Assembly: GCF_014892515.1 (NCBI RefSeq)
Contig: NZ_JADBGR010000075.1
Span: 1 to 50,431, forward strand
DNA length: 50,431 nucleotides
Source of the DNA: Myceligenerans pegani
GTDB lineage: Bacteria > Actinomycetota > Actinomycetes > Actinomycetales > Cellulomonadaceae
Direction of reading: 5' to 3'
How positions within the stretch are numbered: position 1 is the first letter of the stretch; each line of letters begins with the position of its first letter. Made by a program: the position numbers and the translations under genes. The notes beneath the pieces are model-generated. The model searched no databases, was not told the origin of the DNA, and saw nothing but the letters and a program-made list of their open reading frames with translations. This document shows, one piece after another, positions 1-50,431 of this stretch.

Positions 1-161
1 GGTGTGAAGCTGCTGGTGGAAGGCGGTTCGGCGATCGGCGAGCCGTCGACTTCGATCCAAGCGTGGAACTGGACCGGCGCAGGCGACAACGCCACTGCTG
101 GAGCAGTGCGCGAAGGGAACCGTCGTCGTCCTGATGGGACGGACGACGGCGGTGCTGATCT
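1..161. other. No supportable gene
   Basis: There is a short open frame (4-204, +) but it resembles no family I recognise and overlaps the HAD remnant that follows. The stretch may be the decayed 5' part of that hydrolase or flanking debris. I see no promoter, repeat or RNA gene in it. Confidence 0.3.
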
Positions 162-595
162 GAGCCTTCCCGGAGGCTGGCCCTGGAAGATCGTCACGGC
201 TTGACCGTGGGGATCGCGGGCAATCAGACCTTGCGGGCCGACGGGATCGTGCGTGACCTGGACCTGCCGTGCGATGTGCTCGGGACCTCCGATTCCTGGC
301 AGGCGGAGAAGCCCGACGTCGCGTTCTTCGAGCGCTGGTCCTGGAGGCCGACGTCCCGGCGGAGGAGATCCTGTACGTGGGCGACTGGCTCGACAACGAC
401 ATCCGGCCCGCGCAGACGCTCGGGATCAGGACCGCGGTGCTACGGCGTGGCCCGTGGGGGCACATCCTGCGTGGCGAGACTGCTTTCCGGATCCTCGGCG
501 AGGACCATGAGGCCCGTTGCCTGTTCCGCCCGGACTCGCGGGCCGAACTGCCGAGCCGTGTCAAGGAGGACAACGCGGCCGGGGTCCACGTCTGA
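162..595 (+). pseudogene. HAD-family hydrolase remnant, frameshifted
   Basis: Two adjacent reading frames together give the C-terminal half of a haloacid-dehalogenase-fold hydrolase. The first frame (about 162-340) reads LTVGIAGNQT...LDLPCDVLGTSDSW..EKPDVAFFER. The second (about 338-595) continues with LEADVPAEEILYVGDWLDND, the HAD motif IV (GDxxxND), then RTAVLRRGPWGHILR. The change of frame lies at about 335-345 and is explained by one missing base after FFER. The N-terminal half with the nucleophilic DxD motif is not present in any frame upstream, and a stop sits in the same frame near 156. This is therefore a double lesion, 5' truncation plus frameshift. It is unrelated to the intact HAD phosphatase at 1582-2499. 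A sequencing error could explain the frameshift but not the missing N-terminus. Confidence 0.7.
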
Positions 596-772
596 GCGGA
601 TTACCGTGGGGTGCCGACAGGACAGCCGCGCTCAGCGATCTGGGCGCTGGAGGAAGCGGGGCCAGTGCGTCGACGACGTCACGATGGCGGTCGAACGCCG
701 TCGCGTAGGGTGCCGACTCCATCACTGACATTGCTTCGCATGCGTGCCCGCTCCAAGTACTGGCCGTCCTGG
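596..772. other. Gene-poor stretch with a possible regulator fragment
   Basis: No intact gene. Read on the minus strand (about 600-760), one frame contains MESAPYATAFDRHRDVVDALAP, which looks faintly like the C-terminal region of actinobacterial XRE/DUF5753-type regulators. No start or HTH domain accompanies it, so it is at most debris lying downstream of the antitoxin-like gene. Confidence 0.2.
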
Positions 773-1294
773 TCACACCGACAGGAGTCGTGCCCATGCG
801 GCGCGGTGGGAGTCGGTGCGGGTGAGGTGGCGAGCACGTAGGAGGTGGTCGGCGGCGGTGGCCTGGCGGTCGATGTCGAATGCCTGGTCGGGGAAGTGCT
901 TGGTAAACCAGTCCGCCACGGCCGTCCAGGAGTACAGATCCCAGGTGCCAGATGAGACCGGACGGGGGAACCCGCCCGAACCGCTGCCGCCTTCAGCCAG
1001 CAGCCGCACCGACTCCGCGGGCCTTCCTGTACGGATGGCGATCTCCTCGATCGCGACGGTGTCGTTCGTCTCCAGCCCGAGGACCAGATAGCCGGCCGCC
1101 TCGATCTGCCACACCACGGTGGCCACGGCGTCGGGGAAGTTGTCGGCCTCGATGATGATGTTCGCCAGAGTCGGTGTCCCCGGTCCGCCCTCGAGCGTCG
1201 CTAGGTAGGGCACCGCCTCGGCCAGGTGCCCACCAGCCTCAGGGTCTGGGTCGCGATCGAGTACCAGGGAGAACTCGAACTTCGTGGTGGTCAC
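773..1294 (-). CDS. Putative antitoxin partner of the HicA-like protein
   Basis: A protein of 173 residues. The N-terminus (TKFEFSLVLDRDPD) begins an alpha/beta domain. A segment around residues 80-110 (DTVAIEEIAIRTGRPAESVRLLAEG) looks like a helix-turn-helix, followed by the GGFPRPVS motif that is typical of actinobacterial antitoxin-like proteins with an 'IAERxGRxxESVRxLxxGxRGPGGFP' signature. The GTG at 1294 was chosen because it overlaps the TGA of the preceding gene (GTGA), which implies translational coupling; an upstream ATG would lie inside the toxin gene. The inferred role is to bind and neutralise the small upstream protein and to repress the promoter. The order toxin then antitoxin matches HicAB. 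The family assignment rests on motif memory, not on a search. Confidence 0.6.
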   Translation of the reverse strand: MTTTKFEFSLVLDRDPDPEAGGHLAEAVPYLATLEGGPGTPTLANIIIEADNFPDAVATVVWQIEAAGYLVLGLETNDTVAIEEIAIRTGRPAESVRLLAEGGSGSGGFPRPVSSGTWDLYSWTAVADWFTKHFPDQAFDIDRQATAADHLLRARHLTRTDSHRAAWARLLSV

Positions 1295-1488
1295 ACGTGC
1301 TCCTTGTGCTTGTCGATCCATGCCTTGATCAGGCGGGCGCCGCCCTCAGGATTCTTCCCGGTGGAGAACACCTGCGTGTGCTTGCCGCAAGAGCACACGA
1401 TCCAGCCCCAGGTGTGGCCGTCGAGGCGCTTGATGGTGAACCCGAGTTTCTCGGCTTCCTTGACGACCTTACGGATTTCCTTGTGCAT
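1291..1488 (-). CDS. Small HicA-like toxin candidate
   Basis: A protein of about 65 residues: MHKEIRKVVKEAEKLGF, then IKRLDGHTWGWIVCSCGKHT and ARLIKAWIDKH. The pattern of a helix, a beta-hairpin carrying a His, and a final helix is that of the double-stranded-RNA-binding-like fold of HicA mRNA interferases, in which the His in the GSH/GxH loop is catalytic. Here GHTW supplies that His. The ATG at 1488 has a GGGAG element 9 nt upstream; an alternative ATG at 1497 has none. The coding sequence overlaps the next gene by 4 nt. It lies in a leftward series after the HAD phosphatase. CSC could bind metal. It could instead be an unrelated RNA-binding protein. Confidence 0.6.
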   Translation of the reverse strand: MHKEIRKVVKEAEKLGFTIKRLDGHTWGWIVCSCGKHTQVFSTGKNPEGGARLIKAWIDKHKEHV

Positions 1489-1581
1489 GCCGATCATCTC
1501 CCAGGAGTGTCGAATGAGGACCCTTGTCGGTCTCGAGGTGCTGTCGGCCCGGCGGTGGCCGGGTTGTGGCCGCGTGCGGGT

Positions 1582-2499
1582 TCAGGCGCGGTCGGCCAGT
1601 TCGGTGACGGCGCGGCCGCCGAGTTCGGTGACGGGCTTGCCTGCGGCGATGGCCTCCAGCACTGAGGCGGCGCCGTGCTGCTGGAGGGTGCCGGTGGTGA
1701 TGTCGGCGGCTGCACGCACGACCGCGGGCGCGTCCCCCATGGCGACTCCGATCGCGGCCCACTTGAAGGCCGGGATGTCGTTGATCGAGTCGCCGATCGC
1801 GACAGTGCGATCCGGGTGCACGCCCAGGCGTCGTCGGACCCGGTAGAGCGCAGTGCCCTTCGAGAACAGGGACGGGCTGATGTCGATCCACGACTCGCCC
1901 GCGGGAGTCGCGGTCACGTCCAGAGCGCGCAGATGAGGCAGCAGGGTGTCGGTGATGCCGGGGGCGTGCAGGACCAGGCGGGGCGTGGCCTCGGGCAGGA
2001 GGTCGTGGGCGACGACGGTCTGGCGGCCGTTGAGGAGACCCGGCTCGAACTGCCGGGTGACGTGGTAGCCGACGCCGATCTCTTCGACGGCGATCGCGGT
2101 CTCGGCCGTGAACTGGCGCACCAGGTCGACCACGGGTGCCACCTGGAGGGTGGCCTTGTTGGTGATCTCGTACCCGCCGGGCGCTCGTGGGGTCAGGCGG
2201 GCAGTGACCGCGCCGTTGGAGGCCACGAGCCAGCCGGTCACTAGGCCCAGCCTCGCAGCCACGGGAAGCAGCCCGACCAGGGACCTGCCGGAGGCAAGCA
2301 CGATGTGATGTCCTACGGCCAGGACGTCTTGGACCGCGTCGGCCGTCACGGGCGGCACGTCGATGGTGCCGTCGGCCACGATCGTGCCGTCCACGTCGAG
2401 CGATATCTGCATCGGCTCCTCGGCAGGCTTCGCGCTGACGCTACTGGCGTTGTCGCTGGCAGCGGTAGTGGCGGTGGAGCTGGTTGTCGTGTCGTTCAT
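1582..2499 (-). CDS. HAD superfamily phosphatase, Cof/type IIB
   Basis: A protein of 305 residues. After a low-complexity Ser/Thr/Ala-rich lead of about 30 residues comes motif I (SLDVDGTIV), then motif II (VLASGRS), a type IIB cap domain, the motif III region (LFSKGTALYRVRRRLGV, catalytic Lys), and motif IV (AIGDSINDIPAF). This order is that of sugar-phosphate or phosphoglycolate phosphatases of the Cof type, which use the first Asp as nucleophile and bind magnesium. The substrate cannot be predicted. An AGGGA element sits 5 nt before the ATG. The gene follows the resolvase-like gene by 8 nt, so the two are probably co-transcribed, and it precedes the toxin/antitoxin pair. The unusual N-terminal extension could mean the true start is the Met just before QISLDVDGT. 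Confidence 0.8.
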   Translation of the reverse strand: MNDTTTSSTATTAASDNASSVSAKPAEEPMQISLDVDGTIVADGTIDVPPVTADAVQDVLAVGHHIVLASGRSLVGLLPVAARLGLVTGWLVASNGAVTARLTPRAPGGYEITNKATLQVAPVVDLVRQFTAETAIAVEEIGVGYHVTRQFEPGLLNGRQTVVAHDLLPEATPRLVLHAPGITDTLLPHLRALDVTATPAGESWIDISPSLFSKGTALYRVRRRLGVHPDRTVAIGDSINDIPAFKWAAIGVAMGDAPAVVRAAADITTGTLQQHGAASVLEAIAAGKPVTELGGRAVTELADRA

Positions 2500-2507
2500 G
2501 GGTGTCC

Positions 2508-2969
2508 CTACGAGGGTTGTCCGGTGCTAGCTGCGTGACGGGGTGTGTGCGGGCGGACGTGGCGTCCCAGCGCGTCGGTCAGACGCGATGTGGCGGTCGC
2601 GGGTTCGGCCGCGGCTGTGGCGGGCGCATGCGTCGGGTCTGGTCCGTCTCGCGCGGCGGGAGCGTCGTCGATGACCACGCAGACCGCGCCGCAGGGCTCA
2701 AGCTCGTGGGCTAGGTGCGCGTGGGCGGTCGCGAGAGTGGCGCCGGCCGGCACGATCACGAGCCGGGCCTTATGCAGGCGTGCCGTCTCGACGACCTGGC
2801 TGATGGTGTAGCCGTCGAGCCGGTCGGCGAGGATGTGTGCCAGCGCGTATCCCTCGGCCCGGGCGTGGTCGGTTACGGCGTCGCGTTGGGCGTCGAGAGC
2901 AGCAGGGTCGGGCGAGGAGACGTAGCCGATCGCGACCGGGCGAGGGGTGGGGTTGGTCAGCGGGTCCAC
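2508..2969 (-). CDS. Orphan resolvase-fold protein without DNA-binding domain
   Basis: A protein of about 153 residues. Residues 10-100 (RPVAIGYVSSPDPAALDAQRDAV..HARAEGYAL..ILAD, then VVETARLHKARLVIVPAG) follow the N-terminal fold of serine recombinases. The usual Y-x-R-V-S-T start is replaced by IGYVSS, so the conserved Arg beside the catalytic Ser is missing. No C-terminal HTH or zinc domain exists; the tail is Ala/Pro/Thr-rich. Catalytic recombination therefore looks unlikely, and a regulatory or nucleotide-binding role is possible. The GTG at 2969 starts inside the end of the 32-residue membrane gene (13-nt overlap), which suggests coupling. A longer in-frame start at 3002 exists but would overlap that gene more deeply. 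Confidence 0.5.
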   Translation of the reverse strand: MDPLTNPTPRPVAIGYVSSPDPAALDAQRDAVTDHARAEGYALAHILADRLDGYTISQVVETARLHKARLVIVPAGATLATAHAHLAHELEPCGAVCVVIDDAPAARDGPDPTHAPATAAAEPATATSRLTDALGRHVRPHTPRHAASTGQPS

Positions 2970-3055
2970 AGGACCACAGCCCGCCACACCAAGACGACGC
3001 ATATGGCCGTGTATACGACCGTCCAGACCGTCAGCTCTCTCACGACGTCGTCCAT
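2957..3055 (-). CDS. 32-residue single-span membrane protein
   Basis: This short frame encodes MDDVVRELTVW, then a hydrophobic stretch (TVVYTAICVVLVW) and a C-terminus ending in LWTR. It would make one membrane helix with a short acidic N-terminal tail. A purine-rich AGAGAGG lies 5-11 nt before the ATG. The coding frame overlaps the start of the resolvase-like gene, as expected for an operon leader protein. I know no family for it. The ribosome binding site, the single hydrophobic helix and the coupled downstream gene are the support; its size makes chance a real alternative. Confidence 0.5.
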   Translation of the reverse strand: MDDVVRELTVWTVVYTAICVVLVWRAVVLWTR

Positions 3056-3342
3056 TGGTTTCCTCTCTGCGTTTCCCAAAAATGGACTGATGAACATTCA
3101 TCAAGTGATGTCTGTAAATCACGGCTACGTTGTGATGTAATAACTGCGCTACGGGGGATGCCGTCGGACGCTCGGACACTCGACTGTGTTCCCGGAGCAG
3201 GGCTGAGCGCTCAAGGGTGCTGGAACCCGGTTGAGGCTTTTTCGCATGTGACCAGCGAACTGTGGTTCACGTGGGCGATCTATGACGCCGCGATGCAGTT
3301 CCGATGCAGTGCAGGTGCAATCCGACCCAGGGGATGATTGCA
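3056..3342. promoter_or_regulatory. Divergent control region of the accessory island
   Basis: This 287-nt gap separates the leftward and rightward island genes and is the most AT-rich stretch nearby. It contains a 16-bp inverted repeat, TGATGAA-CA-TTCATCA, at 3088-3103; a looser ATCAC/GTGAT pair about 20-40 nt further on; and a direct repeat CGATGCAGT at 3291-3299 and 3302-3310, one helical turn apart, just before the HTH-Nudix gene. These are plausible operators for the HTH proteins encoded on the right. No clear -35/-10 pair can be assigned with confidence. Confidence 0.45.
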
Positions 3343-3993
3343 GTGACCGTGATCGACGCGTGGACCGGCGAACGAGCGACTCGCCTGCAGGCCGCGCTGC
3401 GCATGTCCAACGACGACTTCGCCGCCCATCTCGGGATCGCGCCGCGCACAGTAGCGGGGTGGCATCAGAACCCGACGACCCGCCCCCGGCCCGACGTGCA
3501 ACGGATCCTGGACACCGCGTTGGAACGTGCCGGCGACGGAGCCCGCGAGCGGTTCAGCATGGCGATGCGTGCCATCGAGCCCGACCGGGACGGCGAGGGC
3601 CCGCGACAACTCACCGTCGCCATCGCGATCGTCCAGCAGGACGAAAGCGTGCTGCTCGTGCAGCGGCGTGACGACGGGACGCTTCGCTGGCAGTTCCCGG
3701 CAGGGATCGTCAAGCCCGGGGCGGCCCCAGCTGACACCGCGGTGCGCGAGACCTTCGCCGAGACGAACGTTCACTGCTCGGTCAAAGCTCGGATCGGCGC
3801 ACGGGTACACCCGCACACAGGTGTCTACTGCGAGTATTTCCACTGTGAGTACCTGGCCGGAGAGGCGCACAATCGCGACGTGGTGGAGAACGCCAGCGTC
3901 ACCTGGGCACCCATCGTGAACCTGACCAAGTTCGTCCCCGAGAGCAGCATCTACGCACCGATCCTCGACGTGCTGGGAGGCACCCATGTCTGA
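3343..3993 (+). CDS. HTH-Nudix fusion protein with decayed Nudix box
   Basis: A protein of 216 residues. Residues 8-65 (ERATRLQAALRMSNDDFAAHLGIAPRTVAGWHQNP) form a Cro/XRE-type helix-turn-helix, and residues 85-210 form a Nudix fold (LTVAIAIVQQDESVLLVQRR...WQFPAG). The Nudix box reads GIVKPGAAPADTAVRETFAETNV: the first Glu is Ala, the EE pair is AE and the final Gly is Asn. Metal-dependent hydrolysis should be weak or absent, so the domain may serve as a ligand sensor, as in NrtR-type regulators. The GTG at 3343 has AGGGG 8 nt upstream; ATG 3334 is the alternative. It overlaps the next gene by 8 nt. It could control the island by sensing the substrate of the neighbouring Nudix enzyme. Confidence 0.75.
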   Translation: MTVIDAWTGERATRLQAALRMSNDDFAAHLGIAPRTVAGWHQNPTTRPRPDVQRILDTALERAGDGARERFSMAMRAIEPDRDGEGPRQLTVAIAIVQQDESVLLVQRRDDGTLRWQFPAGIVKPGAAPADTAVRETFAETNVHCSVKARIGARVHPHTGVYCEYFHCEYLAGEAHNRDVVENASVTWAPIVNLTKFVPESSIYAPILDVLGGTHV

Positions 3994-4396
3994 GCCCGCG
4001 ACCGCCGACAAGCCCGCCATCGCCGCGGCGATCATCGTCCAGGACGGCAGGCTCCTACTGGTCCAGCGCCGAGTGTCCGAGGGCGACCTGTCCTGGCAGT
4101 TCCCCGCTGGCGCGGTCGAACCGGGTGAGACCTTCGAAGACGCCGCGGTCCGCGAGACAGCCGAGGAGACCGGCCTCACCGTCGAAGCGGTCAAGCTCCT
4201 GGGCGAACGCATCCACCCCAAGACCGGACGACTCATGGGCTACGTCGCCTGCGACGTCACCAACGGCACCGCCCACGTGGCCGACACCGAGGAACTCGCC
4301 GACCTCGCCTGGGCCACACCCGACCAGTTCGAAGACTACGTGCCCTACGGCTTCGCCCCGATGGTCCAGGAATACCTCAAGGAACAACTCGACTGA
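3986..4396 (+). CDS. Nudix hydrolase
   Basis: A single-domain Nudix enzyme of 136 residues. The complete Nudix signature begins at GAVEPGE and continues FEDAAVRETAEETGL, matching Gx5Ex7REUxEExGU in full, so magnesium-dependent cleavage of a nucleoside diphosphate linked to X is expected. IHPKTGRLMGYVACDV lies in the position that helps define substrate. The start lies within the end of the HTH-Nudix gene (ATGTCTGA). The two proteins share the WQFPAG segment and the RxHPxTG segment, so they look like duplicates of which only this one kept catalysis. The substrate cannot be told from sequence. Confidence 0.85.
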   Translation: MSEPATADKPAIAAAIIVQDGRLLLVQRRVSEGDLSWQFPAGAVEPGETFEDAAVRETAEETGLTVEAVKLLGERIHPKTGRLMGYVACDVTNGTAHVADTEELADLAWATPDQFEDYVPYGFAPMVQEYLKEQLD

Positions 4397-4420
4397 TCGA
4401 GTCGCACAGGAGGGCACATC

Positions 4421-4738
4421 ATGAGCAGCTATACGCGTTGGCAGGACATCCGGGCCGATCTGGTTGCCAGGGCCGGGGGTGAGGACGCCGTCGAGCGCGG
4501 CAAGCAGAGGCTTCTCGCCGAGGCGGTCGGCTACCGCCTGGCCCGCCTACGGAAGCGCCGCGGCATGACCCAGCAGCAGGTCGCCGACCATATGGGCGTC
4601 ACCAAGGGCCGTGTGTCCGAGATCGAGCACGGCAAGATCTCCGGCCAGGACGTCCTCGCCCGCTACGCCGTCGCCCTCGGCGGGCGCCTCCAGCAGGCGA
4701 TCACCTTTGAGGACGGAGACGTGGCCGCGCTCGGCTGA
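4421..4738 (+). CDS. XRE-family DNA-binding protein
   Basis: A protein of 105 residues. Residues 30-90 (AEAVGYRLARLRKRRGMTQQQVADHMGVTKGRVSEIEHG) are a classic lambda-repressor-like helix-turn-helix, followed by LARYAVALGGRLQQAITF, as in HigA-type antitoxins and small phage regulators. The N-terminal WQDIRADLVARAGGEDAVERG is typical of antitoxin-like XRE proteins. An AGGAGG-like element (aggaggg) precedes the ATG. It is 24 nt after the Nudix gene and is probably the last gene of the rightward unit. No toxin partner (RelE/HigB-like) lies upstream, where one would be expected, so it is likely a regulator of the island. Confidence 0.8.
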   Translation: MSSYTRWQDIRADLVARAGGEDAVERGKQRLLAEAVGYRLARLRKRRGMTQQQVADHMGVTKGRVSEIEHGKISGQDVLARYAVALGGRLQQAITFEDGDVAALG

Positions 4739-4814
4739 GCGAAACACAGGATCAACAGCTGTCCCCGCCGTCTTCCGTCCGCTGGTCCGTTGGAAGAGTT
4801 GAAACGTGCCCATC

Positions 4815-4834
4815 GGACGAGTAGGGGCTCGTCC
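4815..4834. terminator. Hairpin between convergent genes
   Basis: A perfect 7-bp stem (GGACGAG with CTCGTCC) around a 6-nt loop lies between the convergent XRE and metallophosphoesterase genes. It has no T-run, as is usual in high-GC actinobacteria. It may end transcription from both sides and also marks the edge of the accessory island. Confidence 0.45.
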
Positions 4835-4855
4835 AGAGGGCCGAACGACACCACC

Positions 4856-5611
4856 TCACCGCCCGTCCCGCGCCCCGAACGCCCCTAGCGCCTGCACGTC
4901 GCTCGCGGGTTCACGCAGGTTCTCCTCGACCCACTCCGCGACCCCCGGCAGCCCGGACCCCGCAACGACCTCCCGCACGAGCTCGTCCGGGTCGACGACG
5001 GTACGCCCCATCGAGACGACCCCTCCGGACAGCACCGCCCAGTGCGCCCCGGCGCGGCCGTACGGCAGCCCGACGCTGCCGGGGTTCACGACGAGCCGGC
5101 CGTCGACCAGGCGGAGGAACGGCATGTGGGTGTGCCCGCACACGACGGTGCGCACCTCGTCGGGCAGCCCGGCGAACACCTCGTCCCATCGTTCGAGCCG
5201 GCTGTCGACCAGGACGACCTCCTCGTCGTCGCGCGGCGTCGCGTGGCAGAAGCGGACCGGTCCGAACCCGTCGATCTCGATCGTGGCCTGCTCGGGCATG
5301 GCGTCGAGCAGCCGCTGGTGATCGTCACGCAGTTGTTCGGCGCCCCAGACCGACAGCGGGTCGTCGGCCAGCCCGACGTCGAGGCCGCGCGACATCTGCA
5401 GGAGCTCCCGGTCGGCATTGCCGCGCAGCAGGAGCGCCCGGTCGCCGAGCGCCGCGAGCCGGTCGAGGACCTCCGCCGGCTGTGGGCCCCAGGTGTGGTC
5501 GCCGGTGACGACGATCAGCTCGGCGTCGGCGACCCGAGGCCCGAGTAGCACCCTCTCCAGAGCGGGCAGCACTCCGTGGACGTCGGAGAGCAACGCGACC
5601 GTGGCGACCAT
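4856..5611 (-). CDS. Calcineurin-like metallophosphoesterase
   Basis: A protein of 251 residues of the small YfcE/MJ0936-like phosphodiesterase type. Metal ligands in order are D10 and H12 (LLSDVHG), D38 (VTGDHTWG), N65 (RGNAD, replacing the usual GNHE/D), H in RFCHATP and the pair in GHTHMPF. VNPGSVGLPYG is the usual following motif. The GDH segment replaces GDxxD/N, a modest deviation. No signal peptide is present, so it is cytoplasmic and acts on a phosphomonoester or diester I cannot specify. The ATG at 5611 has CATCGT 6 nt upstream, the leaderless arrangement seen repeatedly in this window. Confidence 0.85.
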   Translation of the reverse strand: MVATVALLSDVHGVLPALERVLLGPRVADAELIVVTGDHTWGPQPAEVLDRLAALGDRALLLRGNADRELLQMSRGLDVGLADDPLSVWGAEQLRDDHQRLLDAMPEQATIEIDGFGPVRFCHATPRDDEEVVLVDSRLERWDEVFAGLPDEVRTVVCGHTHMPFLRLVDGRLVVNPGSVGLPYGRAGAHWAVLSGGVVSMGRTVVDPDELVREVVAGSGLPGVAEWVEENLREPASDVQALGAFGARDGR

Positions 5612-5778
5612 GACGCCACGATGCCATGGACCGGTGCTCGCGCAGCGGGCGGCACGGCCGCGTACGCCGTCGGCGACATCGCGCCCGGCGCCGCGACCGC
5701 GCTGCTAGCATCAGCGACCGTGACTCCGACTCGCTCCATCCTGCCGCCTCCGGTCCGCTGACCGGAGCGGCACCATGA

Positions 5779-5798
5779 CCGGCCCCGCACGGGGCCGG
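5779..5798 (+). promoter_or_regulatory. GC hairpin in the leader of the EamA gene
   Basis: A perfect 8-bp stem (CCGGCCCC/GGGGCCGG) with a GCAC loop sits about 70 nt before the transporter start. It could be an attenuator or an upstream terminator. I recognise no riboswitch family. Confidence 0.35.
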
Positions 5799-5866
5799 CG
5801 GTCGGGTGTGCTCCACGACGTTTCCCCGTCCCCTCGGACCAGGCCGGATCCCGGCCAGGAGCACAC

Positions 5867-6775
5867 ATGTCATCCTCTCGAATCGGGCTGCTCTGCGTCT
5901 GCCTCGCCGGAGTTCTCTGGGGCACCGGCGGCCTCGCCCTCGAAGTCGTCCGCGACCACTCGCCGATGTCCGTCCTCACGGTCAGCGCGTACCGCATGCT
6001 GATCGCCGCCCTCGCGCTGGTCGCGGTGGCGCTCCTGCTGCGCCGCGGGCCGCAGCTCGCCGCCCTGGTGCGCGCTCACCCCGTGCGGTCCGTCGTCGTC
6101 GGGCTGGGGACGGGCGCCTACCAGGCGCTCTACTTCGGCTCGGTGGCGACGGCGGGCGTGACCGTCGCCACCGTGGTCAGCCTGGGCCTCGCGCCCGTCC
6201 TCCTCGCCGCCGTCGACCTCGTCCGTGCCCGACGGCGGACGACCGCCCGGCCCCGGAACACCGTCCGCCTCGTGCTGGTGGTGGCCGCCGCGCTGTCCGG
6301 CCTGGTGCTGGTCAGCGCGGCGCCGGGCGCGGAGGCCGGAGGTCAGCGGCCGGTGCTCGGCCTGCTGCTGGCCGTCGGGGCCGGCGTCGTCTACGCGGCG
6401 ACCACGGCACTGGGCGCCACCCTGATCGGCACGGCAGGAGCGGACCCGCTCGCCCTGACCACCGTGGCGACGACGGCGGGTGCCGTCGGGCTCGTGCCGG
6501 CGGCCCTGGCGGGTGGCGGGCCGTTCGTCACCGGCGACGCCGTGACGGTCGGGACGCTGGTCTATCTGGGCCTGTTCACGATGGCCCTCGCGTACGGGCT
6601 GTTCTATGCGGGCCTGCGGACCACACGGAGCGGCGCGGCCGTGATCGCGACCCTGCTGGAACCGGTGACGGCAGCGGTCGCCGCGGCCGTCGTGCTGGGG
6701 GAGCGACTCGGACCGGCGGGCGTCGTCGGCTCCGTCCTCATCCTGGCCGCGGTCGCGGGCGTGGACGAGAGGTAG
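5867..6775 (+). CDS. EamA/DMT-family inner-membrane transporter
   Basis: A protein of 302 residues with ten hydrophobic segments forming two repeated five-helix EamA units. The first begins at residues 5-25 (IGLLCVCLAGVLWGTGGLALEVV) and the second around residue 160 (PVLGLLLAVGAGVVYAATTALGATLIG). The segment TRSGAAVIATLLEPVTAAVAAAVVLGE is the usual end of the second repeat. Members export amino acids, metabolites or other small solutes; the substrate is not predictable. AGGAG lies 5 nt before the ATG. It stands alone, with its stop only 6 nt from the convergent FAD-dehydrogenase stop. Confidence 0.9.
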   Translation: MSSSRIGLLCVCLAGVLWGTGGLALEVVRDHSPMSVLTVSAYRMLIAALALVAVALLLRRGPQLAALVRAHPVRSVVVGLGTGAYQALYFGSVATAGVTVATVVSLGLAPVLLAAVDLVRARRRTTARPRNTVRLVLVVAAALSGLVLVSAAPGAEAGGQRPVLGLLLAVGAGVVYAATTALGATLIGTAGADPLALTTVATTAGAVGLVPAALAGGGPFVTGDAVTVGTLVYLGLFTMALAYGLFYAGLRTTRSGAAVIATLLEPVTAAVAAAVVLGERLGPAGVVGSVLILAAVAGVDER

Positions 6776-6781
6776 CGGGTC

Positions 6782-8560
6782 TCAGACCAGCTGCGCCGCC
6801 ACCGCCCGTCCCGTCGTCCTCCCCGTGAACAGGCACCCGCCCAGGAACGTCCCCTCCAGGGCGCGGTGCCCGTGCACGCCGCCGCCGCCGAAGCCCGCCG
6901 CCTCGCCGACCGCCCACAGCCCCTCGACCACGTCGCCCGACGGGTCCAGCACGCGCCCGGCCGGATCGCACCACAGCCCGCCCAGCGTCTTGCGGGTCAG
7001 CACGCTCAGCCGCACGGCGAGCATCGGCCCGTCGGCGGGGTCGGTGAGCGCCCGCGGCGGCGCGACGCGGATGCGCCGGTCCACCCAGAACGACCGCGCC
7101 GCCCGCGTCGCCACGACCTGCGGGTCCTTGCCCAGCCCGGACAGCACCTGCGCGTCGCGGGCGGCGACGATCCGCGCGAGCGCGTCGGCGTCGATGCGCC
7201 CCTTCGACCCCGGCGTGCCTTCGACCAGGGCGTTCATCCCCGCGGCGAGCTCGGCCGGCGTCGCCCCCCACACGAACTCGGGAGACTTCTCCGCGAACGT
7301 CCGCACGGGCACCGCCTTGCCGCGCACGCGCTCGATGAGCTGCGGCACCGACTTCCCCGTCAGGTCCGGGTTCTGCTCGGAGCCCGACAGGGCGAACTCC
7401 TTCTCCATGATCGTCTTGTTCAGCACGAACCAGGAGTGGTCGTCGCCGCGGCTCGTGAGGTGCCGCAGCGCGCCCAGCGCGTCGAAGCCCGGGTAGAGCG
7501 GGGCGGGGAGGCGCCCGCCGTCGGCGTCGAGCCAGAGCGACGACGGGCCGGGCAGGATGCGGATGCCGTGGTCGGTCCAGACGGGGGAGTGGTTCGCGAT
7601 GCCCTCCGGGTAGTGCCACATACGGTCCTCGTGGACCAGCGCCGCCCCGGCCTCGCGCGCGACGCCCAGCATGAGCCCGTCCGTCGAGTCGGGCACCCCG
7701 GACAGCATGCGCGCGGGCAGGCTGCCCGCCTCCCGGGGCCAGCGGGCGCGCGCCAGCTCGTGGTTCGCGCCGATGCCGCCCGACGCGATCACGACGGCCT
7801 GCGCGTGCAGCTCCACCTCGCCCGTGACCTCGCGGGACGACGGCGTGCCGCGTCCCGAGAACGGCGCTCCGGCCGGGGCGTCGTCGTCGGCCAGGACCTC
7901 CGCGCGCACGCCCGTCACGGCGCCCCCGGAACGCAGCACCTCGACGACGCGGTGGCGGAACCGCAGATCGAGCAGGCCGCCGCGGACCGCCTCGCGAGCC
8001 GCGCGGACGAACGGCTCCAGGAGGCCGGGGCCCGTGCCCCAGGTGACGTGGAAGCGGGGCACCGAGTTGCCGTGCTCGACGTTCCCGGCGCCCCCGCCGG
8101 CCCCGCCCGTCACGGGATAGCCGCCGCGCTCGGCCCACTGCACCAGCGGGAACCAGCGCACGCCCTTGCCGTGCAGCCAGGGGCGCATCTCACCCGCCGC
8201 GAACTCGACGAAACCCTTCGCCCAGGCGTAGCCGTGCCGGTCCGGGCCCTCGCCGCGGTCGGCGCCGGCGGCGAACTGCGCCGCGCCGAGCCAGTCCGCG
8301 AACGCGAGCTCGGCGCCGTCGCGCACGCCGACACGCCGCTGCTCCGGGGAACCGACGAGGAACAGCCCGCCGAACGACCACCACGCCTGCCCGCCGAGCG
8401 AGCGAGCCGGCTCCTGGTCGACGACGACCACCCGTTTCCCGGCCGCGGCCAGCTCCGTTGCTGTGACCAGGCCGGACAGGCCCCCACCCACGACGATGAC
8501 GTCCGCGGCGACCGCATCGTCGCTGATGGCGGGACCGCTGTTGAAGACGGCGTCAGACAT
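6782..8560 (-). CDS. FAD-binding dehydrogenase, ketosteroid-dehydrogenase-like
   Basis: A protein of 592 residues. The FAD-binding Rossmann motif is at residues 20-50 (DVIVVGGGLSGLVTATELAAAGKRVVVVDQE), followed by SLGGQAWWSFGGLFLV and HGNSVPRFHVTWGTGPGLLEPF. The C-terminus carries the second FAD motif (LWAVGEAAGFGGGGVHGHRALEGTFLGGCLFTGR). It belongs to the fumarate reductase/3-ketosteroid-delta-1-dehydrogenase superfamily, in the group usually annotated only as 'FAD-binding dehydrogenase'. The function is unknown; no steroid genes lie nearby. The start at 8560 puts the ATG 6 nt after TACGCT (leaderless arrangement). A 73-residue N-terminal extension is open but carries no support. It is divergent from glgX with 37 nt between. 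Confidence 0.85.
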   Translation of the reverse strand: MSDAVFNSGPAISDDAVAADVIVVGGGLSGLVTATELAAAGKRVVVVDQEPARSLGGQAWWSFGGLFLVGSPEQRRVGVRDGAELAFADWLGAAQFAAGADRGEGPDRHGYAWAKGFVEFAAGEMRPWLHGKGVRWFPLVQWAERGGYPVTGGAGGGAGNVEHGNSVPRFHVTWGTGPGLLEPFVRAAREAVRGGLLDLRFRHRVVEVLRSGGAVTGVRAEVLADDDAPAGAPFSGRGTPSSREVTGEVELHAQAVVIASGGIGANHELARARWPREAGSLPARMLSGVPDSTDGLMLGVAREAGAALVHEDRMWHYPEGIANHSPVWTDHGIRILPGPSSLWLDADGGRLPAPLYPGFDALGALRHLTSRGDDHSWFVLNKTIMEKEFALSGSEQNPDLTGKSVPQLIERVRGKAVPVRTFAEKSPEFVWGATPAELAAGMNALVEGTPGSKGRIDADALARIVAARDAQVLSGLGKDPQVVATRAARSFWVDRRIRVAPPRALTDPADGPMLAVRLSVLTRKTLGGLWCDPAGRVLDPSGDVVEGLWAVGEAAGFGGGGVHGHRALEGTFLGGCLFTGRTTGRAVAAQLV

Positions 8561-8597
8561 GCCGGAAGCGTAGCGGTATACGTGCCACGATGGGGCC
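8561..8597. promoter_or_regulatory. Two divergent leaderless-type promoters in 37 nt
   Basis: On the minus strand TACGCT (8567-8572) lies 6 nt before the dehydrogenase ATG. On the plus strand CACGAT (8586-8591) lies 6 nt before the glgX ATG. No ribosome binding site is evident for either gene. The -35 region of each would lie inside the other gene, so the two polymerase sites overlap. Confidence 0.45.
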
Positions 8598-10904
8598 ATG
8601 ACCGTGACACCGCAGCGCGTCCCCGGGGACCCCGAGCCGCGGCCCGTCGTCCGGCCGCTGAAGCAGCCCACCCGGCACCGCAGCCACGTGCCGCCCCTCG
8701 GCGTGCACGTCACCCCGGACGGCGGGATCGACGTCGCCGTCCTCGCCTCGCACGCCACGGCCATGGACCTCTGCCTCATCGACGTCGACGACGCCGGTGG
8801 ATTCCGCGAGCGCCGCGTCGAGCTCGAGGGCCCGGTCTACGGCGTGTGGCACGCCCACGTGCCCGACGTCGCCCCCGGCCAGCGCTACGGATTCCGCGCC
8901 TACGGGCCGTGGGACCCGAAGGCCGGCCTGCGGTACAACCCGGCCAAGCTCCTCGTCGACCCCTACGCCCGGGGACTCGTCGGCGAGGTCGTCTACGCGC
9001 CCGAGGTGCTCGGATCGCCGGCCGACCCGGACGACGACGCCTTGCGCGCCGACCCCTACGGCCCCCCGGACGACCGCGACTCGATCGCGCACGTCCCGCA
9101 CGGCGTCGTCGTCGGCCCGCTCGCGCGGCCCCAGCCGCTCACCCGGCCCCGCGTCCCGTGGGCGGACACCGTCATCTACGAGGCCCACGTGCGTGGCCTC
9201 ACCCTGCTCAACGAGAAGGTTCCCGAGGAGCTCCGCGGCACCTACGCCGGCGTCGCCCACCCCGCCACGATCGAGCACCTCACGTCGCTCGGCGTCACCA
9301 CCCTCGAGCTCCTCCCCATCCACGCCAGCGCCACCGAGGCCCGGCTCGCCACCCAGGGACTGACGAACTACTGGGGCTACAACACCCTCGGCTTCTTCGC
9401 GCCCAACAGCGCCTACGCCACCCGCGCGGCGCGCGAGCGGGGCGCCGAGGCCGTGCTCGACGAGGTGCGCGGCATGGTCCACCTCCTGCACACCGCCGGC
9501 ATCGAGGTGCTGCTCGACGTCGTCCACAACCACACCTGCGAAGGCGGTGACGACGGGCTCCACCTCTCCTGGCGCGGCCTCGACAACCCCGTCTACTACC
9601 TGCACGACGGCGCCTCCCCGGCGGCGCTCGCGGACGTCACCGGAACCGGGAACTCGCTGGACTACCGGCGCCCGCGCGTCATCCAGCTGGCCCTCGACTC
9701 CCTGCGCTACTGGGCGGAGACCGTCGGCGTGGACGGCTTCCGGTTCGACCTCGCCGTGACCCTCGCCCGCGGATCCTTCGGCTTCGACCCCGATCACCCG
9801 TTCCTGGTCGCGCTGCAGACGGACCCCGTGCTGTCCGGGCTCAAACTCGTGGCCGAACCGTGGGACGTCGGACCGGGCGGCTGGCAGACCGGCCAGTTCC
9901 CGCCGCCGCTGGCCGAATGGAACGACCGGTTCCGCGACGCCGTCCGGGGATTCTGGCTGGAGGCGCCCAAGCAGGGCTCGCACGGAGGGCCGATGCGCGG
10001 GGTGCGGGAGCTGGCGACCCGGCTCGCCGGATCGGCCGACCTCTTCGGGCCCGGCGACCCGCCCCTGGTGCGCGGGCCGGTGGCGTCCGTCAACTACGTG
10101 ACCGCCCACGACGGTTTCACTCTCGCCGACCTGGTCGCCTACGAGCACAAGCGCAACCACGCCAACGGCGAGGACAACCGTGACGGCAGCGACAACAACC
10201 TGTCCTGGAACCACGGTCTGGAGGGGCACACGCCGCAGGGCGACGACGCCACCACCGAGCACTGGGAGGCCATCGTGCCCCTGCGGCGGCGCTCGCAGCG
10301 GAACCTGCTGGCCATGCTGCTGCTCGGCGCCGGCACCCCGATGATCACCGCCGGCGACGAGTCGGGGCGCTCGCAGGGTGGCAACAACAACGCGTACGTG
10401 CAGGACAACGAGGTGTCCTGGGTGCCCTGGAAGCTCGACGCCGCGGGGGAGGACCTGCTGGCCACCTGTCGTTTCCTGGCGAGGCTGCGGCACGAGCATC
10501 CGGCGCTGCGCGCCGACTCCTTCTTCCTCGGCACGCCCCGGCCGCACGAGCCCGACCCCGATCTGCTGTGGTTCGCGGAGGGCGGCGAGCCCATGGACGT
10601 CGCGGCGTGGGACACGCCGGGCCGGCGCGTGCTGCAGATGCTGCGCTCGGGCCCGGGTGACGACGACGCGGACGTCCTGCTCGTGATCAACGGCGGGCTG
10701 TCCGACGTCGTCGCGACGCTCCCGGCGGTGCCGGGCCCGGCCGGGGGCACCGGCGACCCGGCCCCCGCGAAGCGCTGGGACCGGGTCTGGGACTCCGCCT
10801 GGGACCGCCCGGAGCCCCCGGACGAGGAAGAACGCCACTGCGACGCCACGACGACGCTGGACGCGCTGAGCGTGCAGGTCTTCCTGACCCGTCCGGCCGG
10901 CTGA
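8598..10904 (+). CDS. glgX: Glycogen debranching enzyme GlgX
   Basis: A protein of 768 residues, somewhat longer than the usual 650-720. It hydrolyses alpha-1,6 branches of phosphorylase-trimmed glycogen in the cytoplasm. An N-terminal CBM48-like domain (residues 30-140, ending YGFRAYGPWDP) precedes a GH13 barrel. The catalytic set is visible: nucleophile Asp in VDGFRFDLA (about residue 384), acid Glu in LVAEPWDVG (about 419) and Asp in TAHDGFTL (about 503). DVVHNHTCEG and ITAGDESGRSQGGNNNAYVQDNE are GlgX signatures. The Pro-rich C-terminal segment near 715-745 is an insertion not usual in the family. No other glycogen gene is in view. Its stop is 12 nt from that of the convergent pectinase gene. 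Confidence 0.95.
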   Translation: MTVTPQRVPGDPEPRPVVRPLKQPTRHRSHVPPLGVHVTPDGGIDVAVLASHATAMDLCLIDVDDAGGFRERRVELEGPVYGVWHAHVPDVAPGQRYGFRAYGPWDPKAGLRYNPAKLLVDPYARGLVGEVVYAPEVLGSPADPDDDALRADPYGPPDDRDSIAHVPHGVVVGPLARPQPLTRPRVPWADTVIYEAHVRGLTLLNEKVPEELRGTYAGVAHPATIEHLTSLGVTTLELLPIHASATEARLATQGLTNYWGYNTLGFFAPNSAYATRAARERGAEAVLDEVRGMVHLLHTAGIEVLLDVVHNHTCEGGDDGLHLSWRGLDNPVYYLHDGASPAALADVTGTGNSLDYRRPRVIQLALDSLRYWAETVGVDGFRFDLAVTLARGSFGFDPDHPFLVALQTDPVLSGLKLVAEPWDVGPGGWQTGQFPPPLAEWNDRFRDAVRGFWLEAPKQGSHGGPMRGVRELATRLAGSADLFGPGDPPLVRGPVASVNYVTAHDGFTLADLVAYEHKRNHANGEDNRDGSDNNLSWNHGLEGHTPQGDDATTEHWEAIVPLRRRSQRNLLAMLLLGAGTPMITAGDESGRSQGGNNNAYVQDNEVSWVPWKLDAAGEDLLATCRFLARLRHEHPALRADSFFLGTPRPHEPDPDLLWFAEGGEPMDVAAWDTPGRRVLQMLRSGPGDDDADVLLVINGGLSDVVATLPAVPGPAGGTGDPAPAKRWDRVWDSAWDRPEPPDEEERHCDATTTLDALSVQVFLTRPAG

Positions 10905-10916
10905 CCGCTCGCGCCG

Positions 10917-13900
10917 TCAGCGCACCCGGTCTCCCCGGGCGCCCCTCGTCGTGTAGTCGAGGCGCGGGGCCGGGGGCTCCTCCATGCCCTCACCGAGGTG
11001 GTAGCTCACGTGCGGCGGCTGGTTGTACGCCGTGTTCTGCCAGGCCACCGCCGTGCGGTACATCGGGTCGGACATGAGCGTGCGGAGCCGGTGACCGGTC
11101 GGATCCACCGTGGTGGCGATCCGCAGCGCCGTCGAGTCCTCCGTGCGGGTGACGATCTCCTCGCGCCAGTCACCGAACAGGTCGGCCTGGAGCGCCACGT
11201 TGCCCTTCGTGGTGTTGCTGGAGAGCGTCCCGGTGGCCCGGTAGAGCTCCACCTCCTCGCCGGCCTCCCAGTCCCACTTGGCGATGGTCGGCACGCCCGC
11301 TGCGATGTCCTCCGAGTAGTCGTGGTCGCCGATCTCCCGCAAGAGGTCGCCGTCCCACCAGGTGAGGAAGTTGGCGGCCGGGATGTCCGTGCCGATCAGC
11401 TCGCCCGACACGGAGCGCAGCTCGCCGACCCGTGAGTTCCACGCGTAGTCGCCGCCGATCGCCCACGCCTCGGCACCGTCGTACCGCGGGTCGATGTCGC
11501 CCGCCGCGGCGCGGCCGGTGTCCCGGTCGGCCGGGACGGACCACAGCACCTCGCCCGTGGCCGCGTCCCGGAAGGTCGCGCCGAGGTTGCCCGAGTCCCG
11601 CATGGACTCGTGCGCGGCGAACACCTCGAGGCCGTCACGCGACGGGTCGAGGTCGCTCACGTGGATCGCGTCGCCGTGGCCCAGCCGGGTGGTGTACAAC
11701 CCGGTGCCGTCGTCGTCCACGGTCATCGACCCGAAGACGATCTCGTCGAGCTGGTCGCCGTCGACGTCGGCCACGTGCATGTCGTGGTTGCCCTGGCCGG
11801 CCCACTCCGCGCCGGCCTCGTTCGAGTCGAAGACCCAGCGCTCGCTGAGCTCCTCCCCGTCCCAGTCGAAGGCGGCGATGACGGTCCGGGTGTAGTACCC
11901 CCGGGAGAACACCGCCGACGGGCGCTCGCCGTCGAGGTACGCCGTTGCCGCGAGGAACCGGTCCACGCGGTTGCCGTACCCGTCGCCCCAGTCCGCGACG
12001 TCGCCGCGCGGCGGGACGTAGTCGATCGTGTCGAGCGCGACGCCGGTGGCGCCGTCGAACACCGTGAGGAACTCCGGGCCGGCCAGCACGCGACCCTCGG
12101 AGTTGCGGTGGTCGGCGCGCGGGTCGCCGATCACGGTGCCGGCGGCGTCCGTGGTGCCGTCCGCGGTCTTGGTGATCAGCTCGGCGCGGCCGTCGCCGTC
12201 GTAGTCGAACACCTGGAACTGCGTGTAGTGGGCGCCGGCCCGGATGTTCCGGCCCAGGTCGATCCGCCACAACCGCGTGCCGTCGAACTCGTACGCGTCG
12301 AGGTAGACGTTCCCGGTGTAGCCCGAGTGCGAGTTGTCGTGCGCGTTGGACGGGTTCCACTTGACGACGATCTCGTACTGCCCGTCGCCGTCGACGTCGC
12401 CCACCGACGCGTCGTTCGCGCTGTAGGTGTACTCCTCTCCGGCCGGGGTGACGCCGCCGGACGGCTTGTCCAGCGGGATGTCGCGCGTCTGGCCGTGCCA
12501 CGGGGTGAACTCGGGCGTGGCCCAGCGCTCCCCGCCCTTCCGGTGGCCGTGACCGTGGCCCCTGCCCCGCACCTCGCTGATCCGGTACGTCGAGTCGGCG
12601 GTCCCGCGCGCGTCGGTCAGGTTCGTGGAGCCGCTGATCGGCCTGCGTGTGATCCGCTCGCCGTCGCGGTAGACGTGGAACCGGATCGCCTCGGGGTCGT
12701 CGCCGAGCATGCGCCAGCCCACGTAGACGCCGCCGTCCGGCAGCGCGACCGCGACCGGCGACCGGTCGATCCGCTCGGCCTGCCGCGCCAGCAGGGTGTC
12801 GGCCGGCGAGATCACCGTGTCCGACGACGCCGAGGCGCCGCCCGCGTTCATGGCGACCACCGTGTAGTGGTACGGCACGGTCGTGAGCACGCCGGTGTCC
12901 TCGAACGAGGTCCCGGTGGTCGCGCCGACGACGACGGGCTCCTCGCCCGACGACTCGGCGCGCAGCACCCGGTAGTAGCCCGCGTCGTCCGTCGCGTCCC
13001 AGCTCAGCGACACCAGGTTCTTCCCGACCTCGCCGACCGCGAGCCCCGACGGCGCCGCCGGCACCGCCACGCCGGGGTCGACCGTGGAGACCTCGAGCGG
13101 CGCGCTCGGGATGCCCTCCGCGCCCGAGCCGTCCAGCGTCACCACCGTGTACTCGTAGCGGAGCCCCGCGTACGCCGTCGTGTCGGTGTACGCCCCGGCG
13201 GTGACGTCCGCGACGGCCTCGCGCTCCGTCGCGCCGTCGGCCCGGCGGTACACCCGGTAGCCCGCGGCGTCGTCGGTCTCGTCCCAGGTGAGCGGGACGG
13301 ACGCGGTCACGCCGTCGAACGTCACCTCGCCCGCCGCCAGGTTCGAGACCGCGGTCTCGAGCGGCGTGATCGTCAGGCCGTTCAGCCAGCCGGTGGCAAC
13401 GACGTCGAGCCTGCCGTCGGTGACCTCGACCGGCTGGATCACCTTGCTCGCCACGGACCCGCGGCCCGCGTTCGACGAGCCGAGGTCGCGGCCCTCGACG
13501 GTCAGCCCGAGCCGGGCCGTGCCGAGCATGTCGCCCCAGTAGGCGGTCACGGCGTAGCTGCCGGGCGCCAGGTCGACGGCGAACGGCGTGTCCGCGGACG
13601 GCAGGAGGAAGTCGCGTTCCATCGCGTTCGGGTCGTAGTCCCAGTCGGTGCCGCGGTCGCGTCCGCCCGGCCCGGCGTCGCTGGTGAAGCCGTACCCGAG
13701 ACCCTGGCTGTACAGGGTGGTCGGGTCGACGGCGGTCCAGCCGTCGAGCGTCTCGTTCCCCGCGAGCTGGAGGTCGAACCTGTACAGCGCCGCCTTCGTG
13801 CCGACGGTGACGCTGTCCGACGGCGCGGAGTCGCCCCGGCCGTTCGCGGCCACGACGTGCAGGTCGTAGGTCGTGCCCTCGGCCAGGCCGGTGATGTCGG

Positions 13901-15596
13901 CGAGCGGGACGGTGGAGGTCGTGGCGAGCGTCCAGTCCGCCGTGCCGCTCTCGCGACGGAACACCCGGTAGATGTCCGTGTTCGCGGTCTCGTCCCAGGT
14001 CAGCCGGATGCTGGAGTTCGACACGGAGCCGGTGGCCAGTCCGGTCGGCGCGGTCGGGACCTCGGCGGGCGGCTCGACGTCGACCACCTCGCCGGACAGC
14101 GGGATGCCCAGGCCCGCGGTGCCCTGCGCCACGAGGCGCGCCATCTGGATCGCGCCGTACTCCTGGAAGTGGGTGTCGTCCGTCGTGCCGTTCGGCCGGT
14201 TCGGGTAGACCCCGGCGGGGACGTGCAGGAACACGGACTTCGCCGCCTCCGGACCGATCTCGTTCAGGTACGCGCGGCTGCTCGCGGACAGGTCGACCAG
14301 CGGCACGTTTAGCTCGGCGGCGAGGCTGCTCGCCGCTTCCACGTACTGCGGGAACGAGACGTTGAACTCGCCGGTGTCCGGGTCGAAGGAGCGCCGGGAA
14401 ACGGGCGTGACGAGGACGGGTTCGGCGCCGCGCTGCCGGGCGCCGTTCACGTAGGTGCGCAGGTAGTTGCGGTAGTCGGCGGGGGCGGCGTACCGGTCGT
14501 CGACGCCGTAGCTGTTGTCGTTGTGCCCGAACTGGACGAACAGCGTGTCGCCCGGGCGGATCCGGGTCAGGACCTCGTCCAGGCGGCCCTGGCTGATGAA
14601 GTTCTTCGAGGAGCGCCCGCCGATCGCCTTGTTCGTGACGACGACGTCGTCCGACAGGAACCGCTCGATCATCTGGCCCCAGCCCGCCTGCGGTGCCCAG
14701 TACGGGTCGTACGTCTGGACGGTGGAGTCGCCCGTGACCCAGACGGTGGGCAGCGCGCCCGGGTCGCGCCCGGCGTCGCGTGTGATCGTGAGGCCGGCGA
14801 GGTTCGCGGCGCCGCCGGCGAACTCGAGGTTGAGCTGGCCGTCCACGAGGGCGATACGGAACGACTCGGTGACGAACTCGCCGGCTCCCGCCTGGGCGGG
14901 CGCCGTCTTCGCCATCTGCTCGGCGGTGATCGCGATGTCCGTGGGGCCGGCGGGGTCGCCCGCGACGACGTCGATCGTGTAGTCGCCGTTCGGCAGGTCG
15001 GCCACGAGCTCCGTGTCGCCGACCGTGACGAAGTCGGTGCGCAGGGCGTCGTCCGTGCCGCGGTCCGTGCCGGTGACCGCCGACGGGTCGACCCAGCCGA
15101 GGCGGTTCCCCGCGGTGTAGGCGGTGGTGGCGTCCAGGCCGGTCGCGCCGTCGTCGACCGCGCCGGGGCCGAGGTCGAGGACGAGACCGCCGTCGGGCAG
15201 CTCGACGTCGGGCAGCCCGACCAGGGAGCCGACGCCGACGGCGCTGGGCTCGCTCTCGCCGTCCGCGCCGAGTGCCGTGGCACGGTAGTAGTGGACCGCG
15301 GTGGTGTCGATGCCGGAGTCGGTGGCGAAGACGGTGCGCTCGTCGGTGCGCGCGACCTCGGTCCACGGGCCGTCGAGGCTGGTCGCGCGGCTCAGCACGT
15401 AGCCGGTCGCGTCGTCCACCTCGTTCCAGCGTATGGTCAGGGAGTCCTCGGTCGCGTGCGCGACGCGGACGGAGTCGGGGGCGGCCGGTGCGGCAGCCGC
15501 GGGGGCTGCGGTGACGGCGGCCAGGGGGAGGGACAGCGCGGCAGCGAGCGCTGCGGCGCGCAGGACTGGCGATCTGCGCGGGATTGCTGGAGGCAC
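10917..15596 (-). CDS. Secreted rhamnogalacturonan acetylesterase-lyase fusion
   Basis: A protein of 1559 residues. Residues 1-36 are a signal peptide ending APAAAA. Then follow a fibronectin III domain (about 38-125), a galactose-binding-like beta domain (130-280) and an SGNH esterase like CE12 rhamnogalacturonan acetylesterases (284-505: GDST with Ser about 290, AIGGRSSKNF, FGHND about 355, DDTHF about 474). Next come fibronectin III (515-600), a second CBM-like domain (600-745), two more fibronectin III domains (745-925) and a PL11-type rhamnogalacturonan lyase (930-1555). The lyase has WNPSNAHDNSHSGYTGNVY and several calcium loops (DVDGDGQYE, DYDGDGRAE, DVDGDQLDE). It should deacetylate and cleave the rhamnogalacturonan-I backbone of pectin outside the cell. 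A Gly/His-rich insert (RGRGHGHGHRKGG) sits inside the lyase. It is monocistronic, with a LacI-type operator upstream. Confidence 0.9.
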   Translation of the reverse strand: MPPAIPRRSPVLRAAALAAALSLPLAAVTAAPAAAAPAAPDSVRVAHATEDSLTIRWNEVDDATGYVLSRATSLDGPWTEVARTDERTVFATDSGIDTTAVHYYRATALGADGESEPSAVGVGSLVGLPDVELPDGGLVLDLGPGAVDDGATGLDATTAYTAGNRLGWVDPSAVTGTDRGTDDALRTDFVTVGDTELVADLPNGDYTIDVVAGDPAGPTDIAITAEQMAKTAPAQAGAGEFVTESFRIALVDGQLNLEFAGGAANLAGLTITRDAGRDPGALPTVWVTGDSTVQTYDPYWAPQAGWGQMIERFLSDDVVVTNKAIGGRSSKNFISQGRLDEVLTRIRPGDTLFVQFGHNDNSYGVDDRYAAPADYRNYLRTYVNGARQRGAEPVLVTPVSRRSFDPDTGEFNVSFPQYVEAASSLAAELNVPLVDLSASSRAYLNEIGPEAAKSVFLHVPAGVYPNRPNGTTDDTHFQEYGAIQMARLVAQGTAGLGIPLSGEVVDVEPPAEVPTAPTGLATGSVSNSSIRLTWDETANTDIYRVFRRESGTADWTLATTSTVPLADITGLAEGTTYDLHVVAANGRGDSAPSDSVTVGTKAALYRFDLQLAGNETLDGWTAVDPTTLYSQGLGYGFTSDAGPGGRDRGTDWDYDPNAMERDFLLPSADTPFAVDLAPGSYAVTAYWGDMLGTARLGLTVEGRDLGSSNAGRGSVASKVIQPVEVTDGRLDVVATGWLNGLTITPLETAVSNLAAGEVTFDGVTASVPLTWDETDDAAGYRVYRRADGATEREAVADVTAGAYTDTTAYAGLRYEYTVVTLDGSGAEGIPSAPLEVSTVDPGVAVPAAPSGLAVGEVGKNLVSLSWDATDDAGYYRVLRAESSGEEPVVVGATTGTSFEDTGVLTTVPYHYTVVAMNAGGASASSDTVISPADTLLARQAERIDRSPVAVALPDGGVYVGWRMLGDDPEAIRFHVYRDGERITRRPISGSTNLTDARGTADSTYRISEVRGRGHGHGHRKGGERWATPEFTPWHGQTRDIPLDKPSGGVTPAGEEYTYSANDASVGDVDGDGQYEIVVKWNPSNAHDNSHSGYTGNVYLDAYEFDGTRLWRIDLGRNIRAGAHYTQFQVFDYDGDGRAELITKTADGTTDAAGTVIGDPRADHRNSEGRVLAGPEFLTVFDGATGVALDTIDYVPPRGDVADWGDGYGNRVDRFLAATAYLDGERPSAVFSRGYYTRTVIAAFDWDGEELSERWVFDSNEAGAEWAGQGNHDMHVADVDGDQLDEIVFGSMTVDDDGTGLYTTRLGHGDAIHVSDLDPSRDGLEVFAAHESMRDSGNLGATFRDAATGEVLWSVPADRDTGRAAAGDIDPRYDGAEAWAIGGDYAWNSRVGELRSVSGELIGTDIPAANFLTWWDGDLLREIGDHDYSEDIAAGVPTIAKWDWEAGEEVELYRATGTLSSNTTKGNVALQADLFGDWREEIVTRTEDSTALRIATTVDPTGHRLRTLMSDPMYRTAVAWQNTAYNQPPHVSYHLGEGMEEPPAPRLDYTTRGARGDRVR

Positions 15597-15671
15597 GGTG
15601 GGTTCACCTCGCGGTCTCGTCGTTGAGCTTGCGGGAGTACATCGATGGAGCGGACTAGAACCCTCCAGCTT

Positions 15672-15683
15672 TGAAAGGTTTCA
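15672..15683. promoter_or_regulatory. LacI-family operator candidate for the pectinase gene
   Basis: TGAAA-GG-TTTCA is an inverted repeat with perfect 5-bp arms, 76-87 nt upstream of the pectinase ATG. It closely resembles the TGAAAcgTTTCA type recognised by many actinobacterial LacI repressors of plant-polysaccharide genes, but the central CG is replaced by GG. No LacI gene lies in the window, so the regulator must be encoded elsewhere. Confidence 0.6.
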
Positions 15684-15918
15684 TTCGGCTCGCCACACAT
15701 CATGCACGGGGTGCGGGGGAGAAGTCCAGCATTTCGGGAAAAGGCTTACCGCGACGTTGGACGGCGGATGCGGTCGGTCGTTCGTCGAGCGGTCGGCCGC
15801 CTGTCGCATGATCGGTTGCTCGGGGGACCGACCTCGCGACATCGGGCCGACCACAGCGCGGCGCCCGACCGCGCGTCCGAGTGGCGACCACCGGCGCGTG
15901 CCGCCCACGCCGCCCGGA

Positions 15919-15924
15919 TAGGGT
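15919..15924 (+). promoter_or_regulatory. -10 element of etfB, leaderless arrangement
   Basis: TAGGGT ends 6 nt before the etfB ATG, with no Shine-Dalgarno sequence between. Transcription would start at or next to the start codon. Confidence 0.5.
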
Positions 15925-15930
15925 TCTGCC

Positions 15931-16707
15931 ATGCGCATCGTCGTCACGGTCAAGTACGTCCCCGACATCAACACGGACCGGGGCTTCGAGGACTGTCGCG
16001 TCCGCCGCACGCCCGACGAGGGCACCCTCAACGAGCTCGACGAGAACGCCATCGAGGCCGCCCTGCAGCTCGTCGAGGCGGCCGGCGAGGGCGAGGTCGT
16101 CGCCCTGACGGTCGCGCCGCCCGACGGCGACCCCGCGCTGCGCAAGGCGTTCCAGCTCGGCGTCGACCGCGGTGTCCGGGTGTCCGACGACATCCTCGCC
16201 GGCGCCGACTACTTCGCGACCGCCGCGGCCCTGGCCGCCGCAGTCCGGAAGCTCGAGTCCGAGGGCCCCGTCGACCTGGTGATCACCGGCATGGCCGCAC
16301 TCGATGGCCTCGGCTCCGTGGTCCCGACGCTCCTCGCGACCGAACTCGGCCGCCCCGCGCTCACGCTGGCGAAGAAGCTCGGCGTGTCCGACGGCGTCCT
16401 GTCCGTGACCCGCGAGCACGACGACGTCACCGAGGAGCTCTCCGCGCCGCTGCCCGCCGTGCTGTCGGTCACGGACACCGCGAACCAGCCGCGGCTGCCC
16501 AACTTCAAGCGCATCATGGCCGCGCGCGGCAAGCAGGTCGAGGCGTGGACGGCGTCGGACCTCGGGCTCGACGCCGCACCCGCCGCCCGCACGCGCACGC
16601 TGAGCGCGGGCCCGCGGCCCGAGCGGCCCGAGGCGGAGCTCGTCACCGACAAGGGCGAGGGCGGCAAGGCCCTGGCCCAGTACCTGATCAAGAACGACCT
16701 GGTCTGA
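15931..16707 (+). CDS. etfB: Electron transfer flavoprotein beta subunit
   Basis: A protein of 258 residues. ETF beta and alpha form a soluble FAD/AMP heterodimer that passes electrons from acyl-CoA and other dehydrogenases to the respiratory chain. The N-terminus IVVTVKYVPDIN and the segment DLVITGMAALDGLGSVVPTLLATELG are typical of the beta (FixA) subunit, as is PAVLSVTDTANQPRLPNFKRIMAARGK, the recognition-loop and arginine region. The alpha subunit follows after 13 nt. The acyl-CoA dehydrogenase and ETF dehydrogenase partners are not in the window. The ATG sits 6 nt after TAGGGT. Confidence 0.95.
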   Translation: MRIVVTVKYVPDINTDRGFEDCRVRRTPDEGTLNELDENAIEAALQLVEAAGEGEVVALTVAPPDGDPALRKAFQLGVDRGVRVSDDILAGADYFATAAALAAAVRKLESEGPVDLVITGMAALDGLGSVVPTLLATELGRPALTLAKKLGVSDGVLSVTREHDDVTEELSAPLPAVLSVTDTANQPRLPNFKRIMAARGKQVEAWTASDLGLDAAPAARTRTLSAGPRPERPEAELVTDKGEGGKALAQYLIKNDLV

Positions 16708-16720
16708 GAGGGGACCCGAG

Positions 16721-17704
16721 ATGACGAACCGCACGGTCCTGGTCCTGCTCGACCCGGCCACCGAGATCCGCACCAGCGCCCTGGAGCTCTTCACGATCGC
16801 CCGCGGCCTCGGCACCGTCGAGGCCGTCGCCCTGGCAGGCGTCGGCGTCGAGGTGCTGGCACAGCTCGAGGCGTACGGCGTCGAGAGCGTGCACCAGGCC
16901 GAGTTCTCCGACGCCGCCGGCCGCGTCGTGACGGGCGACGAGCGGCACCTGCCCGCCGTCGTCGCCGCCGCGCTGGCCGCGGCGGTGCGCCGCGCGGACG
17001 CCGACGTCGTCCTGCTGCCGAGCAGCTTCGCGGCGAAGGAGGCGGCCGCCCTCACCGCCCACGCGCTGGGCGCCGGTCTGATCATCGACGCCGCGGGCGT
17101 GTCCGAGGGCGACGACGGACGCATCGTCGGGTCGAAGCGCGTCTTCGCCGGCTCGTGGGACACGTCGTGCGAGGTGACCACTGACGTCGCGGTGCTGACC
17201 GTCCGCGCGAACGCCGTCGTCCCCGCCCCGGCCGCGGCGCGCGTGAACACGCAGACCGAGCCGCTGCCCGTCGAGGTGCCGGAGCTGGGCGTGACGCTCG
17301 CGTCGCGCGAGGTGAAGGCCCGCTCGGGCGACCGGCCCCCGCTGGAGGAGGCGGCGATCGTCGTCGCCGGCGGGCGCGGGACCGACGGCGACTTCGGCCC
17401 CGTGACCGAGCTGGCCGACGCGCTCGGCGCCGCCGTCGGCGCGTCCCGCGACGCGGTGTTCGAGGGCTGGTGGGACACCTACGTCGGGCAGACCGGCGTC
17501 ACCGTCGCGCCGCGCGTGTACATCGGCGCGGGCATCTCGGGCGCGCCGCACCACCGGGGCGGCATGCAGGCGTCGCAGCACATCGTCGCCGTGAACAGCG
17601 ACCCGGAGGCCCCGATCTTCGAGATCTGCGACTTCGCGGTCATCGGCGAACTGGCGGACGTGCTCCCCCAGGCAGCGGAGGAGATCCGCAGGCACAAGGG
17701 CTGA
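16721..17704 (+). CDS. etfA: Electron transfer flavoprotein alpha subunit
   Basis: A protein of 327 residues. The N-terminal domain (1-190) shares the beta-subunit fold. The C-terminal FAD domain has VVAGGRGTDGDFGPVTELADALGAAVGASR, then YIGAGISGAPHHRGGMQASQHIVAVNSDPEAPIFEICDFAVIGEL, the signature region that binds FAD. A GAGAGGGGA element lies just before the ATG. It is co-transcribed with etfB. A hairpin terminator follows 5 nt after its stop, so this two-gene unit ends here. Confidence 0.95.
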   Translation: MTNRTVLVLLDPATEIRTSALELFTIARGLGTVEAVALAGVGVEVLAQLEAYGVESVHQAEFSDAAGRVVTGDERHLPAVVAAALAAAVRRADADVVLLPSSFAAKEAAALTAHALGAGLIIDAAGVSEGDDGRIVGSKRVFAGSWDTSCEVTTDVAVLTVRANAVVPAPAAARVNTQTEPLPVEVPELGVTLASREVKARSGDRPPLEEAAIVVAGGRGTDGDFGPVTELADALGAAVGASRDAVFEGWWDTYVGQTGVTVAPRVYIGAGISGAPHHRGGMQASQHIVAVNSDPEAPIFEICDFAVIGELADVLPQAAEEIRRHKG

Positions 17705-17708
17705 GCGT

Positions 17709-17736
17709 CACGCCGGCGATCACGGTCGCCGGCGTG
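17709..17736 (+). terminator. Terminator after etfBA
   Basis: A perfect 11-bp GC-rich stem (17709-17719 with 17726-17736) and a 6-nt loop directly follow the etfA stop codon. No T-run is present. Confidence 0.65.
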
Positions 17737-17743
17737 GAGCACG

Positions 17744-17749
17744 CAGAAT
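17744..17749 (+). promoter_or_regulatory. -10 element of the MoeB/ThiF gene, leaderless arrangement
   Basis: CAGAAT ends 6 nt before the ATG at 17756. The 8 nt between terminator and element leave no room for a longer leader. The -35 region would overlap the terminator stem. Confidence 0.4.
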
Positions 17750-17755
17750 GGAGCC

Positions 17756-18949
17756 ATGACGTCCCTGCCCCCGCTGGTGCCCGTCCGGGAGCCGCTGCCG
17801 CCCGGCGAGCGCCGCCGTGCCGCCCGGCACCTGCTGCTGGACGGGTTCGGACCCGAGGCGCAGGCGCGGCTCGCCGGGGCGCGGGTCGTCGTGATCGGCG
17901 CCGGCGGACTCGGATCGCCCGTGCTGCAGTACCTGGCCGCCGCCGGCGTGGGCACGCTCGGGATCGTGGACGACGACGTCGTCGCGCCGTCGAACCTGCA
18001 GCGGCAGGTCCTGCACGGGGTGGACGACGCCGGCCGGCCCAAGACCACCTCCGCCACCGACACCCTGCGCGCCCTGCGCGGCCCGGGCCTGAAGCTCGCC
18101 GAGCACCGGCTCCGCCTCGACGCCGCGAACGCCCGCGAGCTGCTGGCCGGCTACGACCTGGTCGTGGACGGCTCCGACACGTTCGCCACCCGGTACACCG
18201 TGTCCGCCGCCGCCGCCGCGCTCGGCATGCCCGTCGTGTGGGGGACCGTGCTGGGCTGGGACGGCCAGGTCGCGGTGTGGTGGTCCGCCGCCCCGGACGG
18301 GCGCGCCCTCACCTACCCGGACGTGTTCGGGCCGCAGCCGCCCGAGGGCGAGTCCTGCGAGACCGTCGGCGTGCTCGGCCCGGCGTGCGGCGCCGTCGGC
18401 TCGGCCATGGCGGTCGAGGCGGTCAAGCTCCTCACCGGCACGGGCGACGTCGCCCTCGGGCGCATCCTCGTCTACGACGCGCGCACCTCGGCCTGGGACA
18501 CCATCCCGCTCACCAGTCCGGGGCCACCCCCGGCGTCCGGCGACGGTCACGGGACTCGCGCGGCCCGGCCCGTCGGCGTCGATGATTCCGGCCGCCCGGG
18601 CTCCGACATCCCGCGACGCGACCCGCGGACCGTCGTCGTCCCCCGGAGTGACGCCACCGATGGCGGTGCCGGTACCGACGGGGACCTTGCCGTGCGCCTG
18701 CCCGACGGCGCGCTCGTGGTCGACGTCGGGCGCCTGCCCGCGCGCCTTCCCGCCGGAACCCCTGCCGTCCGCGCCGAGCTGGAAGCCCTCGCGGCCGGCG
18801 ACCTGCCCCCGGCGCTCGCGGACCACCCGCCCGACGCGCCGGTCGTCGTCGTGTGCGAACGAGGCCTGCGATCCCGCGGCGCGGCCGCGCTGCTCGCCGA
18901 CCTGGGCTGGAGCGATGTCACGCCCGCAGGTCACCTCCTGTTCACCTGA
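17756..18949 (+). CDS. MoeB/ThiF-type adenylyltransferase with rhodanese domain
   Basis: A protein of 397 residues. Residues 25-255 form an E1-like adenylating domain: GAGGLGSP (48-55) binds ATP, DDDVVAPSNLQRQ carries the catalytic Arg and Asp, and GSDTFATRY is also conserved. Residues 310-397 are rhodanese-like with C367 in VVCERGLRSRGAA as the persulfide Cys. A Pro/Asp-rich linker of about 50 residues joins them. Such MoeZ-like proteins activate the C-terminus of ubiquitin-like sulfur carriers (MoaD, ThiS, CysO) and transfer sulfur to it. The paired CxxC zinc site of E. coli MoeB is absent, as in many actinobacterial MoeZ proteins. The rhodanese part is shorter and more diverged than usual. 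Its 3' end overlaps the PHO box of the next gene. Confidence 0.85.
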   Translation: MTSLPPLVPVREPLPPGERRRAARHLLLDGFGPEAQARLAGARVVVIGAGGLGSPVLQYLAAAGVGTLGIVDDDVVAPSNLQRQVLHGVDDAGRPKTTSATDTLRALRGPGLKLAEHRLRLDAANARELLAGYDLVVDGSDTFATRYTVSAAAAALGMPVVWGTVLGWDGQVAVWWSAAPDGRALTYPDVFGPQPPEGESCETVGVLGPACGAVGSAMAVEAVKLLTGTGDVALGRILVYDARTSAWDTIPLTSPGPPPASGDGHGTRAARPVGVDDSGRPGSDIPRRDPRTVVVPRSDATDGGAGTDGDLAVRLPDGALVVDVGRLPARLPAGTPAVRAELEALAAGDLPPALADHPPDAPVVVVCERGLRSRGAAALLADLGWSDVTPAGHLLFT

Positions 18950-18962
18950 CCGTTCACACCCG
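18929..18962 (+). promoter_or_regulatory. PHO box upstream of phoX
   Basis: Direct repeat units GGTCACCTCCT (18929) and GTTCACCTGAC (18940) are spaced exactly 11 nt apart. A third, GTTCACACCCG (18952), follows with one extra nucleotide. This is the form of the actinobacterial PhoP operator (11-nt units beginning G[G/T]TCAC). A possible -10 element TAGCGT lies at 18989-18994. The box begins inside the coding end of the MoeB/ThiF gene. Confidence 0.75.
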
Positions 18963-19038
18963 GACGAAGTGAGGTCACGGCCCGCTCCTAGCGTCGGCGA
19001 CGACCGACCCCCCTCCCCGGTAGACCGGAGTCACCACG

Positions 19039-21171
19039 ATGACGATCGCCCCCGAGTCGCGCCCGCTGCTGCCCGTCGCGACCACTCCCCACTACGCGCG
19101 CGGCAAGCGCGCCGCCGCCACCTGCTACTGGAAGTGCGCCGACCAGTGCGCGCACCCGGCGCCCAACCCGAGTGCCAACGAGTACTTCCGCGACGTCGCC
19201 TCCAAGGCCCTGTCGCGCCGCGTCATGCTCGGCGGCATGGCCGTCGCGGCGGGCGCGGTCGTGATCGGCGCCGAGGCCATCGGCGCCGAGCCGGCCGCGG
19301 CGAGCACGCTCGCCGGCAAGGGCCACGGGTACGGACGCGGCAAGGGCCTGTCGTTCGGCCCCATCGAGACCCAGGACTGGACCGTCGACGACGTCGTCGT
19401 GCCGGAGGGCTACGAGTGGTCGACCATCATCCGCTGGGGCGACCCGATCCTGCCCGGCGGCCACGCCTTCGACGTGACCCGGCAGTCGCCCGCGCAGCAG
19501 GCCCGCCAGTTCGGCTACAACTGCGACTACCTCGACATCCTGCCCTCGAACCCGCGCCACCTGCGCTCCATGGTCGAGACGCGCCGCGGCCGCCGCGGCC
19601 TCCTCGTGGCGAACCACGAGTACACCAACCGCGACATCATGTTCGACGACTCGTACGACGACGCCACCAAGCGTGCGATCGAGCGGGCTGCGCACGGCAT
19701 GTCCGTGGTCGAGGTCGTGCGCCGGCGCGAGGGCGGGCCGTGGGACTACCTGCGGGTCGCCCCGAAGAACCGCCGCATCCACATGGACACCGAGTTCACG
19801 ATCGACGGCCCGGCGGCCGGGACCGACGCGATGAGGACCGTCGAGGACCCGACCGGGACGAAGGTGCGCGGCACGCTGAACAACTGCGCCGGCGGCACGA
19901 CGCCGTGGGGCACCGTGCTCTCCGGCGAGGAGAACTGGCACGGGTACCTCATCACGAGCGGCGAGGACGAGCGCGACGCCCGCTACGGCATCGAGACGGG
20001 CTCCACCCGGTACGGCTGGGAGCTCGACGACCCGCGCTTCGACACGAGGAACGCCGGCTACGAGAACGAGAAGAACCGCTTCGGCTGGGTCGTGGAGCTC
20101 GACCCCTACGACCCGACCGCGGCGCCCGTCAAGCACACCGCCCTGGGCCGGTTCAAGCACGAGGGCGCGAACGTCATCATCGCCCCGGACAAGCGGGTCG
20201 TGGTCTACATGGGCGACGACGAGCGGTTCGAGTACGTGTACAAGTTCGTCTCGAAGAACCGCATGCGCGACGGCGACGACCGCCGGACGCGCGCCTACAA
20301 CAAGACGCTCCTGAGCGAGGGCGACCTCTACGTCGCGAAGTTCCAGGGCGACTCCCCGGCCGGCGAGATCGACGGCTCCGGCAGCGTGCCGTCCGACGGA
20401 GCGTTCGACGGCACCGGCGAGTGGCTGCCCCTCGTGGTCGACGGCGAGTCGGCCGTGGACGGCATGTCCGTCGAGGAGGTCCTCATCTGGACGCGCATCG
20501 CCGCCGACCGCGTCGGTGCCACCAAGATGGACCGCCCCGAGGACGTCGAGCCGAACCCGTTCACCGGCAACGTGTACGTGGCCTGCACGAACAACTCGCA
20601 GCGCGGCTCGGCGGGCCGCGAGGCCGCGACGGAGATGAACCCGCGCAACGCGAACCGCGACGGCCACATCGTCGAGATCGTCGAGGGCGACCAGACCTCG
20701 ACCTGGTTCGCGTGGAACCTGCTGATCGTCGCGGGCGACCCGAGCGTGAACGACTCCACGTACTTCTCGGGCTTCCCGGCCGACAAGGTCTCGCCGATCT
20801 CGTGCCCCGACAACGTGGCGTTCGACACCGACGGCAACCTCTGGATCTCCACGGACGGCCAGCCCTCCGCGATCCAGAAGTGCGACGGGATCTTCCGGGT
20901 CACGCTCACCGGCCGCGAGCGCGGCAACGTGGAACAGTTCCTCTCGGTGCCGCGCTCGGGCGAGGCGTGCGGCCCGCTCGTCGACGTGCGCGACAAGATG
21001 GTCTACGTCAACGTCCAGCACCCGGGCGACGACGGCTCGTTCGCGGAGCCGACGTCCTACTTCCCGGACTACCTGGACGAGGGCGAGCGCGGGCCCGTGG
21101 GCTCGTGGCGCGGTCCGCGCCCGTCGACGGTCCAGGTGTACAAGAAGCACGGCGGCCGCCGCTGGTGGTGA
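19039..21171 (+). CDS. PhoX-family alkaline phosphatase, Tat-exported
   Basis: A protein of 710 residues of the PhoX (DUF839) family, calcium/iron-dependent phosphatases that release phosphate from organic monoesters outside the cell. The Tat signal is SRRVMLGG at 59-66 followed by a hydrophobic stretch to about residue 90, preceded by an unusually long n-region (58 residues) that also contains CYWKCADQC. Propeller motifs include NHEYTNRD, CAGGTTPWGTVLSGEENW, KMDRPEDVEPNPFTGNVYVACTNN and CPDNVAFDTDGNLWISTDGQP, the usual metal-binding segments. The PHO box upstream argues for induction by phosphate starvation through PhoP. A strong terminator follows, so the gene is monocistronic. Confidence 0.9.
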   Translation: MTIAPESRPLLPVATTPHYARGKRAAATCYWKCADQCAHPAPNPSANEYFRDVASKALSRRVMLGGMAVAAGAVVIGAEAIGAEPAAASTLAGKGHGYGRGKGLSFGPIETQDWTVDDVVVPEGYEWSTIIRWGDPILPGGHAFDVTRQSPAQQARQFGYNCDYLDILPSNPRHLRSMVETRRGRRGLLVANHEYTNRDIMFDDSYDDATKRAIERAAHGMSVVEVVRRREGGPWDYLRVAPKNRRIHMDTEFTIDGPAAGTDAMRTVEDPTGTKVRGTLNNCAGGTTPWGTVLSGEENWHGYLITSGEDERDARYGIETGSTRYGWELDDPRFDTRNAGYENEKNRFGWVVELDPYDPTAAPVKHTALGRFKHEGANVIIAPDKRVVVYMGDDERFEYVYKFVSKNRMRDGDDRRTRAYNKTLLSEGDLYVAKFQGDSPAGEIDGSGSVPSDGAFDGTGEWLPLVVDGESAVDGMSVEEVLIWTRIAADRVGATKMDRPEDVEPNPFTGNVYVACTNNSQRGSAGREAATEMNPRNANRDGHIVEIVEGDQTSTWFAWNLLIVAGDPSVNDSTYFSGFPADKVSPISCPDNVAFDTDGNLWISTDGQPSAIQKCDGIFRVTLTGRERGNVEQFLSVPRSGEACGPLVDVRDKMVYVNVQHPGDDGSFAEPTSYFPDYLDEGERGPVGSWRGPRPSTVQVYKKHGGRRWW

Positions 21172-21193
21172 CGCCGCCGGTCGTGCCGTGACA

Positions 21194-21233
21194 CCGTGCG
21201 GGGAGCGGGCCGCCCGGCCCGCTCCCCGCACGG
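21194..21233 (+). terminator. Strong terminator after phoX
   Basis: A perfect 18-bp stem (21194-21211 with 21216-21233) and a GCCC tetraloop lie 23 nt after the phoX stop. It is the longest perfect hairpin I found in the window and separates phoX from iscS. Confidence 0.85.
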
Positions 21234-21272
21234 GTGGGAAGTAAAAGCACCCTCCGTCGGTTCGTAGACTTG

Positions 21273-22553
21273 ATGGACGTGACCGCCTCCCTGACCGAGC
21301 CCGCCGCCGGGCCCGGCGCCGAGTTCGCGATCGACGGCTCCGAGCCGCCGCCGGACACCGGCGCCTACCTCGACCACGCCGCCACCACGCCGATGACCTC
21401 GGCCGCGCTGGCGGCGTTCGTCGAGCACGCGCGCCACACCGGCAACGCCTCGTCCCTGCACTCGGCAGGCCGCGCCGCCCGGCGCACCGTCGAGGAGTCC
21501 CGCGAGACCGTCGCGGCCGCGCTCGGGGCGCGCCCCAGCGAGGTGATCTTCACCGCGAGCGGCACCGAGGCCGACAACCTCGCGATCAAGGGCATGTTCT
21601 GGGGCCGCCGCGCCGAGGACAAGCGCCGCACCCGCATCCTCGTGTCCGCCGTCGAGCACCACGCCGTGCTCGACCCCGCCTTCTGGCTGGCCGGGCATGC
21701 CGGCGCCCAGGTGATCCTCCTCCCCGTCGACGCCGAGGGCCGCCTCGACCTCGACGCCCTGCGCGCCGAACTCGCCGAGCACCACGCCGAGACCGCGCTC
21801 GTCTCCGTCATGTGGGCCAACAACGAGGTCGGCACCGTCCAGCCCGTCCAGGACGTCGTCCGGATCGCCCGGCACCACGACATCCCCGTCCACGCCGACG
21901 CCGTCCAGGCCGTCGGCCAGCTGCCCGTCGACTTCGCCGCGTCCGGGGCCGACGCCATGACCGTCAGCGGCCACAAGCTCGGCGGTCCCGCCGGCGTCGG
22001 CGCCCTGCTGGCACGCCGGGACCTCCCGCTCGACGCCGTCCTGCACGGCGGCGGCCAGGAGCGCGGCGTCCGTTCCGGCACCCTCGACGTCCCCGCCGTC
22101 GCGGCGTTCGCCGTCGCCGTGCGCGACGCCGTCGCCGGCCGCGAGGCCCACGCCGCGCGCATCGCCGCCCTCCGCGACGAACTCGTCGCCCACGTGCGCG
22201 ACGCCGTCCCCGACGCCATCCTCTGCGGCCCCGACCCGCAGGCCGACCCCGGCGGTCGCCTGCCCGGCAACGCCCACTTCGCCTTCCCCGGCGCCGAGGG
22301 CGACTCGCTCCTCTACCTGCTCGACTCCGCCGGCGTCCAGGCCTCCACCGGATCCGCCTGCCAGGCCGGCGTCCCCCAGCCCTCGCACGTCCTGCTCGCC
22401 ATGGGTGTCCCCGAGACCGCCGCGCGCGGAGCCCTGCGATTCTCCCTCGGCACCACCTCCACCCGGGACGACGTCGCACGCCTCGTCGCCGCCCTGCCGC
22501 AGGTCGTCGAACGCGCACGCGCCGCCGGACTCGTCGGAGGTGGCCGATCGTGA
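21273..22553 (+). CDS. iscS: Cysteine desulfurase
   Basis: A protein of 426 residues. This PLP enzyme takes sulfur from cysteine to give a persulfide and alanine, supplying MnmA and Fe-S assembly. [10 protein letters not shown] marks the start of the fold. The PLP Lys is in [10 protein letters not shown] (about residue 235). The active-site loop Cys is in [21 protein letters not shown] (about 363). The ATG at 21273 and GTG at 21279 are both possible; TAGACT at 21265-21270 suggests a very short or absent leader. Its stop overlaps the GTG start of mnmA by 4 nt, coupling sulfur donor and acceptor. The N-terminus before YLDHAATT is about 30 residues longer than in E. coli IscS. Confidence 0.92.
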
Positions 22554-23674
22554 AGGTACTGGCAGCGATGTCCGGCGGGGTCGACTCCGCCGTCGCCGCG
22601 GCGCTCGCGGTGGAGGCGGGGCACGACGTCGTCGGCGTGCACATGGCCCTGTCGCGCAACCGCGACCGGTTCCGCACCGGCTCGCGCGGATGCTGCTCCA
22701 TCGAGGACGCCGGGGACGCCCGCCGCGCCGCCGACGTGCTCGGCATCCCGTACTACGTGTGGGACCTGTCCGAGACGTTCGAGGAGACGGTGGTGGCCGA
22801 CTTCCTGTCGGAGTACGAGGCGGGCCGCACGCCCAACCCGTGCGTGCGCTGCAACGAGCACATCAAGTTCGAGGCGCTGCTCGACAAGGCGACCGCCCTC
22901 GGCTTCGACGCCGTCGCGACGGGACACTACGCCCGGATCGAGGTGTCCGACGACGGCGCGGGCGAGGTCGCCCGCGAGCTGCACCGCTCTCCGAACACGG
23001 CGAAGGACCAGTCCTACGTGCTGGCGGTGATGGGTCCGCAGCGCCTGGCGCGCGCGATGTTCCCGCTCGGCGGCTTCGCGACCAAGGACGAGGTCCGTGC
23101 CGAGGCCGCGAAGCGCGGCCTGTCGGTCTCCGCGAAGCCGGACTCCTACGACATCTGCTTCGTGGCCGACGGCGACACCCGCGGTTTCCTGCGCGAGCGC
23201 CTGGGCTCGAAGCCTGGAGAGATCGTCGACACCTCGGGCACGGTGGTCGGCGAGCACGACGGCGCCTACGCGTACACGGTGGGCCAGCGCAAGGGGCTCG
23301 GACTGGGCCGCCCGGCCGCGGACGGGAAGGCGCGCTACGTGGTCGACGTGCAGACCTCGACCAACACCGTGGTGGTGGGCCCGGCCGAGCTGCTGAGCGT
23401 GAACCGGATCGCGGGGGAGAAGGCGATCTGGTTCGACGGCGTGCTCGACGCCCTCTCCTCCGACGACGGCTGGTTCGCCGCCGAGGTCCAGGTCCGCGCC
23501 CACGGCGCTCCGGTCCCGGCGCGTGTCCGGGCCGCGGGACCGGCGTCGGACACGATGGAGATCGAGCTGACCGGCGAGCCGCTCCGCGGCGTGGCGGCCG
23601 GCCAGTCCGTCGTCGCCTACGCGGGAACCCGCGTCCTGGGCCAGGCCACGGTCACGGCCGCCCGGCGGGCGTGA
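22550..23674 (+). CDS. mnmA: tRNA 2-thiouridylase MnmA
   Basis: A protein of 374 residues. MnmA adenylates U34 of tRNA Lys/Glu/Gln and replaces the 2-oxygen with sulfur delivered from the cysteine desulfurase. The PP-loop SGGVDS is at residues 8-13, NPCVRC at about 96-101 supplies C98, and DSYDICFV supplies C203, the two catalytic cysteines. KDQSYVL and [12 protein letters not shown] are further signatures. The GTG start is inside the iscS stop (GTGA). The last 23 nt of the gene overlap the 3' end of the convergent peptidase gene. Confidence 0.95.
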
Positions 23675-25826
23675 GGCGGTTCCACAGGAACGTCCAGTGG
23701 GTGGCCGCCATGTAGGCCGCCTGGCCGTTGTCCGCGGCGCCGCCGTGGCCGCCCTCGATGTTCTCGTAGTAGGTCACGTCCTTGCCGTGCGCGAGCATGA
23801 GCGCCGCCAGCTTGCGGGCGTGGCCCGGGTGCACGCGGTCGTCCTTGGTCGACGTGGTGAACAGCACCGGCGGGTACTCCCGCTCCCCGGAGAACAGGTG
23901 GTAGGGCGAGAACCCGCGCAGGAACTCCCAGTCGTCCGTGTCCGGGTCGCCGTACTCCGCCCTCCAGGAGGCGCCCGCCAGCAGGTGGGAGTACCGCTTC
24001 ATGTCCAGCAGCGGCACGCCCACGATCACGGCGCCGAACAGCTCCGGGTACTGCGTGAGCATGTTCCCGGCGAGCAGGCCGCCGTTGGACCGGCCCTCCA
24101 TCCCGAGGCGCCCGGGCTCGGTGACCCCGGTGGCGACGAGGTCGCGGGCGACGGCCACGAAGTCCTCGTAGGCCCGGTGCCGCTTCTCCCGCAGGGCCGC
24201 CTGGTGCCAGGCCGGGCCGTACTCGCCCCCGCCCCGGATGTTCGCGACCGCGTACACGCCGCCCCGCTCGAGCCACGCCCGGCCGATCGTCCCCGAGTAG
24301 GCGGGTTGCAGTGCGATCTCGAAACCGCCGTAGCCCCACAGGAGCGTCGGGGCGGCGGCGTCGCCGTCGAGCACGCCGGCGTGGCCCACGAGGAAGTAGG
24401 GCACCCGGGTGCCGTCGTCGGACGTCGTGAACCGCTGCCGCGCGACGAGGCCGCCGGCCTCGAACCGCTCCGGGGCCGACTTGAGCGGCGCCGGCGAGGC
24501 CGGTCCGCCGTCGGGGCCCGCGTCCGGGGCGGCGGAGCCGCGCGCCAGCGTCGGCGGGGTGAGGAAGCCCGTGGTCGTGACCCAGACGTCGTCCGAGTCG
24601 ACGGCGTCGACCGAGCTCACGCTCACCGACAGCAGCTCGCCCGACACCGGCAGCTCCGAGCGTGCCCACGGCCGGCCCAGCACCGCGGAGGGCCCGTCCG
24701 GGCCCTCCGGCACCTCGGGCGGCGTCAGCACGAACGGCTGGTTCGTGACGTCCTCGAGGACGTTGACCACGAGATGGTGGCGCGTCCAGGCCGTCCCGGC
24801 CAGGGACGTCGTCGCGGTCGGCGCGAACAGCACCGTGAGCTGCCGCGCCCCGGCCAGGAACGCGTCGAGCGGCGCCGCGAGCAGCGACCCGGCGCGGTAC
24901 GTCCCGCCGTCGGTCTCCCAGTCGTCGCGCAGTCGCACGAGCAGCCACTCCCGGTGCAGCCCGACGTTCGCCGAGTCGGGCACGTCGATCCGCACGAGCT
25001 CCTGCTCGGGCGTCCCGACCGCCGTCACCAGCCAGGTCTCGCTCGTGAAGAAGGACGGCGCCCGCACCACGAGATCGCGCTCGAACCCCGGCGTGCGCGA
25101 CCGCCGCGCCGACACCACGACGTCCGTCTCCTCCCCCTCGAACACGGTCACCGCCTCCGCCATCGGCGTGCCGCGCCGCCACAGCCTCGCGATCCGGGGG
25201 TAGCCCGACGTCGTCGTCGTGCCCTCGCCGAAGTCCGTGGACAGGTACACGGTGTCCGCGTCGATCCAGCCGAGGCTCCCCTTGGCGGCCGGCCGGACGA
25301 ACCCGCCCTCCTCGGCCGGCACGAACCTCTTGTCGACGAGGTCGAACTCCCGCGTGACGTCCGTGTCCGACCCGCCCGGGGACAGGTCCACCAGCGCCCG
25401 CCGCCACGGCTCACCCGCCGCGAGCTGCTCGGGGGTGGGGCGCAGCACGGACGCGCCGTGCCACACCCAGCTCTCGCCCTCCTCCTCGGCCAGCGCGTCC
25501 AGGTCGAGGACCGTCTCCCACTCGGGGTGGTCGTTCGCGTACGACGACGGCGTCGTGCGCCGCCACACCCCCTTCACGTGCCGCGCGTCACGCCAGAAGT
25601 TGTAGTAGTGCTCGCCGACCTGGGACACGTGCGGGATCTTGTCCTCCGCGTCGAGCACCTCCCTGACCTGCTTCTCGATCTCGTCGAACAGCTCGCCCCC
25701 GAGCCGGTTGGACATGTCCGCGTTGCGTTCGCGGACCCAGGCCAGGGCCTCGTCGCCGGACACGTTCTCGAGCCAGGTGTAGGGGTCGTCGGACGGATCG
25801 AGCGGGGTGGTGGGTGCGGCAGCCAT
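23652..25826 (-). CDS. Prolyl oligopeptidase (S9A)
   Basis: A protein of 724 residues with the two-domain S9A plan: an N-terminal seven-bladed propeller (about 75-440) that limits access to small peptides, and a C-terminal alpha/beta hydrolase (450-724). Catalytic Ser is S580 in [11 protein letters not shown], Asp lies in [11 protein letters not shown] and His is H694 in [10 protein letters not shown]. There is no signal peptide, so it is probably cytoplasmic and cleaves proline-containing oligopeptides. The ATG lies 6 nt after TAGTGT (leaderless arrangement). A Gly/Pro/Ala-rich insert near residues 425-445 is a local oddity. It sits between mnmA and the conservon, where relatives usually have other genes. 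Confidence 0.93.
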
Positions 25827-25832
25827 GAGGGA

Positions 25833-25838
25833 ACACTA
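25833..25838 (-). promoter_or_regulatory. -10 element of the prolyl oligopeptidase gene
   Basis: Minus-strand TAGTGT ends exactly 6 nt before the ATG at 25826, with only TCCCTC between and no ribosome binding site, so the mRNA is predicted to be leaderless. Confidence 0.5.
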
Positions 25839-25961
25839 ACTTTTCACCATCGACCGCCGGGCTTCCGGGCGGCAGAAGGTGGCCGTTCCGGGGGAAAATT
25901 CCTGTTCACACCACGATTGAGGGGTACCGCCGGATTTCGTCCTGTGGTAGAACTCGAACCC

Positions 25962-25987
25962 TGATGAGGGCGGCCTCGCCCTCATCA
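25962..25987 (+). promoter_or_regulatory. Hairpin in the leader of the conservon
   Basis: A perfect 11-bp stem (25962-25972 with 25977-25987) and a GCCT tetraloop lie 85 nt before the cvnA start. TAGAAC at 25948-25953 may be the -10 element just upstream, placing the hairpin near the 5' end of the transcript, where it could stabilise it. There is no T-run to make it a terminator. The rest of 25839-26071 holds nothing else I can name. Confidence 0.4.
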
Positions 25988-26071
25988 CGCTGCGTCAGCG
26001 GAGAGGCCCGCACACGCCCTTCCGTTCCGCGTGGCTCTGACGATGAAATCCAACATGGGGGGACCGGCTCT

Positions 26072-27862
26072 GTGAGCTCGACGTCTTCTACTCCGCCGAG
26101 CAGGCTGCGCCAGGTCGCGCCCTGGGTCAGCGTCGTCGGCGTCGCCGCCTTCGTCCTGGTGGCACCCGCTCTCTACACGTCGCAGTGGGGCGGCAAGACC
26201 CTCGGCTGGATCGTCGGCGTCGCGGCGATCATCCTCGCGGTGATCGCCGCGATCGTCGCACAGCGCAGCGCCAGTACCGACGTCGCCGAGGGACGGATGT
26301 ACGTGCACCGGGCGCACGTGTTCGAGAAGATCGCCGAGGAACGCCGCGCGGCCCTCGACGCACTCGTGACGCAGCAGCTGCCCGCCTTCCTCGCCAACGA
26401 CCCGGTGCCGCCGCTGCCCCGGATCGACGACGACCAGTCGCTCAAGCGCCTCGAGGAGGCCGGGATCGCGCTGACCCAGGTCCAGGAGGAGCGCGTGGCC
26501 CGGCGTGACGCCGTCCAGGTCGCCGTCGTCTCCCTGGGGCGCAAGGTGCAGGCCTCCGCGCATCGCATCCAGGAGGAGGCGTCGCGCATGGTGCAGCGCC
26601 ACCCCACCGACCCGGACATCCTGCAGACGTCGATGCGCGTCGACCACGCCGCGGCGCAGCAGGCGCGGCAGGCCCAGAGCCTCGCCGCGCTCTGCGGCGA
26701 GTGGCCGGGCCAGCAGTGGAACGAGCCCCTCGCGCTGCCGGACGTCGTGCAGGGCGCGGCCGGGCGCATCACGGCCTTCCATCGCGTCGAGGTCTCGGGC
26801 GACCCCGGTGTCGCCGTCTCCGCGCGGATCGTCGAGCCGCTCATCCACCTCGTGGCCGAGCTCCTGGCGAACGCCACGCAGTCCTCCCCGCCCACCACGC
26901 AGGTGCTCGTCGCCCTGCGCCAGGTCCAGCGGGGCGCGGTCATCGAGATCGACGACTGCGGCGTCGGGCTGGACGCCAAGCAGCTCGACCAGGCGCGCGA
27001 CATCGCCTCGGGCAAGAAGCAGGTCAGCATCACCGACCTGGGCGAGATCCCGCAGACCGGCCTCGCCGTCGTCGGCACCTACGCGCGGCGGCACGGGTTC
27101 CGCGTCGACATCACCGAGTCCGTCTACGGCGGCCTGCGCGCGATCGTGATGATCCCGGGCGAGCTGACGGAGCCCGTGGCTCCCTCCAGCCTCGGCAACA
27201 CCGGTGGCGGGGAGGCCGTGCGCGTCCCGTCGGTGCCGACCGGACCGAGCCTGCCCACCCGCGGGACGGCGTCGGCGGCGACCGCGATCGCCGACGTCTC
27301 GGCCCCGGCGGACCTGCCCACGCCGCGCACGGAGGCGCCCGCGGCGGGCGGGCGCACCGAGCCCGCCACGCCCTTCTCCGGGGCCGTTCCGGCCGTCACC
27401 GCCACGCCCGAGGCGGCGCCCGCCGCGGACGACGAGGCCGACGAGAAGGAGCCCACGCTGAGCGACGAACCATGGTCCACTCGGTCGACCTTCTCGTCGA
27501 CGACCGTCACCGACCGGCCGCGGCGCGGCCCCGAGCCTCAGGAGGGGCCCGACACGACGACCACGACATCGCCGGACGCACCGGCAGAGACCCGTCCGGC
27601 CCGTACCGGCGCGGACGACGACGAGTTCCCAGAGCCGATTGCCTTGCCGCAGCGGCGCTCACGTCGCGAGGAGGCCGAAGCCATCGATCCCGCAGGATCC
27701 GGGGAGTCCAACGGCAGGCAGAGCAAGCCCGCCCGGCAGCAGACGGCGGAGGAGGCCGGCCAGTGGATGGGCGCCTTCTTCAGCGTGGAGCAGACCCCTG
27801 GGAACGCAACTGACAGCAGCGATCCGTCGGCGGACGCCGGCGCGACTTCGGAGGACCGATGA
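26072..27862 (+). CDS. cvnA: Conservon CvnA, sensor-kinase-like membrane ATPase
   Basis: A protein of 596 residues. Two membrane helices lie near residues 15-35 and 45-65 with almost no extracellular loop. A coiled region (75-200) replaces the usual dimerisation helices, and I see no phospho-acceptor His box. The HATPase domain (about 225-365) has the N box ELLANATQSSP, G1 IDDCGVGLD and G2 TGLAVVGTYARRHG. The remaining 230 residues are Pro/Ala/Glu-rich and disordered, ending QWMGAFFSVEQTPG. In Streptomyces, Cvn proteins form a membrane complex resembling eukaryotic GPCR signalling in which CvnA is the sensor and gates CvnD. The GTG at 26072 was chosen as it precedes the first helix; it has a GGGGGGA upstream. 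It overlaps cvnB by 4 nt. Confidence 0.85.
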   Translation: MSSTSSTPPSRLRQVAPWVSVVGVAAFVLVAPALYTSQWGGKTLGWIVGVAAIILAVIAAIVAQRSASTDVAEGRMYVHRAHVFEKIAEERRAALDALVTQQLPAFLANDPVPPLPRIDDDQSLKRLEEAGIALTQVQEERVARRDAVQVAVVSLGRKVQASAHRIQEEASRMVQRHPTDPDILQTSMRVDHAAAQQARQAQSLAALCGEWPGQQWNEPLALPDVVQGAAGRITAFHRVEVSGDPGVAVSARIVEPLIHLVAELLANATQSSPPTTQVLVALRQVQRGAVIEIDDCGVGLDAKQLDQARDIASGKKQVSITDLGEIPQTGLAVVGTYARRHGFRVDITESVYGGLRAIVMIPGELTEPVAPSSLGNTGGGEAVRVPSVPTGPSLPTRGTASAATAIADVSAPADLPTPRTEAPAAGGRTEPATPFSGAVPAVTATPEAAPAADDEADEKEPTLSDEPWSTRSTFSSTTVTDRPRRGPEPQEGPDTTTTTSPDAPAETRPARTGADDDEFPEPIALPQRRSRREEAEAIDPAGSGESNGRQSKPARQQTAEEAGQWMGAFFSVEQTPGNATDSSDPSADAGATSEDR

Positions 27863-28272
27863 CCACGCAGGCCGAAGGCATGACACAGGCCGACGAGAAC
27901 AGCTGGATGCTCGAGCTCATCAGTGGCGTGCGCGGGGTACGCCACGTCGTGGTGCTCACGTCGGACGGCCTGATGAAGGTGCGGACCGACCACACTCCGC
28001 TGGACGTCGCGGACAAGGTCTCGGCCGCATGCGCCGGATTGGCGGCGCTCGGAATCGGTATGAGCAGGGAGTTCGGTACCAGCGACTCCATCCGCCAGAT
28101 CGTGGTGGAGTTCGAGGGCGGCTTCCTGTTCGTCCGCGGTGCCGGTGACGGCTCGCGGCTCGCGGTGGTCACCGAGTCGAACATCGACCCGGCCCTCGTC
28201 GCGCAGCAGATGCAGGCGCAGGTGCTCATGATCGGGGAACGCACCCTGGGTACCGAGGCCAGGGAGAACTGA
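27859..28272 (+). CDS. cvnB: Conservon CvnB, roadblock/LC7 protein
   Basis: A protein of 137 residues. The roadblock/LC7 fold is seen in SWMLELISGVRGVRHVVVLTSDGLMKV, then ADKVSAACAGLAALGIGMSREFG and the strand GFLFVRGAGDGSRLAVVTE. In bacteria such proteins act as GTPase-activating or scaffold partners of Ras-like GTPases, here CvnD (compare MglB with MglA). The start codon overlaps the cvnA stop (ATGA). The length and position are those of other conservons. Confidence 0.9.
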   Translation: MTTQAEGMTQADENSWMLELISGVRGVRHVVVLTSDGLMKVRTDHTPLDVADKVSAACAGLAALGIGMSREFGTSDSIRQIVVEFEGGFLFVRGAGDGSRLAVVTESNIDPALVAQQMQAQVLMIGERTLGTEAREN

Positions 28273-28300
28273 CCTCGTCGAGGAGAGGCGGTAGCTCTAT

Positions 28301-28657
28301 ATGTCACAGGGGGACGAGTATCGGGACCATCCGGTCCGTTCGTATGTCCTGACGTCCGGGCGCGCGCACCCGACCCGCAACACCCTGCGCCCGGAGACGC
28401 TGCTGGTCGCGGTCGACGGCCGGCCGGCACCGACGACCGCGACCCGCCAGCAGCGCGACCTGGTGCGCCTCTGCCGGGGGACGCTCGCGCTCGCCGAGGT
28501 CGCCGCCTATCTGGCCCTCCCGGTCAGCCTGGTCGCGGTGCTGGTCTCCGACCTGGTCGACTCCGGCCACCTCACGATCCGTTCCAACCACCAGGCGCAC
28601 GTCCTGCCCGGGAGGGACATCCTGGAGAAGGTGCTCGATGGACTCCGCAACATCTGA
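28301..28657 (+). CDS. cvnC: Conservon CvnC, DUF742 protein
   Basis: A protein of 118 residues of the DUF742 family: RDHPVRSYVLTSGRAHPTRNTLRPETLL, then LCRGTLALAEVAAYLALPVSLVAVLVSDLVDSGHL, a winged-helix-like segment. DUF742 proteins occur almost only in conservons, and their role is adaptor-like. GAGGAGAGG lies upstream of the ATG. Its 3' end overlaps cvnD by 20 nt. Confidence 0.9.
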   Translation: MSQGDEYRDHPVRSYVLTSGRAHPTRNTLRPETLLVAVDGRPAPTTATRQQRDLVRLCRGTLALAEVAAYLALPVSLVAVLVSDLVDSGHLTIRSNHQAHVLPGRDILEKVLDGLRNI

Positions 28658-29261
28658 ATCGGCATCCGGATCGGCGATGCCAGGTCAGCATCTCGCGCCG
28701 TCGGTGGCGCGTTCGGTGAAGGTGCTCGTGGTGGGCGCGTTCGGGGTGGGCAAGACGACCCTGATCGGCTCCGTGAGCGAGATCGAGCCCCTCCGCACCG
28801 AGGAGCAGATCACGACGGCGGCCGTCGGCGTCGACCCCGGCCTGCCCGAGAAGCAGACGACGACGGTCGCCCTGGACTTCGGGCGGCTCACGATCTCGCA
28901 GGAGATCGCGCTGTACATGTTCGGCACGCCCGGGCAGCGGCGCTTCTGGGACCTGTGGGCAGGGCTGGCCGACGGCGCCGTGGGCGCGCTGGTCATGGTG
29001 GACACCCGGAGCATCGAGGCCTCGTTCGAGGTCCTGGACCAGCTCGAGCTGCGCACCAAGATGCCGTTCGCCGTGGTGATCAACCAGTTCCCCGACTCGC
29101 CGCAGTATCCGGTGGAGCGCATCCGCGCCGCGCTCGACCTGCTGCCGACGACACCGATCGTGCGGTGCGACGCGCGCAACCGGACGTCGTCGGCGCAGGC
29201 GCTGATCCAGCTGGTCGAGCATGCCCTGACCTTCCCAGCCTTCCAGAAGGCGCCCGCGTGA
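28638..29261 (+). CDS. cvnD: Conservon CvnD, Ras-like small GTPase
   Basis: A protein of 207 residues. G1 (Walker A) is GAFGVGKTT at about residues 33-41. The G3 region is MFGTPGQRRFWDLW, where Gly replaces the DxxG Asp as is normal in CvnD proteins. G4 is VINQFPD, a shifted NxxxD rather than NKxD. It is the GTP-dependent switch of the conservon, acting at the inner membrane with CvnA-C. It overlaps cvnC by 20 nt, and the P450 gene follows by 43 nt. The N-terminal SATSESASGSAMPGQHLAPS is low-complexity. Confidence 0.92.
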   Translation: MDSATSESASGSAMPGQHLAPSVARSVKVLVVGAFGVGKTTLIGSVSEIEPLRTEEQITTAAVGVDPGLPEKQTTTVALDFGRLTISQEIALYMFGTPGQRRFWDLWAGLADGAVGALVMVDTRSIEASFEVLDQLELRTKMPFAVVINQFPDSPQYPVERIRAALDLLPTTPIVRCDARNRTSSAQALIQLVEHALTFPAFQKAPA

Positions 29262-29304
29262 CGCGGGCGGCCGGGAGCCGCACATGCAACCCAGGAGGCT
29301 GAAC

Positions 29305-30540
29305 GTGGGCCCCGACCGGACCAGGCTGGAGAACGTGCCCTACCGGCCGGTACTGCTCGGCGAGCGCGACGTGCTGGACCCGTACACCGACTACGAGCGC
29401 CTGCGCGAGAAGTGGGGTCCCCTCGCGCCCGTGGACATCGTCCCCGGCGTGCCGGCCTGGCTCGTGCTGGGCTACGAGGAAGCGGCCTCGATGCTGCGCA
29501 GCGAGATCATGTTCTCGCGCGACCCGCGCAACTGGACCTACGTGCGGCGGCGCGCGCTCCCGGCCGGCCTGCTCGCCGTCATGGCGCCGCGGGAGAACGC
29601 CTACTACGTGGACGGGCCACGGCACCGCCGGCTGCGGGCGCCGATCGACGACGCCTTCACGACGATCGACGAGACGCGCCTGCGCGTGTCCGTGGAGGTG
29701 GCGTGCGACGCGATCCTGGACGGCCTGGCCGGGCGGGGCGAGGCCGACCTGATCCAGGACTTCACCGTGCCGCTGTGCGTGCACGTGCTCGCCGAGCTGC
29801 TGGGCCTGAGCCACTCCGACGCGCAGCGGATGAGCGTGCTGACCCGCGACATCTACGCGGCCTCGGACGCGGCGGTGGCCGCGTCCGAGGAGATCATGCA
29901 GATCATGATGGAGCACGTGGCCGCCCACCGGCTCGAGCCCGGCGAGGACCTGACCACGGCGATGTTCGAGCACTCCGCGATGGACAACGACGTCGAGGTC
30001 ATGACCACGCTCGCCGAGATGTTCGTCATCGCCCACGACGCCGAGACCGCCTGGGTGGCCGGCGCGCTGCACATGCTGCTGACCGACGACCGCTTCGCCG
30101 CGCGGCTGTACGGCGGGCGGCTCGACGTGACGGGTGCCGTGGACGAGGCGTCGCGGATCCGCCCGCCGGTGGTCAACGTCCTGCCCCGCTTCGCGCGTCA
30201 GGACTGCGAGCTCGGGGGGCGCCTGGTGGCGGCCGGGGACGCCCTGATCCCCGCGATCGCCTCCGCGAACGCGGACCCGGCCCTGGCGATCGACGACCCG
30301 CTGTCCGACGCCGGCGGCCGGTACCACCTGACCTGGGGCGTGGGGCCGCACAGCTGCCCGGCGCAGCGGGTGGCCTCCATCATCGGGCGCACGGCGATCT
30401 CGGCGGTGGTGCACCGGATCCCGCAGATGCGCCTCGACGTGGCCCCGGAGGACATCCGGATGGTGCGCTCCCTCTGGACGCGGTACCCGACCGCCCTGCC
30501 CGTCCGGTTCATCGAGCCGCTCCAGGCCAGCCGCTGGTGA
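29305..30540 (+). CDS. Cytochrome P450 of the conservon (CvnE)
   Basis: A protein of 411 residues. The heme loop is TWGVGPHSCPAQRVA with the thiolate ligand at about C351; the usual FGxGxHxCxG is altered (W for F, P for the Gly after Cys). The ExxR motif is DEASRIRPP in the K helix. The I-helix region EMFVIAHDAETAWVAGAL lacks the usual (A/G)GxxT oxygen-activating Thr, with DAETA in its place. Some conservons carry a P450 as the fifth gene, and this fits. GTG 29305 was preferred since AGGAGG lies 6 nt upstream; ATG 29284 has none. No ferredoxin partner is in the window. The altered I helix leaves open that it is a sensor or a peroxygenase-like variant. Confidence 0.85.
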   Translation: MGPDRTRLENVPYRPVLLGERDVLDPYTDYERLREKWGPLAPVDIVPGVPAWLVLGYEEAASMLRSEIMFSRDPRNWTYVRRRALPAGLLAVMAPRENAYYVDGPRHRRLRAPIDDAFTTIDETRLRVSVEVACDAILDGLAGRGEADLIQDFTVPLCVHVLAELLGLSHSDAQRMSVLTRDIYAASDAAVAASEEIMQIMMEHVAAHRLEPGEDLTTAMFEHSAMDNDVEVMTTLAEMFVIAHDAETAWVAGALHMLLTDDRFAARLYGGRLDVTGAVDEASRIRPPVVNVLPRFARQDCELGGRLVAAGDALIPAIASANADPALAIDDPLSDAGGRYHLTWGVGPHSCPAQRVASIIGRTAISAVVHRIPQMRLDVAPEDIRMVRSLWTRYPTALPVRFIEPLQASRW

Positions 30541-30564
30541 GCGGCGCGGTCCGGCTCGAGATTT

Positions 30565-30583
30565 TTCACCCGCGCGAGGTGAA
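30565..30583. promoter_or_regulatory. Inverted repeat upstream of the monooxygenase gene
   Basis: TTCACC (30565-30570) and GGTGAA (30578-30583) face each other across 7 nt, a possible protein-binding site about 100 nt before the monooxygenase start. A TACCAT near 30635 could be a -10 element. Significance is modest. Confidence 0.3.
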
Positions 30584-30685
30584 CATTTCTCGCAAACCCC
30601 CTGTTCCTCTGCGGGGTCATGGCGCTACCATTCGACCGGATTGTCGCAAGGAAGATAATTTCCGGCCGAAGGAGCAGGGGAAACA

Positions 30686-32197
30686 GTGAGGATTGCCGTC
30701 GTCGGAGCCGGTTTCGCGGGGCTCGCCACCGCGAAGGTGCTCAAGGAGCTCGGGCACGAGGTCACGATCTACGAGAAGGCGCCCGACGTCGGCGGCGTGT
30801 GGAGCGTGACGCGCCGCTACACGGGTCTGCGCACGCAGAACAACCGTGACTCCTACGCGTTCTCCGATCTGCCGATGCCCAAGGAGTACCCGGAGTGGCC
30901 GACGGGGACGCAGGTCCAGGCCTACCTCGAGCAGTACGTGCGCACGTTCGGCCTCAAGCCCACGCTGCGTCTGTCCACCGAGGTGGTGCGCGCCGAGCCG
31001 ACCCCTGAGCAGGACGGCTGGCTGGTGACCGCACGCCCGTCCGGGGCGCCGCTGCGCGCCCCCGAGCGCTTCGACCACCTCGTCGTCGCCAACGGCATCT
31101 TCTCCGACCCGGTCCTGCCCCGCTACGAGGGCTACCCCGACCTGGTGCGCGCGGGCGGGCGGCTCATCGCGTCCAGCCAGCTGAACGACGTCGGGTCGGT
31201 GCGCGGCAAGCACGTCGTCGTCGTCGGCTACGGCAAGTCCGCGTGCGACGTCGCCGCCGAGATCGGCGAGGTCGCCGCCAGCACCACCGTCGTCGCCCGG
31301 CACCTGCTGTGGAAGATGCCGAAGAAGATCGGCAACGTCCTGAACATGAAGTACCTCCTGCTCAACCGGCTGGGCGAGAACCTGTTCCGCTACCAGACGC
31401 AGGAGACCGGCATGGAGCGGTTCCTGCACGGCGCCGGCAACCCGGTCCGGCAGGGGATGATCGACTCGCTGGGTGCGTTCGTGACGGCCCAGCTGGGGCT
31501 GAAGAAGCTCGGCCTGGTGCCGCACGGCGAGTTCTCCGACATCGCCAGCAGCACCATCTCCCTGTCGACCGACGGGTTCTACGAGCAGATCGCCGCCGGG
31601 ACGATCACGGTCCACCGCGACGCCGAGATCGCGCGGTTCGTGGTCGGCGACGACGGGCAGCCGGTCGCCGAGCTCACCGACGGCGCGACCGTGCGGGCCG
31701 ACGTCGTCGTCTGCGGCACCGGCTTCCACCAGCGGATCCCGTTCCTGGACGACTCCATCTCGAAGCGCCTCCAGGACGAGGACGGCAACTTCGAGTTCTG
31801 GCACCAGATCCTCCCGCACGACGTGCCCAACCTGACCTTCGCCGGGTACAACTCGTCGCTCTTCAGCCCGCTGTCGGCGGAGGTGGGCGCGCTGTGGATC
31901 GGCGCGTACCTGGCCGGGGTCATCGAGCTGCCGCCGCTCGAGGAGCGGCGCGCGGCGGTCGCCGAGCGCGTGCGGTGGATGAAGGAGCGCACCAAGGGCA
32001 AGCACGCGCGCGGCACCAACGTCATCCCGTTCTCCATGCACAACATCGACGAGACGCTCTCGGACATCGGCATCGACGTCTCGCGCGGCACGAAGATCAA
32101 GCAGTGGCTGCTGCCCCTGGACCCCGGTGACTACGCGCCTCTCCTCCCGCGGCTCAAGGAGAAGATCGCGAACCACGTGGTGGTCGTCGACGCCTGA
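30686..32197 (+). CDS. Flavin-containing monooxygenase
   Basis: A protein of 503 residues. The FAD motif GAGFAGLATAKVLKELGH is at 7-24. The NADPH motif VVVGYGKSACDVAAE is at about 178-192, with ATG-like segments LVVANGIFSDPVLP and VVCGTGFHQRIPF. It belongs to the FMO/Baeyer-Villiger group, which oxygenates small nucleophilic substrates or ketones. The FxGxxxHxxxF fingerprint is degenerate (GGRLIASSQLND). No signal peptide is present. AAGGAG lies 13 nt before the GTG start. It may form a unit with the P450 gene, but the 145-nt gap with an inverted repeat suggests its own promoter. The substrate is unknown. Confidence 0.88.
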   Translation: MRIAVVGAGFAGLATAKVLKELGHEVTIYEKAPDVGGVWSVTRRYTGLRTQNNRDSYAFSDLPMPKEYPEWPTGTQVQAYLEQYVRTFGLKPTLRLSTEVVRAEPTPEQDGWLVTARPSGAPLRAPERFDHLVVANGIFSDPVLPRYEGYPDLVRAGGRLIASSQLNDVGSVRGKHVVVVGYGKSACDVAAEIGEVAASTTVVARHLLWKMPKKIGNVLNMKYLLLNRLGENLFRYQTQETGMERFLHGAGNPVRQGMIDSLGAFVTAQLGLKKLGLVPHGEFSDIASSTISLSTDGFYEQIAAGTITVHRDAEIARFVVGDDGQPVAELTDGATVRADVVVCGTGFHQRIPFLDDSISKRLQDEDGNFEFWHQILPHDVPNLTFAGYNSSLFSPLSAEVGALWIGAYLAGVIELPPLEERRAAVAERVRWMKERTKGKHARGTNVIPFSMHNIDETLSDIGIDVSRGTKIKQWLLPLDPGDYAPLLPRLKEKIANHVVVVDA

Positions 32198-34750
<2,553 letters not shown>

Positions 34751-34767
34751 TGTCGATGATCTGCAAT

Positions 34768-34803
34768 CTTCTGCTTGACGGTCGGCAGAAGTCCCCCTAG
34801 ATT
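34768..34803 (+). promoter_or_regulatory. Promoter with ROK-type operator, DUF1080 gene
   Basis: TTGACG (34775-34780) and TAGATT (34798-34803) are 17 nt apart, a good sigma-70-type promoter. Around the -35 lies a perfect inverted repeat: CTTCTGC (34768-34774) and GCAGAAG (34785-34791) with a 10-nt centre. The same 24-bp arrangement is present before the ABC transporter operon. Repressor binding here would block the -35. Confidence 0.75.
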
Positions 34804-34839
34804 CGGGTCCGAAAGGTCAAAGCCGACCGAGGAGGGCGC

Positions 34840-37800
34840 ATGCGCTCGCGAGGACCCACGACCCGTACGAGACAGGTAGTCGCGCTGGCGGCTGCCGCAG
34901 CCACCACAGGCGCCGTGCTGACGGGGGCCGTCCCCGTCGCCGCGGCGGCGGCAGACGATCTGCCGCCGCAGGAACCGGGCGTCACCCTGAGGACCTACGA
35001 CATGGCACGGGACATCAGCGAGCTGTGCACGCTGCGCTCCGGCCAGACGCCGAACGTCGACCAGCTCAAGCCGACCATCGACTACTCGACGGACGCGGAC
35101 TTCGGCATGGGCGACCGCTTCATCGCGCACGCCCTGGCCAACCTGTCGGTGCCGTCCGACGGCACCTACGACTTCCGGCTCACCAGCGACGACGGCTCGC
35201 GCCTCGTGATCGACGACAGCGTTGTCGTCGACAACGACGGCCTGCACGGGGCCGAGTCCGTGGAGGGCTCGGCCGCCCTCACCGCCGGTTACCACGACCT
35301 GCGGGTGGAGTACTTCGAGAACACGGGGGACAACGTCCTCCGGTTGGAGTGGCGCCCGTCTGGGGCCGCGGAGTACGAGGTCGTGCCGTCGTCGGCCCTC
35401 AGCACCGAGGCGGGCGTGGTGCGGGTGACAGCGCCGGGCACCAAGTACTGCGAGGGCCAGGACGACACGGCGGGCGACGGCATGCGCCTGGACTCGGTCC
35501 ACCCGGGCTACACGCTCACCGACCTGCGCCCGGAGGGCTTCGAGCCCATGGTCTCGGCCCTCGACTGGACCGACGACGACCGCCTCGTCGTGGTCACGTC
35601 CGGCTCGGTCAGCCCGGCCGGCTGGGTCGAGGACCCGGAGCCGGGCGAGATCTTCCTGCTGGACAACGTGACCGGGGAGACCTCGCGGGAGCAGGTGGAG
35701 GTCGAGAAGGTCGCCACGGACCTGTTCAACCCGATGGGTGTCGCGGTGATCGGGGACTCGATCTACGTCTCCGAGCGCGACGCCCTGACGGAGCTGACCG
35801 ACCCGGACGGCGACGGCTTCTTCGACGAGCACCGCACGGTGGCGGAGTGGCCGTTCGGCGGCAACTTCCACGAGTTCGCCTTCGGCCTGCTGCACGACGA
35901 GGAGTACTTCTACGTCAACCTGTCCGTCGCGATCAACAACGGCGGCGCGACCACCGACCCGCAGCCCGCGGAGAACCGCGGCACCGCGATCCGGGTCGAC
36001 CGGGAGACCGGCGAGGTCGAGTACGTGGCCGGCGGCCTGCGCACGCCCAACGGCATGGTCGAGGGCCCGGACGGCGAGCTGTTCGTGATGGACAACCAGG
36101 GCGGGTGGCTGCCCAGCTCCAAGCTCGTGCACGTCGAGGAGGGCAAGTTCTTCAACCACTTCACCAACCCGGCGGGTCCGTTCGACGACGAGCCGGTGAG
36201 CGCCCCGGCCCTGTGGGTGCCGCAGAACGAGATCGGCAACTCCCCGAGTTCGCCGGTGCTGCTCGAGGACGGGCCGTACGCGGGCCAGCTCGTGTTCGGC
36301 GACGTCACCTACGGCGGCCTGCAGCGCGGCTTCCTCGAAGAGGTCGACGGCGAGTACCAGGGCGCGGTGTTCCGGCACTCCGCCGGACTGGAGGCCGGCG
36401 TCAACCGGACCGTCGTCGGGCCCGACGGGGCGCTGTACGTCGGCGGCATCGGTGAGGCCGGCAACTGGAGCGAGGAGGGCAAGCTGCGGTACGGCCTGCA
36501 GAAGCTCACGCCGAACGGCGAGCACGCCTTCGACATGACGGAGATGCGGGTCACGAGGAAGGGCTTCCGGATCGAGTACACGCAGCCGCTGTCGGAGGAG
36601 ACGGTCGCCGCGATCGCCGAGGACCCGAACGCCGCCTACCGCATGGACCACTGGCGGTACGTGCCCACCCCTGCCTACGGCGGGCCGAAGATCGACGAGC
36701 GTCCGCTGTTCGTCGACCGCGCCCGGGTGTCCCGGGACCGCACGACGGTGATGCTCACCGTCGACGGGCTCGAGCCGGGTCGCGTGGTGCACCTGCGCAG
36801 CCCGCGCCCGTTCACGGACGTCGAGGGCCGGGAGCTGTGGAACACCGAGGCGTGGTACACGCTCAACGCGATCCCCGGGTACCGGTCACCCGCCGAGCGC
36901 GGCTACCACGAGGCGGAGGAGGCGACGCTGCGGGGTTCGGCGAACGTCGACACCGAGCACTCCGGCTACTCGGGCTCCGGGTTCGTGGACGGGTTCGGGC
37001 AGGTGGGCGCATCGGCGACCTTCACCACGAGCGTCCGGCACCGGGGCACGTGGCCGGTGAACCTGCGGTACTCGAACGGGCCCAACCCCTTCGAAGGCAC
37101 CAAGACGGTCTCGGTGCTGGTCAACGGCGAAGAGGTCGAGCCCTGGGCGCTGGAGTCGACCGGTGACTGGAAGACGTGGGCGACGGCGACGCGGGATCTG
37201 CGGCTGAAGAAGGGCGTCAACACCATCACACTGCGCTACGACGAGGAGGACGACGGCAACGTCAACCTGGACGCCCTCACCATCGGCCGTCACACGGACC
37301 TCTGTCGTCCGGAACGGTACGAGCGGGGGTACGAGGCCCTGTTCGACGGCACCCTCGCGTCGTTCGACGAGTGGCGCCTGGCGGGCGCCGGGTCGTTCGG
37401 CCGGCAGAGCGACTGCTCGATCCGCAGCACGGGTGGCATGGGCCTGCTCTGGCACACCGGCGAGGAGCTGGGGCAGTACAGCCTCAAGCTCGACTGGAAG
37501 CTGCTCAAGGACGACAACGGCGGCGTCTTCGTCGGCTTCCCCGACCCGGGGAACGATCCGTGGGTCGCGGTGAACGAGGGCTACGAGATCCAGATCGACG
37601 CCAGTGACGAGCCCGACCGCACGACCGGGTCGATCTACACCTTCCAGGGCGCCGACCCGGCTGCCGTCGAGCGGGCGCTGAACCCGCCGGGGTCGTGGAA
37701 CTCCTACGAGATCCGCGTGGTGGGCGACACCATCAAGGTGTTCCTCAACGGGGTGCTGGTGAACGACTTCGTCAGCACCGACCCGGCGCGCGACCTCTCC

Positions 37801-37890
37801 CGGGGATACATCGGCCTCCAGAACCACGGGGGCGGGGAGACGATCTACTACCGGGACGTGCGGGTGAAGGATCTGTCGGACGCCGGCTGA
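34840..37890 (+). CDS. Secreted PA14 / sorbosone-dehydrogenase-like / CBM / DUF1080 protein
   Basis: A protein of 1016 residues with a signal peptide (1-46, ending VAAAAADD). Domains: PA14-like (50-185: YDFRLTSDDGSRLVIDDSVVVDNDGLHG, then GYHDLRVEYFENTG), a sugar/sorbosone-dehydrogenase-like beta-propeller (215-600), an Ig-like segment, a CBM35/CBM6-like module (685-825: EAEEATLRGSANVDTEHSGYSG) and a C-terminal DUF1080 domain (835-1012: LFDGTLASFDEWRLAG, LKLDWKLLKDDNGGVFVGF). DUF1080 proteins are described as 3-keto-disaccharide hydrolases. The inference is that the protein binds a glycan, oxidises a sugar and cleaves the keto-glycoside at the cell surface. GGAGGG precedes the ATG. The promoter shares its operator with the ABC operon. 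Substrate and cofactor (PQQ or heme) are unproven. Confidence 0.85.
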   Translation: MRSRGPTTRTRQVVALAAAAATTGAVLTGAVPVAAAAADDLPPQEPGVTLRTYDMARDISELCTLRSGQTPNVDQLKPTIDYSTDADFGMGDRFIAHALANLSVPSDGTYDFRLTSDDGSRLVIDDSVVVDNDGLHGAESVEGSAALTAGYHDLRVEYFENTGDNVLRLEWRPSGAAEYEVVPSSALSTEAGVVRVTAPGTKYCEGQDDTAGDGMRLDSVHPGYTLTDLRPEGFEPMVSALDWTDDDRLVVVTSGSVSPAGWVEDPEPGEIFLLDNVTGETSREQVEVEKVATDLFNPMGVAVIGDSIYVSERDALTELTDPDGDGFFDEHRTVAEWPFGGNFHEFAFGLLHDEEYFYVNLSVAINNGGATTDPQPAENRGTAIRVDRETGEVEYVAGGLRTPNGMVEGPDGELFVMDNQGGWLPSSKLVHVEEGKFFNHFTNPAGPFDDEPVSAPALWVPQNEIGNSPSSPVLLEDGPYAGQLVFGDVTYGGLQRGFLEEVDGEYQGAVFRHSAGLEAGVNRTVVGPDGALYVGGIGEAGNWSEEGKLRYGLQKLTPNGEHAFDMTEMRVTRKGFRIEYTQPLSEETVAAIAEDPNAAYRMDHWRYVPTPAYGGPKIDERPLFVDRARVSRDRTTVMLTVDGLEPGRVVHLRSPRPFTDVEGRELWNTEAWYTLNAIPGYRSPAERGYHEAEEATLRGSANVDTEHSGYSGSGFVDGFGQVGASATFTTSVRHRGTWPVNLRYSNGPNPFEGTKTVSVLVNGEEVEPWALESTGDWKTWATATRDLRLKKGVNTITLRYDEEDDGNVNLDALTIGRHTDLCRPERYERGYEALFDGTLASFDEWRLAGAGSFGRQSDCSIRSTGGMGLLWHTGEELGQYSLKLDWKLLKDDNGGVFVGFPDPGNDPWVAVNEGYEIQIDASDEPDRTTGSIYTFQGADPAAVERALNPPGSWNSYEIRVVGDTIKVFLNGVLVNDFVSTDPARDLSRGYIGLQNHGGGETIYYRDVRVKDLSDAG

Positions 37891-37915
37891 CACCCGGCGC
37901 CCGACGCGGTGGTGG

Positions 37916-37947
37916 CGACGCCCGGGACGGTCACGTCCCGGGCGTCG
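37916..37947. terminator. Bidirectional terminator between convergent genes
   Basis: A perfect 13-bp stem (37916-37928 with 37935-37947) and a 6-nt loop lie between the stops of the DUF1080 gene and the thuA-like gene. Its position suits termination from both sides. Confidence 0.75.
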
Positions 37948-37968
37948 TCGCGTCCTGCGGGCGCGCGG

Positions 37969-38640
37969 CTACGGTGCCGGGCGCGCCGCCCAGAGGAGTC
38001 CCCGCGTGATGATCCGGCGGATCGCCGGGTGCTCGAGCTCCGCGACCGAGTGGCCGACCGTGCAGGCGAAGACCCGTCCGTTCCCCCAGTGCCGGGTCCA
38101 GGTGACCGGCACGGTCACGGGCTCGCGCCACGGCGCGCCCGGCCGCGGCTGGTGAGTGGTCGTCATCAGGACGTCGCAGGCCGGGTCGTGCTGGACCCAG
38201 TACTGCTCGGTGTGCAGCCGGATCGGCGACTCGAGGCCCTCGACGACCGGGTGGTCGGCATGCTCGGGCCGGACCACGATCTCGTGGTCGATGAAGTCGT
38301 CGGGGTGGGCGACGAACTGGCCGCCGACGATGTGCTGGAAGTCGGTGGCGTTGCGGAAGGCGTCCAGGAGCCCGCCGTGCCAGCCCGCGAGGCCGGTGCC
38401 GTTCTCGACCGCGACGCGCAGGCCGTGCATCTCCTCGACCAGGATGTCGCCCATCGTCCACGACTGGACGACGAGGTCGACGCGGTCCATCGTCTCCTCG
38501 TCGGCGTAGATCTCCAGTGATTCCTCGACGATGACATCGAAGTCGGCGTCCCGGAGGAAGGGGACGAACAGGTCGGTGGTGCGTTTCGGGTCGTGTCCGT
38601 CCCAACCTCCTCGGACGACGAGTACGGTACGCGTGGTCAC
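37969..38640 (-). CDS. ThuA-domain protein, cytoplasmic
   Basis: A protein of 223 residues consisting of a single ThuA domain of the glutamine-amidotransferase-like fold: LVVRGGWDGHDPKRTTDLFVPFL, GLAGWHGGLLDAFRN, VGGQFVAHPDD and the C-terminal WTRHWGNGRVFACTVGHSVAELEHPAIRRIITRGLLWA. No catalytic Cys is at the elbow, as is normal for ThuA. No signal peptide is present. In Sinorhizobium, ThuA acts with the Gfo/Idh/MocA dehydrogenase ThuB in converting trehalose-type disaccharides through 3-keto derivatives. Here a Gfo/Idh/MocA gene lies in the divergent operon. The GTG start overlaps the ROK stop (GTGA), so it is translationally coupled to the regulator. Confidence 0.88.
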   Translation of the reverse strand: MTTRTVLVVRGGWDGHDPKRTTDLFVPFLRDADFDVIVEESLEIYADEETMDRVDLVVQSWTMGDILVEEMHGLRVAVENGTGLAGWHGGLLDAFRNATDFQHIVGGQFVAHPDDFIDHEIVVRPEHADHPVVEGLESPIRLHTEQYWVQHDPACDVLMTTTHQPRPGAPWREPVTVPVTWTRHWGNGRVFACTVGHSVAELEHPAIRRIITRGLLWAARPAP

Positions 38641-39854
38641 GAGACCTCCTTGGCAGCGATGAGAGTGTCGACCGACGATGGCGCGAGGTATTGCTCGATG
38701 ACAAGGGTCGCGGCTCCGACGACGCCGGCCTGGGCCCCCGCCTCCGACGGCGTGATCCGCAGGTCGCGCGTGGCCAGCGGGAGCGAGCGCTGGTAGACGA
38801 CCTCGCGGATGCCCGCCATGAGATGCTCGCCGGCGCCCGCGAGGATTCCGCCGACGACGATCCGCGCGGGGTTCAGCAGGCTGACGGACGCCGCCAGGAC
38901 GCTGCCGATGTCGCGGCCGGCCTGGCGGACGGCCTGCCCGGCGGCGACGTCGCCGGACCGGACGAGGTCGACGATGTCCTGGGTGGTGGCGACCGCGGAG
39001 CCGGAGTCACGCAGGCGGGTCACGATGGCGGCGCCGCCGGCGACGGCCTCGAGACAGCCGCTGTTCCCGCAGCGGCACGGGATGTCGCCCGCGCCCGGCA
39101 CGGTGACGTGCCCGAGGTCGCCCGCGGCGCCCTGAGCTCCCCGCCGCAGGTGGCCGTCCATGATGACGCCCGCGCCGATGCCGGTCGCCACCTTGACGAA
39201 CAGCAGGTCGTCGACGTCGGGGGTCATCGTGCGGTGCTCGCCGAGCGCCATGATGTTGACGTCGTTGTCCACCATCACGGGCGCGCCGAGTCGCGTGTAC
39301 AGCTCGGCCGGCACGTCGACGCCGCCCCAGCCCGGCATGATCGGCGGGTTGACGGGCCTCCCCGTGCCGTGGTCGACCGGGCCCGGAAGCCCGATGCCGA
39401 TGCCGGCGAGCTCCTCCATGCGGCGTCCCGCCTGGGTGACGAGCTTCCTGGCGGTCTCGGCGACCCAGTCCAGCACGGGCTCCGGGCCGTCGGCGATGGC
39501 GAGCGGCTCGTCGATCTGCGCGAGGGGTTCGGCCGCGAGGTCCGTGACGGCGATGCGCGCGTGGGTGGCCCCCAGGTCGACGCCCAGCGTGATGCGTGAC
39601 TGGGGATCGAAGGCAAAGGTCGACGGCGGCCGGCCACCGGTGCTGGTGGCCTCTCCGGCGGGGGCCAGCAGGCCCACCGAACGCAACGCGTCGATCCGTG
39701 CGGCGACGGTCGACCGTGACTGCCCGGTCTCGGCAACGAGTGAGGCCCGCGTCCGCGGCGCGCCGTTCCTGAACAGTTGGAACATCTCACCCGCCCCCGT
39801 CGGCCGCGGCGGGAATTTCGCCAGCCCTTCCATGAGCACAGTGAACCATGCCAC
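38637..39854 (-). CDS. ROK-family transcriptional regulator
   Basis: A protein of 405 residues. The N-terminal winged helix (about 20-80: RNGAPRTRASLVAETGQSRSTVAARIDALRSVGLL) is followed by a ROK kinase-like domain: GVDLGATHARIAVTDL (ATP/phosphate loop), GIGIGLPGPVDHG, VDNDVNIMALGEH, and the zinc motif PCRCGNSGCLEAVAGG. The DNA-binding domain makes it a XylR/NagC-type repressor rather than a sugar kinase. AAAGG lies close before the ATG at 39854; an ATG at 39833 is the alternative. The gene is coupled to the thuA-like gene and divergent from the ABC operon, whose promoter carries a copy of the 24-bp site. It is the best candidate for the regulator of the whole locus, with a sugar or keto-sugar as inducer. 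Confidence 0.92.
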   Translation of the reverse strand: MAWFTVLMEGLAKFPPRPTGAGEMFQLFRNGAPRTRASLVAETGQSRSTVAARIDALRSVGLLAPAGEATSTGGRPPSTFAFDPQSRITLGVDLGATHARIAVTDLAAEPLAQIDEPLAIADGPEPVLDWVAETARKLVTQAGRRMEELAGIGIGLPGPVDHGTGRPVNPPIMPGWGGVDVPAELYTRLGAPVMVDNDVNIMALGEHRTMTPDVDDLLFVKVATGIGAGVIMDGHLRRGAQGAAGDLGHVTVPGAGDIPCRCGNSGCLEAVAGGAAIVTRLRDSGSAVATTQDIVDLVRSGDVAAGQAVRQAGRDIGSVLAASVSLLNPARIVVGGILAGAGEHLMAGIREVVYQRSLPLATRDLRITPSEAGAQAGVVGAATLVIEQYLAPSSVDTLIAAKEVS

Positions 39855-39921
39855 CTTTCGTTGCGACTTTGTCGTCTGCGGATCCCCGTCACGGGAAGGT
39901 AACAGTCCTAAAGTACCGGAA

Positions 39922-39958
39922 CTTATGATTGACAGTGTGCAGAAGTCGCCCCTAGGGT
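39922..39958 (+). promoter_or_regulatory. Promoter with ROK-type operator, ABC transporter operon
   Basis: TTGACA (39929-39934) and TAGGGT (39953-39958) are 18 nt apart; the ATG follows 6 nt after the -10. CTTATGA (39922-39928) and GCAGAAG (39939-39945) flank a 10-nt centre. This matches the site before the DUF1080 gene at 19 of 24 positions, with two mismatches in the left arm. The rest of 39855-39964 must also contain the ROK promoter, which I could not place. Confidence 0.72.
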
Positions 39959-39964
39959 CGGCGT

Positions 39965-41485
39965 ATGGTCACCGGAGACCCCACAGCACCGCTGCTGCAG
40001 ATGCATGGCATCGTCAAGCACTTCCCGGGCGCCAAGGCGCTCGACGGCGTCGACCTCGACGTCGTCGCCGGCGAGGTGCACTGCCTCCTGGGACAGAACG
40101 GGGCCGGCAAGTCGACCCTCATCAAGGTTCTCGCCGGGGCCCACCAGCCCACCGCCGGCACGATCCGGCTGGACGGCGAGCAGATCCGGATCCCGCACCC
40201 GGTCGCGGCCCTCGAGCACGGCATCGCGACGATGTACCAGGAGCTCGACGTCGTCGACGGGCTCACCGTGGCCGAGAACATCTATCTCGGCCACGAGCTG
40301 GCATCGGCGGGCTTCACGCAGCGGCGCGAGGCCGCCGGTCACACCCGTCGCCTCATGGAGCGACTGGGGCATCCGGAGATCGGACCCCACCGTGAGGTCG
40401 GCACGCTGTCGGCCGCCGGCAAGCAGATCGTCTCGATGGCGCGTGCCCTGTCGCGGGACGCGCGGGTGATCGTCATGGACGAGCCGTCTGCGGTCCTGGA
40501 CTCCGGTGAGGTCGACAACCTCTTCCGCGTGGTGGAGGAGCTCACCGGCCAGGGCATCGCGATCATCTACATCTCCCACCGCCTCGAGGAGATCCGCCGC
40601 ATCGGCGACCGCATCACCGTCCTCAAGGACGGCATGACCGTCGGCCGGAACCTCCCGGTCGCCTCGACGTCCACGGACGAACTCATCAAGCTCATGACCG
40701 GCAAGAACGTGGAGTACGCGTTCCCCGAACGACCCGGCGTCCCGCGGGACGCCCCGGTCCGGCTCGAGGTCGAGGGGCTCGGCCTGGCGAACACCTTCCG
40801 CGACGTCTCCTTCACGGTGCGCGCGGGTGAGATCGTCGGCCTGGCCGGCCTCGTCGGATCGGGCCGCTCGGAGATCCTCGAGACGGTCTACGGCGCGCGC
40901 CGTGCGACGGCGGGGAGGATCACCCTCGACGGGCGCTCGCTGCGGCGTGGTTCCGTCGCCGCGGCGGTCTCCGCCGGGATCGGCCTCGCCCCGGAGGAGC
41001 GCAAGAGCCAGGGCCTGGTCCTCGACGAACCCGTCTACCGCAACGTCACCCTCGCCAGCTTCGCCCGCATGGCCCCGGCCGGGTGGCTCGACGAGCGCGC
41101 GGAGAAGAAGGCAGCCCGGGAGCAGGCCACCGCTCTCGATCTGCGTCCCCGCGACGTCGAGCGCGCGATCCGGACGCTGTCGGGAGGCAACCAGCAGAAG
41201 GCGATGCTCGCCCGCTGGCTCGTGCACGGGTGCGACGTGCTGCTGCTCGACGAGCCGACCCGCGGCGTCGACGTCGGGGCGCGGTCCGAGATCTACGCCC
41301 TCATCCGCCGCCTGGCCGACGCGGGCACCGCCGTCGTCGTGGTCTCGAGCGAGATCCCCGAGGTGCTGGGACTGGCGGACCAGGTGCTGGTCGTGTCCGA
41401 CGGGCGGGTCGTGCGCAGCGGACCCGCGCAGGAGATCGACGAGCACCAGGTGCTCGACCTCGTCATGGAAGGAACAAGCGCGTGA
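39965..41485 (+). CDS. Sugar ABC transporter ATPase, RbsA type
   Basis: A protein of 506 residues with two fused ABC domains, as in RbsA/XylG/MglA. Domain 1 has Walker A GQNGAGKST (43-51), signature LSAAGKQ and Walker B VIVMDEPSAVLD. Domain 2 has the degenerate P-loop GLVGSGRSEILE that is normal in this family, signature LSGGNQQKAMLARWL (about 405) and Walker B LLLDEPTRGVDVG. It energises import of a monosaccharide or small glycoside. The ATG is predicted to be at the transcription start, so the message looks leaderless. The permease start overlaps its stop by 4 nt (GTGA). Which sugar is carried cannot be told from the ATPase. Confidence 0.93.
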   Translation: MVTGDPTAPLLQMHGIVKHFPGAKALDGVDLDVVAGEVHCLLGQNGAGKSTLIKVLAGAHQPTAGTIRLDGEQIRIPHPVAALEHGIATMYQELDVVDGLTVAENIYLGHELASAGFTQRREAAGHTRRLMERLGHPEIGPHREVGTLSAAGKQIVSMARALSRDARVIVMDEPSAVLDSGEVDNLFRVVEELTGQGIAIIYISHRLEEIRRIGDRITVLKDGMTVGRNLPVASTSTDELIKLMTGKNVEYAFPERPGVPRDAPVRLEVEGLGLANTFRDVSFTVRAGEIVGLAGLVGSGRSEILETVYGARRATAGRITLDGRSLRRGSVAAAVSAGIGLAPEERKSQGLVLDEPVYRNVTLASFARMAPAGWLDERAEKKAAREQATALDLRPRDVERAIRTLSGGNQQKAMLARWLVHGCDVLLLDEPTRGVDVGARSEIYALIRRLADAGTAVVVVSSEIPEVLGLADQVLVVSDGRVVRSGPAQEIDEHQVLDLVMEGTSA

Positions 41486-42510
41486 CCGAACCCACGGCCG
41501 CCCCGCCGGCCGACAAGGAGATCAAGAACGAGAGCAGGACCCGACTCCCCTCGATGTTCTCCGGCGCCGCCGGCCGCAACGTCGGGCTCGTGCTGGCGCT
41601 GGTGCTGATCTGCGTGGTGGGGGTCATCACCGGTGGCGGACGGTTCGCCAGCATCGACAACCTCATGGTCGTCCTGCGGCTGGCCTCCGTCATCGGCGTC
41701 CTCGCGATCGGGATGACGTTCGTCATCACCTCGGGAGGCATCGACCTCTCGGTCGGTTCCGTCATGGGCCTGACGACCGTCTGGGCCACCACGTGGGCGA
41801 CGCAGGCCATGGCCGAGGACCTCCACTGGGGGGTGATGGTCTTCACCGCCATGGTCGTCGGCACCGTCGCCGGCCTCGTCAACGGCGTGATCATCGCCTA
41901 CGGGCGCGTCGTCCCGTTCATCACCACCCTGGCGATGCTGGCCGCCGCACGTGGCCTGGCGGAGATGATCTCGAACCGGCAGACCCAGCGGGTCCAGAGC
42001 GATGCCTTCATCGAGTTCTTCCGGCTGGAGCCGCTCGGTGTACCGATCCTCGTGTGGGTCTTCGCCGCCGTGGCGGTGGCGGGCTGGTTCCTGCTCAACC
42101 GGACGACGTTCGGGCGGCGGACCGTCGCGATCGGCGGCAACGCGGAGGCGTCGCGCCTCGCCGGCATCAAGGTGCAGCGCCACACCCTCTACATCTACGG
42201 CCTGGCCGGCCTGACCGCGGGGATCGCCGGTGCGATGATGCTCGGCCGCACCACCGCCGGTACCTCCACCCACGGCATGCTCTGGGAGCTCGAGGCCATC
42301 GCCGCCGTCGTCGTCGGCGGCACGCTGCTCATCGGTGGTCGCGGCACGATCGTCGGCACCGTGGTGGGCGTCCTCATCTTCACCGTGCTGACCAACGTGT
42401 TCACCATCAACAACATGTCGACCTCGGCGCAGCTGGTCGCCAAGGGCGCCATCATCGTGGCCGCCGTCCTCCTGCAGCAGCGTTTCGCGAACCGGTCGAA
42501 GTCGACCTGA
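41482..42510 (+). CDS. Sugar ABC transporter permease, RbsC type
   Basis: A protein of 342 residues. After a polar N-terminus of 32 residues there are about 8-10 hydrophobic segments. Family signatures are IGMTFVITSGGIDLSVGSVMGL, GRVVPFITTLAMLAAARGLA, TTFGRRTVAIGGNAEASRLAGIKV (the ATPase-coupling loop) and LWELEAIAAVVVGGTLLIGGRGTIVGTVVG. It forms the membrane channel, presumably as a homodimer, of a ribose/xylose-type importer. The GTG start is coupled to the ATPase stop. The binding-protein gene follows after 75 nt. Confidence 0.93.
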   Translation: MTEPTAAPPADKEIKNESRTRLPSMFSGAAGRNVGLVLALVLICVVGVITGGGRFASIDNLMVVLRLASVIGVLAIGMTFVITSGGIDLSVGSVMGLTTVWATTWATQAMAEDLHWGVMVFTAMVVGTVAGLVNGVIIAYGRVVPFITTLAMLAAARGLAEMISNRQTQRVQSDAFIEFFRLEPLGVPILVWVFAAVAVAGWFLLNRTTFGRRTVAIGGNAEASRLAGIKVQRHTLYIYGLAGLTAGIAGAMMLGRTTAGTSTHGMLWELEAIAAVVVGGTLLIGGRGTIVGTVVGVLIFTVLTNVFTINNMSTSAQLVAKGAIIVAAVLLQQRFANRSKST

Positions 42511-42585
42511 CCGGCCCCCGGGGCCCACCCCCACAGCAACCCGACCGAACCCCCGCAAGTACCGGACCGAATCGAGGAAGATCTC

Positions 42586-43644
42586 ATGTCCGCTAGGAAG
42601 AACCTCCGCCGGATGCTGGGCATCCCCGCAGCGCTGGCCGCCTCCGCCCTCCTGGTCGCCGGCTGCGTCAGCAACGAACCGCCCGAGGACGAGAACGATT
42701 CCGTGAGCCAGGACGACGGCTCCGGCGGCACCGCCAACGACGAGCCCGGCGAGACCGTCGTGATCGGCTTCTCCGCACCCGCCGCCGACCACGGCTGGAT
42801 GGGCGCCATCACCCAGGCGGCGCTCGACACCGCCGAGCAGTACGAGGACATCGAACTCCGCCAGGCCGAGGCCACCAACGACGTCAACATGCAGATCAGC
42901 CACATCGAGCAGTTCATCAACGAGGGCGTGGACGCCATCGTGCTGCTCCCGTTCGACGGCGACGCCCTGACCGAGGTCGCCCTCGACGCGATGGAGGCCG
43001 GGATCCCGGTGATCAACGTCGACCGCGAGCTGTCGAGCCCGTTCGCGTCCCGCGCCACCATCCTCGGCGACAACTACGGGATGGGCGTCTCGGCCGGCAC
43101 CTACATCTGCGAGCAGCTCGGCGACCAGCCCGACGCCGTCGTCGCGGAGATCCAGGGCATCGCCAACCTGCCGCTGACGCAGGACCGGTCGCAGGGCTTC
43201 GCGGATGCCCTGAGCGACTGCGGCCTGGAGGTCTCCACCCAGGTGGCCGCGGACTTCACCATCCAGGGCGGGGAGACGGCGACGTCGAACCTGCTCCAGG
43301 CGGAGCCCGAGATCGACGCCATCTGGAACCACGACGACGACCAGGGCGTCGGCGTCCTGGCGGCCATCGAGAACGCCGGTCGCGACGAGTTCTTCATGGT
43401 CGGCGGCGCCGGCTCCCTCGACGTGATGGAGCACATCCAGGCCGGCGACTCCGTCCTGCAGGCGACCGTCGTCTACCCGTCCACCCAGGCGGCCGACGGC
43501 ATCAAGCTGGCCCGCCTGGTCGCCCAGGACAAGAGCATGTCCGACCTGGTCTCCGCCGGCGTGCCGCGCACCATCCAGCTCCACGCGCCGGTGGTCACGG
43601 CCGACAACGTCGACCAGTACCTGGAGATCGGCTTCCGTTCCTGA
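42586..43644 (+). CDS. Sugar-binding lipoprotein, RbsB type
   Basis: A protein of 352 residues. The lipobox LLVAGC (C27) follows a basic n-region, so it is a lipid-anchored solute-binding protein. An acidic linker (residues 30-55) leads to a periplasmic-binding-protein type I fold: VVIGFSAPAADHGWMGAITQAALDTAEQY, FINEGVDAIVLLPFDGDALTEVALDAMEAGIPVINVDREL, and IWNHDDDQGVGVLAAIENAG. NVDREL and the HDDDQ segment are typical ligand-contact regions. It delivers the imported sugar to the RbsC-type permease. A GAGGAAGA element precedes the ATG. A hairpin after its stop may protect its message for high-level expression. Confidence 0.92.
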   Translation: MSARKNLRRMLGIPAALAASALLVAGCVSNEPPEDENDSVSQDDGSGGTANDEPGETVVIGFSAPAADHGWMGAITQAALDTAEQYEDIELRQAEATNDVNMQISHIEQFINEGVDAIVLLPFDGDALTEVALDAMEAGIPVINVDRELSSPFASRATILGDNYGMGVSAGTYICEQLGDQPDAVVAEIQGIANLPLTQDRSQGFADALSDCGLEVSTQVAADFTIQGGETATSNLLQAEPEIDAIWNHDDDQGVGVLAAIENAGRDEFFMVGGAGSLDVMEHIQAGDSVLQATVVYPSTQAADGIKLARLVAQDKSMSDLVSAGVPRTIQLHAPVVTADNVDQYLEIGFRS

Positions 43645-43660
43645 GGACGGAGGTCACCGA

Positions 43661-43691
43661 CGGTGGCGAGGCGGCCGCGGCCTCGCCACCG
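43661..43691 (+). terminator. Hairpin after the binding-protein gene
   Basis: A perfect 12-bp stem (43661-43672 with 43680-43691) and a 7-nt loop lie 16 nt after the stop. Because the oxidoreductase gene follows in the same direction, it may be a partial terminator or a 3' end stabiliser that raises binding-protein levels relative to the downstream genes. Confidence 0.65.
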
Positions 43692-43745
43692 CCCTCCCGG
43701 TCGCCGGTGACGGCGGCCGGACCCGACGACGGAAGGACCACACTC

Positions 43746-44924
43746 ATGGGTGACGCGCCCCGCGATCAGCTAGGCGTCGGCATGGTCGGCTACTCCTTCA
43801 TGGGTGCCGCTCACTCCCAGGCCTGGCGGACCGCCCCTCGCTTCTTCGACCTCCCGCTGCGGATCGACATGCGCGTCGTCGCCGGGCGCTCCGCGGACGG
43901 CGTGCGCGCCGCGGCCGAGCGGCTCGGCTGGCAGGACTCGACGACCGACTGGCGCACGCTGCTGGAGCGCGACGACGTCGAGCTGGTCGACGTCTGCACG
44001 CCCGGGAACACGCACGCCGAGATCGCCGTCGCCGCCCTGGACGCCGGCAAGCACGTGCTGTGCGAGAAGCCGCTGGCCAACACGGTCGCCGAGGCCGAGC
44101 AGATGGCCGCGGCGGCCGAGCGGGCGGCGGAACGAGGGGTCCTGGCGATGGTGGGCTTCACCTATCGGCGGGTGCCGGCGATCCGGCTCGCCCGGGAGCT
44201 GGTGGCCGACGGCCGCATCGGCGAGGTGCGCCACGTGCGGGCGCAGTACCTGCAGGACTGGCTGACCGACCCGGCGGCGCCGCTGTCGTGGCGGCTGGAC
44301 AAGGACAAGGCCGGCTCCGGCGCCCTGGGTGACATCGGGGCGCACGTGGTCGACCTGGCCCAGTTCGTCACCGGCGAGTCCCTCGTGGGGGTCAGCGGGC
44401 TGCTCGAGACGTTCGTCCGCGAGCGTCCCGTGGCGGCGTCGTCGTCCGGGCTGTCCGGCCAGGCGGGCGAGGGCACCGGCGAGGTCACCGTGGACGACGC
44501 CGCGCTGTTCTTCGGGAGGCTGTCCGGCGGCGGCCTCGCCAGCTTCGAGGCGACGCGGTTCGCCGCGGGCCGCAAGAACGCCATACGGCTCGAGATCAAC
44601 GGCTCGCGCGGCTCGCTGGCGTTCGACTTCGAGGACATGAACGTCCTGCACTTCTTCGACGACGGCGAGGACGCACGCACGGCGGGCTTCCGCCGCATCG
44701 TGGTGACCGAGCCGGACCACCCCTACATCGCGGCCTGGTGGCCGCCCGGCCACGGGCTCGGCTACGAGCACGGGTTCACCCACCAGGTGGTGGACCTGGT
44801 CGAGGATCTGGCGGCCGCCCGCCAGCCGCGGCCGTCGTTCGCCGACGGCCTCGCCGTCCAGCGCGTGCTCGACGCCGTCGAGCGCAGCTGGCAGCAGGGC
44901 AGCGGCTGGGTGGAGCTGTCCTGA
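43746..44924 (+). CDS. Gfo/Idh/MocA-family oxidoreductase
   Basis: A protein of 392 residues. The Rossmann segment GVGMVGYSFMGAAHSQAW (10-27) binds NAD(P). VDVCTPGNTHAEIAVAALDAGKHVLCEKPLANTVAEAEQM carries the EKP motif (Lys about 107), which helps catalysis and cofactor binding. MVGFTYRRVPAIRLARELVADGRIGEVRHVRAQYLQDWLTDP and GALGDIGAHVVDLAQFVTGE are typical of sugar C3 or inositol dehydrogenases, with the GDIGxH motif holding the catalytic Asp/His. ThuB, which oxidises disaccharides at C3, belongs to this family. GGAAGGA lies 8 nt before the ATG at 43746; an in-frame GTG at 43707 has less support. Its place in the operon suggests it oxidises the imported sugar. Confidence 0.9.
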   Translation: MGDAPRDQLGVGMVGYSFMGAAHSQAWRTAPRFFDLPLRIDMRVVAGRSADGVRAAAERLGWQDSTTDWRTLLERDDVELVDVCTPGNTHAEIAVAALDAGKHVLCEKPLANTVAEAEQMAAAAERAAERGVLAMVGFTYRRVPAIRLARELVADGRIGEVRHVRAQYLQDWLTDPAAPLSWRLDKDKAGSGALGDIGAHVVDLAQFVTGESLVGVSGLLETFVRERPVAASSSGLSGQAGEGTGEVTVDDAALFFGRLSGGGLASFEATRFAAGRKNAIRLEINGSRGSLAFDFEDMNVLHFFDDGEDARTAGFRRIVVTEPDHPYIAAWWPPGHGLGYEHGFTHQVVDLVEDLAAARQPRPSFADGLAVQRVLDAVERSWQQGSGWVELS

Positions 44925-45067
44925 CGGCCCGGACCGATCCGACGAGAGGAGGCGCGGGCCCGCCCGACGCCCGAGAGACACGACCAGACCGGTGACGATG
45001 CCGTCAGGGCCGACGGCTTCGGGACCCCGGAGCGCGACAAGACCGTTCGACGACGAAGGAGTTCTTG

Positions 45068-48000
45068 GTGAGTAACTTGCTCTGGGGAGCACCACGTGCG
45101 GGCCGGTGGCTGATCGCCGCCGCTGCCTCACTCGCGGTCGCCGCTCCCATGACGCTGGCCGGCGCGACGCCGGCACAGGCAGCCGTACCGGCTGCGCCAT
45201 CGACCGGGCAGCTTGCCGCGGCCCCGGCGGAGGCCGATCCGTTCAGCGTGCTCGTCTTCTCCAAGACGGCGGGCTTCCGGCACGGATCCATCCCCGCCGG
45301 GATCGCCGCCATCGAGCAGCTCGGCGTCGATCACGGGTTCACCGTGGACGCCACCGAGGACGCGGCGGCGTTCACCGACGAGAACCTTGCGAACTACGAC
45401 GTCGTCGCGTGGCTCTCCACGACCGGCGACGTGCTGGACGACGAGCAGCAGGCCGCGTTCGAGCGGTACATCCAGAACGGCGGCGGTTACGCCGGCATCC
45501 ACGCGGCGTCCGACACGGAGTACGACTGGCCGTGGTACGGGGAGCTGGTGGGCGCCTACTTCAACTCCCACCCGCAGAACCAGGACGCCACGATCAAGGT
45601 CGAGGACCACGAGCACGCCTCGACCGAGCACCTGCCGGAGCGGTGGGAGCGCCACGACGAGTGGTACAACTTCCGCTCCAACCCGCGCGACGAGGTCCAC
45701 GTCCTGGCCTCCCTGGACGAGTCCAGCTACGACGCCGGGACCGGCGCGATGGGGGCGGAGCACCCGATCGCCTGGTGCCACGCCTACGACGGGGGCCGTG
45801 CCTGGTACACGGGCGGCGGCCACACCGACGCCTCGTTCAGCGAGCCGGAGTTCCTCGAGCACCTGCTGGGCGGCCTGCAGACCGCGGCCGGCGTCGTCGA
45901 CTCCGACTGCGCCGCGACGCAGAGCGACAGCTACGAGATGGTGCCCCTCGACGAGGAGACCTCGAACCCGATGATGCTGGACGTGGCCGACGACGGCACC
46001 GTCTTCTACGTCGAGCGGGACGGGCGCGTGCAGCGGATCGACCCGGAGTCGGACACCACGAGCACCGCGATGACGCTGTCCGTCACGCAGTCCAACGAGG
46101 ACGGGCTGACCGGCGTCGTGCTCGACCCGGACTTCGCGACCAACGGATGGGTGTACCTGTTCTGGTCCCCGCAGGACGTCGGCGACGACGGCCCGCACAA
46201 CCGCGTCTCGCGCTTCGACTACGACCCGGCTTCCGGCACGATCGACCCGGCCACCGAGGAGACCGTGCTGGTCATCCCGACCCAGCGTCAGACGTGCTGT
46301 CACGCGGGCGGTGACATGGTCTTCGACGCCGACGGCAACCTGTACGTCGCCACCGGCGACAACACGAACCCGTTCGAGTCGCAGGGCTACGCGCCGCTGG
46401 ACGAGCGGACCGGGCGCCAGAACTACGACTCGCAGCGCACGGCGGCCAACAGCAACGACCTGCGCGGCAAGATCCTGCGGATCACGCCGCAGGACGACGG
46501 CTCGTACACGATTCCCGAGGGCAACATGTTCGCCCCCGGCACGGCCGACACCCTGCCCGAGATCTACGCGATGGGCTTCCGCAACCCGTTCCGGATCGGT
46601 GTCGATCCCGCCAACGGAAACGTTCTCGTCGCGGACTACGGCCCGGACGCCGGTTCGGCCAGCCCGAGTCGCGGACCCGAGGGCCTGGTCGAGTGGAACG
46701 TCGTCAGCGAGCCCGGCTTCTACGGCTGGCCGTACTGCACCGGCGCGAACAGCGCCTACCACGAGTACGACTTCGCCACCGGCCAGTCCGGCGCGGCGTA
46801 CGACTGCGCCGGCGGCCCCGTGAACGACTCGCCGAACAACACCGGCATCACCCAGCTCCCGCCCGCCGTGGAGTCCGAGGTCTGGTACGGGTACGCGAGC
46901 AACCCGCTGTTCCCGGAGATCGGCGGCGGCGGCGCGCCCATGGGCGGCCCGGTCTACTCGTACGACCCGGCGCTGGAGTCCGACGTCAAGTGGCCGGCCT
47001 ACTGGGACGGCAAGGCGCTGTTCGGCGAGTGGAACCAGGGGCGGATGTACTCCTTCCAGCTCACCGGCGAGCAGCGCGACGACCTGGTGGACATCAACCG
47101 CGTCCTGCCCGGGATCTTCGACCCCGACGCCGGGTTCGACCGGCCGATGGACTTCGACTTCGGTCCCGACGGCGCGCTGTACGTCGTGGACTGGGGCTCC
47201 GGGTTCGGCGGCAACAACGACAACTCGGGGGTGTACAAGGTCAACTACGTCGAGGGCGACCCGGCGCCGATCGCCCGGGCCTCCGCCGACGTGACCGACG
47301 GCCACGCCCCGCTGACCGTGCAGTTCTCGTCTGAGGGCACCCGGCACCCGTCCGGCGAGCCGATCTCGCTCCAGTGGACGTTCGGCGACGGTTCCGAGCC
47401 GACCACCGAGGCGAACCCGACCCACACCTACACCGAGAACGGCCGCTACACCGCCCAGCTCGTCGCGACCGACGCCGCCGGGCAGACCGGTGTCGCCAAC
47501 GTGACGATCGTGGTCGGCAACCTCGCCCCGGAGGTGTCGATCACGTTCCCGGAGAACGGCGGCTTCTTCGAATGGGGCGACCAGGTGCGCTACGAGATCG
47601 ACGTCAACGATCCCGACGGTGAGGTGACCTGCGAGAACGTCACGCTGTTCACCCGGCTCGGACACGCGGGGCATTCCCACCCGTTCGACGAGCTGACCGG
47701 CTGCTCGGGCGTCTTCCAGACCGCCCGGGACGAGGGCCACGGCATCGAGGCGAACATCTTCTGGGTCATCGAGGCGTTCTACACCGACGACGGCGGCGCG
47801 GCCGGCGTCCCGCTGACCACGACCGATCTGCAGGTGCTGCAGCCCAAGCTGGTCCAGTCCGAATTCTTCACCGGCACGGGCCGGGTCGACGGCATCGGCG
47901 ACGGCGCGGGTGACCCGGGCGTCCAGATCGAGGAGACGGGCGACACCGCCGGTGGCGGCCAGAACATCGGCTTCATCGAGCCGGGCGACTACTGGGCCCA

Positions 48001-50410
48001 CGAGCCGGTGAGCCTGGCGTCCGTCGACGGGATCTCGCTGCGCGCCGCCTCCGCCGGCGACGGCGGGGAGGTGTCGCTGCGCTGGGACGCGCCCGACGGC
48101 CCGGAGATCGGCCGCATCACGGTGCCCGGAACCGGCGGCTGGCAGCAGTACGTCGACGTGGGGACCGCGCTGAGCAACGTCCCGTCCGGCTCGGGGTCCC
48201 TGCACTTCGTGCTGCTCTCCGGCGGGATCAACGTCAACTGGATGGAGATCGACGGCCGCGGGGTCACCGACAACCAGCGGCCGGAGGTCGCGCTGACGGT
48301 CGACCCGGTCTCGGGCGACGCCCCGCTCACCGTGACCGCCACCGCCGAGGCCACCGACCCGGACGGCTCCGGCGACCTCACCTACGCGTGGGACGCCGGT
48401 CTCGGTGACGGGTTCGTCGACGGCACGCCGTCGTTCGAGCACACCTACGACGAACGGGGCACCTACCGCCTCCAGGTGCGCGTCACCGACGAGGGCGGCG
48501 CCTACGCCGTCGAGTACGCGACGATCGAGGTCACCGGCACCGTGCCGGAGCCGACGCCCTGCCTGTCGGGCAGGTCGGACGACTTCCTCGGCGACGACCT
48601 CGACCCGAACCGATGGACCGTGCTCGATCGCAACCAGGACCTGCGGGTCGCCGACGGCGTCCTCACGATCCCGGCGACCGCCACGGACTTCTACGGGACG
48701 AACAACACAGAAGTGCCCAACCTCGTCCTGCAGGACCTGCCCGACGGCCCCTTCACCGCGACGGCCAAGGTCACGATCCCGGCCCACGCCCAGTACCAGC
48801 AGGCCGGCCTGCTGATCTACGGCGACGCGGACAACTACGCGAAGATGGTGATCGAGGGCCGCTCGTCGCCCGCCGACCCGGCCACGCGCATCTTCCAGTA
48901 CATCCGGGAGGAGGGCGGCGCGCCCAACGAGGTCGGGGAGTCCAACACCGCGGCCCTCGGAGCGGCGTACCCGGACACGGTGTACGTGCGCCTGGCCAGC
49001 AGCGACGGCCAGGACCTCACGGCGTCGTACTCGCCCGACGGCGCGACCTTCACGGCCATGCCGCAGACCAAGTCGCTCGCCGGCATCACCGATCCGCGGA
49101 TCGGACTCTTCGCGCTCGCCGGCAGCGGCTCGGCCGCGCAGGTGGTGGACGCGCAGTTCGACTGGTTCCACCTCACCCCTGACGACACGGCGGAGGCTCC
49201 CGGGCCCGACGACGAGTTCGACGGGGACGGGCTCGACGGCTGCCGCTGGGACGTCGTCCGCGACGATCCGACGGGGTACCGGGTGACCGGTGGCGCGCTG
49301 GAGATCGACACGACCGCCACCGACATCTACACCGGCAGCAACACCGACACGCCGAACATCGTCGTGCAGGACCTGCCGGAGGACGACTGGACGGTCGAAA
49401 CCCGGGTGGACGGCTCGGACTTCGACCAGCAGTACCAGCAGGGCGGTCTGATCGTGTACGGCGACGACGACAACTACGTCAAACTCGACCTCGTGACGGA
49501 CAACGCGCCGGGGAGCGCCGTCACGCAGCGCATCGAGCTGCGTAGCGAGGTCGATGCCGTGATCCAGGACCCGCAGCCGGGCGCGAACGACCTCACGTCG
49601 CGCGTGTGGCACCTGCGGCTGTCGAAGGCAGGGTCCACCTTCACCGGTGAGTACAGCGCGGACGGCGAGGACTGGACCGCCCTCGCCGAGCCGGTGACGC
49701 ACGAGGGACTGCAGGACGCCCGGGTGGGTCTGTTCGCGCTCGGCGGTCCTCAGCAGTCGGTCGCCACGGCGTCGTTCGACCACTTCCGGGTGGCCGGGAC
49801 CACGGAGCCCGAGCTCATCGCGGCGACGCCGGCGGTCGAGGTCGTCCAGCCCACGTGCTCGTACGACGCGTCCGGGGCGGAGGTCGTCACCGGAGGGTCG
49901 CTGGTCACGGCCGAGGTGACCGGGGTGCGGTCCTACGTCGTGCGGGAATGGGCCGACGGTTCCGCCGGTGACCGCCTGACCGACCTGGACGGGCTCGCTC
50001 CGGGGACGTACCGGATCGCCGTCCGGCCCGCCGACGGCTACTACCTGGTCGCCGACGGCGACTGGAGGGTCCGGGACGACGGGCTCGCCGTGCTCTTCGT
50101 GACGCTGGAGGAGCCCGAGTGCCCGGACCCGAACACGCCGGACGTCGTCGTCACCCCGGCGACGTGCGACGCCGGGGGGTCGATCGATCCGGTCGAGCTC
50201 CCCGGGGTGCGTAGCTACACGGTGCACCGCTGGGTGGACGGCCACCCGCGCGGCAAGCCGCGTGACCTCGAGAACCTCGCGCCGGGCGACTACCGGGTGA
50301 TCGCCTCGCCGACCCGCCGCACCGAGCTGACGGTCACCGGCGACTGGCGGCTCAGCCCGTCCGGCAAGGCGCGCGTCGTCGTGACCGTCGGGGAGGTGTG
50401 CGACCGATGA
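45068..50410 (+). CDS. Giant secreted ThuA / sorbosone-dehydrogenase / PKD / CBM protein
   Basis: A protein of 1780 residues. Signal peptide 1-40 (ends ATPAQAA). Domains: ThuA (58-278: VLVFSKTAGFRHGSIPAGI, GYAGIHAASDTEYDW, YTGGGHTDASF), a glucose/sorbosone-dehydrogenase propeller (288-727: CCHAGGDMVFDADGNLYVATGDN, MGFRNPFRIGVDP), PKD (731-817), an Ig-like segment (818-925), a CBM6-like module (926-1065), PKD (1070-1155), and two related concanavalin-like lectin domains (about 1165-1375 and 1380-1585, each with QDLP and QYQQ(A/G)GL(L/I)xYGDxDNY). Two C-terminal repeats of about 95 residues follow. There is no LPxTG motif or C-terminal helix. The GTG at 45068 has AAGGAG 6 nt upstream. It probably works on a polysaccharide outside the cell as partner of the DUF1080 protein. 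Confidence 0.88.
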   Translation: MSNLLWGAPRAGRWLIAAAASLAVAAPMTLAGATPAQAAVPAAPSTGQLAAAPAEADPFSVLVFSKTAGFRHGSIPAGIAAIEQLGVDHGFTVDATEDAAAFTDENLANYDVVAWLSTTGDVLDDEQQAAFERYIQNGGGYAGIHAASDTEYDWPWYGELVGAYFNSHPQNQDATIKVEDHEHASTEHLPERWERHDEWYNFRSNPRDEVHVLASLDESSYDAGTGAMGAEHPIAWCHAYDGGRAWYTGGGHTDASFSEPEFLEHLLGGLQTAAGVVDSDCAATQSDSYEMVPLDEETSNPMMLDVADDGTVFYVERDGRVQRIDPESDTTSTAMTLSVTQSNEDGLTGVVLDPDFATNGWVYLFWSPQDVGDDGPHNRVSRFDYDPASGTIDPATEETVLVIPTQRQTCCHAGGDMVFDADGNLYVATGDNTNPFESQGYAPLDERTGRQNYDSQRTAANSNDLRGKILRITPQDDGSYTIPEGNMFAPGTADTLPEIYAMGFRNPFRIGVDPANGNVLVADYGPDAGSASPSRGPEGLVEWNVVSEPGFYGWPYCTGANSAYHEYDFATGQSGAAYDCAGGPVNDSPNNTGITQLPPAVESEVWYGYASNPLFPEIGGGGAPMGGPVYSYDPALESDVKWPAYWDGKALFGEWNQGRMYSFQLTGEQRDDLVDINRVLPGIFDPDAGFDRPMDFDFGPDGALYVVDWGSGFGGNNDNSGVYKVNYVEGDPAPIARASADVTDGHAPLTVQFSSEGTRHPSGEPISLQWTFGDGSEPTTEANPTHTYTENGRYTAQLVATDAAGQTGVANVTIVVGNLAPEVSITFPENGGFFEWGDQVRYEIDVNDPDGEVTCENVTLFTRLGHAGHSHPFDELTGCSGVFQTARDEGHGIEANIFWVIEAFYTDDGGAAGVPLTTTDLQVLQPKLVQSEFFTGTGRVDGIGDGAGDPGVQIEETGDTAGGGQNIGFIEPGDYWAHEPVSLASVDGISLRAASAGDGGEVSLRWDAPDGPEIGRITVPGTGGWQQYVDVGTALSNVPSGSGSLHFVLLSGGINVNWMEIDGRGVTDNQRPEVALTVDPVSGDAPLTVTATAEATDPDGSGDLTYAWDAGLGDGFVDGTPSFEHTYDERGTYRLQVRVTDEGGAYAVEYATIEVTGTVPEPTPCLSGRSDDFLGDDLDPNRWTVLDRNQDLRVADGVLTIPATATDFYGTNNTEVPNLVLQDLPDGPFTATAKVTIPAHAQYQQAGLLIYGDADNYAKMVIEGRSSPADPATRIFQYIREEGGAPNEVGESNTAALGAAYPDTVYVRLASSDGQDLTASYSPDGATFTAMPQTKSLAGITDPRIGLFALAGSGSAAQVVDAQFDWFHLTPDDTAEAPGPDDEFDGDGLDGCRWDVVRDDPTGYRVTGGALEIDTTATDIYTGSNTDTPNIVVQDLPEDDWTVETRVDGSDFDQQYQQGGLIVYGDDDNYVKLDLVTDNAPGSAVTQRIELRSEVDAVIQDPQPGANDLTSRVWHLRLSKAGSTFTGEYSADGEDWTALAEPVTHEGLQDARVGLFALGGPQQSVATASFDHFRVAGTTEPELIAATPAVEVVQPTCSYDASGAEVVTGGSLVTAEVTGVRSYVVREWADGSAGDRLTDLDGLAPGTYRIAVRPADGYYLVADGDWRVRDDGLAVLFVTLEEPECPDPNTPDVVVTPATCDAGGSIDPVELPGVRSYTVHRWVDGHPRGKPRDLENLAPGDYRVIASPTRRTELTVTGDWRLSPSGKARVVVTVGEVCDR
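49820..50407 (+). repeat. Two tandem C-terminal protein repeats
   Basis: The last 190 codons of the giant gene encode two similar units of about 95 residues. Each has a Cys near its start (QPTC / TPATC), then GVRSYxVxxWxDG, DLxxLAPGxYR, GDWR and a closing xExC. I recognise no named domain. The Cys pairs suggest one disulfide per unit. Confidence 0.6.
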
Positions 50411-50431
50411 ACCGGGGGCGTGCGCCGGTAT

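Follow-up and report, generated by a model that had tools for sequence, protein, structure and literature searches.

A ROK-linked locus of Myceligenerans pegani that may place oxidative sugar breakdown outside and inside the cell under a single switch

Can a single switch run the breakdown of sugars by oxidation both outside and inside a bacterial cell? This question is raised by a locus of Myceligenerans pegani (assembly GCF_014892515.1, contig NZ_JADBGR010000075.1), in which genes of large secreted proteins adjoin those of a ROK-family regulator, a sugar importer and a predicted dehydrogenase. Based on gene content, the distribution of a palindrome, and sequence and fold relationships, as observed in the window (the whole stretch analysed here, positions 1-50,431 of the forward strand) and in related genomes, we think that it may: a ROK-controlled two-compartment oxidative route, which breaks glycosidic bonds other than by plain hydrolysis, appears rather probable to us.

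Extent and core of the locus

Genes were called from open reading frames and Pfam matches, and the signal peptides of A, H and K as well as the lipobox of F were judged by eye (Table 1). Hereby, the inventory given for the region between A and H in a preliminary description of this DNA (a ThuA protein, a ROK regulator, an RbsABC-type importer, here D/E/F at 39965-43644 on the + strand, and a Gfo/Idh/MocA oxidoreductase) was confirmed. The extent given there, 34768-50410, is right as to the genes and wrong as to the end, since I, J and K continue on contig C63: the window cuts the locus, and a further 3 kb carry these three genes, followed by an rRNA operon. The start given there, 34768, coincides with the first position of a palindrome of regulator type before A. 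The genes of C and B overlap by 4 bp, and H (1781 aa) starts with TTG or GTG. A promoter/terminator scan of 39850-50431 yielded no promoter and no clearly marked operon ends; we assume that D to K form a single transcript.

Table 1. Features of the locus (window positions, or positions on contig C63 where named).
Feature	Position	Strand	Description	Basis
Operator-like palindrome CTTCTG-N12-CAGAAG	34768..34791	+	before A, exact match	
A	34840..37890	+	secreted, PA14 - PVC-type propeller (weak) - CBM35 - DUF1080, 1016 aa	Pfam, NCBIfam
B	37969..38640	-	cytoplasmic ThuA-family protein, 223 aa	PF06283 154.7 bits
C	38637..39854	-	ROK-family transcriptional regulator, 405 aa	PF00480 206 bits
Operator-like palindrome CTTATG-N12-CAGAAG	39922..39945	+	divergent C/D promoter region	
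D	39965..41485	+	sugar ABC importer ATPase, RbsA/AraG type	Pfam, NCBIfam
E	41482..42510	+	sugar ABC importer permease	Pfam, NCBIfam
F	42586..43644	+	substrate-binding lipoprotein of the importer	PF13407 144.7 bits; lipobox by eye
G	43707..44924	+	Gfo/Idh/MocA oxidoreductase; predicted glycoside/anhydrosugar C3-dehydrogenase	Pfam, PDB, NCBIfam matches
H	45065..50410	+	secreted, ThuA - GSDH propeller - PKD - CBM6 - PKD - 2x DUF1349	
I	C63:50691-51278		small secreted protein, downstream of H	
J	C63:51328-52380		TIM barrel	
K	C63:52433-53410		Tat-secreted TIM barrel	

The gene order recurs in relatives, which places it beyond chance. Its core consists of the ROK regulator, the RbsABC importer, G and J, all of which occur together in 53 of 57 stretches from relatives that hold both the importer and G. 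The commonest partner of G is J (67/79 stretches); J lacks an upstream G in 13/160 stretches, some of which adjoin ebo genes. Co-occurrence across relatives, on which the preliminary description had made its reading depend, thus holds for the core, with A (5/79) and H (23/79) being optional. In relatives' stretches that have H, it sits between G and J (23/23).

Predicted enzymes of the two compartments

Judged by its sequence, G combines the Rossmann and C-terminal domains, the EKP motif and the catalytic Asp and His of Gfo/Idh/MocA enzymes, residues whose roles are described in PMC5969746; GD[IL]xxH is found in 143/143 and EKPL in 138/143 of its homologues. The best PDB match is 4h3v (633 bits), which a 2018 paper calls uncharacterised. 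Levoglucosan dehydrogenase (6a3f, 300 bits) is the closest named enzyme, as compared to 212 bits for scyllo-inositol/L-glucose dehydrogenase (5ya8). Among family models, G reaches 360 bits with the levoglucosan dehydrogenase family LgdA (NF052479), below the curated equivalog cut-off of 650, 105 bits with the NCBIfam model of IolG, and weakly matches BT_2158_fam (56 bits, cut-off 750).

J matches SCO6571 (2zds, 561 bits), a structure for which we know of no reaction, and the 2-hydroxy-3-keto-glucal hydratase AtHYD (8ro4, 125 bits, E 4.6e-35), and nothing else in the PDB at E<=0.001. Its fold agrees with that of 8ro4 with a TM score of 0.87 at 28% identity, as compared to about 0.6-0.65 for the next families listed. 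By fold and sequence relationship J is AtHYD-like, and hydration is its predicted activity. A xylose isomerase gene lies between G and J in 5/80 named loci (identity checked on one), which fits a free aldose as product.

Candidates for the remaining steps lie partly elsewhere. On contig C94 the overlapping genes TIM2 and Gfo2 are found; TIM2 is similar to AtOGE and to 8tcs and 8tcd, which we take to be lyases of the Bacteroides BT2156-BT2160 pathway. K likewise resembles 8tcd/8tcs and shows weak similarity to the eliminase AtOGE, but it is rare (6/79 relatives' stretches). By homology, counterparts of a dehydrogenase, an eliminase, a hydratase and a reductase are thus united in one genome, with G/J on C63 and TIM2/Gfo2 on C94. 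At E<=1e-40, TIM2 is not a regular companion of G and J (25/73 G-bearing versus 4/46 G-less genomes), and because 48 of the 73 G-bearing genomes, three congeners included, are without it at this threshold, the eliminase is uncertain. No operator was seen before TIM2-Gfo2 in the M. pegani genome.

On the outside, the preliminary description had proposed a pair of sorbosone-dehydrogenase-like propellers, one joined to DUF1080 and one to ThuA. For H this stands: Pfam finds ThuA (PF06283, 281.3 bits), a GSDH propeller (PF07995, 121 bits, profile positions 2-227 of 332), two PKD, one CBM6 and two DUF1349 domains. The DUF1080 domain of A, a member of the 3-keto-disaccharide hydrolase family, is equally clear (PF06439, 128.6 bits, gathering cut-off 26.8), is the sole match to this domain in the genome and is accompanied by PA14 and CBM35/6. 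A sorbosone dehydrogenase propeller in A is not supported, as Pfam yields no PF07995 match at E<=0.001 and the sole NCBIfam match of the middle part is the PVC-type propeller TIGR02604, weakly, at 29 bits against a cut-off of 122. An AlphaFold model of this part (7 similar rows, pLDDT 42) was set aside and a wider alignment scanned against NCBIfam instead, whereby 18/22 diverse homologues of A matched TIGR02604. Profile comparison linked the A propeller to the GSDH domain of H only weakly, with probabilities of 9.7% and 49.6% across 36-37 columns.

We know of no established job for extracellular ThuA and GSDH-like domains. In H, the His and Arg-Asn of soluble glucose dehydrogenase are conserved and the Lys is aligned with Asn; these residues are the PQQ contacts of that enzyme. 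With this exchange, and with the best PqqE match in the genome at 60 bits, below the cut-off of 381 (the search for pqq genes covered PqqE), H as an ordinary PQQ enzyme was set aside. The use of PQQ by H is doubtful, and the outside oxidant is therefore not established.

The idea of the preliminary description that the two compartments hold matching parts is supported by the ThuA domains: cytoplasmic and secreted forms have 21 alignment columns in common, five of them His, and His/Asp/Glu residues are conserved across 33 cytoplasmic and 38 secreted sequences. B is present in 19/24 core loci with H and in 9/32 without (p 0.0003); on the tree, where the supported branches yield just four independent pairs, this association is not significant, and B changes in the same direction as H in 2.2 of these pairs on average and never in the opposite one. 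Complementarity of B and TIM2 was not significant either (B in 3/11 TIM2-bearing versus 25/45 other core loci, p 0.18). L052 was dropped from both tests because its contig ends. ThuA, GSDH and DUF1080 occur fused or adjacent in several combinations. Another secreted ThuA of the genome is fused to a galactose-oxidase-like propeller; its gene is without the palindrome described below and is followed by DUF1775 and CopC/CopD genes.

Protein I begins, in its predicted mature form, with AHGG in 23/23 rows and is found in 19/23 H-bearing versus 0/56 other relatives' stretches; it is possibly a copper protein. Among relatives, 46/52 DUF1080 matches of at least 60 bits lie away from the locus, and acidic residues are conserved across 12 DUF1080 domains. 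Single-domain DUF1080 proteins are reported as a 3-ketotrehalose hydrolase, a putative 3'-ketolactose hydrolase and an endo-xanthanase/lichenase. Given the last of these, 3-keto sugars are not necessarily the substrates of DUF1080.

The ROK-linked palindrome and its reach

The candidate operator is the palindrome CTTNTG-N12-CANAAG, which stands in the window before the importer operon and before A, with 0.01 exact matches expected. In the 5.87 Mb genome the strict pattern has two exact matches, one of them the site before A, which contains a TTGAC -35-like element and recurs at the same position in L035, L036, L047 and L050. No more than 500 bp separates the palindrome from the ROK gene in 65/91 loci with a close ROK (at least 52% identical to C, a split set after the data were seen), as against 0/22 with a distant one; 26 of the 91 close ROK genes are without the strict palindrome within this distance, and the reversed pattern is found near the ROK gene in 0/113 loci. 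A scan of viral contigs for the ROK protein gave 7 pattern matches and no relative. Control of the locus by ROK, as proposed earlier, is supported by a ROK-linked palindrome that also precedes A, and the control would probably be repression.

When one mismatch was allowed, 80 matches compared with 48 for the reversed pattern at that setting; this search being noisy, exact sites alone were read. There are 52 in 59 genomes, of which 22 lie outside core promoters and precede DUF1080/ThuA/propeller genes (unlinked sites stand before DUF1080 proteins in four genomes), a second importer operon, eliminase genes, ebo genes or, at two sites, copper/redox genes. Seven of these 22 precede an inositol-phosphate-synthase-like gene (Pfam check on one), with ebo genes behind in six (EboE check on L258 and L263); the seventh is in the M. 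pegani genome, at a contig end. This M. pegani site departs from the strict pattern by one mismatch and fits a looser one exactly.

From these data we infer a route, each reaction of which, like the C3 position, is read from relationships. Outside the cell, H (ThuA-propeller) and A (propeller-DUF1080), both carbohydrate-binding, would act on oxidised, probably 3-keto, glycosides, and K and the possible copper protein I may take part. The RbsABC importer would take up the products, and a sugar or intermediate would act as inducer by releasing ROK from palindromes enclosing the -35 box. The interpretation in the preliminary description is supported in part, namely as to an oxidative, lyase-type route in place of an ordinary glycosidase locus, with a hydratase-like J, a weakly eliminase-like K and a levoglucosan-dehydrogenase-like G. 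A 3-keto oxidation/elimination route is our best reading of the sequences.

Competing readings and related pathways

Under cyclitol catabolism, G would be a dehydrogenase of the scyllo/myo-inositol type and J would be a dehydratase of inososes, with the co-regulated secreted proteins only scavenging carbon. For this speaks that 4h3v and scyllo-inositol/L-glucose dehydrogenase are placed in one clade in the literature, that the top NCBIfam model of J is IolE (46 bits, cut-off 290), and that inositol-phosphate-synthase-like and ebo genes adjoin J in some genomes and stand behind the same palindrome. Yet G is closer to levoglucosan dehydrogenase than to the L-glucose/inositol enzyme and to IolG, the nearest named structure of J is ketoglucal hydratase, the secreted parts hold glycan-binding modules and DUF1080, and some genomes have a xylose isomerase within the operon; cyclitol catabolism is unlikely in our view. 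A true levoglucosan locus, suggested by the best-matching named family of G, is hardly credible: G falls far below the family cut-off, J, the TIM barrel linked to it, resembles a hydratase, with the eliminase-like TIM2 on another contig, and an anhydrosugar would not need glycan-binding secreted proteins.

The conserved ThuA residues, the acidic residues of DUF1080 and the reported single-domain DUF1080 enzymes also argue against propellers, ThuA and DUF1080 being non-catalytic glycan-binding scaffolds, with cleavage left to ordinary hydrolases encoded elsewhere. Such scaffolds would agree with the PqqE result and the replaced Lys in H, with the propeller of A, in which no active site was identified, and with the match of the H propeller to hedgehog-interacting protein, which has the fold and is not known to play such an enzyme role; we regard them as quite improbable. 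It is very improbable that the main task of the regulon is to make or export an isoprenoid-cyclitol compound whose sugar part is recycled by the importer and G/J. The ebo genes behind six palindromes fit this, and such a compound has been proposed for ebo in the literature, where two papers (2016 and 2018) leave the role of ebo outside scytonemin synthesis open; however, EboE-type genes occur in just 7/80 named J stretches, and importer and secreted glycan-binding proteins indicate catabolism.

The favoured oxidative route could be widened, rather doubtfully, to an extracellular copper-linked glycan-cleaving machine run by one ROK regulon. Hereby, the propellers would oxidise sugar units, ThuA and DUF1080 would cleave the keto-glycosides, a multicopper oxidase, a plastocyanin-like protein and the N-terminal-His protein I would accept the electrons, and the ebo cluster would supply or export a small molecule needed by the outside enzymes. 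Exact palindromes in relatives precede all of these classes except I. If true, ThuA, GSDH-like propellers, DUF1080 and ebo would have one common job. The regulon offers a way into the roles of ebo and of the extracellular ThuA and GSDH-like domains. Loss of a single ROK gene is predicted to derepress the importer, the dehydrogenase and the secreted propeller-DUF1080 protein jointly, as well as ebo and copper genes in some of the relatives. Moreover, the close kinship of G and J, operon neighbours in many actinobacterial families, to 4h3v and SCO6571/2zds suggests a concrete assay for both structures.

In the literature searched, which left out most subscription papers, we found neither the combination of DUF1080, ThuA and sorbosone dehydrogenase nor a ROK/ThuA/ebo/3-keto regulon. 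Overall, the preliminary reading is partly supported; the locus varies the 3-keto-glycoside pathways already described and brings a new palindrome and a surprising tie to ebo and copper. The levoglucosan genes lgdA-lgdB1-lgdB2-lgdC of Bacillus smithii and Paenarthrobacter likewise encode a sugar ABC importer and one or more TIM-barrel partners along with a Gfo/Idh/MocA dehydrogenase, and their chemistry of oxidation, elimination, hydration and reduction resembles the route proposed here. M. pegani differs in a G below the family cut-off, extra ThuA and large secreted proteins, ROK where a LacI-type regulator is annotated next to lgd in B. smithii, and eliminase-like and reductase-like genes on a separate contig. 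The broad-specificity pathway BT2156-BT2160 of gut Bacteroides reportedly comprises Gfo enzymes, TIM-barrel lyases and DUF1080; in M. pegani such parts are split between compartments and joined by ThuA, propellers and the ROK-linked palindrome. In rhizobial ThuEFGKAB, a Gfo-type 3-dehydrogenase and a sugar ABC importer reportedly adjoin ThuA, which recalls those relatives' stretches that have G and ThuA without J (L096, L100, L102-L104), whereas M. pegani adds J, the secreted ThuA-propeller fusion and the ROK regulator.

Caulobacter, according to the literature, pairs LacABC with a periplasmic DUF1080 protein (putative 3'-ketolactose hydrolase), which is likewise secreted and has 3-keto disaccharides as its presumed substrates; in M. 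pegani the domain is fused to PA14, propeller and CBM35. In the four-enzyme glucoside operon of Agrobacterium (GlycDH, AtOGE, AtHYD and a Gfo reductase), AtHYD is resembled by J, and AtOGE by TIM2 and, weakly, by K. The first oxidation would be carried out by an NAD-type Gfo enzyme in M. pegani, as opposed to the flavoprotein GlycDH described for Agrobacterium, and the ThuA/DUF1080/propeller proteins outside are a feature of M. pegani. In Micrococcaceae, TIM2-Gfo2-G-J form one cassette in 6/80 named loci, with the palindrome next to the ROK gene of that locus; the cassette has the composition of the levoglucosan and Agrobacterium operons, except that the first dehydrogenase of the Agrobacterium operon is of another type.

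Extent of the locus and its conservation in relatives

Open reading frames together with Pfam and NCBIfam matches place one locus across the interval from ligA (748 bits, cut-off 369) to the rRNA operon on contig C63 (NZ_JADBGR010000075.1) of the 5.87 Mb Myceligenerans pegani genome (window G+C 71.8%). The window ends 21 bases past gene H, and the contig carries on with I, for which the Pfam and NCBIfam searches gave no match, and with the TIM barrels J and K. While the gene content given in the preliminary description stands, two corrections are needed: the locus runs on past the window, and the propeller of A is weakly PVC-like instead of belonging to the sorbosone-dehydrogenase (GSDH) type. 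J and K lie beyond the window and could not be seen there; it is these two genes that alter the reading of the locus most.

Relatives of G (E ≤ 1e-80) are present in 73 of 119 genomes, M. pegani included, and 79 stretches surrounding such genes were compared. The co-occurrence survey proposed in the preliminary description thereby revealed a conserved core, D-E-F-G being found jointly in 57 of 79 stretches, along with C in 56 and J in 53 of these (C in all 53), whereas the ThuA domain of H (23) and the DUF1080 of A (5) are far less constant; B occurs in 27 and K in 6. In two of the four core stretches without J (L043, L052) the contig stops right after G. H is positioned between G and J in all 23 stretches holding it, 19 of which also contain I. 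Moreover, ligA is kept nearby in 37 of the 57 stretches, so that the locus sits at a constant place on the chromosome across much of the family.

Among named genomes J was found at no fewer than 595 places (at least), the best 80 of which cover many actinobacterial families, including Promicromonosporaceae, Microbacteriaceae, Nocardioidaceae, Kribbellaceae, Pseudonocardiaceae, Micromonosporaceae and Streptomycetaceae. These 80 loci contain G in 67, C in 50, D in 46, E in 49 and F in 48 cases, and all of C to G together with J in 32. Across 160 stretches (the 79 from relatives, the 80 named ones and one M. pegani stretch without G or J), J follows G at no more than 600 bp in 96 stretches, at up to 2.5 kb in another 6 and farther away in 32, with J lacking an upstream G in 13 and no J in 13; since the first sample was picked by G and the second by J, with partial overlap, these counts are descriptive and not independent.

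A palindrome shared with ebo and copper genes

The intergenic sequences contain a palindrome surrounding a -35-like TTGAC. With up to two mismatches allowed, CTTNTGNTTGACNNNNNNCANAAG yields two sites in the window, both exact (0.01 expected), and genome-wide these two plus one with a single mismatch; the reversed pattern is absent from the whole M. pegani genome. The presumed ROK operator CTTNTG-N12-CANAAG is present in 73 of the 160 stretches. Where C reaches 52% identity, 65 of 91 loci have it in the 500 bp upstream of this gene; where C is less similar, 0 of 22 do, the split having been set after the data were seen. The reversed palindrome occupies this position in 0 of 113. Four relatives with A at the same place (L035, L036, L047, L050) also carry the palindrome before A.

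A slightly looser pattern was searched in 59 genomes, M. pegani included. With up to one mismatch it gave 80 matches versus 48 for the reversed pattern, so that single-mismatch sites are unreliable; this control counts exact and one-mismatch matches jointly. Of the 52 distinct exact sites, 30 belong to the core locus, and the remaining 22 fall outside its C/D and A promoters, four of them directly behind J. All 22 stand before a gene of the classes listed in the table, the relatedness of L256 and L268 being a matter of judgement. EboE scores above its cut-off in both loci checked out of the six ebo-type ones, and the ebo-side palindrome is present in all four searched genomes of the genus. The second importer operon has a psicose-3-epimerase-like TIM barrel (one checked) alongside the ThuA-GSDH protein, and a distant Gfo gene in L255, L259, L265 and L269; it also occurs after J or elsewhere in L122, L123 and L125, with the palindrome before the operon. 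DUF1080 matches of at least 60 bits in the 59 genomes lie behind an exact site in 9 of 24 cases.

Features of the locus and exact palindrome sites
Feature	Position	Strand	Content or context
tRNA-Gly gene	window 6088-6158
ligA	window 32198-34750		directly upstream of locus
CTTNTGNTTGACNNNNNNCANAAG site	34768		before A
A		 	first gene after ligA; PA14, weak propeller, CBM35, DUF1080
B, C		minus	next after A; ThuA (B), ROK (C)
CTTNTGNTTGACNNNNNNCANAAG site	39922		between C and D
D-E-F, G		plus	importer; Gfo/Idh/MocA
H		plus	ThuA, GSDH propeller, PKD, CBM6, PKD, two DUF1349
I	C63, beyond window		195 aa; secreted, C-terminal membrane segment (both by eye)
J	C63, beyond window		350 aa; TIM barrel
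K	C63, beyond window		325 aa; TIM barrel, twin-arginine signal by eye
16S, 23S, 5S rRNA	C63, beyond K
Exact site	L254, L266		A-type protein
Exact site	L270, L272		multicopper oxidase, ThuA-GSDH-DUF1080 protein, plastocyanin-like-domain protein
Exact site	L257, L258, L262, L263, L264, L267		inositol-phosphate-synthase-like gene, then UbiA-, TatD-, EboE-, EboF-like genes
Exact site	L224:1501-1524 (M. pegani contig C93)		68 bp before likely start of inositol-phosphate-synthase-like gene, contig end
Exact site	L255, L259, L265, L269, L271		second importer operon with TIM barrel and ThuA-GSDH
Exact site	L273		ATPase of second importer alone
Exact site	L260		GSDH protein and K
Exact site	L261, L107		TIM2-Gfo2 with J and a G of varying distance (38% and 53%)
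Exact site	L268		multicopper oxidase
Exact site	L256 (1001-5423)		PepSY-type membrane protein, DyP peroxidase; small protein, PCuAC copper chaperone-like by eye, also behind exact palindrome
Secreted giant ThuA	L114:9356-17681 (M. pegani contig C46)		second of its kind; galactose-oxidase-like propeller fusion, then DUF1775 and CopC/CopD genes

The presumed common operator for ebo and sugar oxidation is the most surprising part of these results. The ebo genes are described as proposed makers of an isoprenoid-cyclitol compound (PMC5133447), and in Nostoc they are stated to be required for bringing a scytonemin precursor into the periplasm, the proposed site of its oxidation by ScyE (PMC6282210). 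The propeller of A weakly resembles the ScyD/ScyE family, which 21 of 22 homologues match at E ≤ 0.001 (the window's own A scores 24 bits, cut-off 80). J or its locus stands beside EboE-type genes in the named genomes L121, L124, L132, L160, L163, L177 and L182 (EboE verified on L163, 438 bits, cut-off 250). In the literature searched for the regulon and the domain combination we found no description of the shared palindrome or of a connection with ebo and copper genes.

Predicted chemistry of the oxidoreductases and TIM barrels

The top solved structure for G is 4h3v (633 bits), termed biochemically uncharacterised in PMC5969746; the highest-scoring characterised ones are levoglucosan dehydrogenase (300 bits) and a scyllo-inositol dehydrogenase that also acts on L-glucose (212 bits). 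As G stays well under the cut-off of the curated levoglucosan dehydrogenase family (360 versus 650 bits), it was not filed as such. At E ≤ 0.001 J matches two solved structures only, SCO6571 (2zds, 561 bits) and 2-hydroxy-3-keto-glucal hydratase (8ro4, 125 bits), and its predicted model (pLDDT 83.8) fits 8ro4 with a TM of 0.87, compared to about 0.6-0.65 for the families that come next among the matches listed, epimerases being one example. K is similar to 8tcd and 8tcs (87 bits; entries titled sugar phosphate isomerase or TIM barrel) and weakly to AtOGE (8bvk, 37 bits).

Contig C94 of M. pegani carries a TIM2-Gfo2 pair (putative eliminase and reductase; 4 bp overlap, 49% and 54% identity), its TIM2 scoring 53-55 bits against 8tcs, 8tcd and 8bvk. 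Together with G and J on C63, homologues of all four steps of an oxidation-elimination-hydration-reduction scheme are thus present in the genome, at two places. Six loci from named Micrococcaceae (L174, L186, L187, L188, L190, L196) carry TIM2-Gfo2-G-J as a single cassette, and in L179 there was no call for Gfo2; the top solved relative of the Micrococcaceae TIM2 is AtOGE (71 bits). Gut Bacteroides reportedly possess a related broad-specificity pathway. The scheme itself is known for levoglucosan (PMC7676230, PMC10066097) and for an Agrobacterium glucoside operon (PMC10628242), and the locus would, on this reading, be a new form of this already known pathway type.

TIM2 occurs in 25 of 73 G-bearing versus 4 of 46 other genomes (Fisher p 0.002, relatedness ignored) and is absent from three congeners; it is not obligatory beside G. 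Elimination may be carried out by ThuA B or by J itself, for which the levoglucosan pathway offers a comparison, LgdB2 being described there as able to do part of LgdB1's job (PMC7676230). G and ThuA occur without J in five stretches of relatives (L096, L100, L102, L103, L104). Five of the named loci (L143, L146, L152, L154, L167) have a xylose isomerase gene between G and J (verified on one, 581 bits, cut-off 447), which is consistent with a pathway that ends in a free aldose.

A cyclitol pathway is a possible alternative. The oxidative pathway proposed in the preliminary description is nevertheless the best reading and a reasonably probable one, since the homologies of G, J, TIM2, Gfo2 and K favour 3-keto chemistry and the palindrome connects A with the importer operon; it stands as a homology-based prediction, C3 oxidation and ThuA activity included.

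Secreted proteins and a candidate electron acceptor

At the positions which we take to be the PQQ contacts of soluble glucose dehydrogenase, the aligned propeller of H keeps His and Arg-Asn but has Asn in place of Lys. As, in addition, no PqqE above the cut-off was found in the M. pegani genome (best 60 bits, cut-off 381), it is doubtful that H is an ordinary PQQ enzyme. Protein I begins with AHGG at its predicted mature start in 23 of 23 rows, although some rows probably represent one gene taken from two collections; it occurs in 19 of 23 H-bearing versus 0 of 56 other stretches of relatives. An N-terminal His can bind copper. This residue, the C46 ThuA-CopC/CopD genes, at which the own-genome pattern search revealed no palindrome, and the multicopper oxidases behind the palindrome suggest copper as a candidate for the outside electron acceptor.

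DUF1080 proteins in general are not tied to the A-to-K locus, which holds 6 of the 52 matches of at least 60 bits in 119 genomes. As the family is described to include an endo-xanthanase/lichenase besides the 3-ketotrehalose hydrolase BT2157 (PMC9007349), its name is no proof of a 3-keto substrate. Invariant acidic residues and one His are common to 12 DUF1080 domains. Likewise, 21 alignment columns reach at least 90% conservation both among 33 cytoplasmic ThuA sequences and among 38 sequences of H's ThuA domain, including, in B/H numbering, His16/73, His88/146, His112/169, His130/184, His197/253, Asp93/150 and Glu145/199. The domains recombine as ThuA-GSDH (H), propeller-DUF1080 (A), ThuA-DUF1080 adjoining a GSDH protein (L135, L182) and ThuA-GSDH-DUF1080 (L270).
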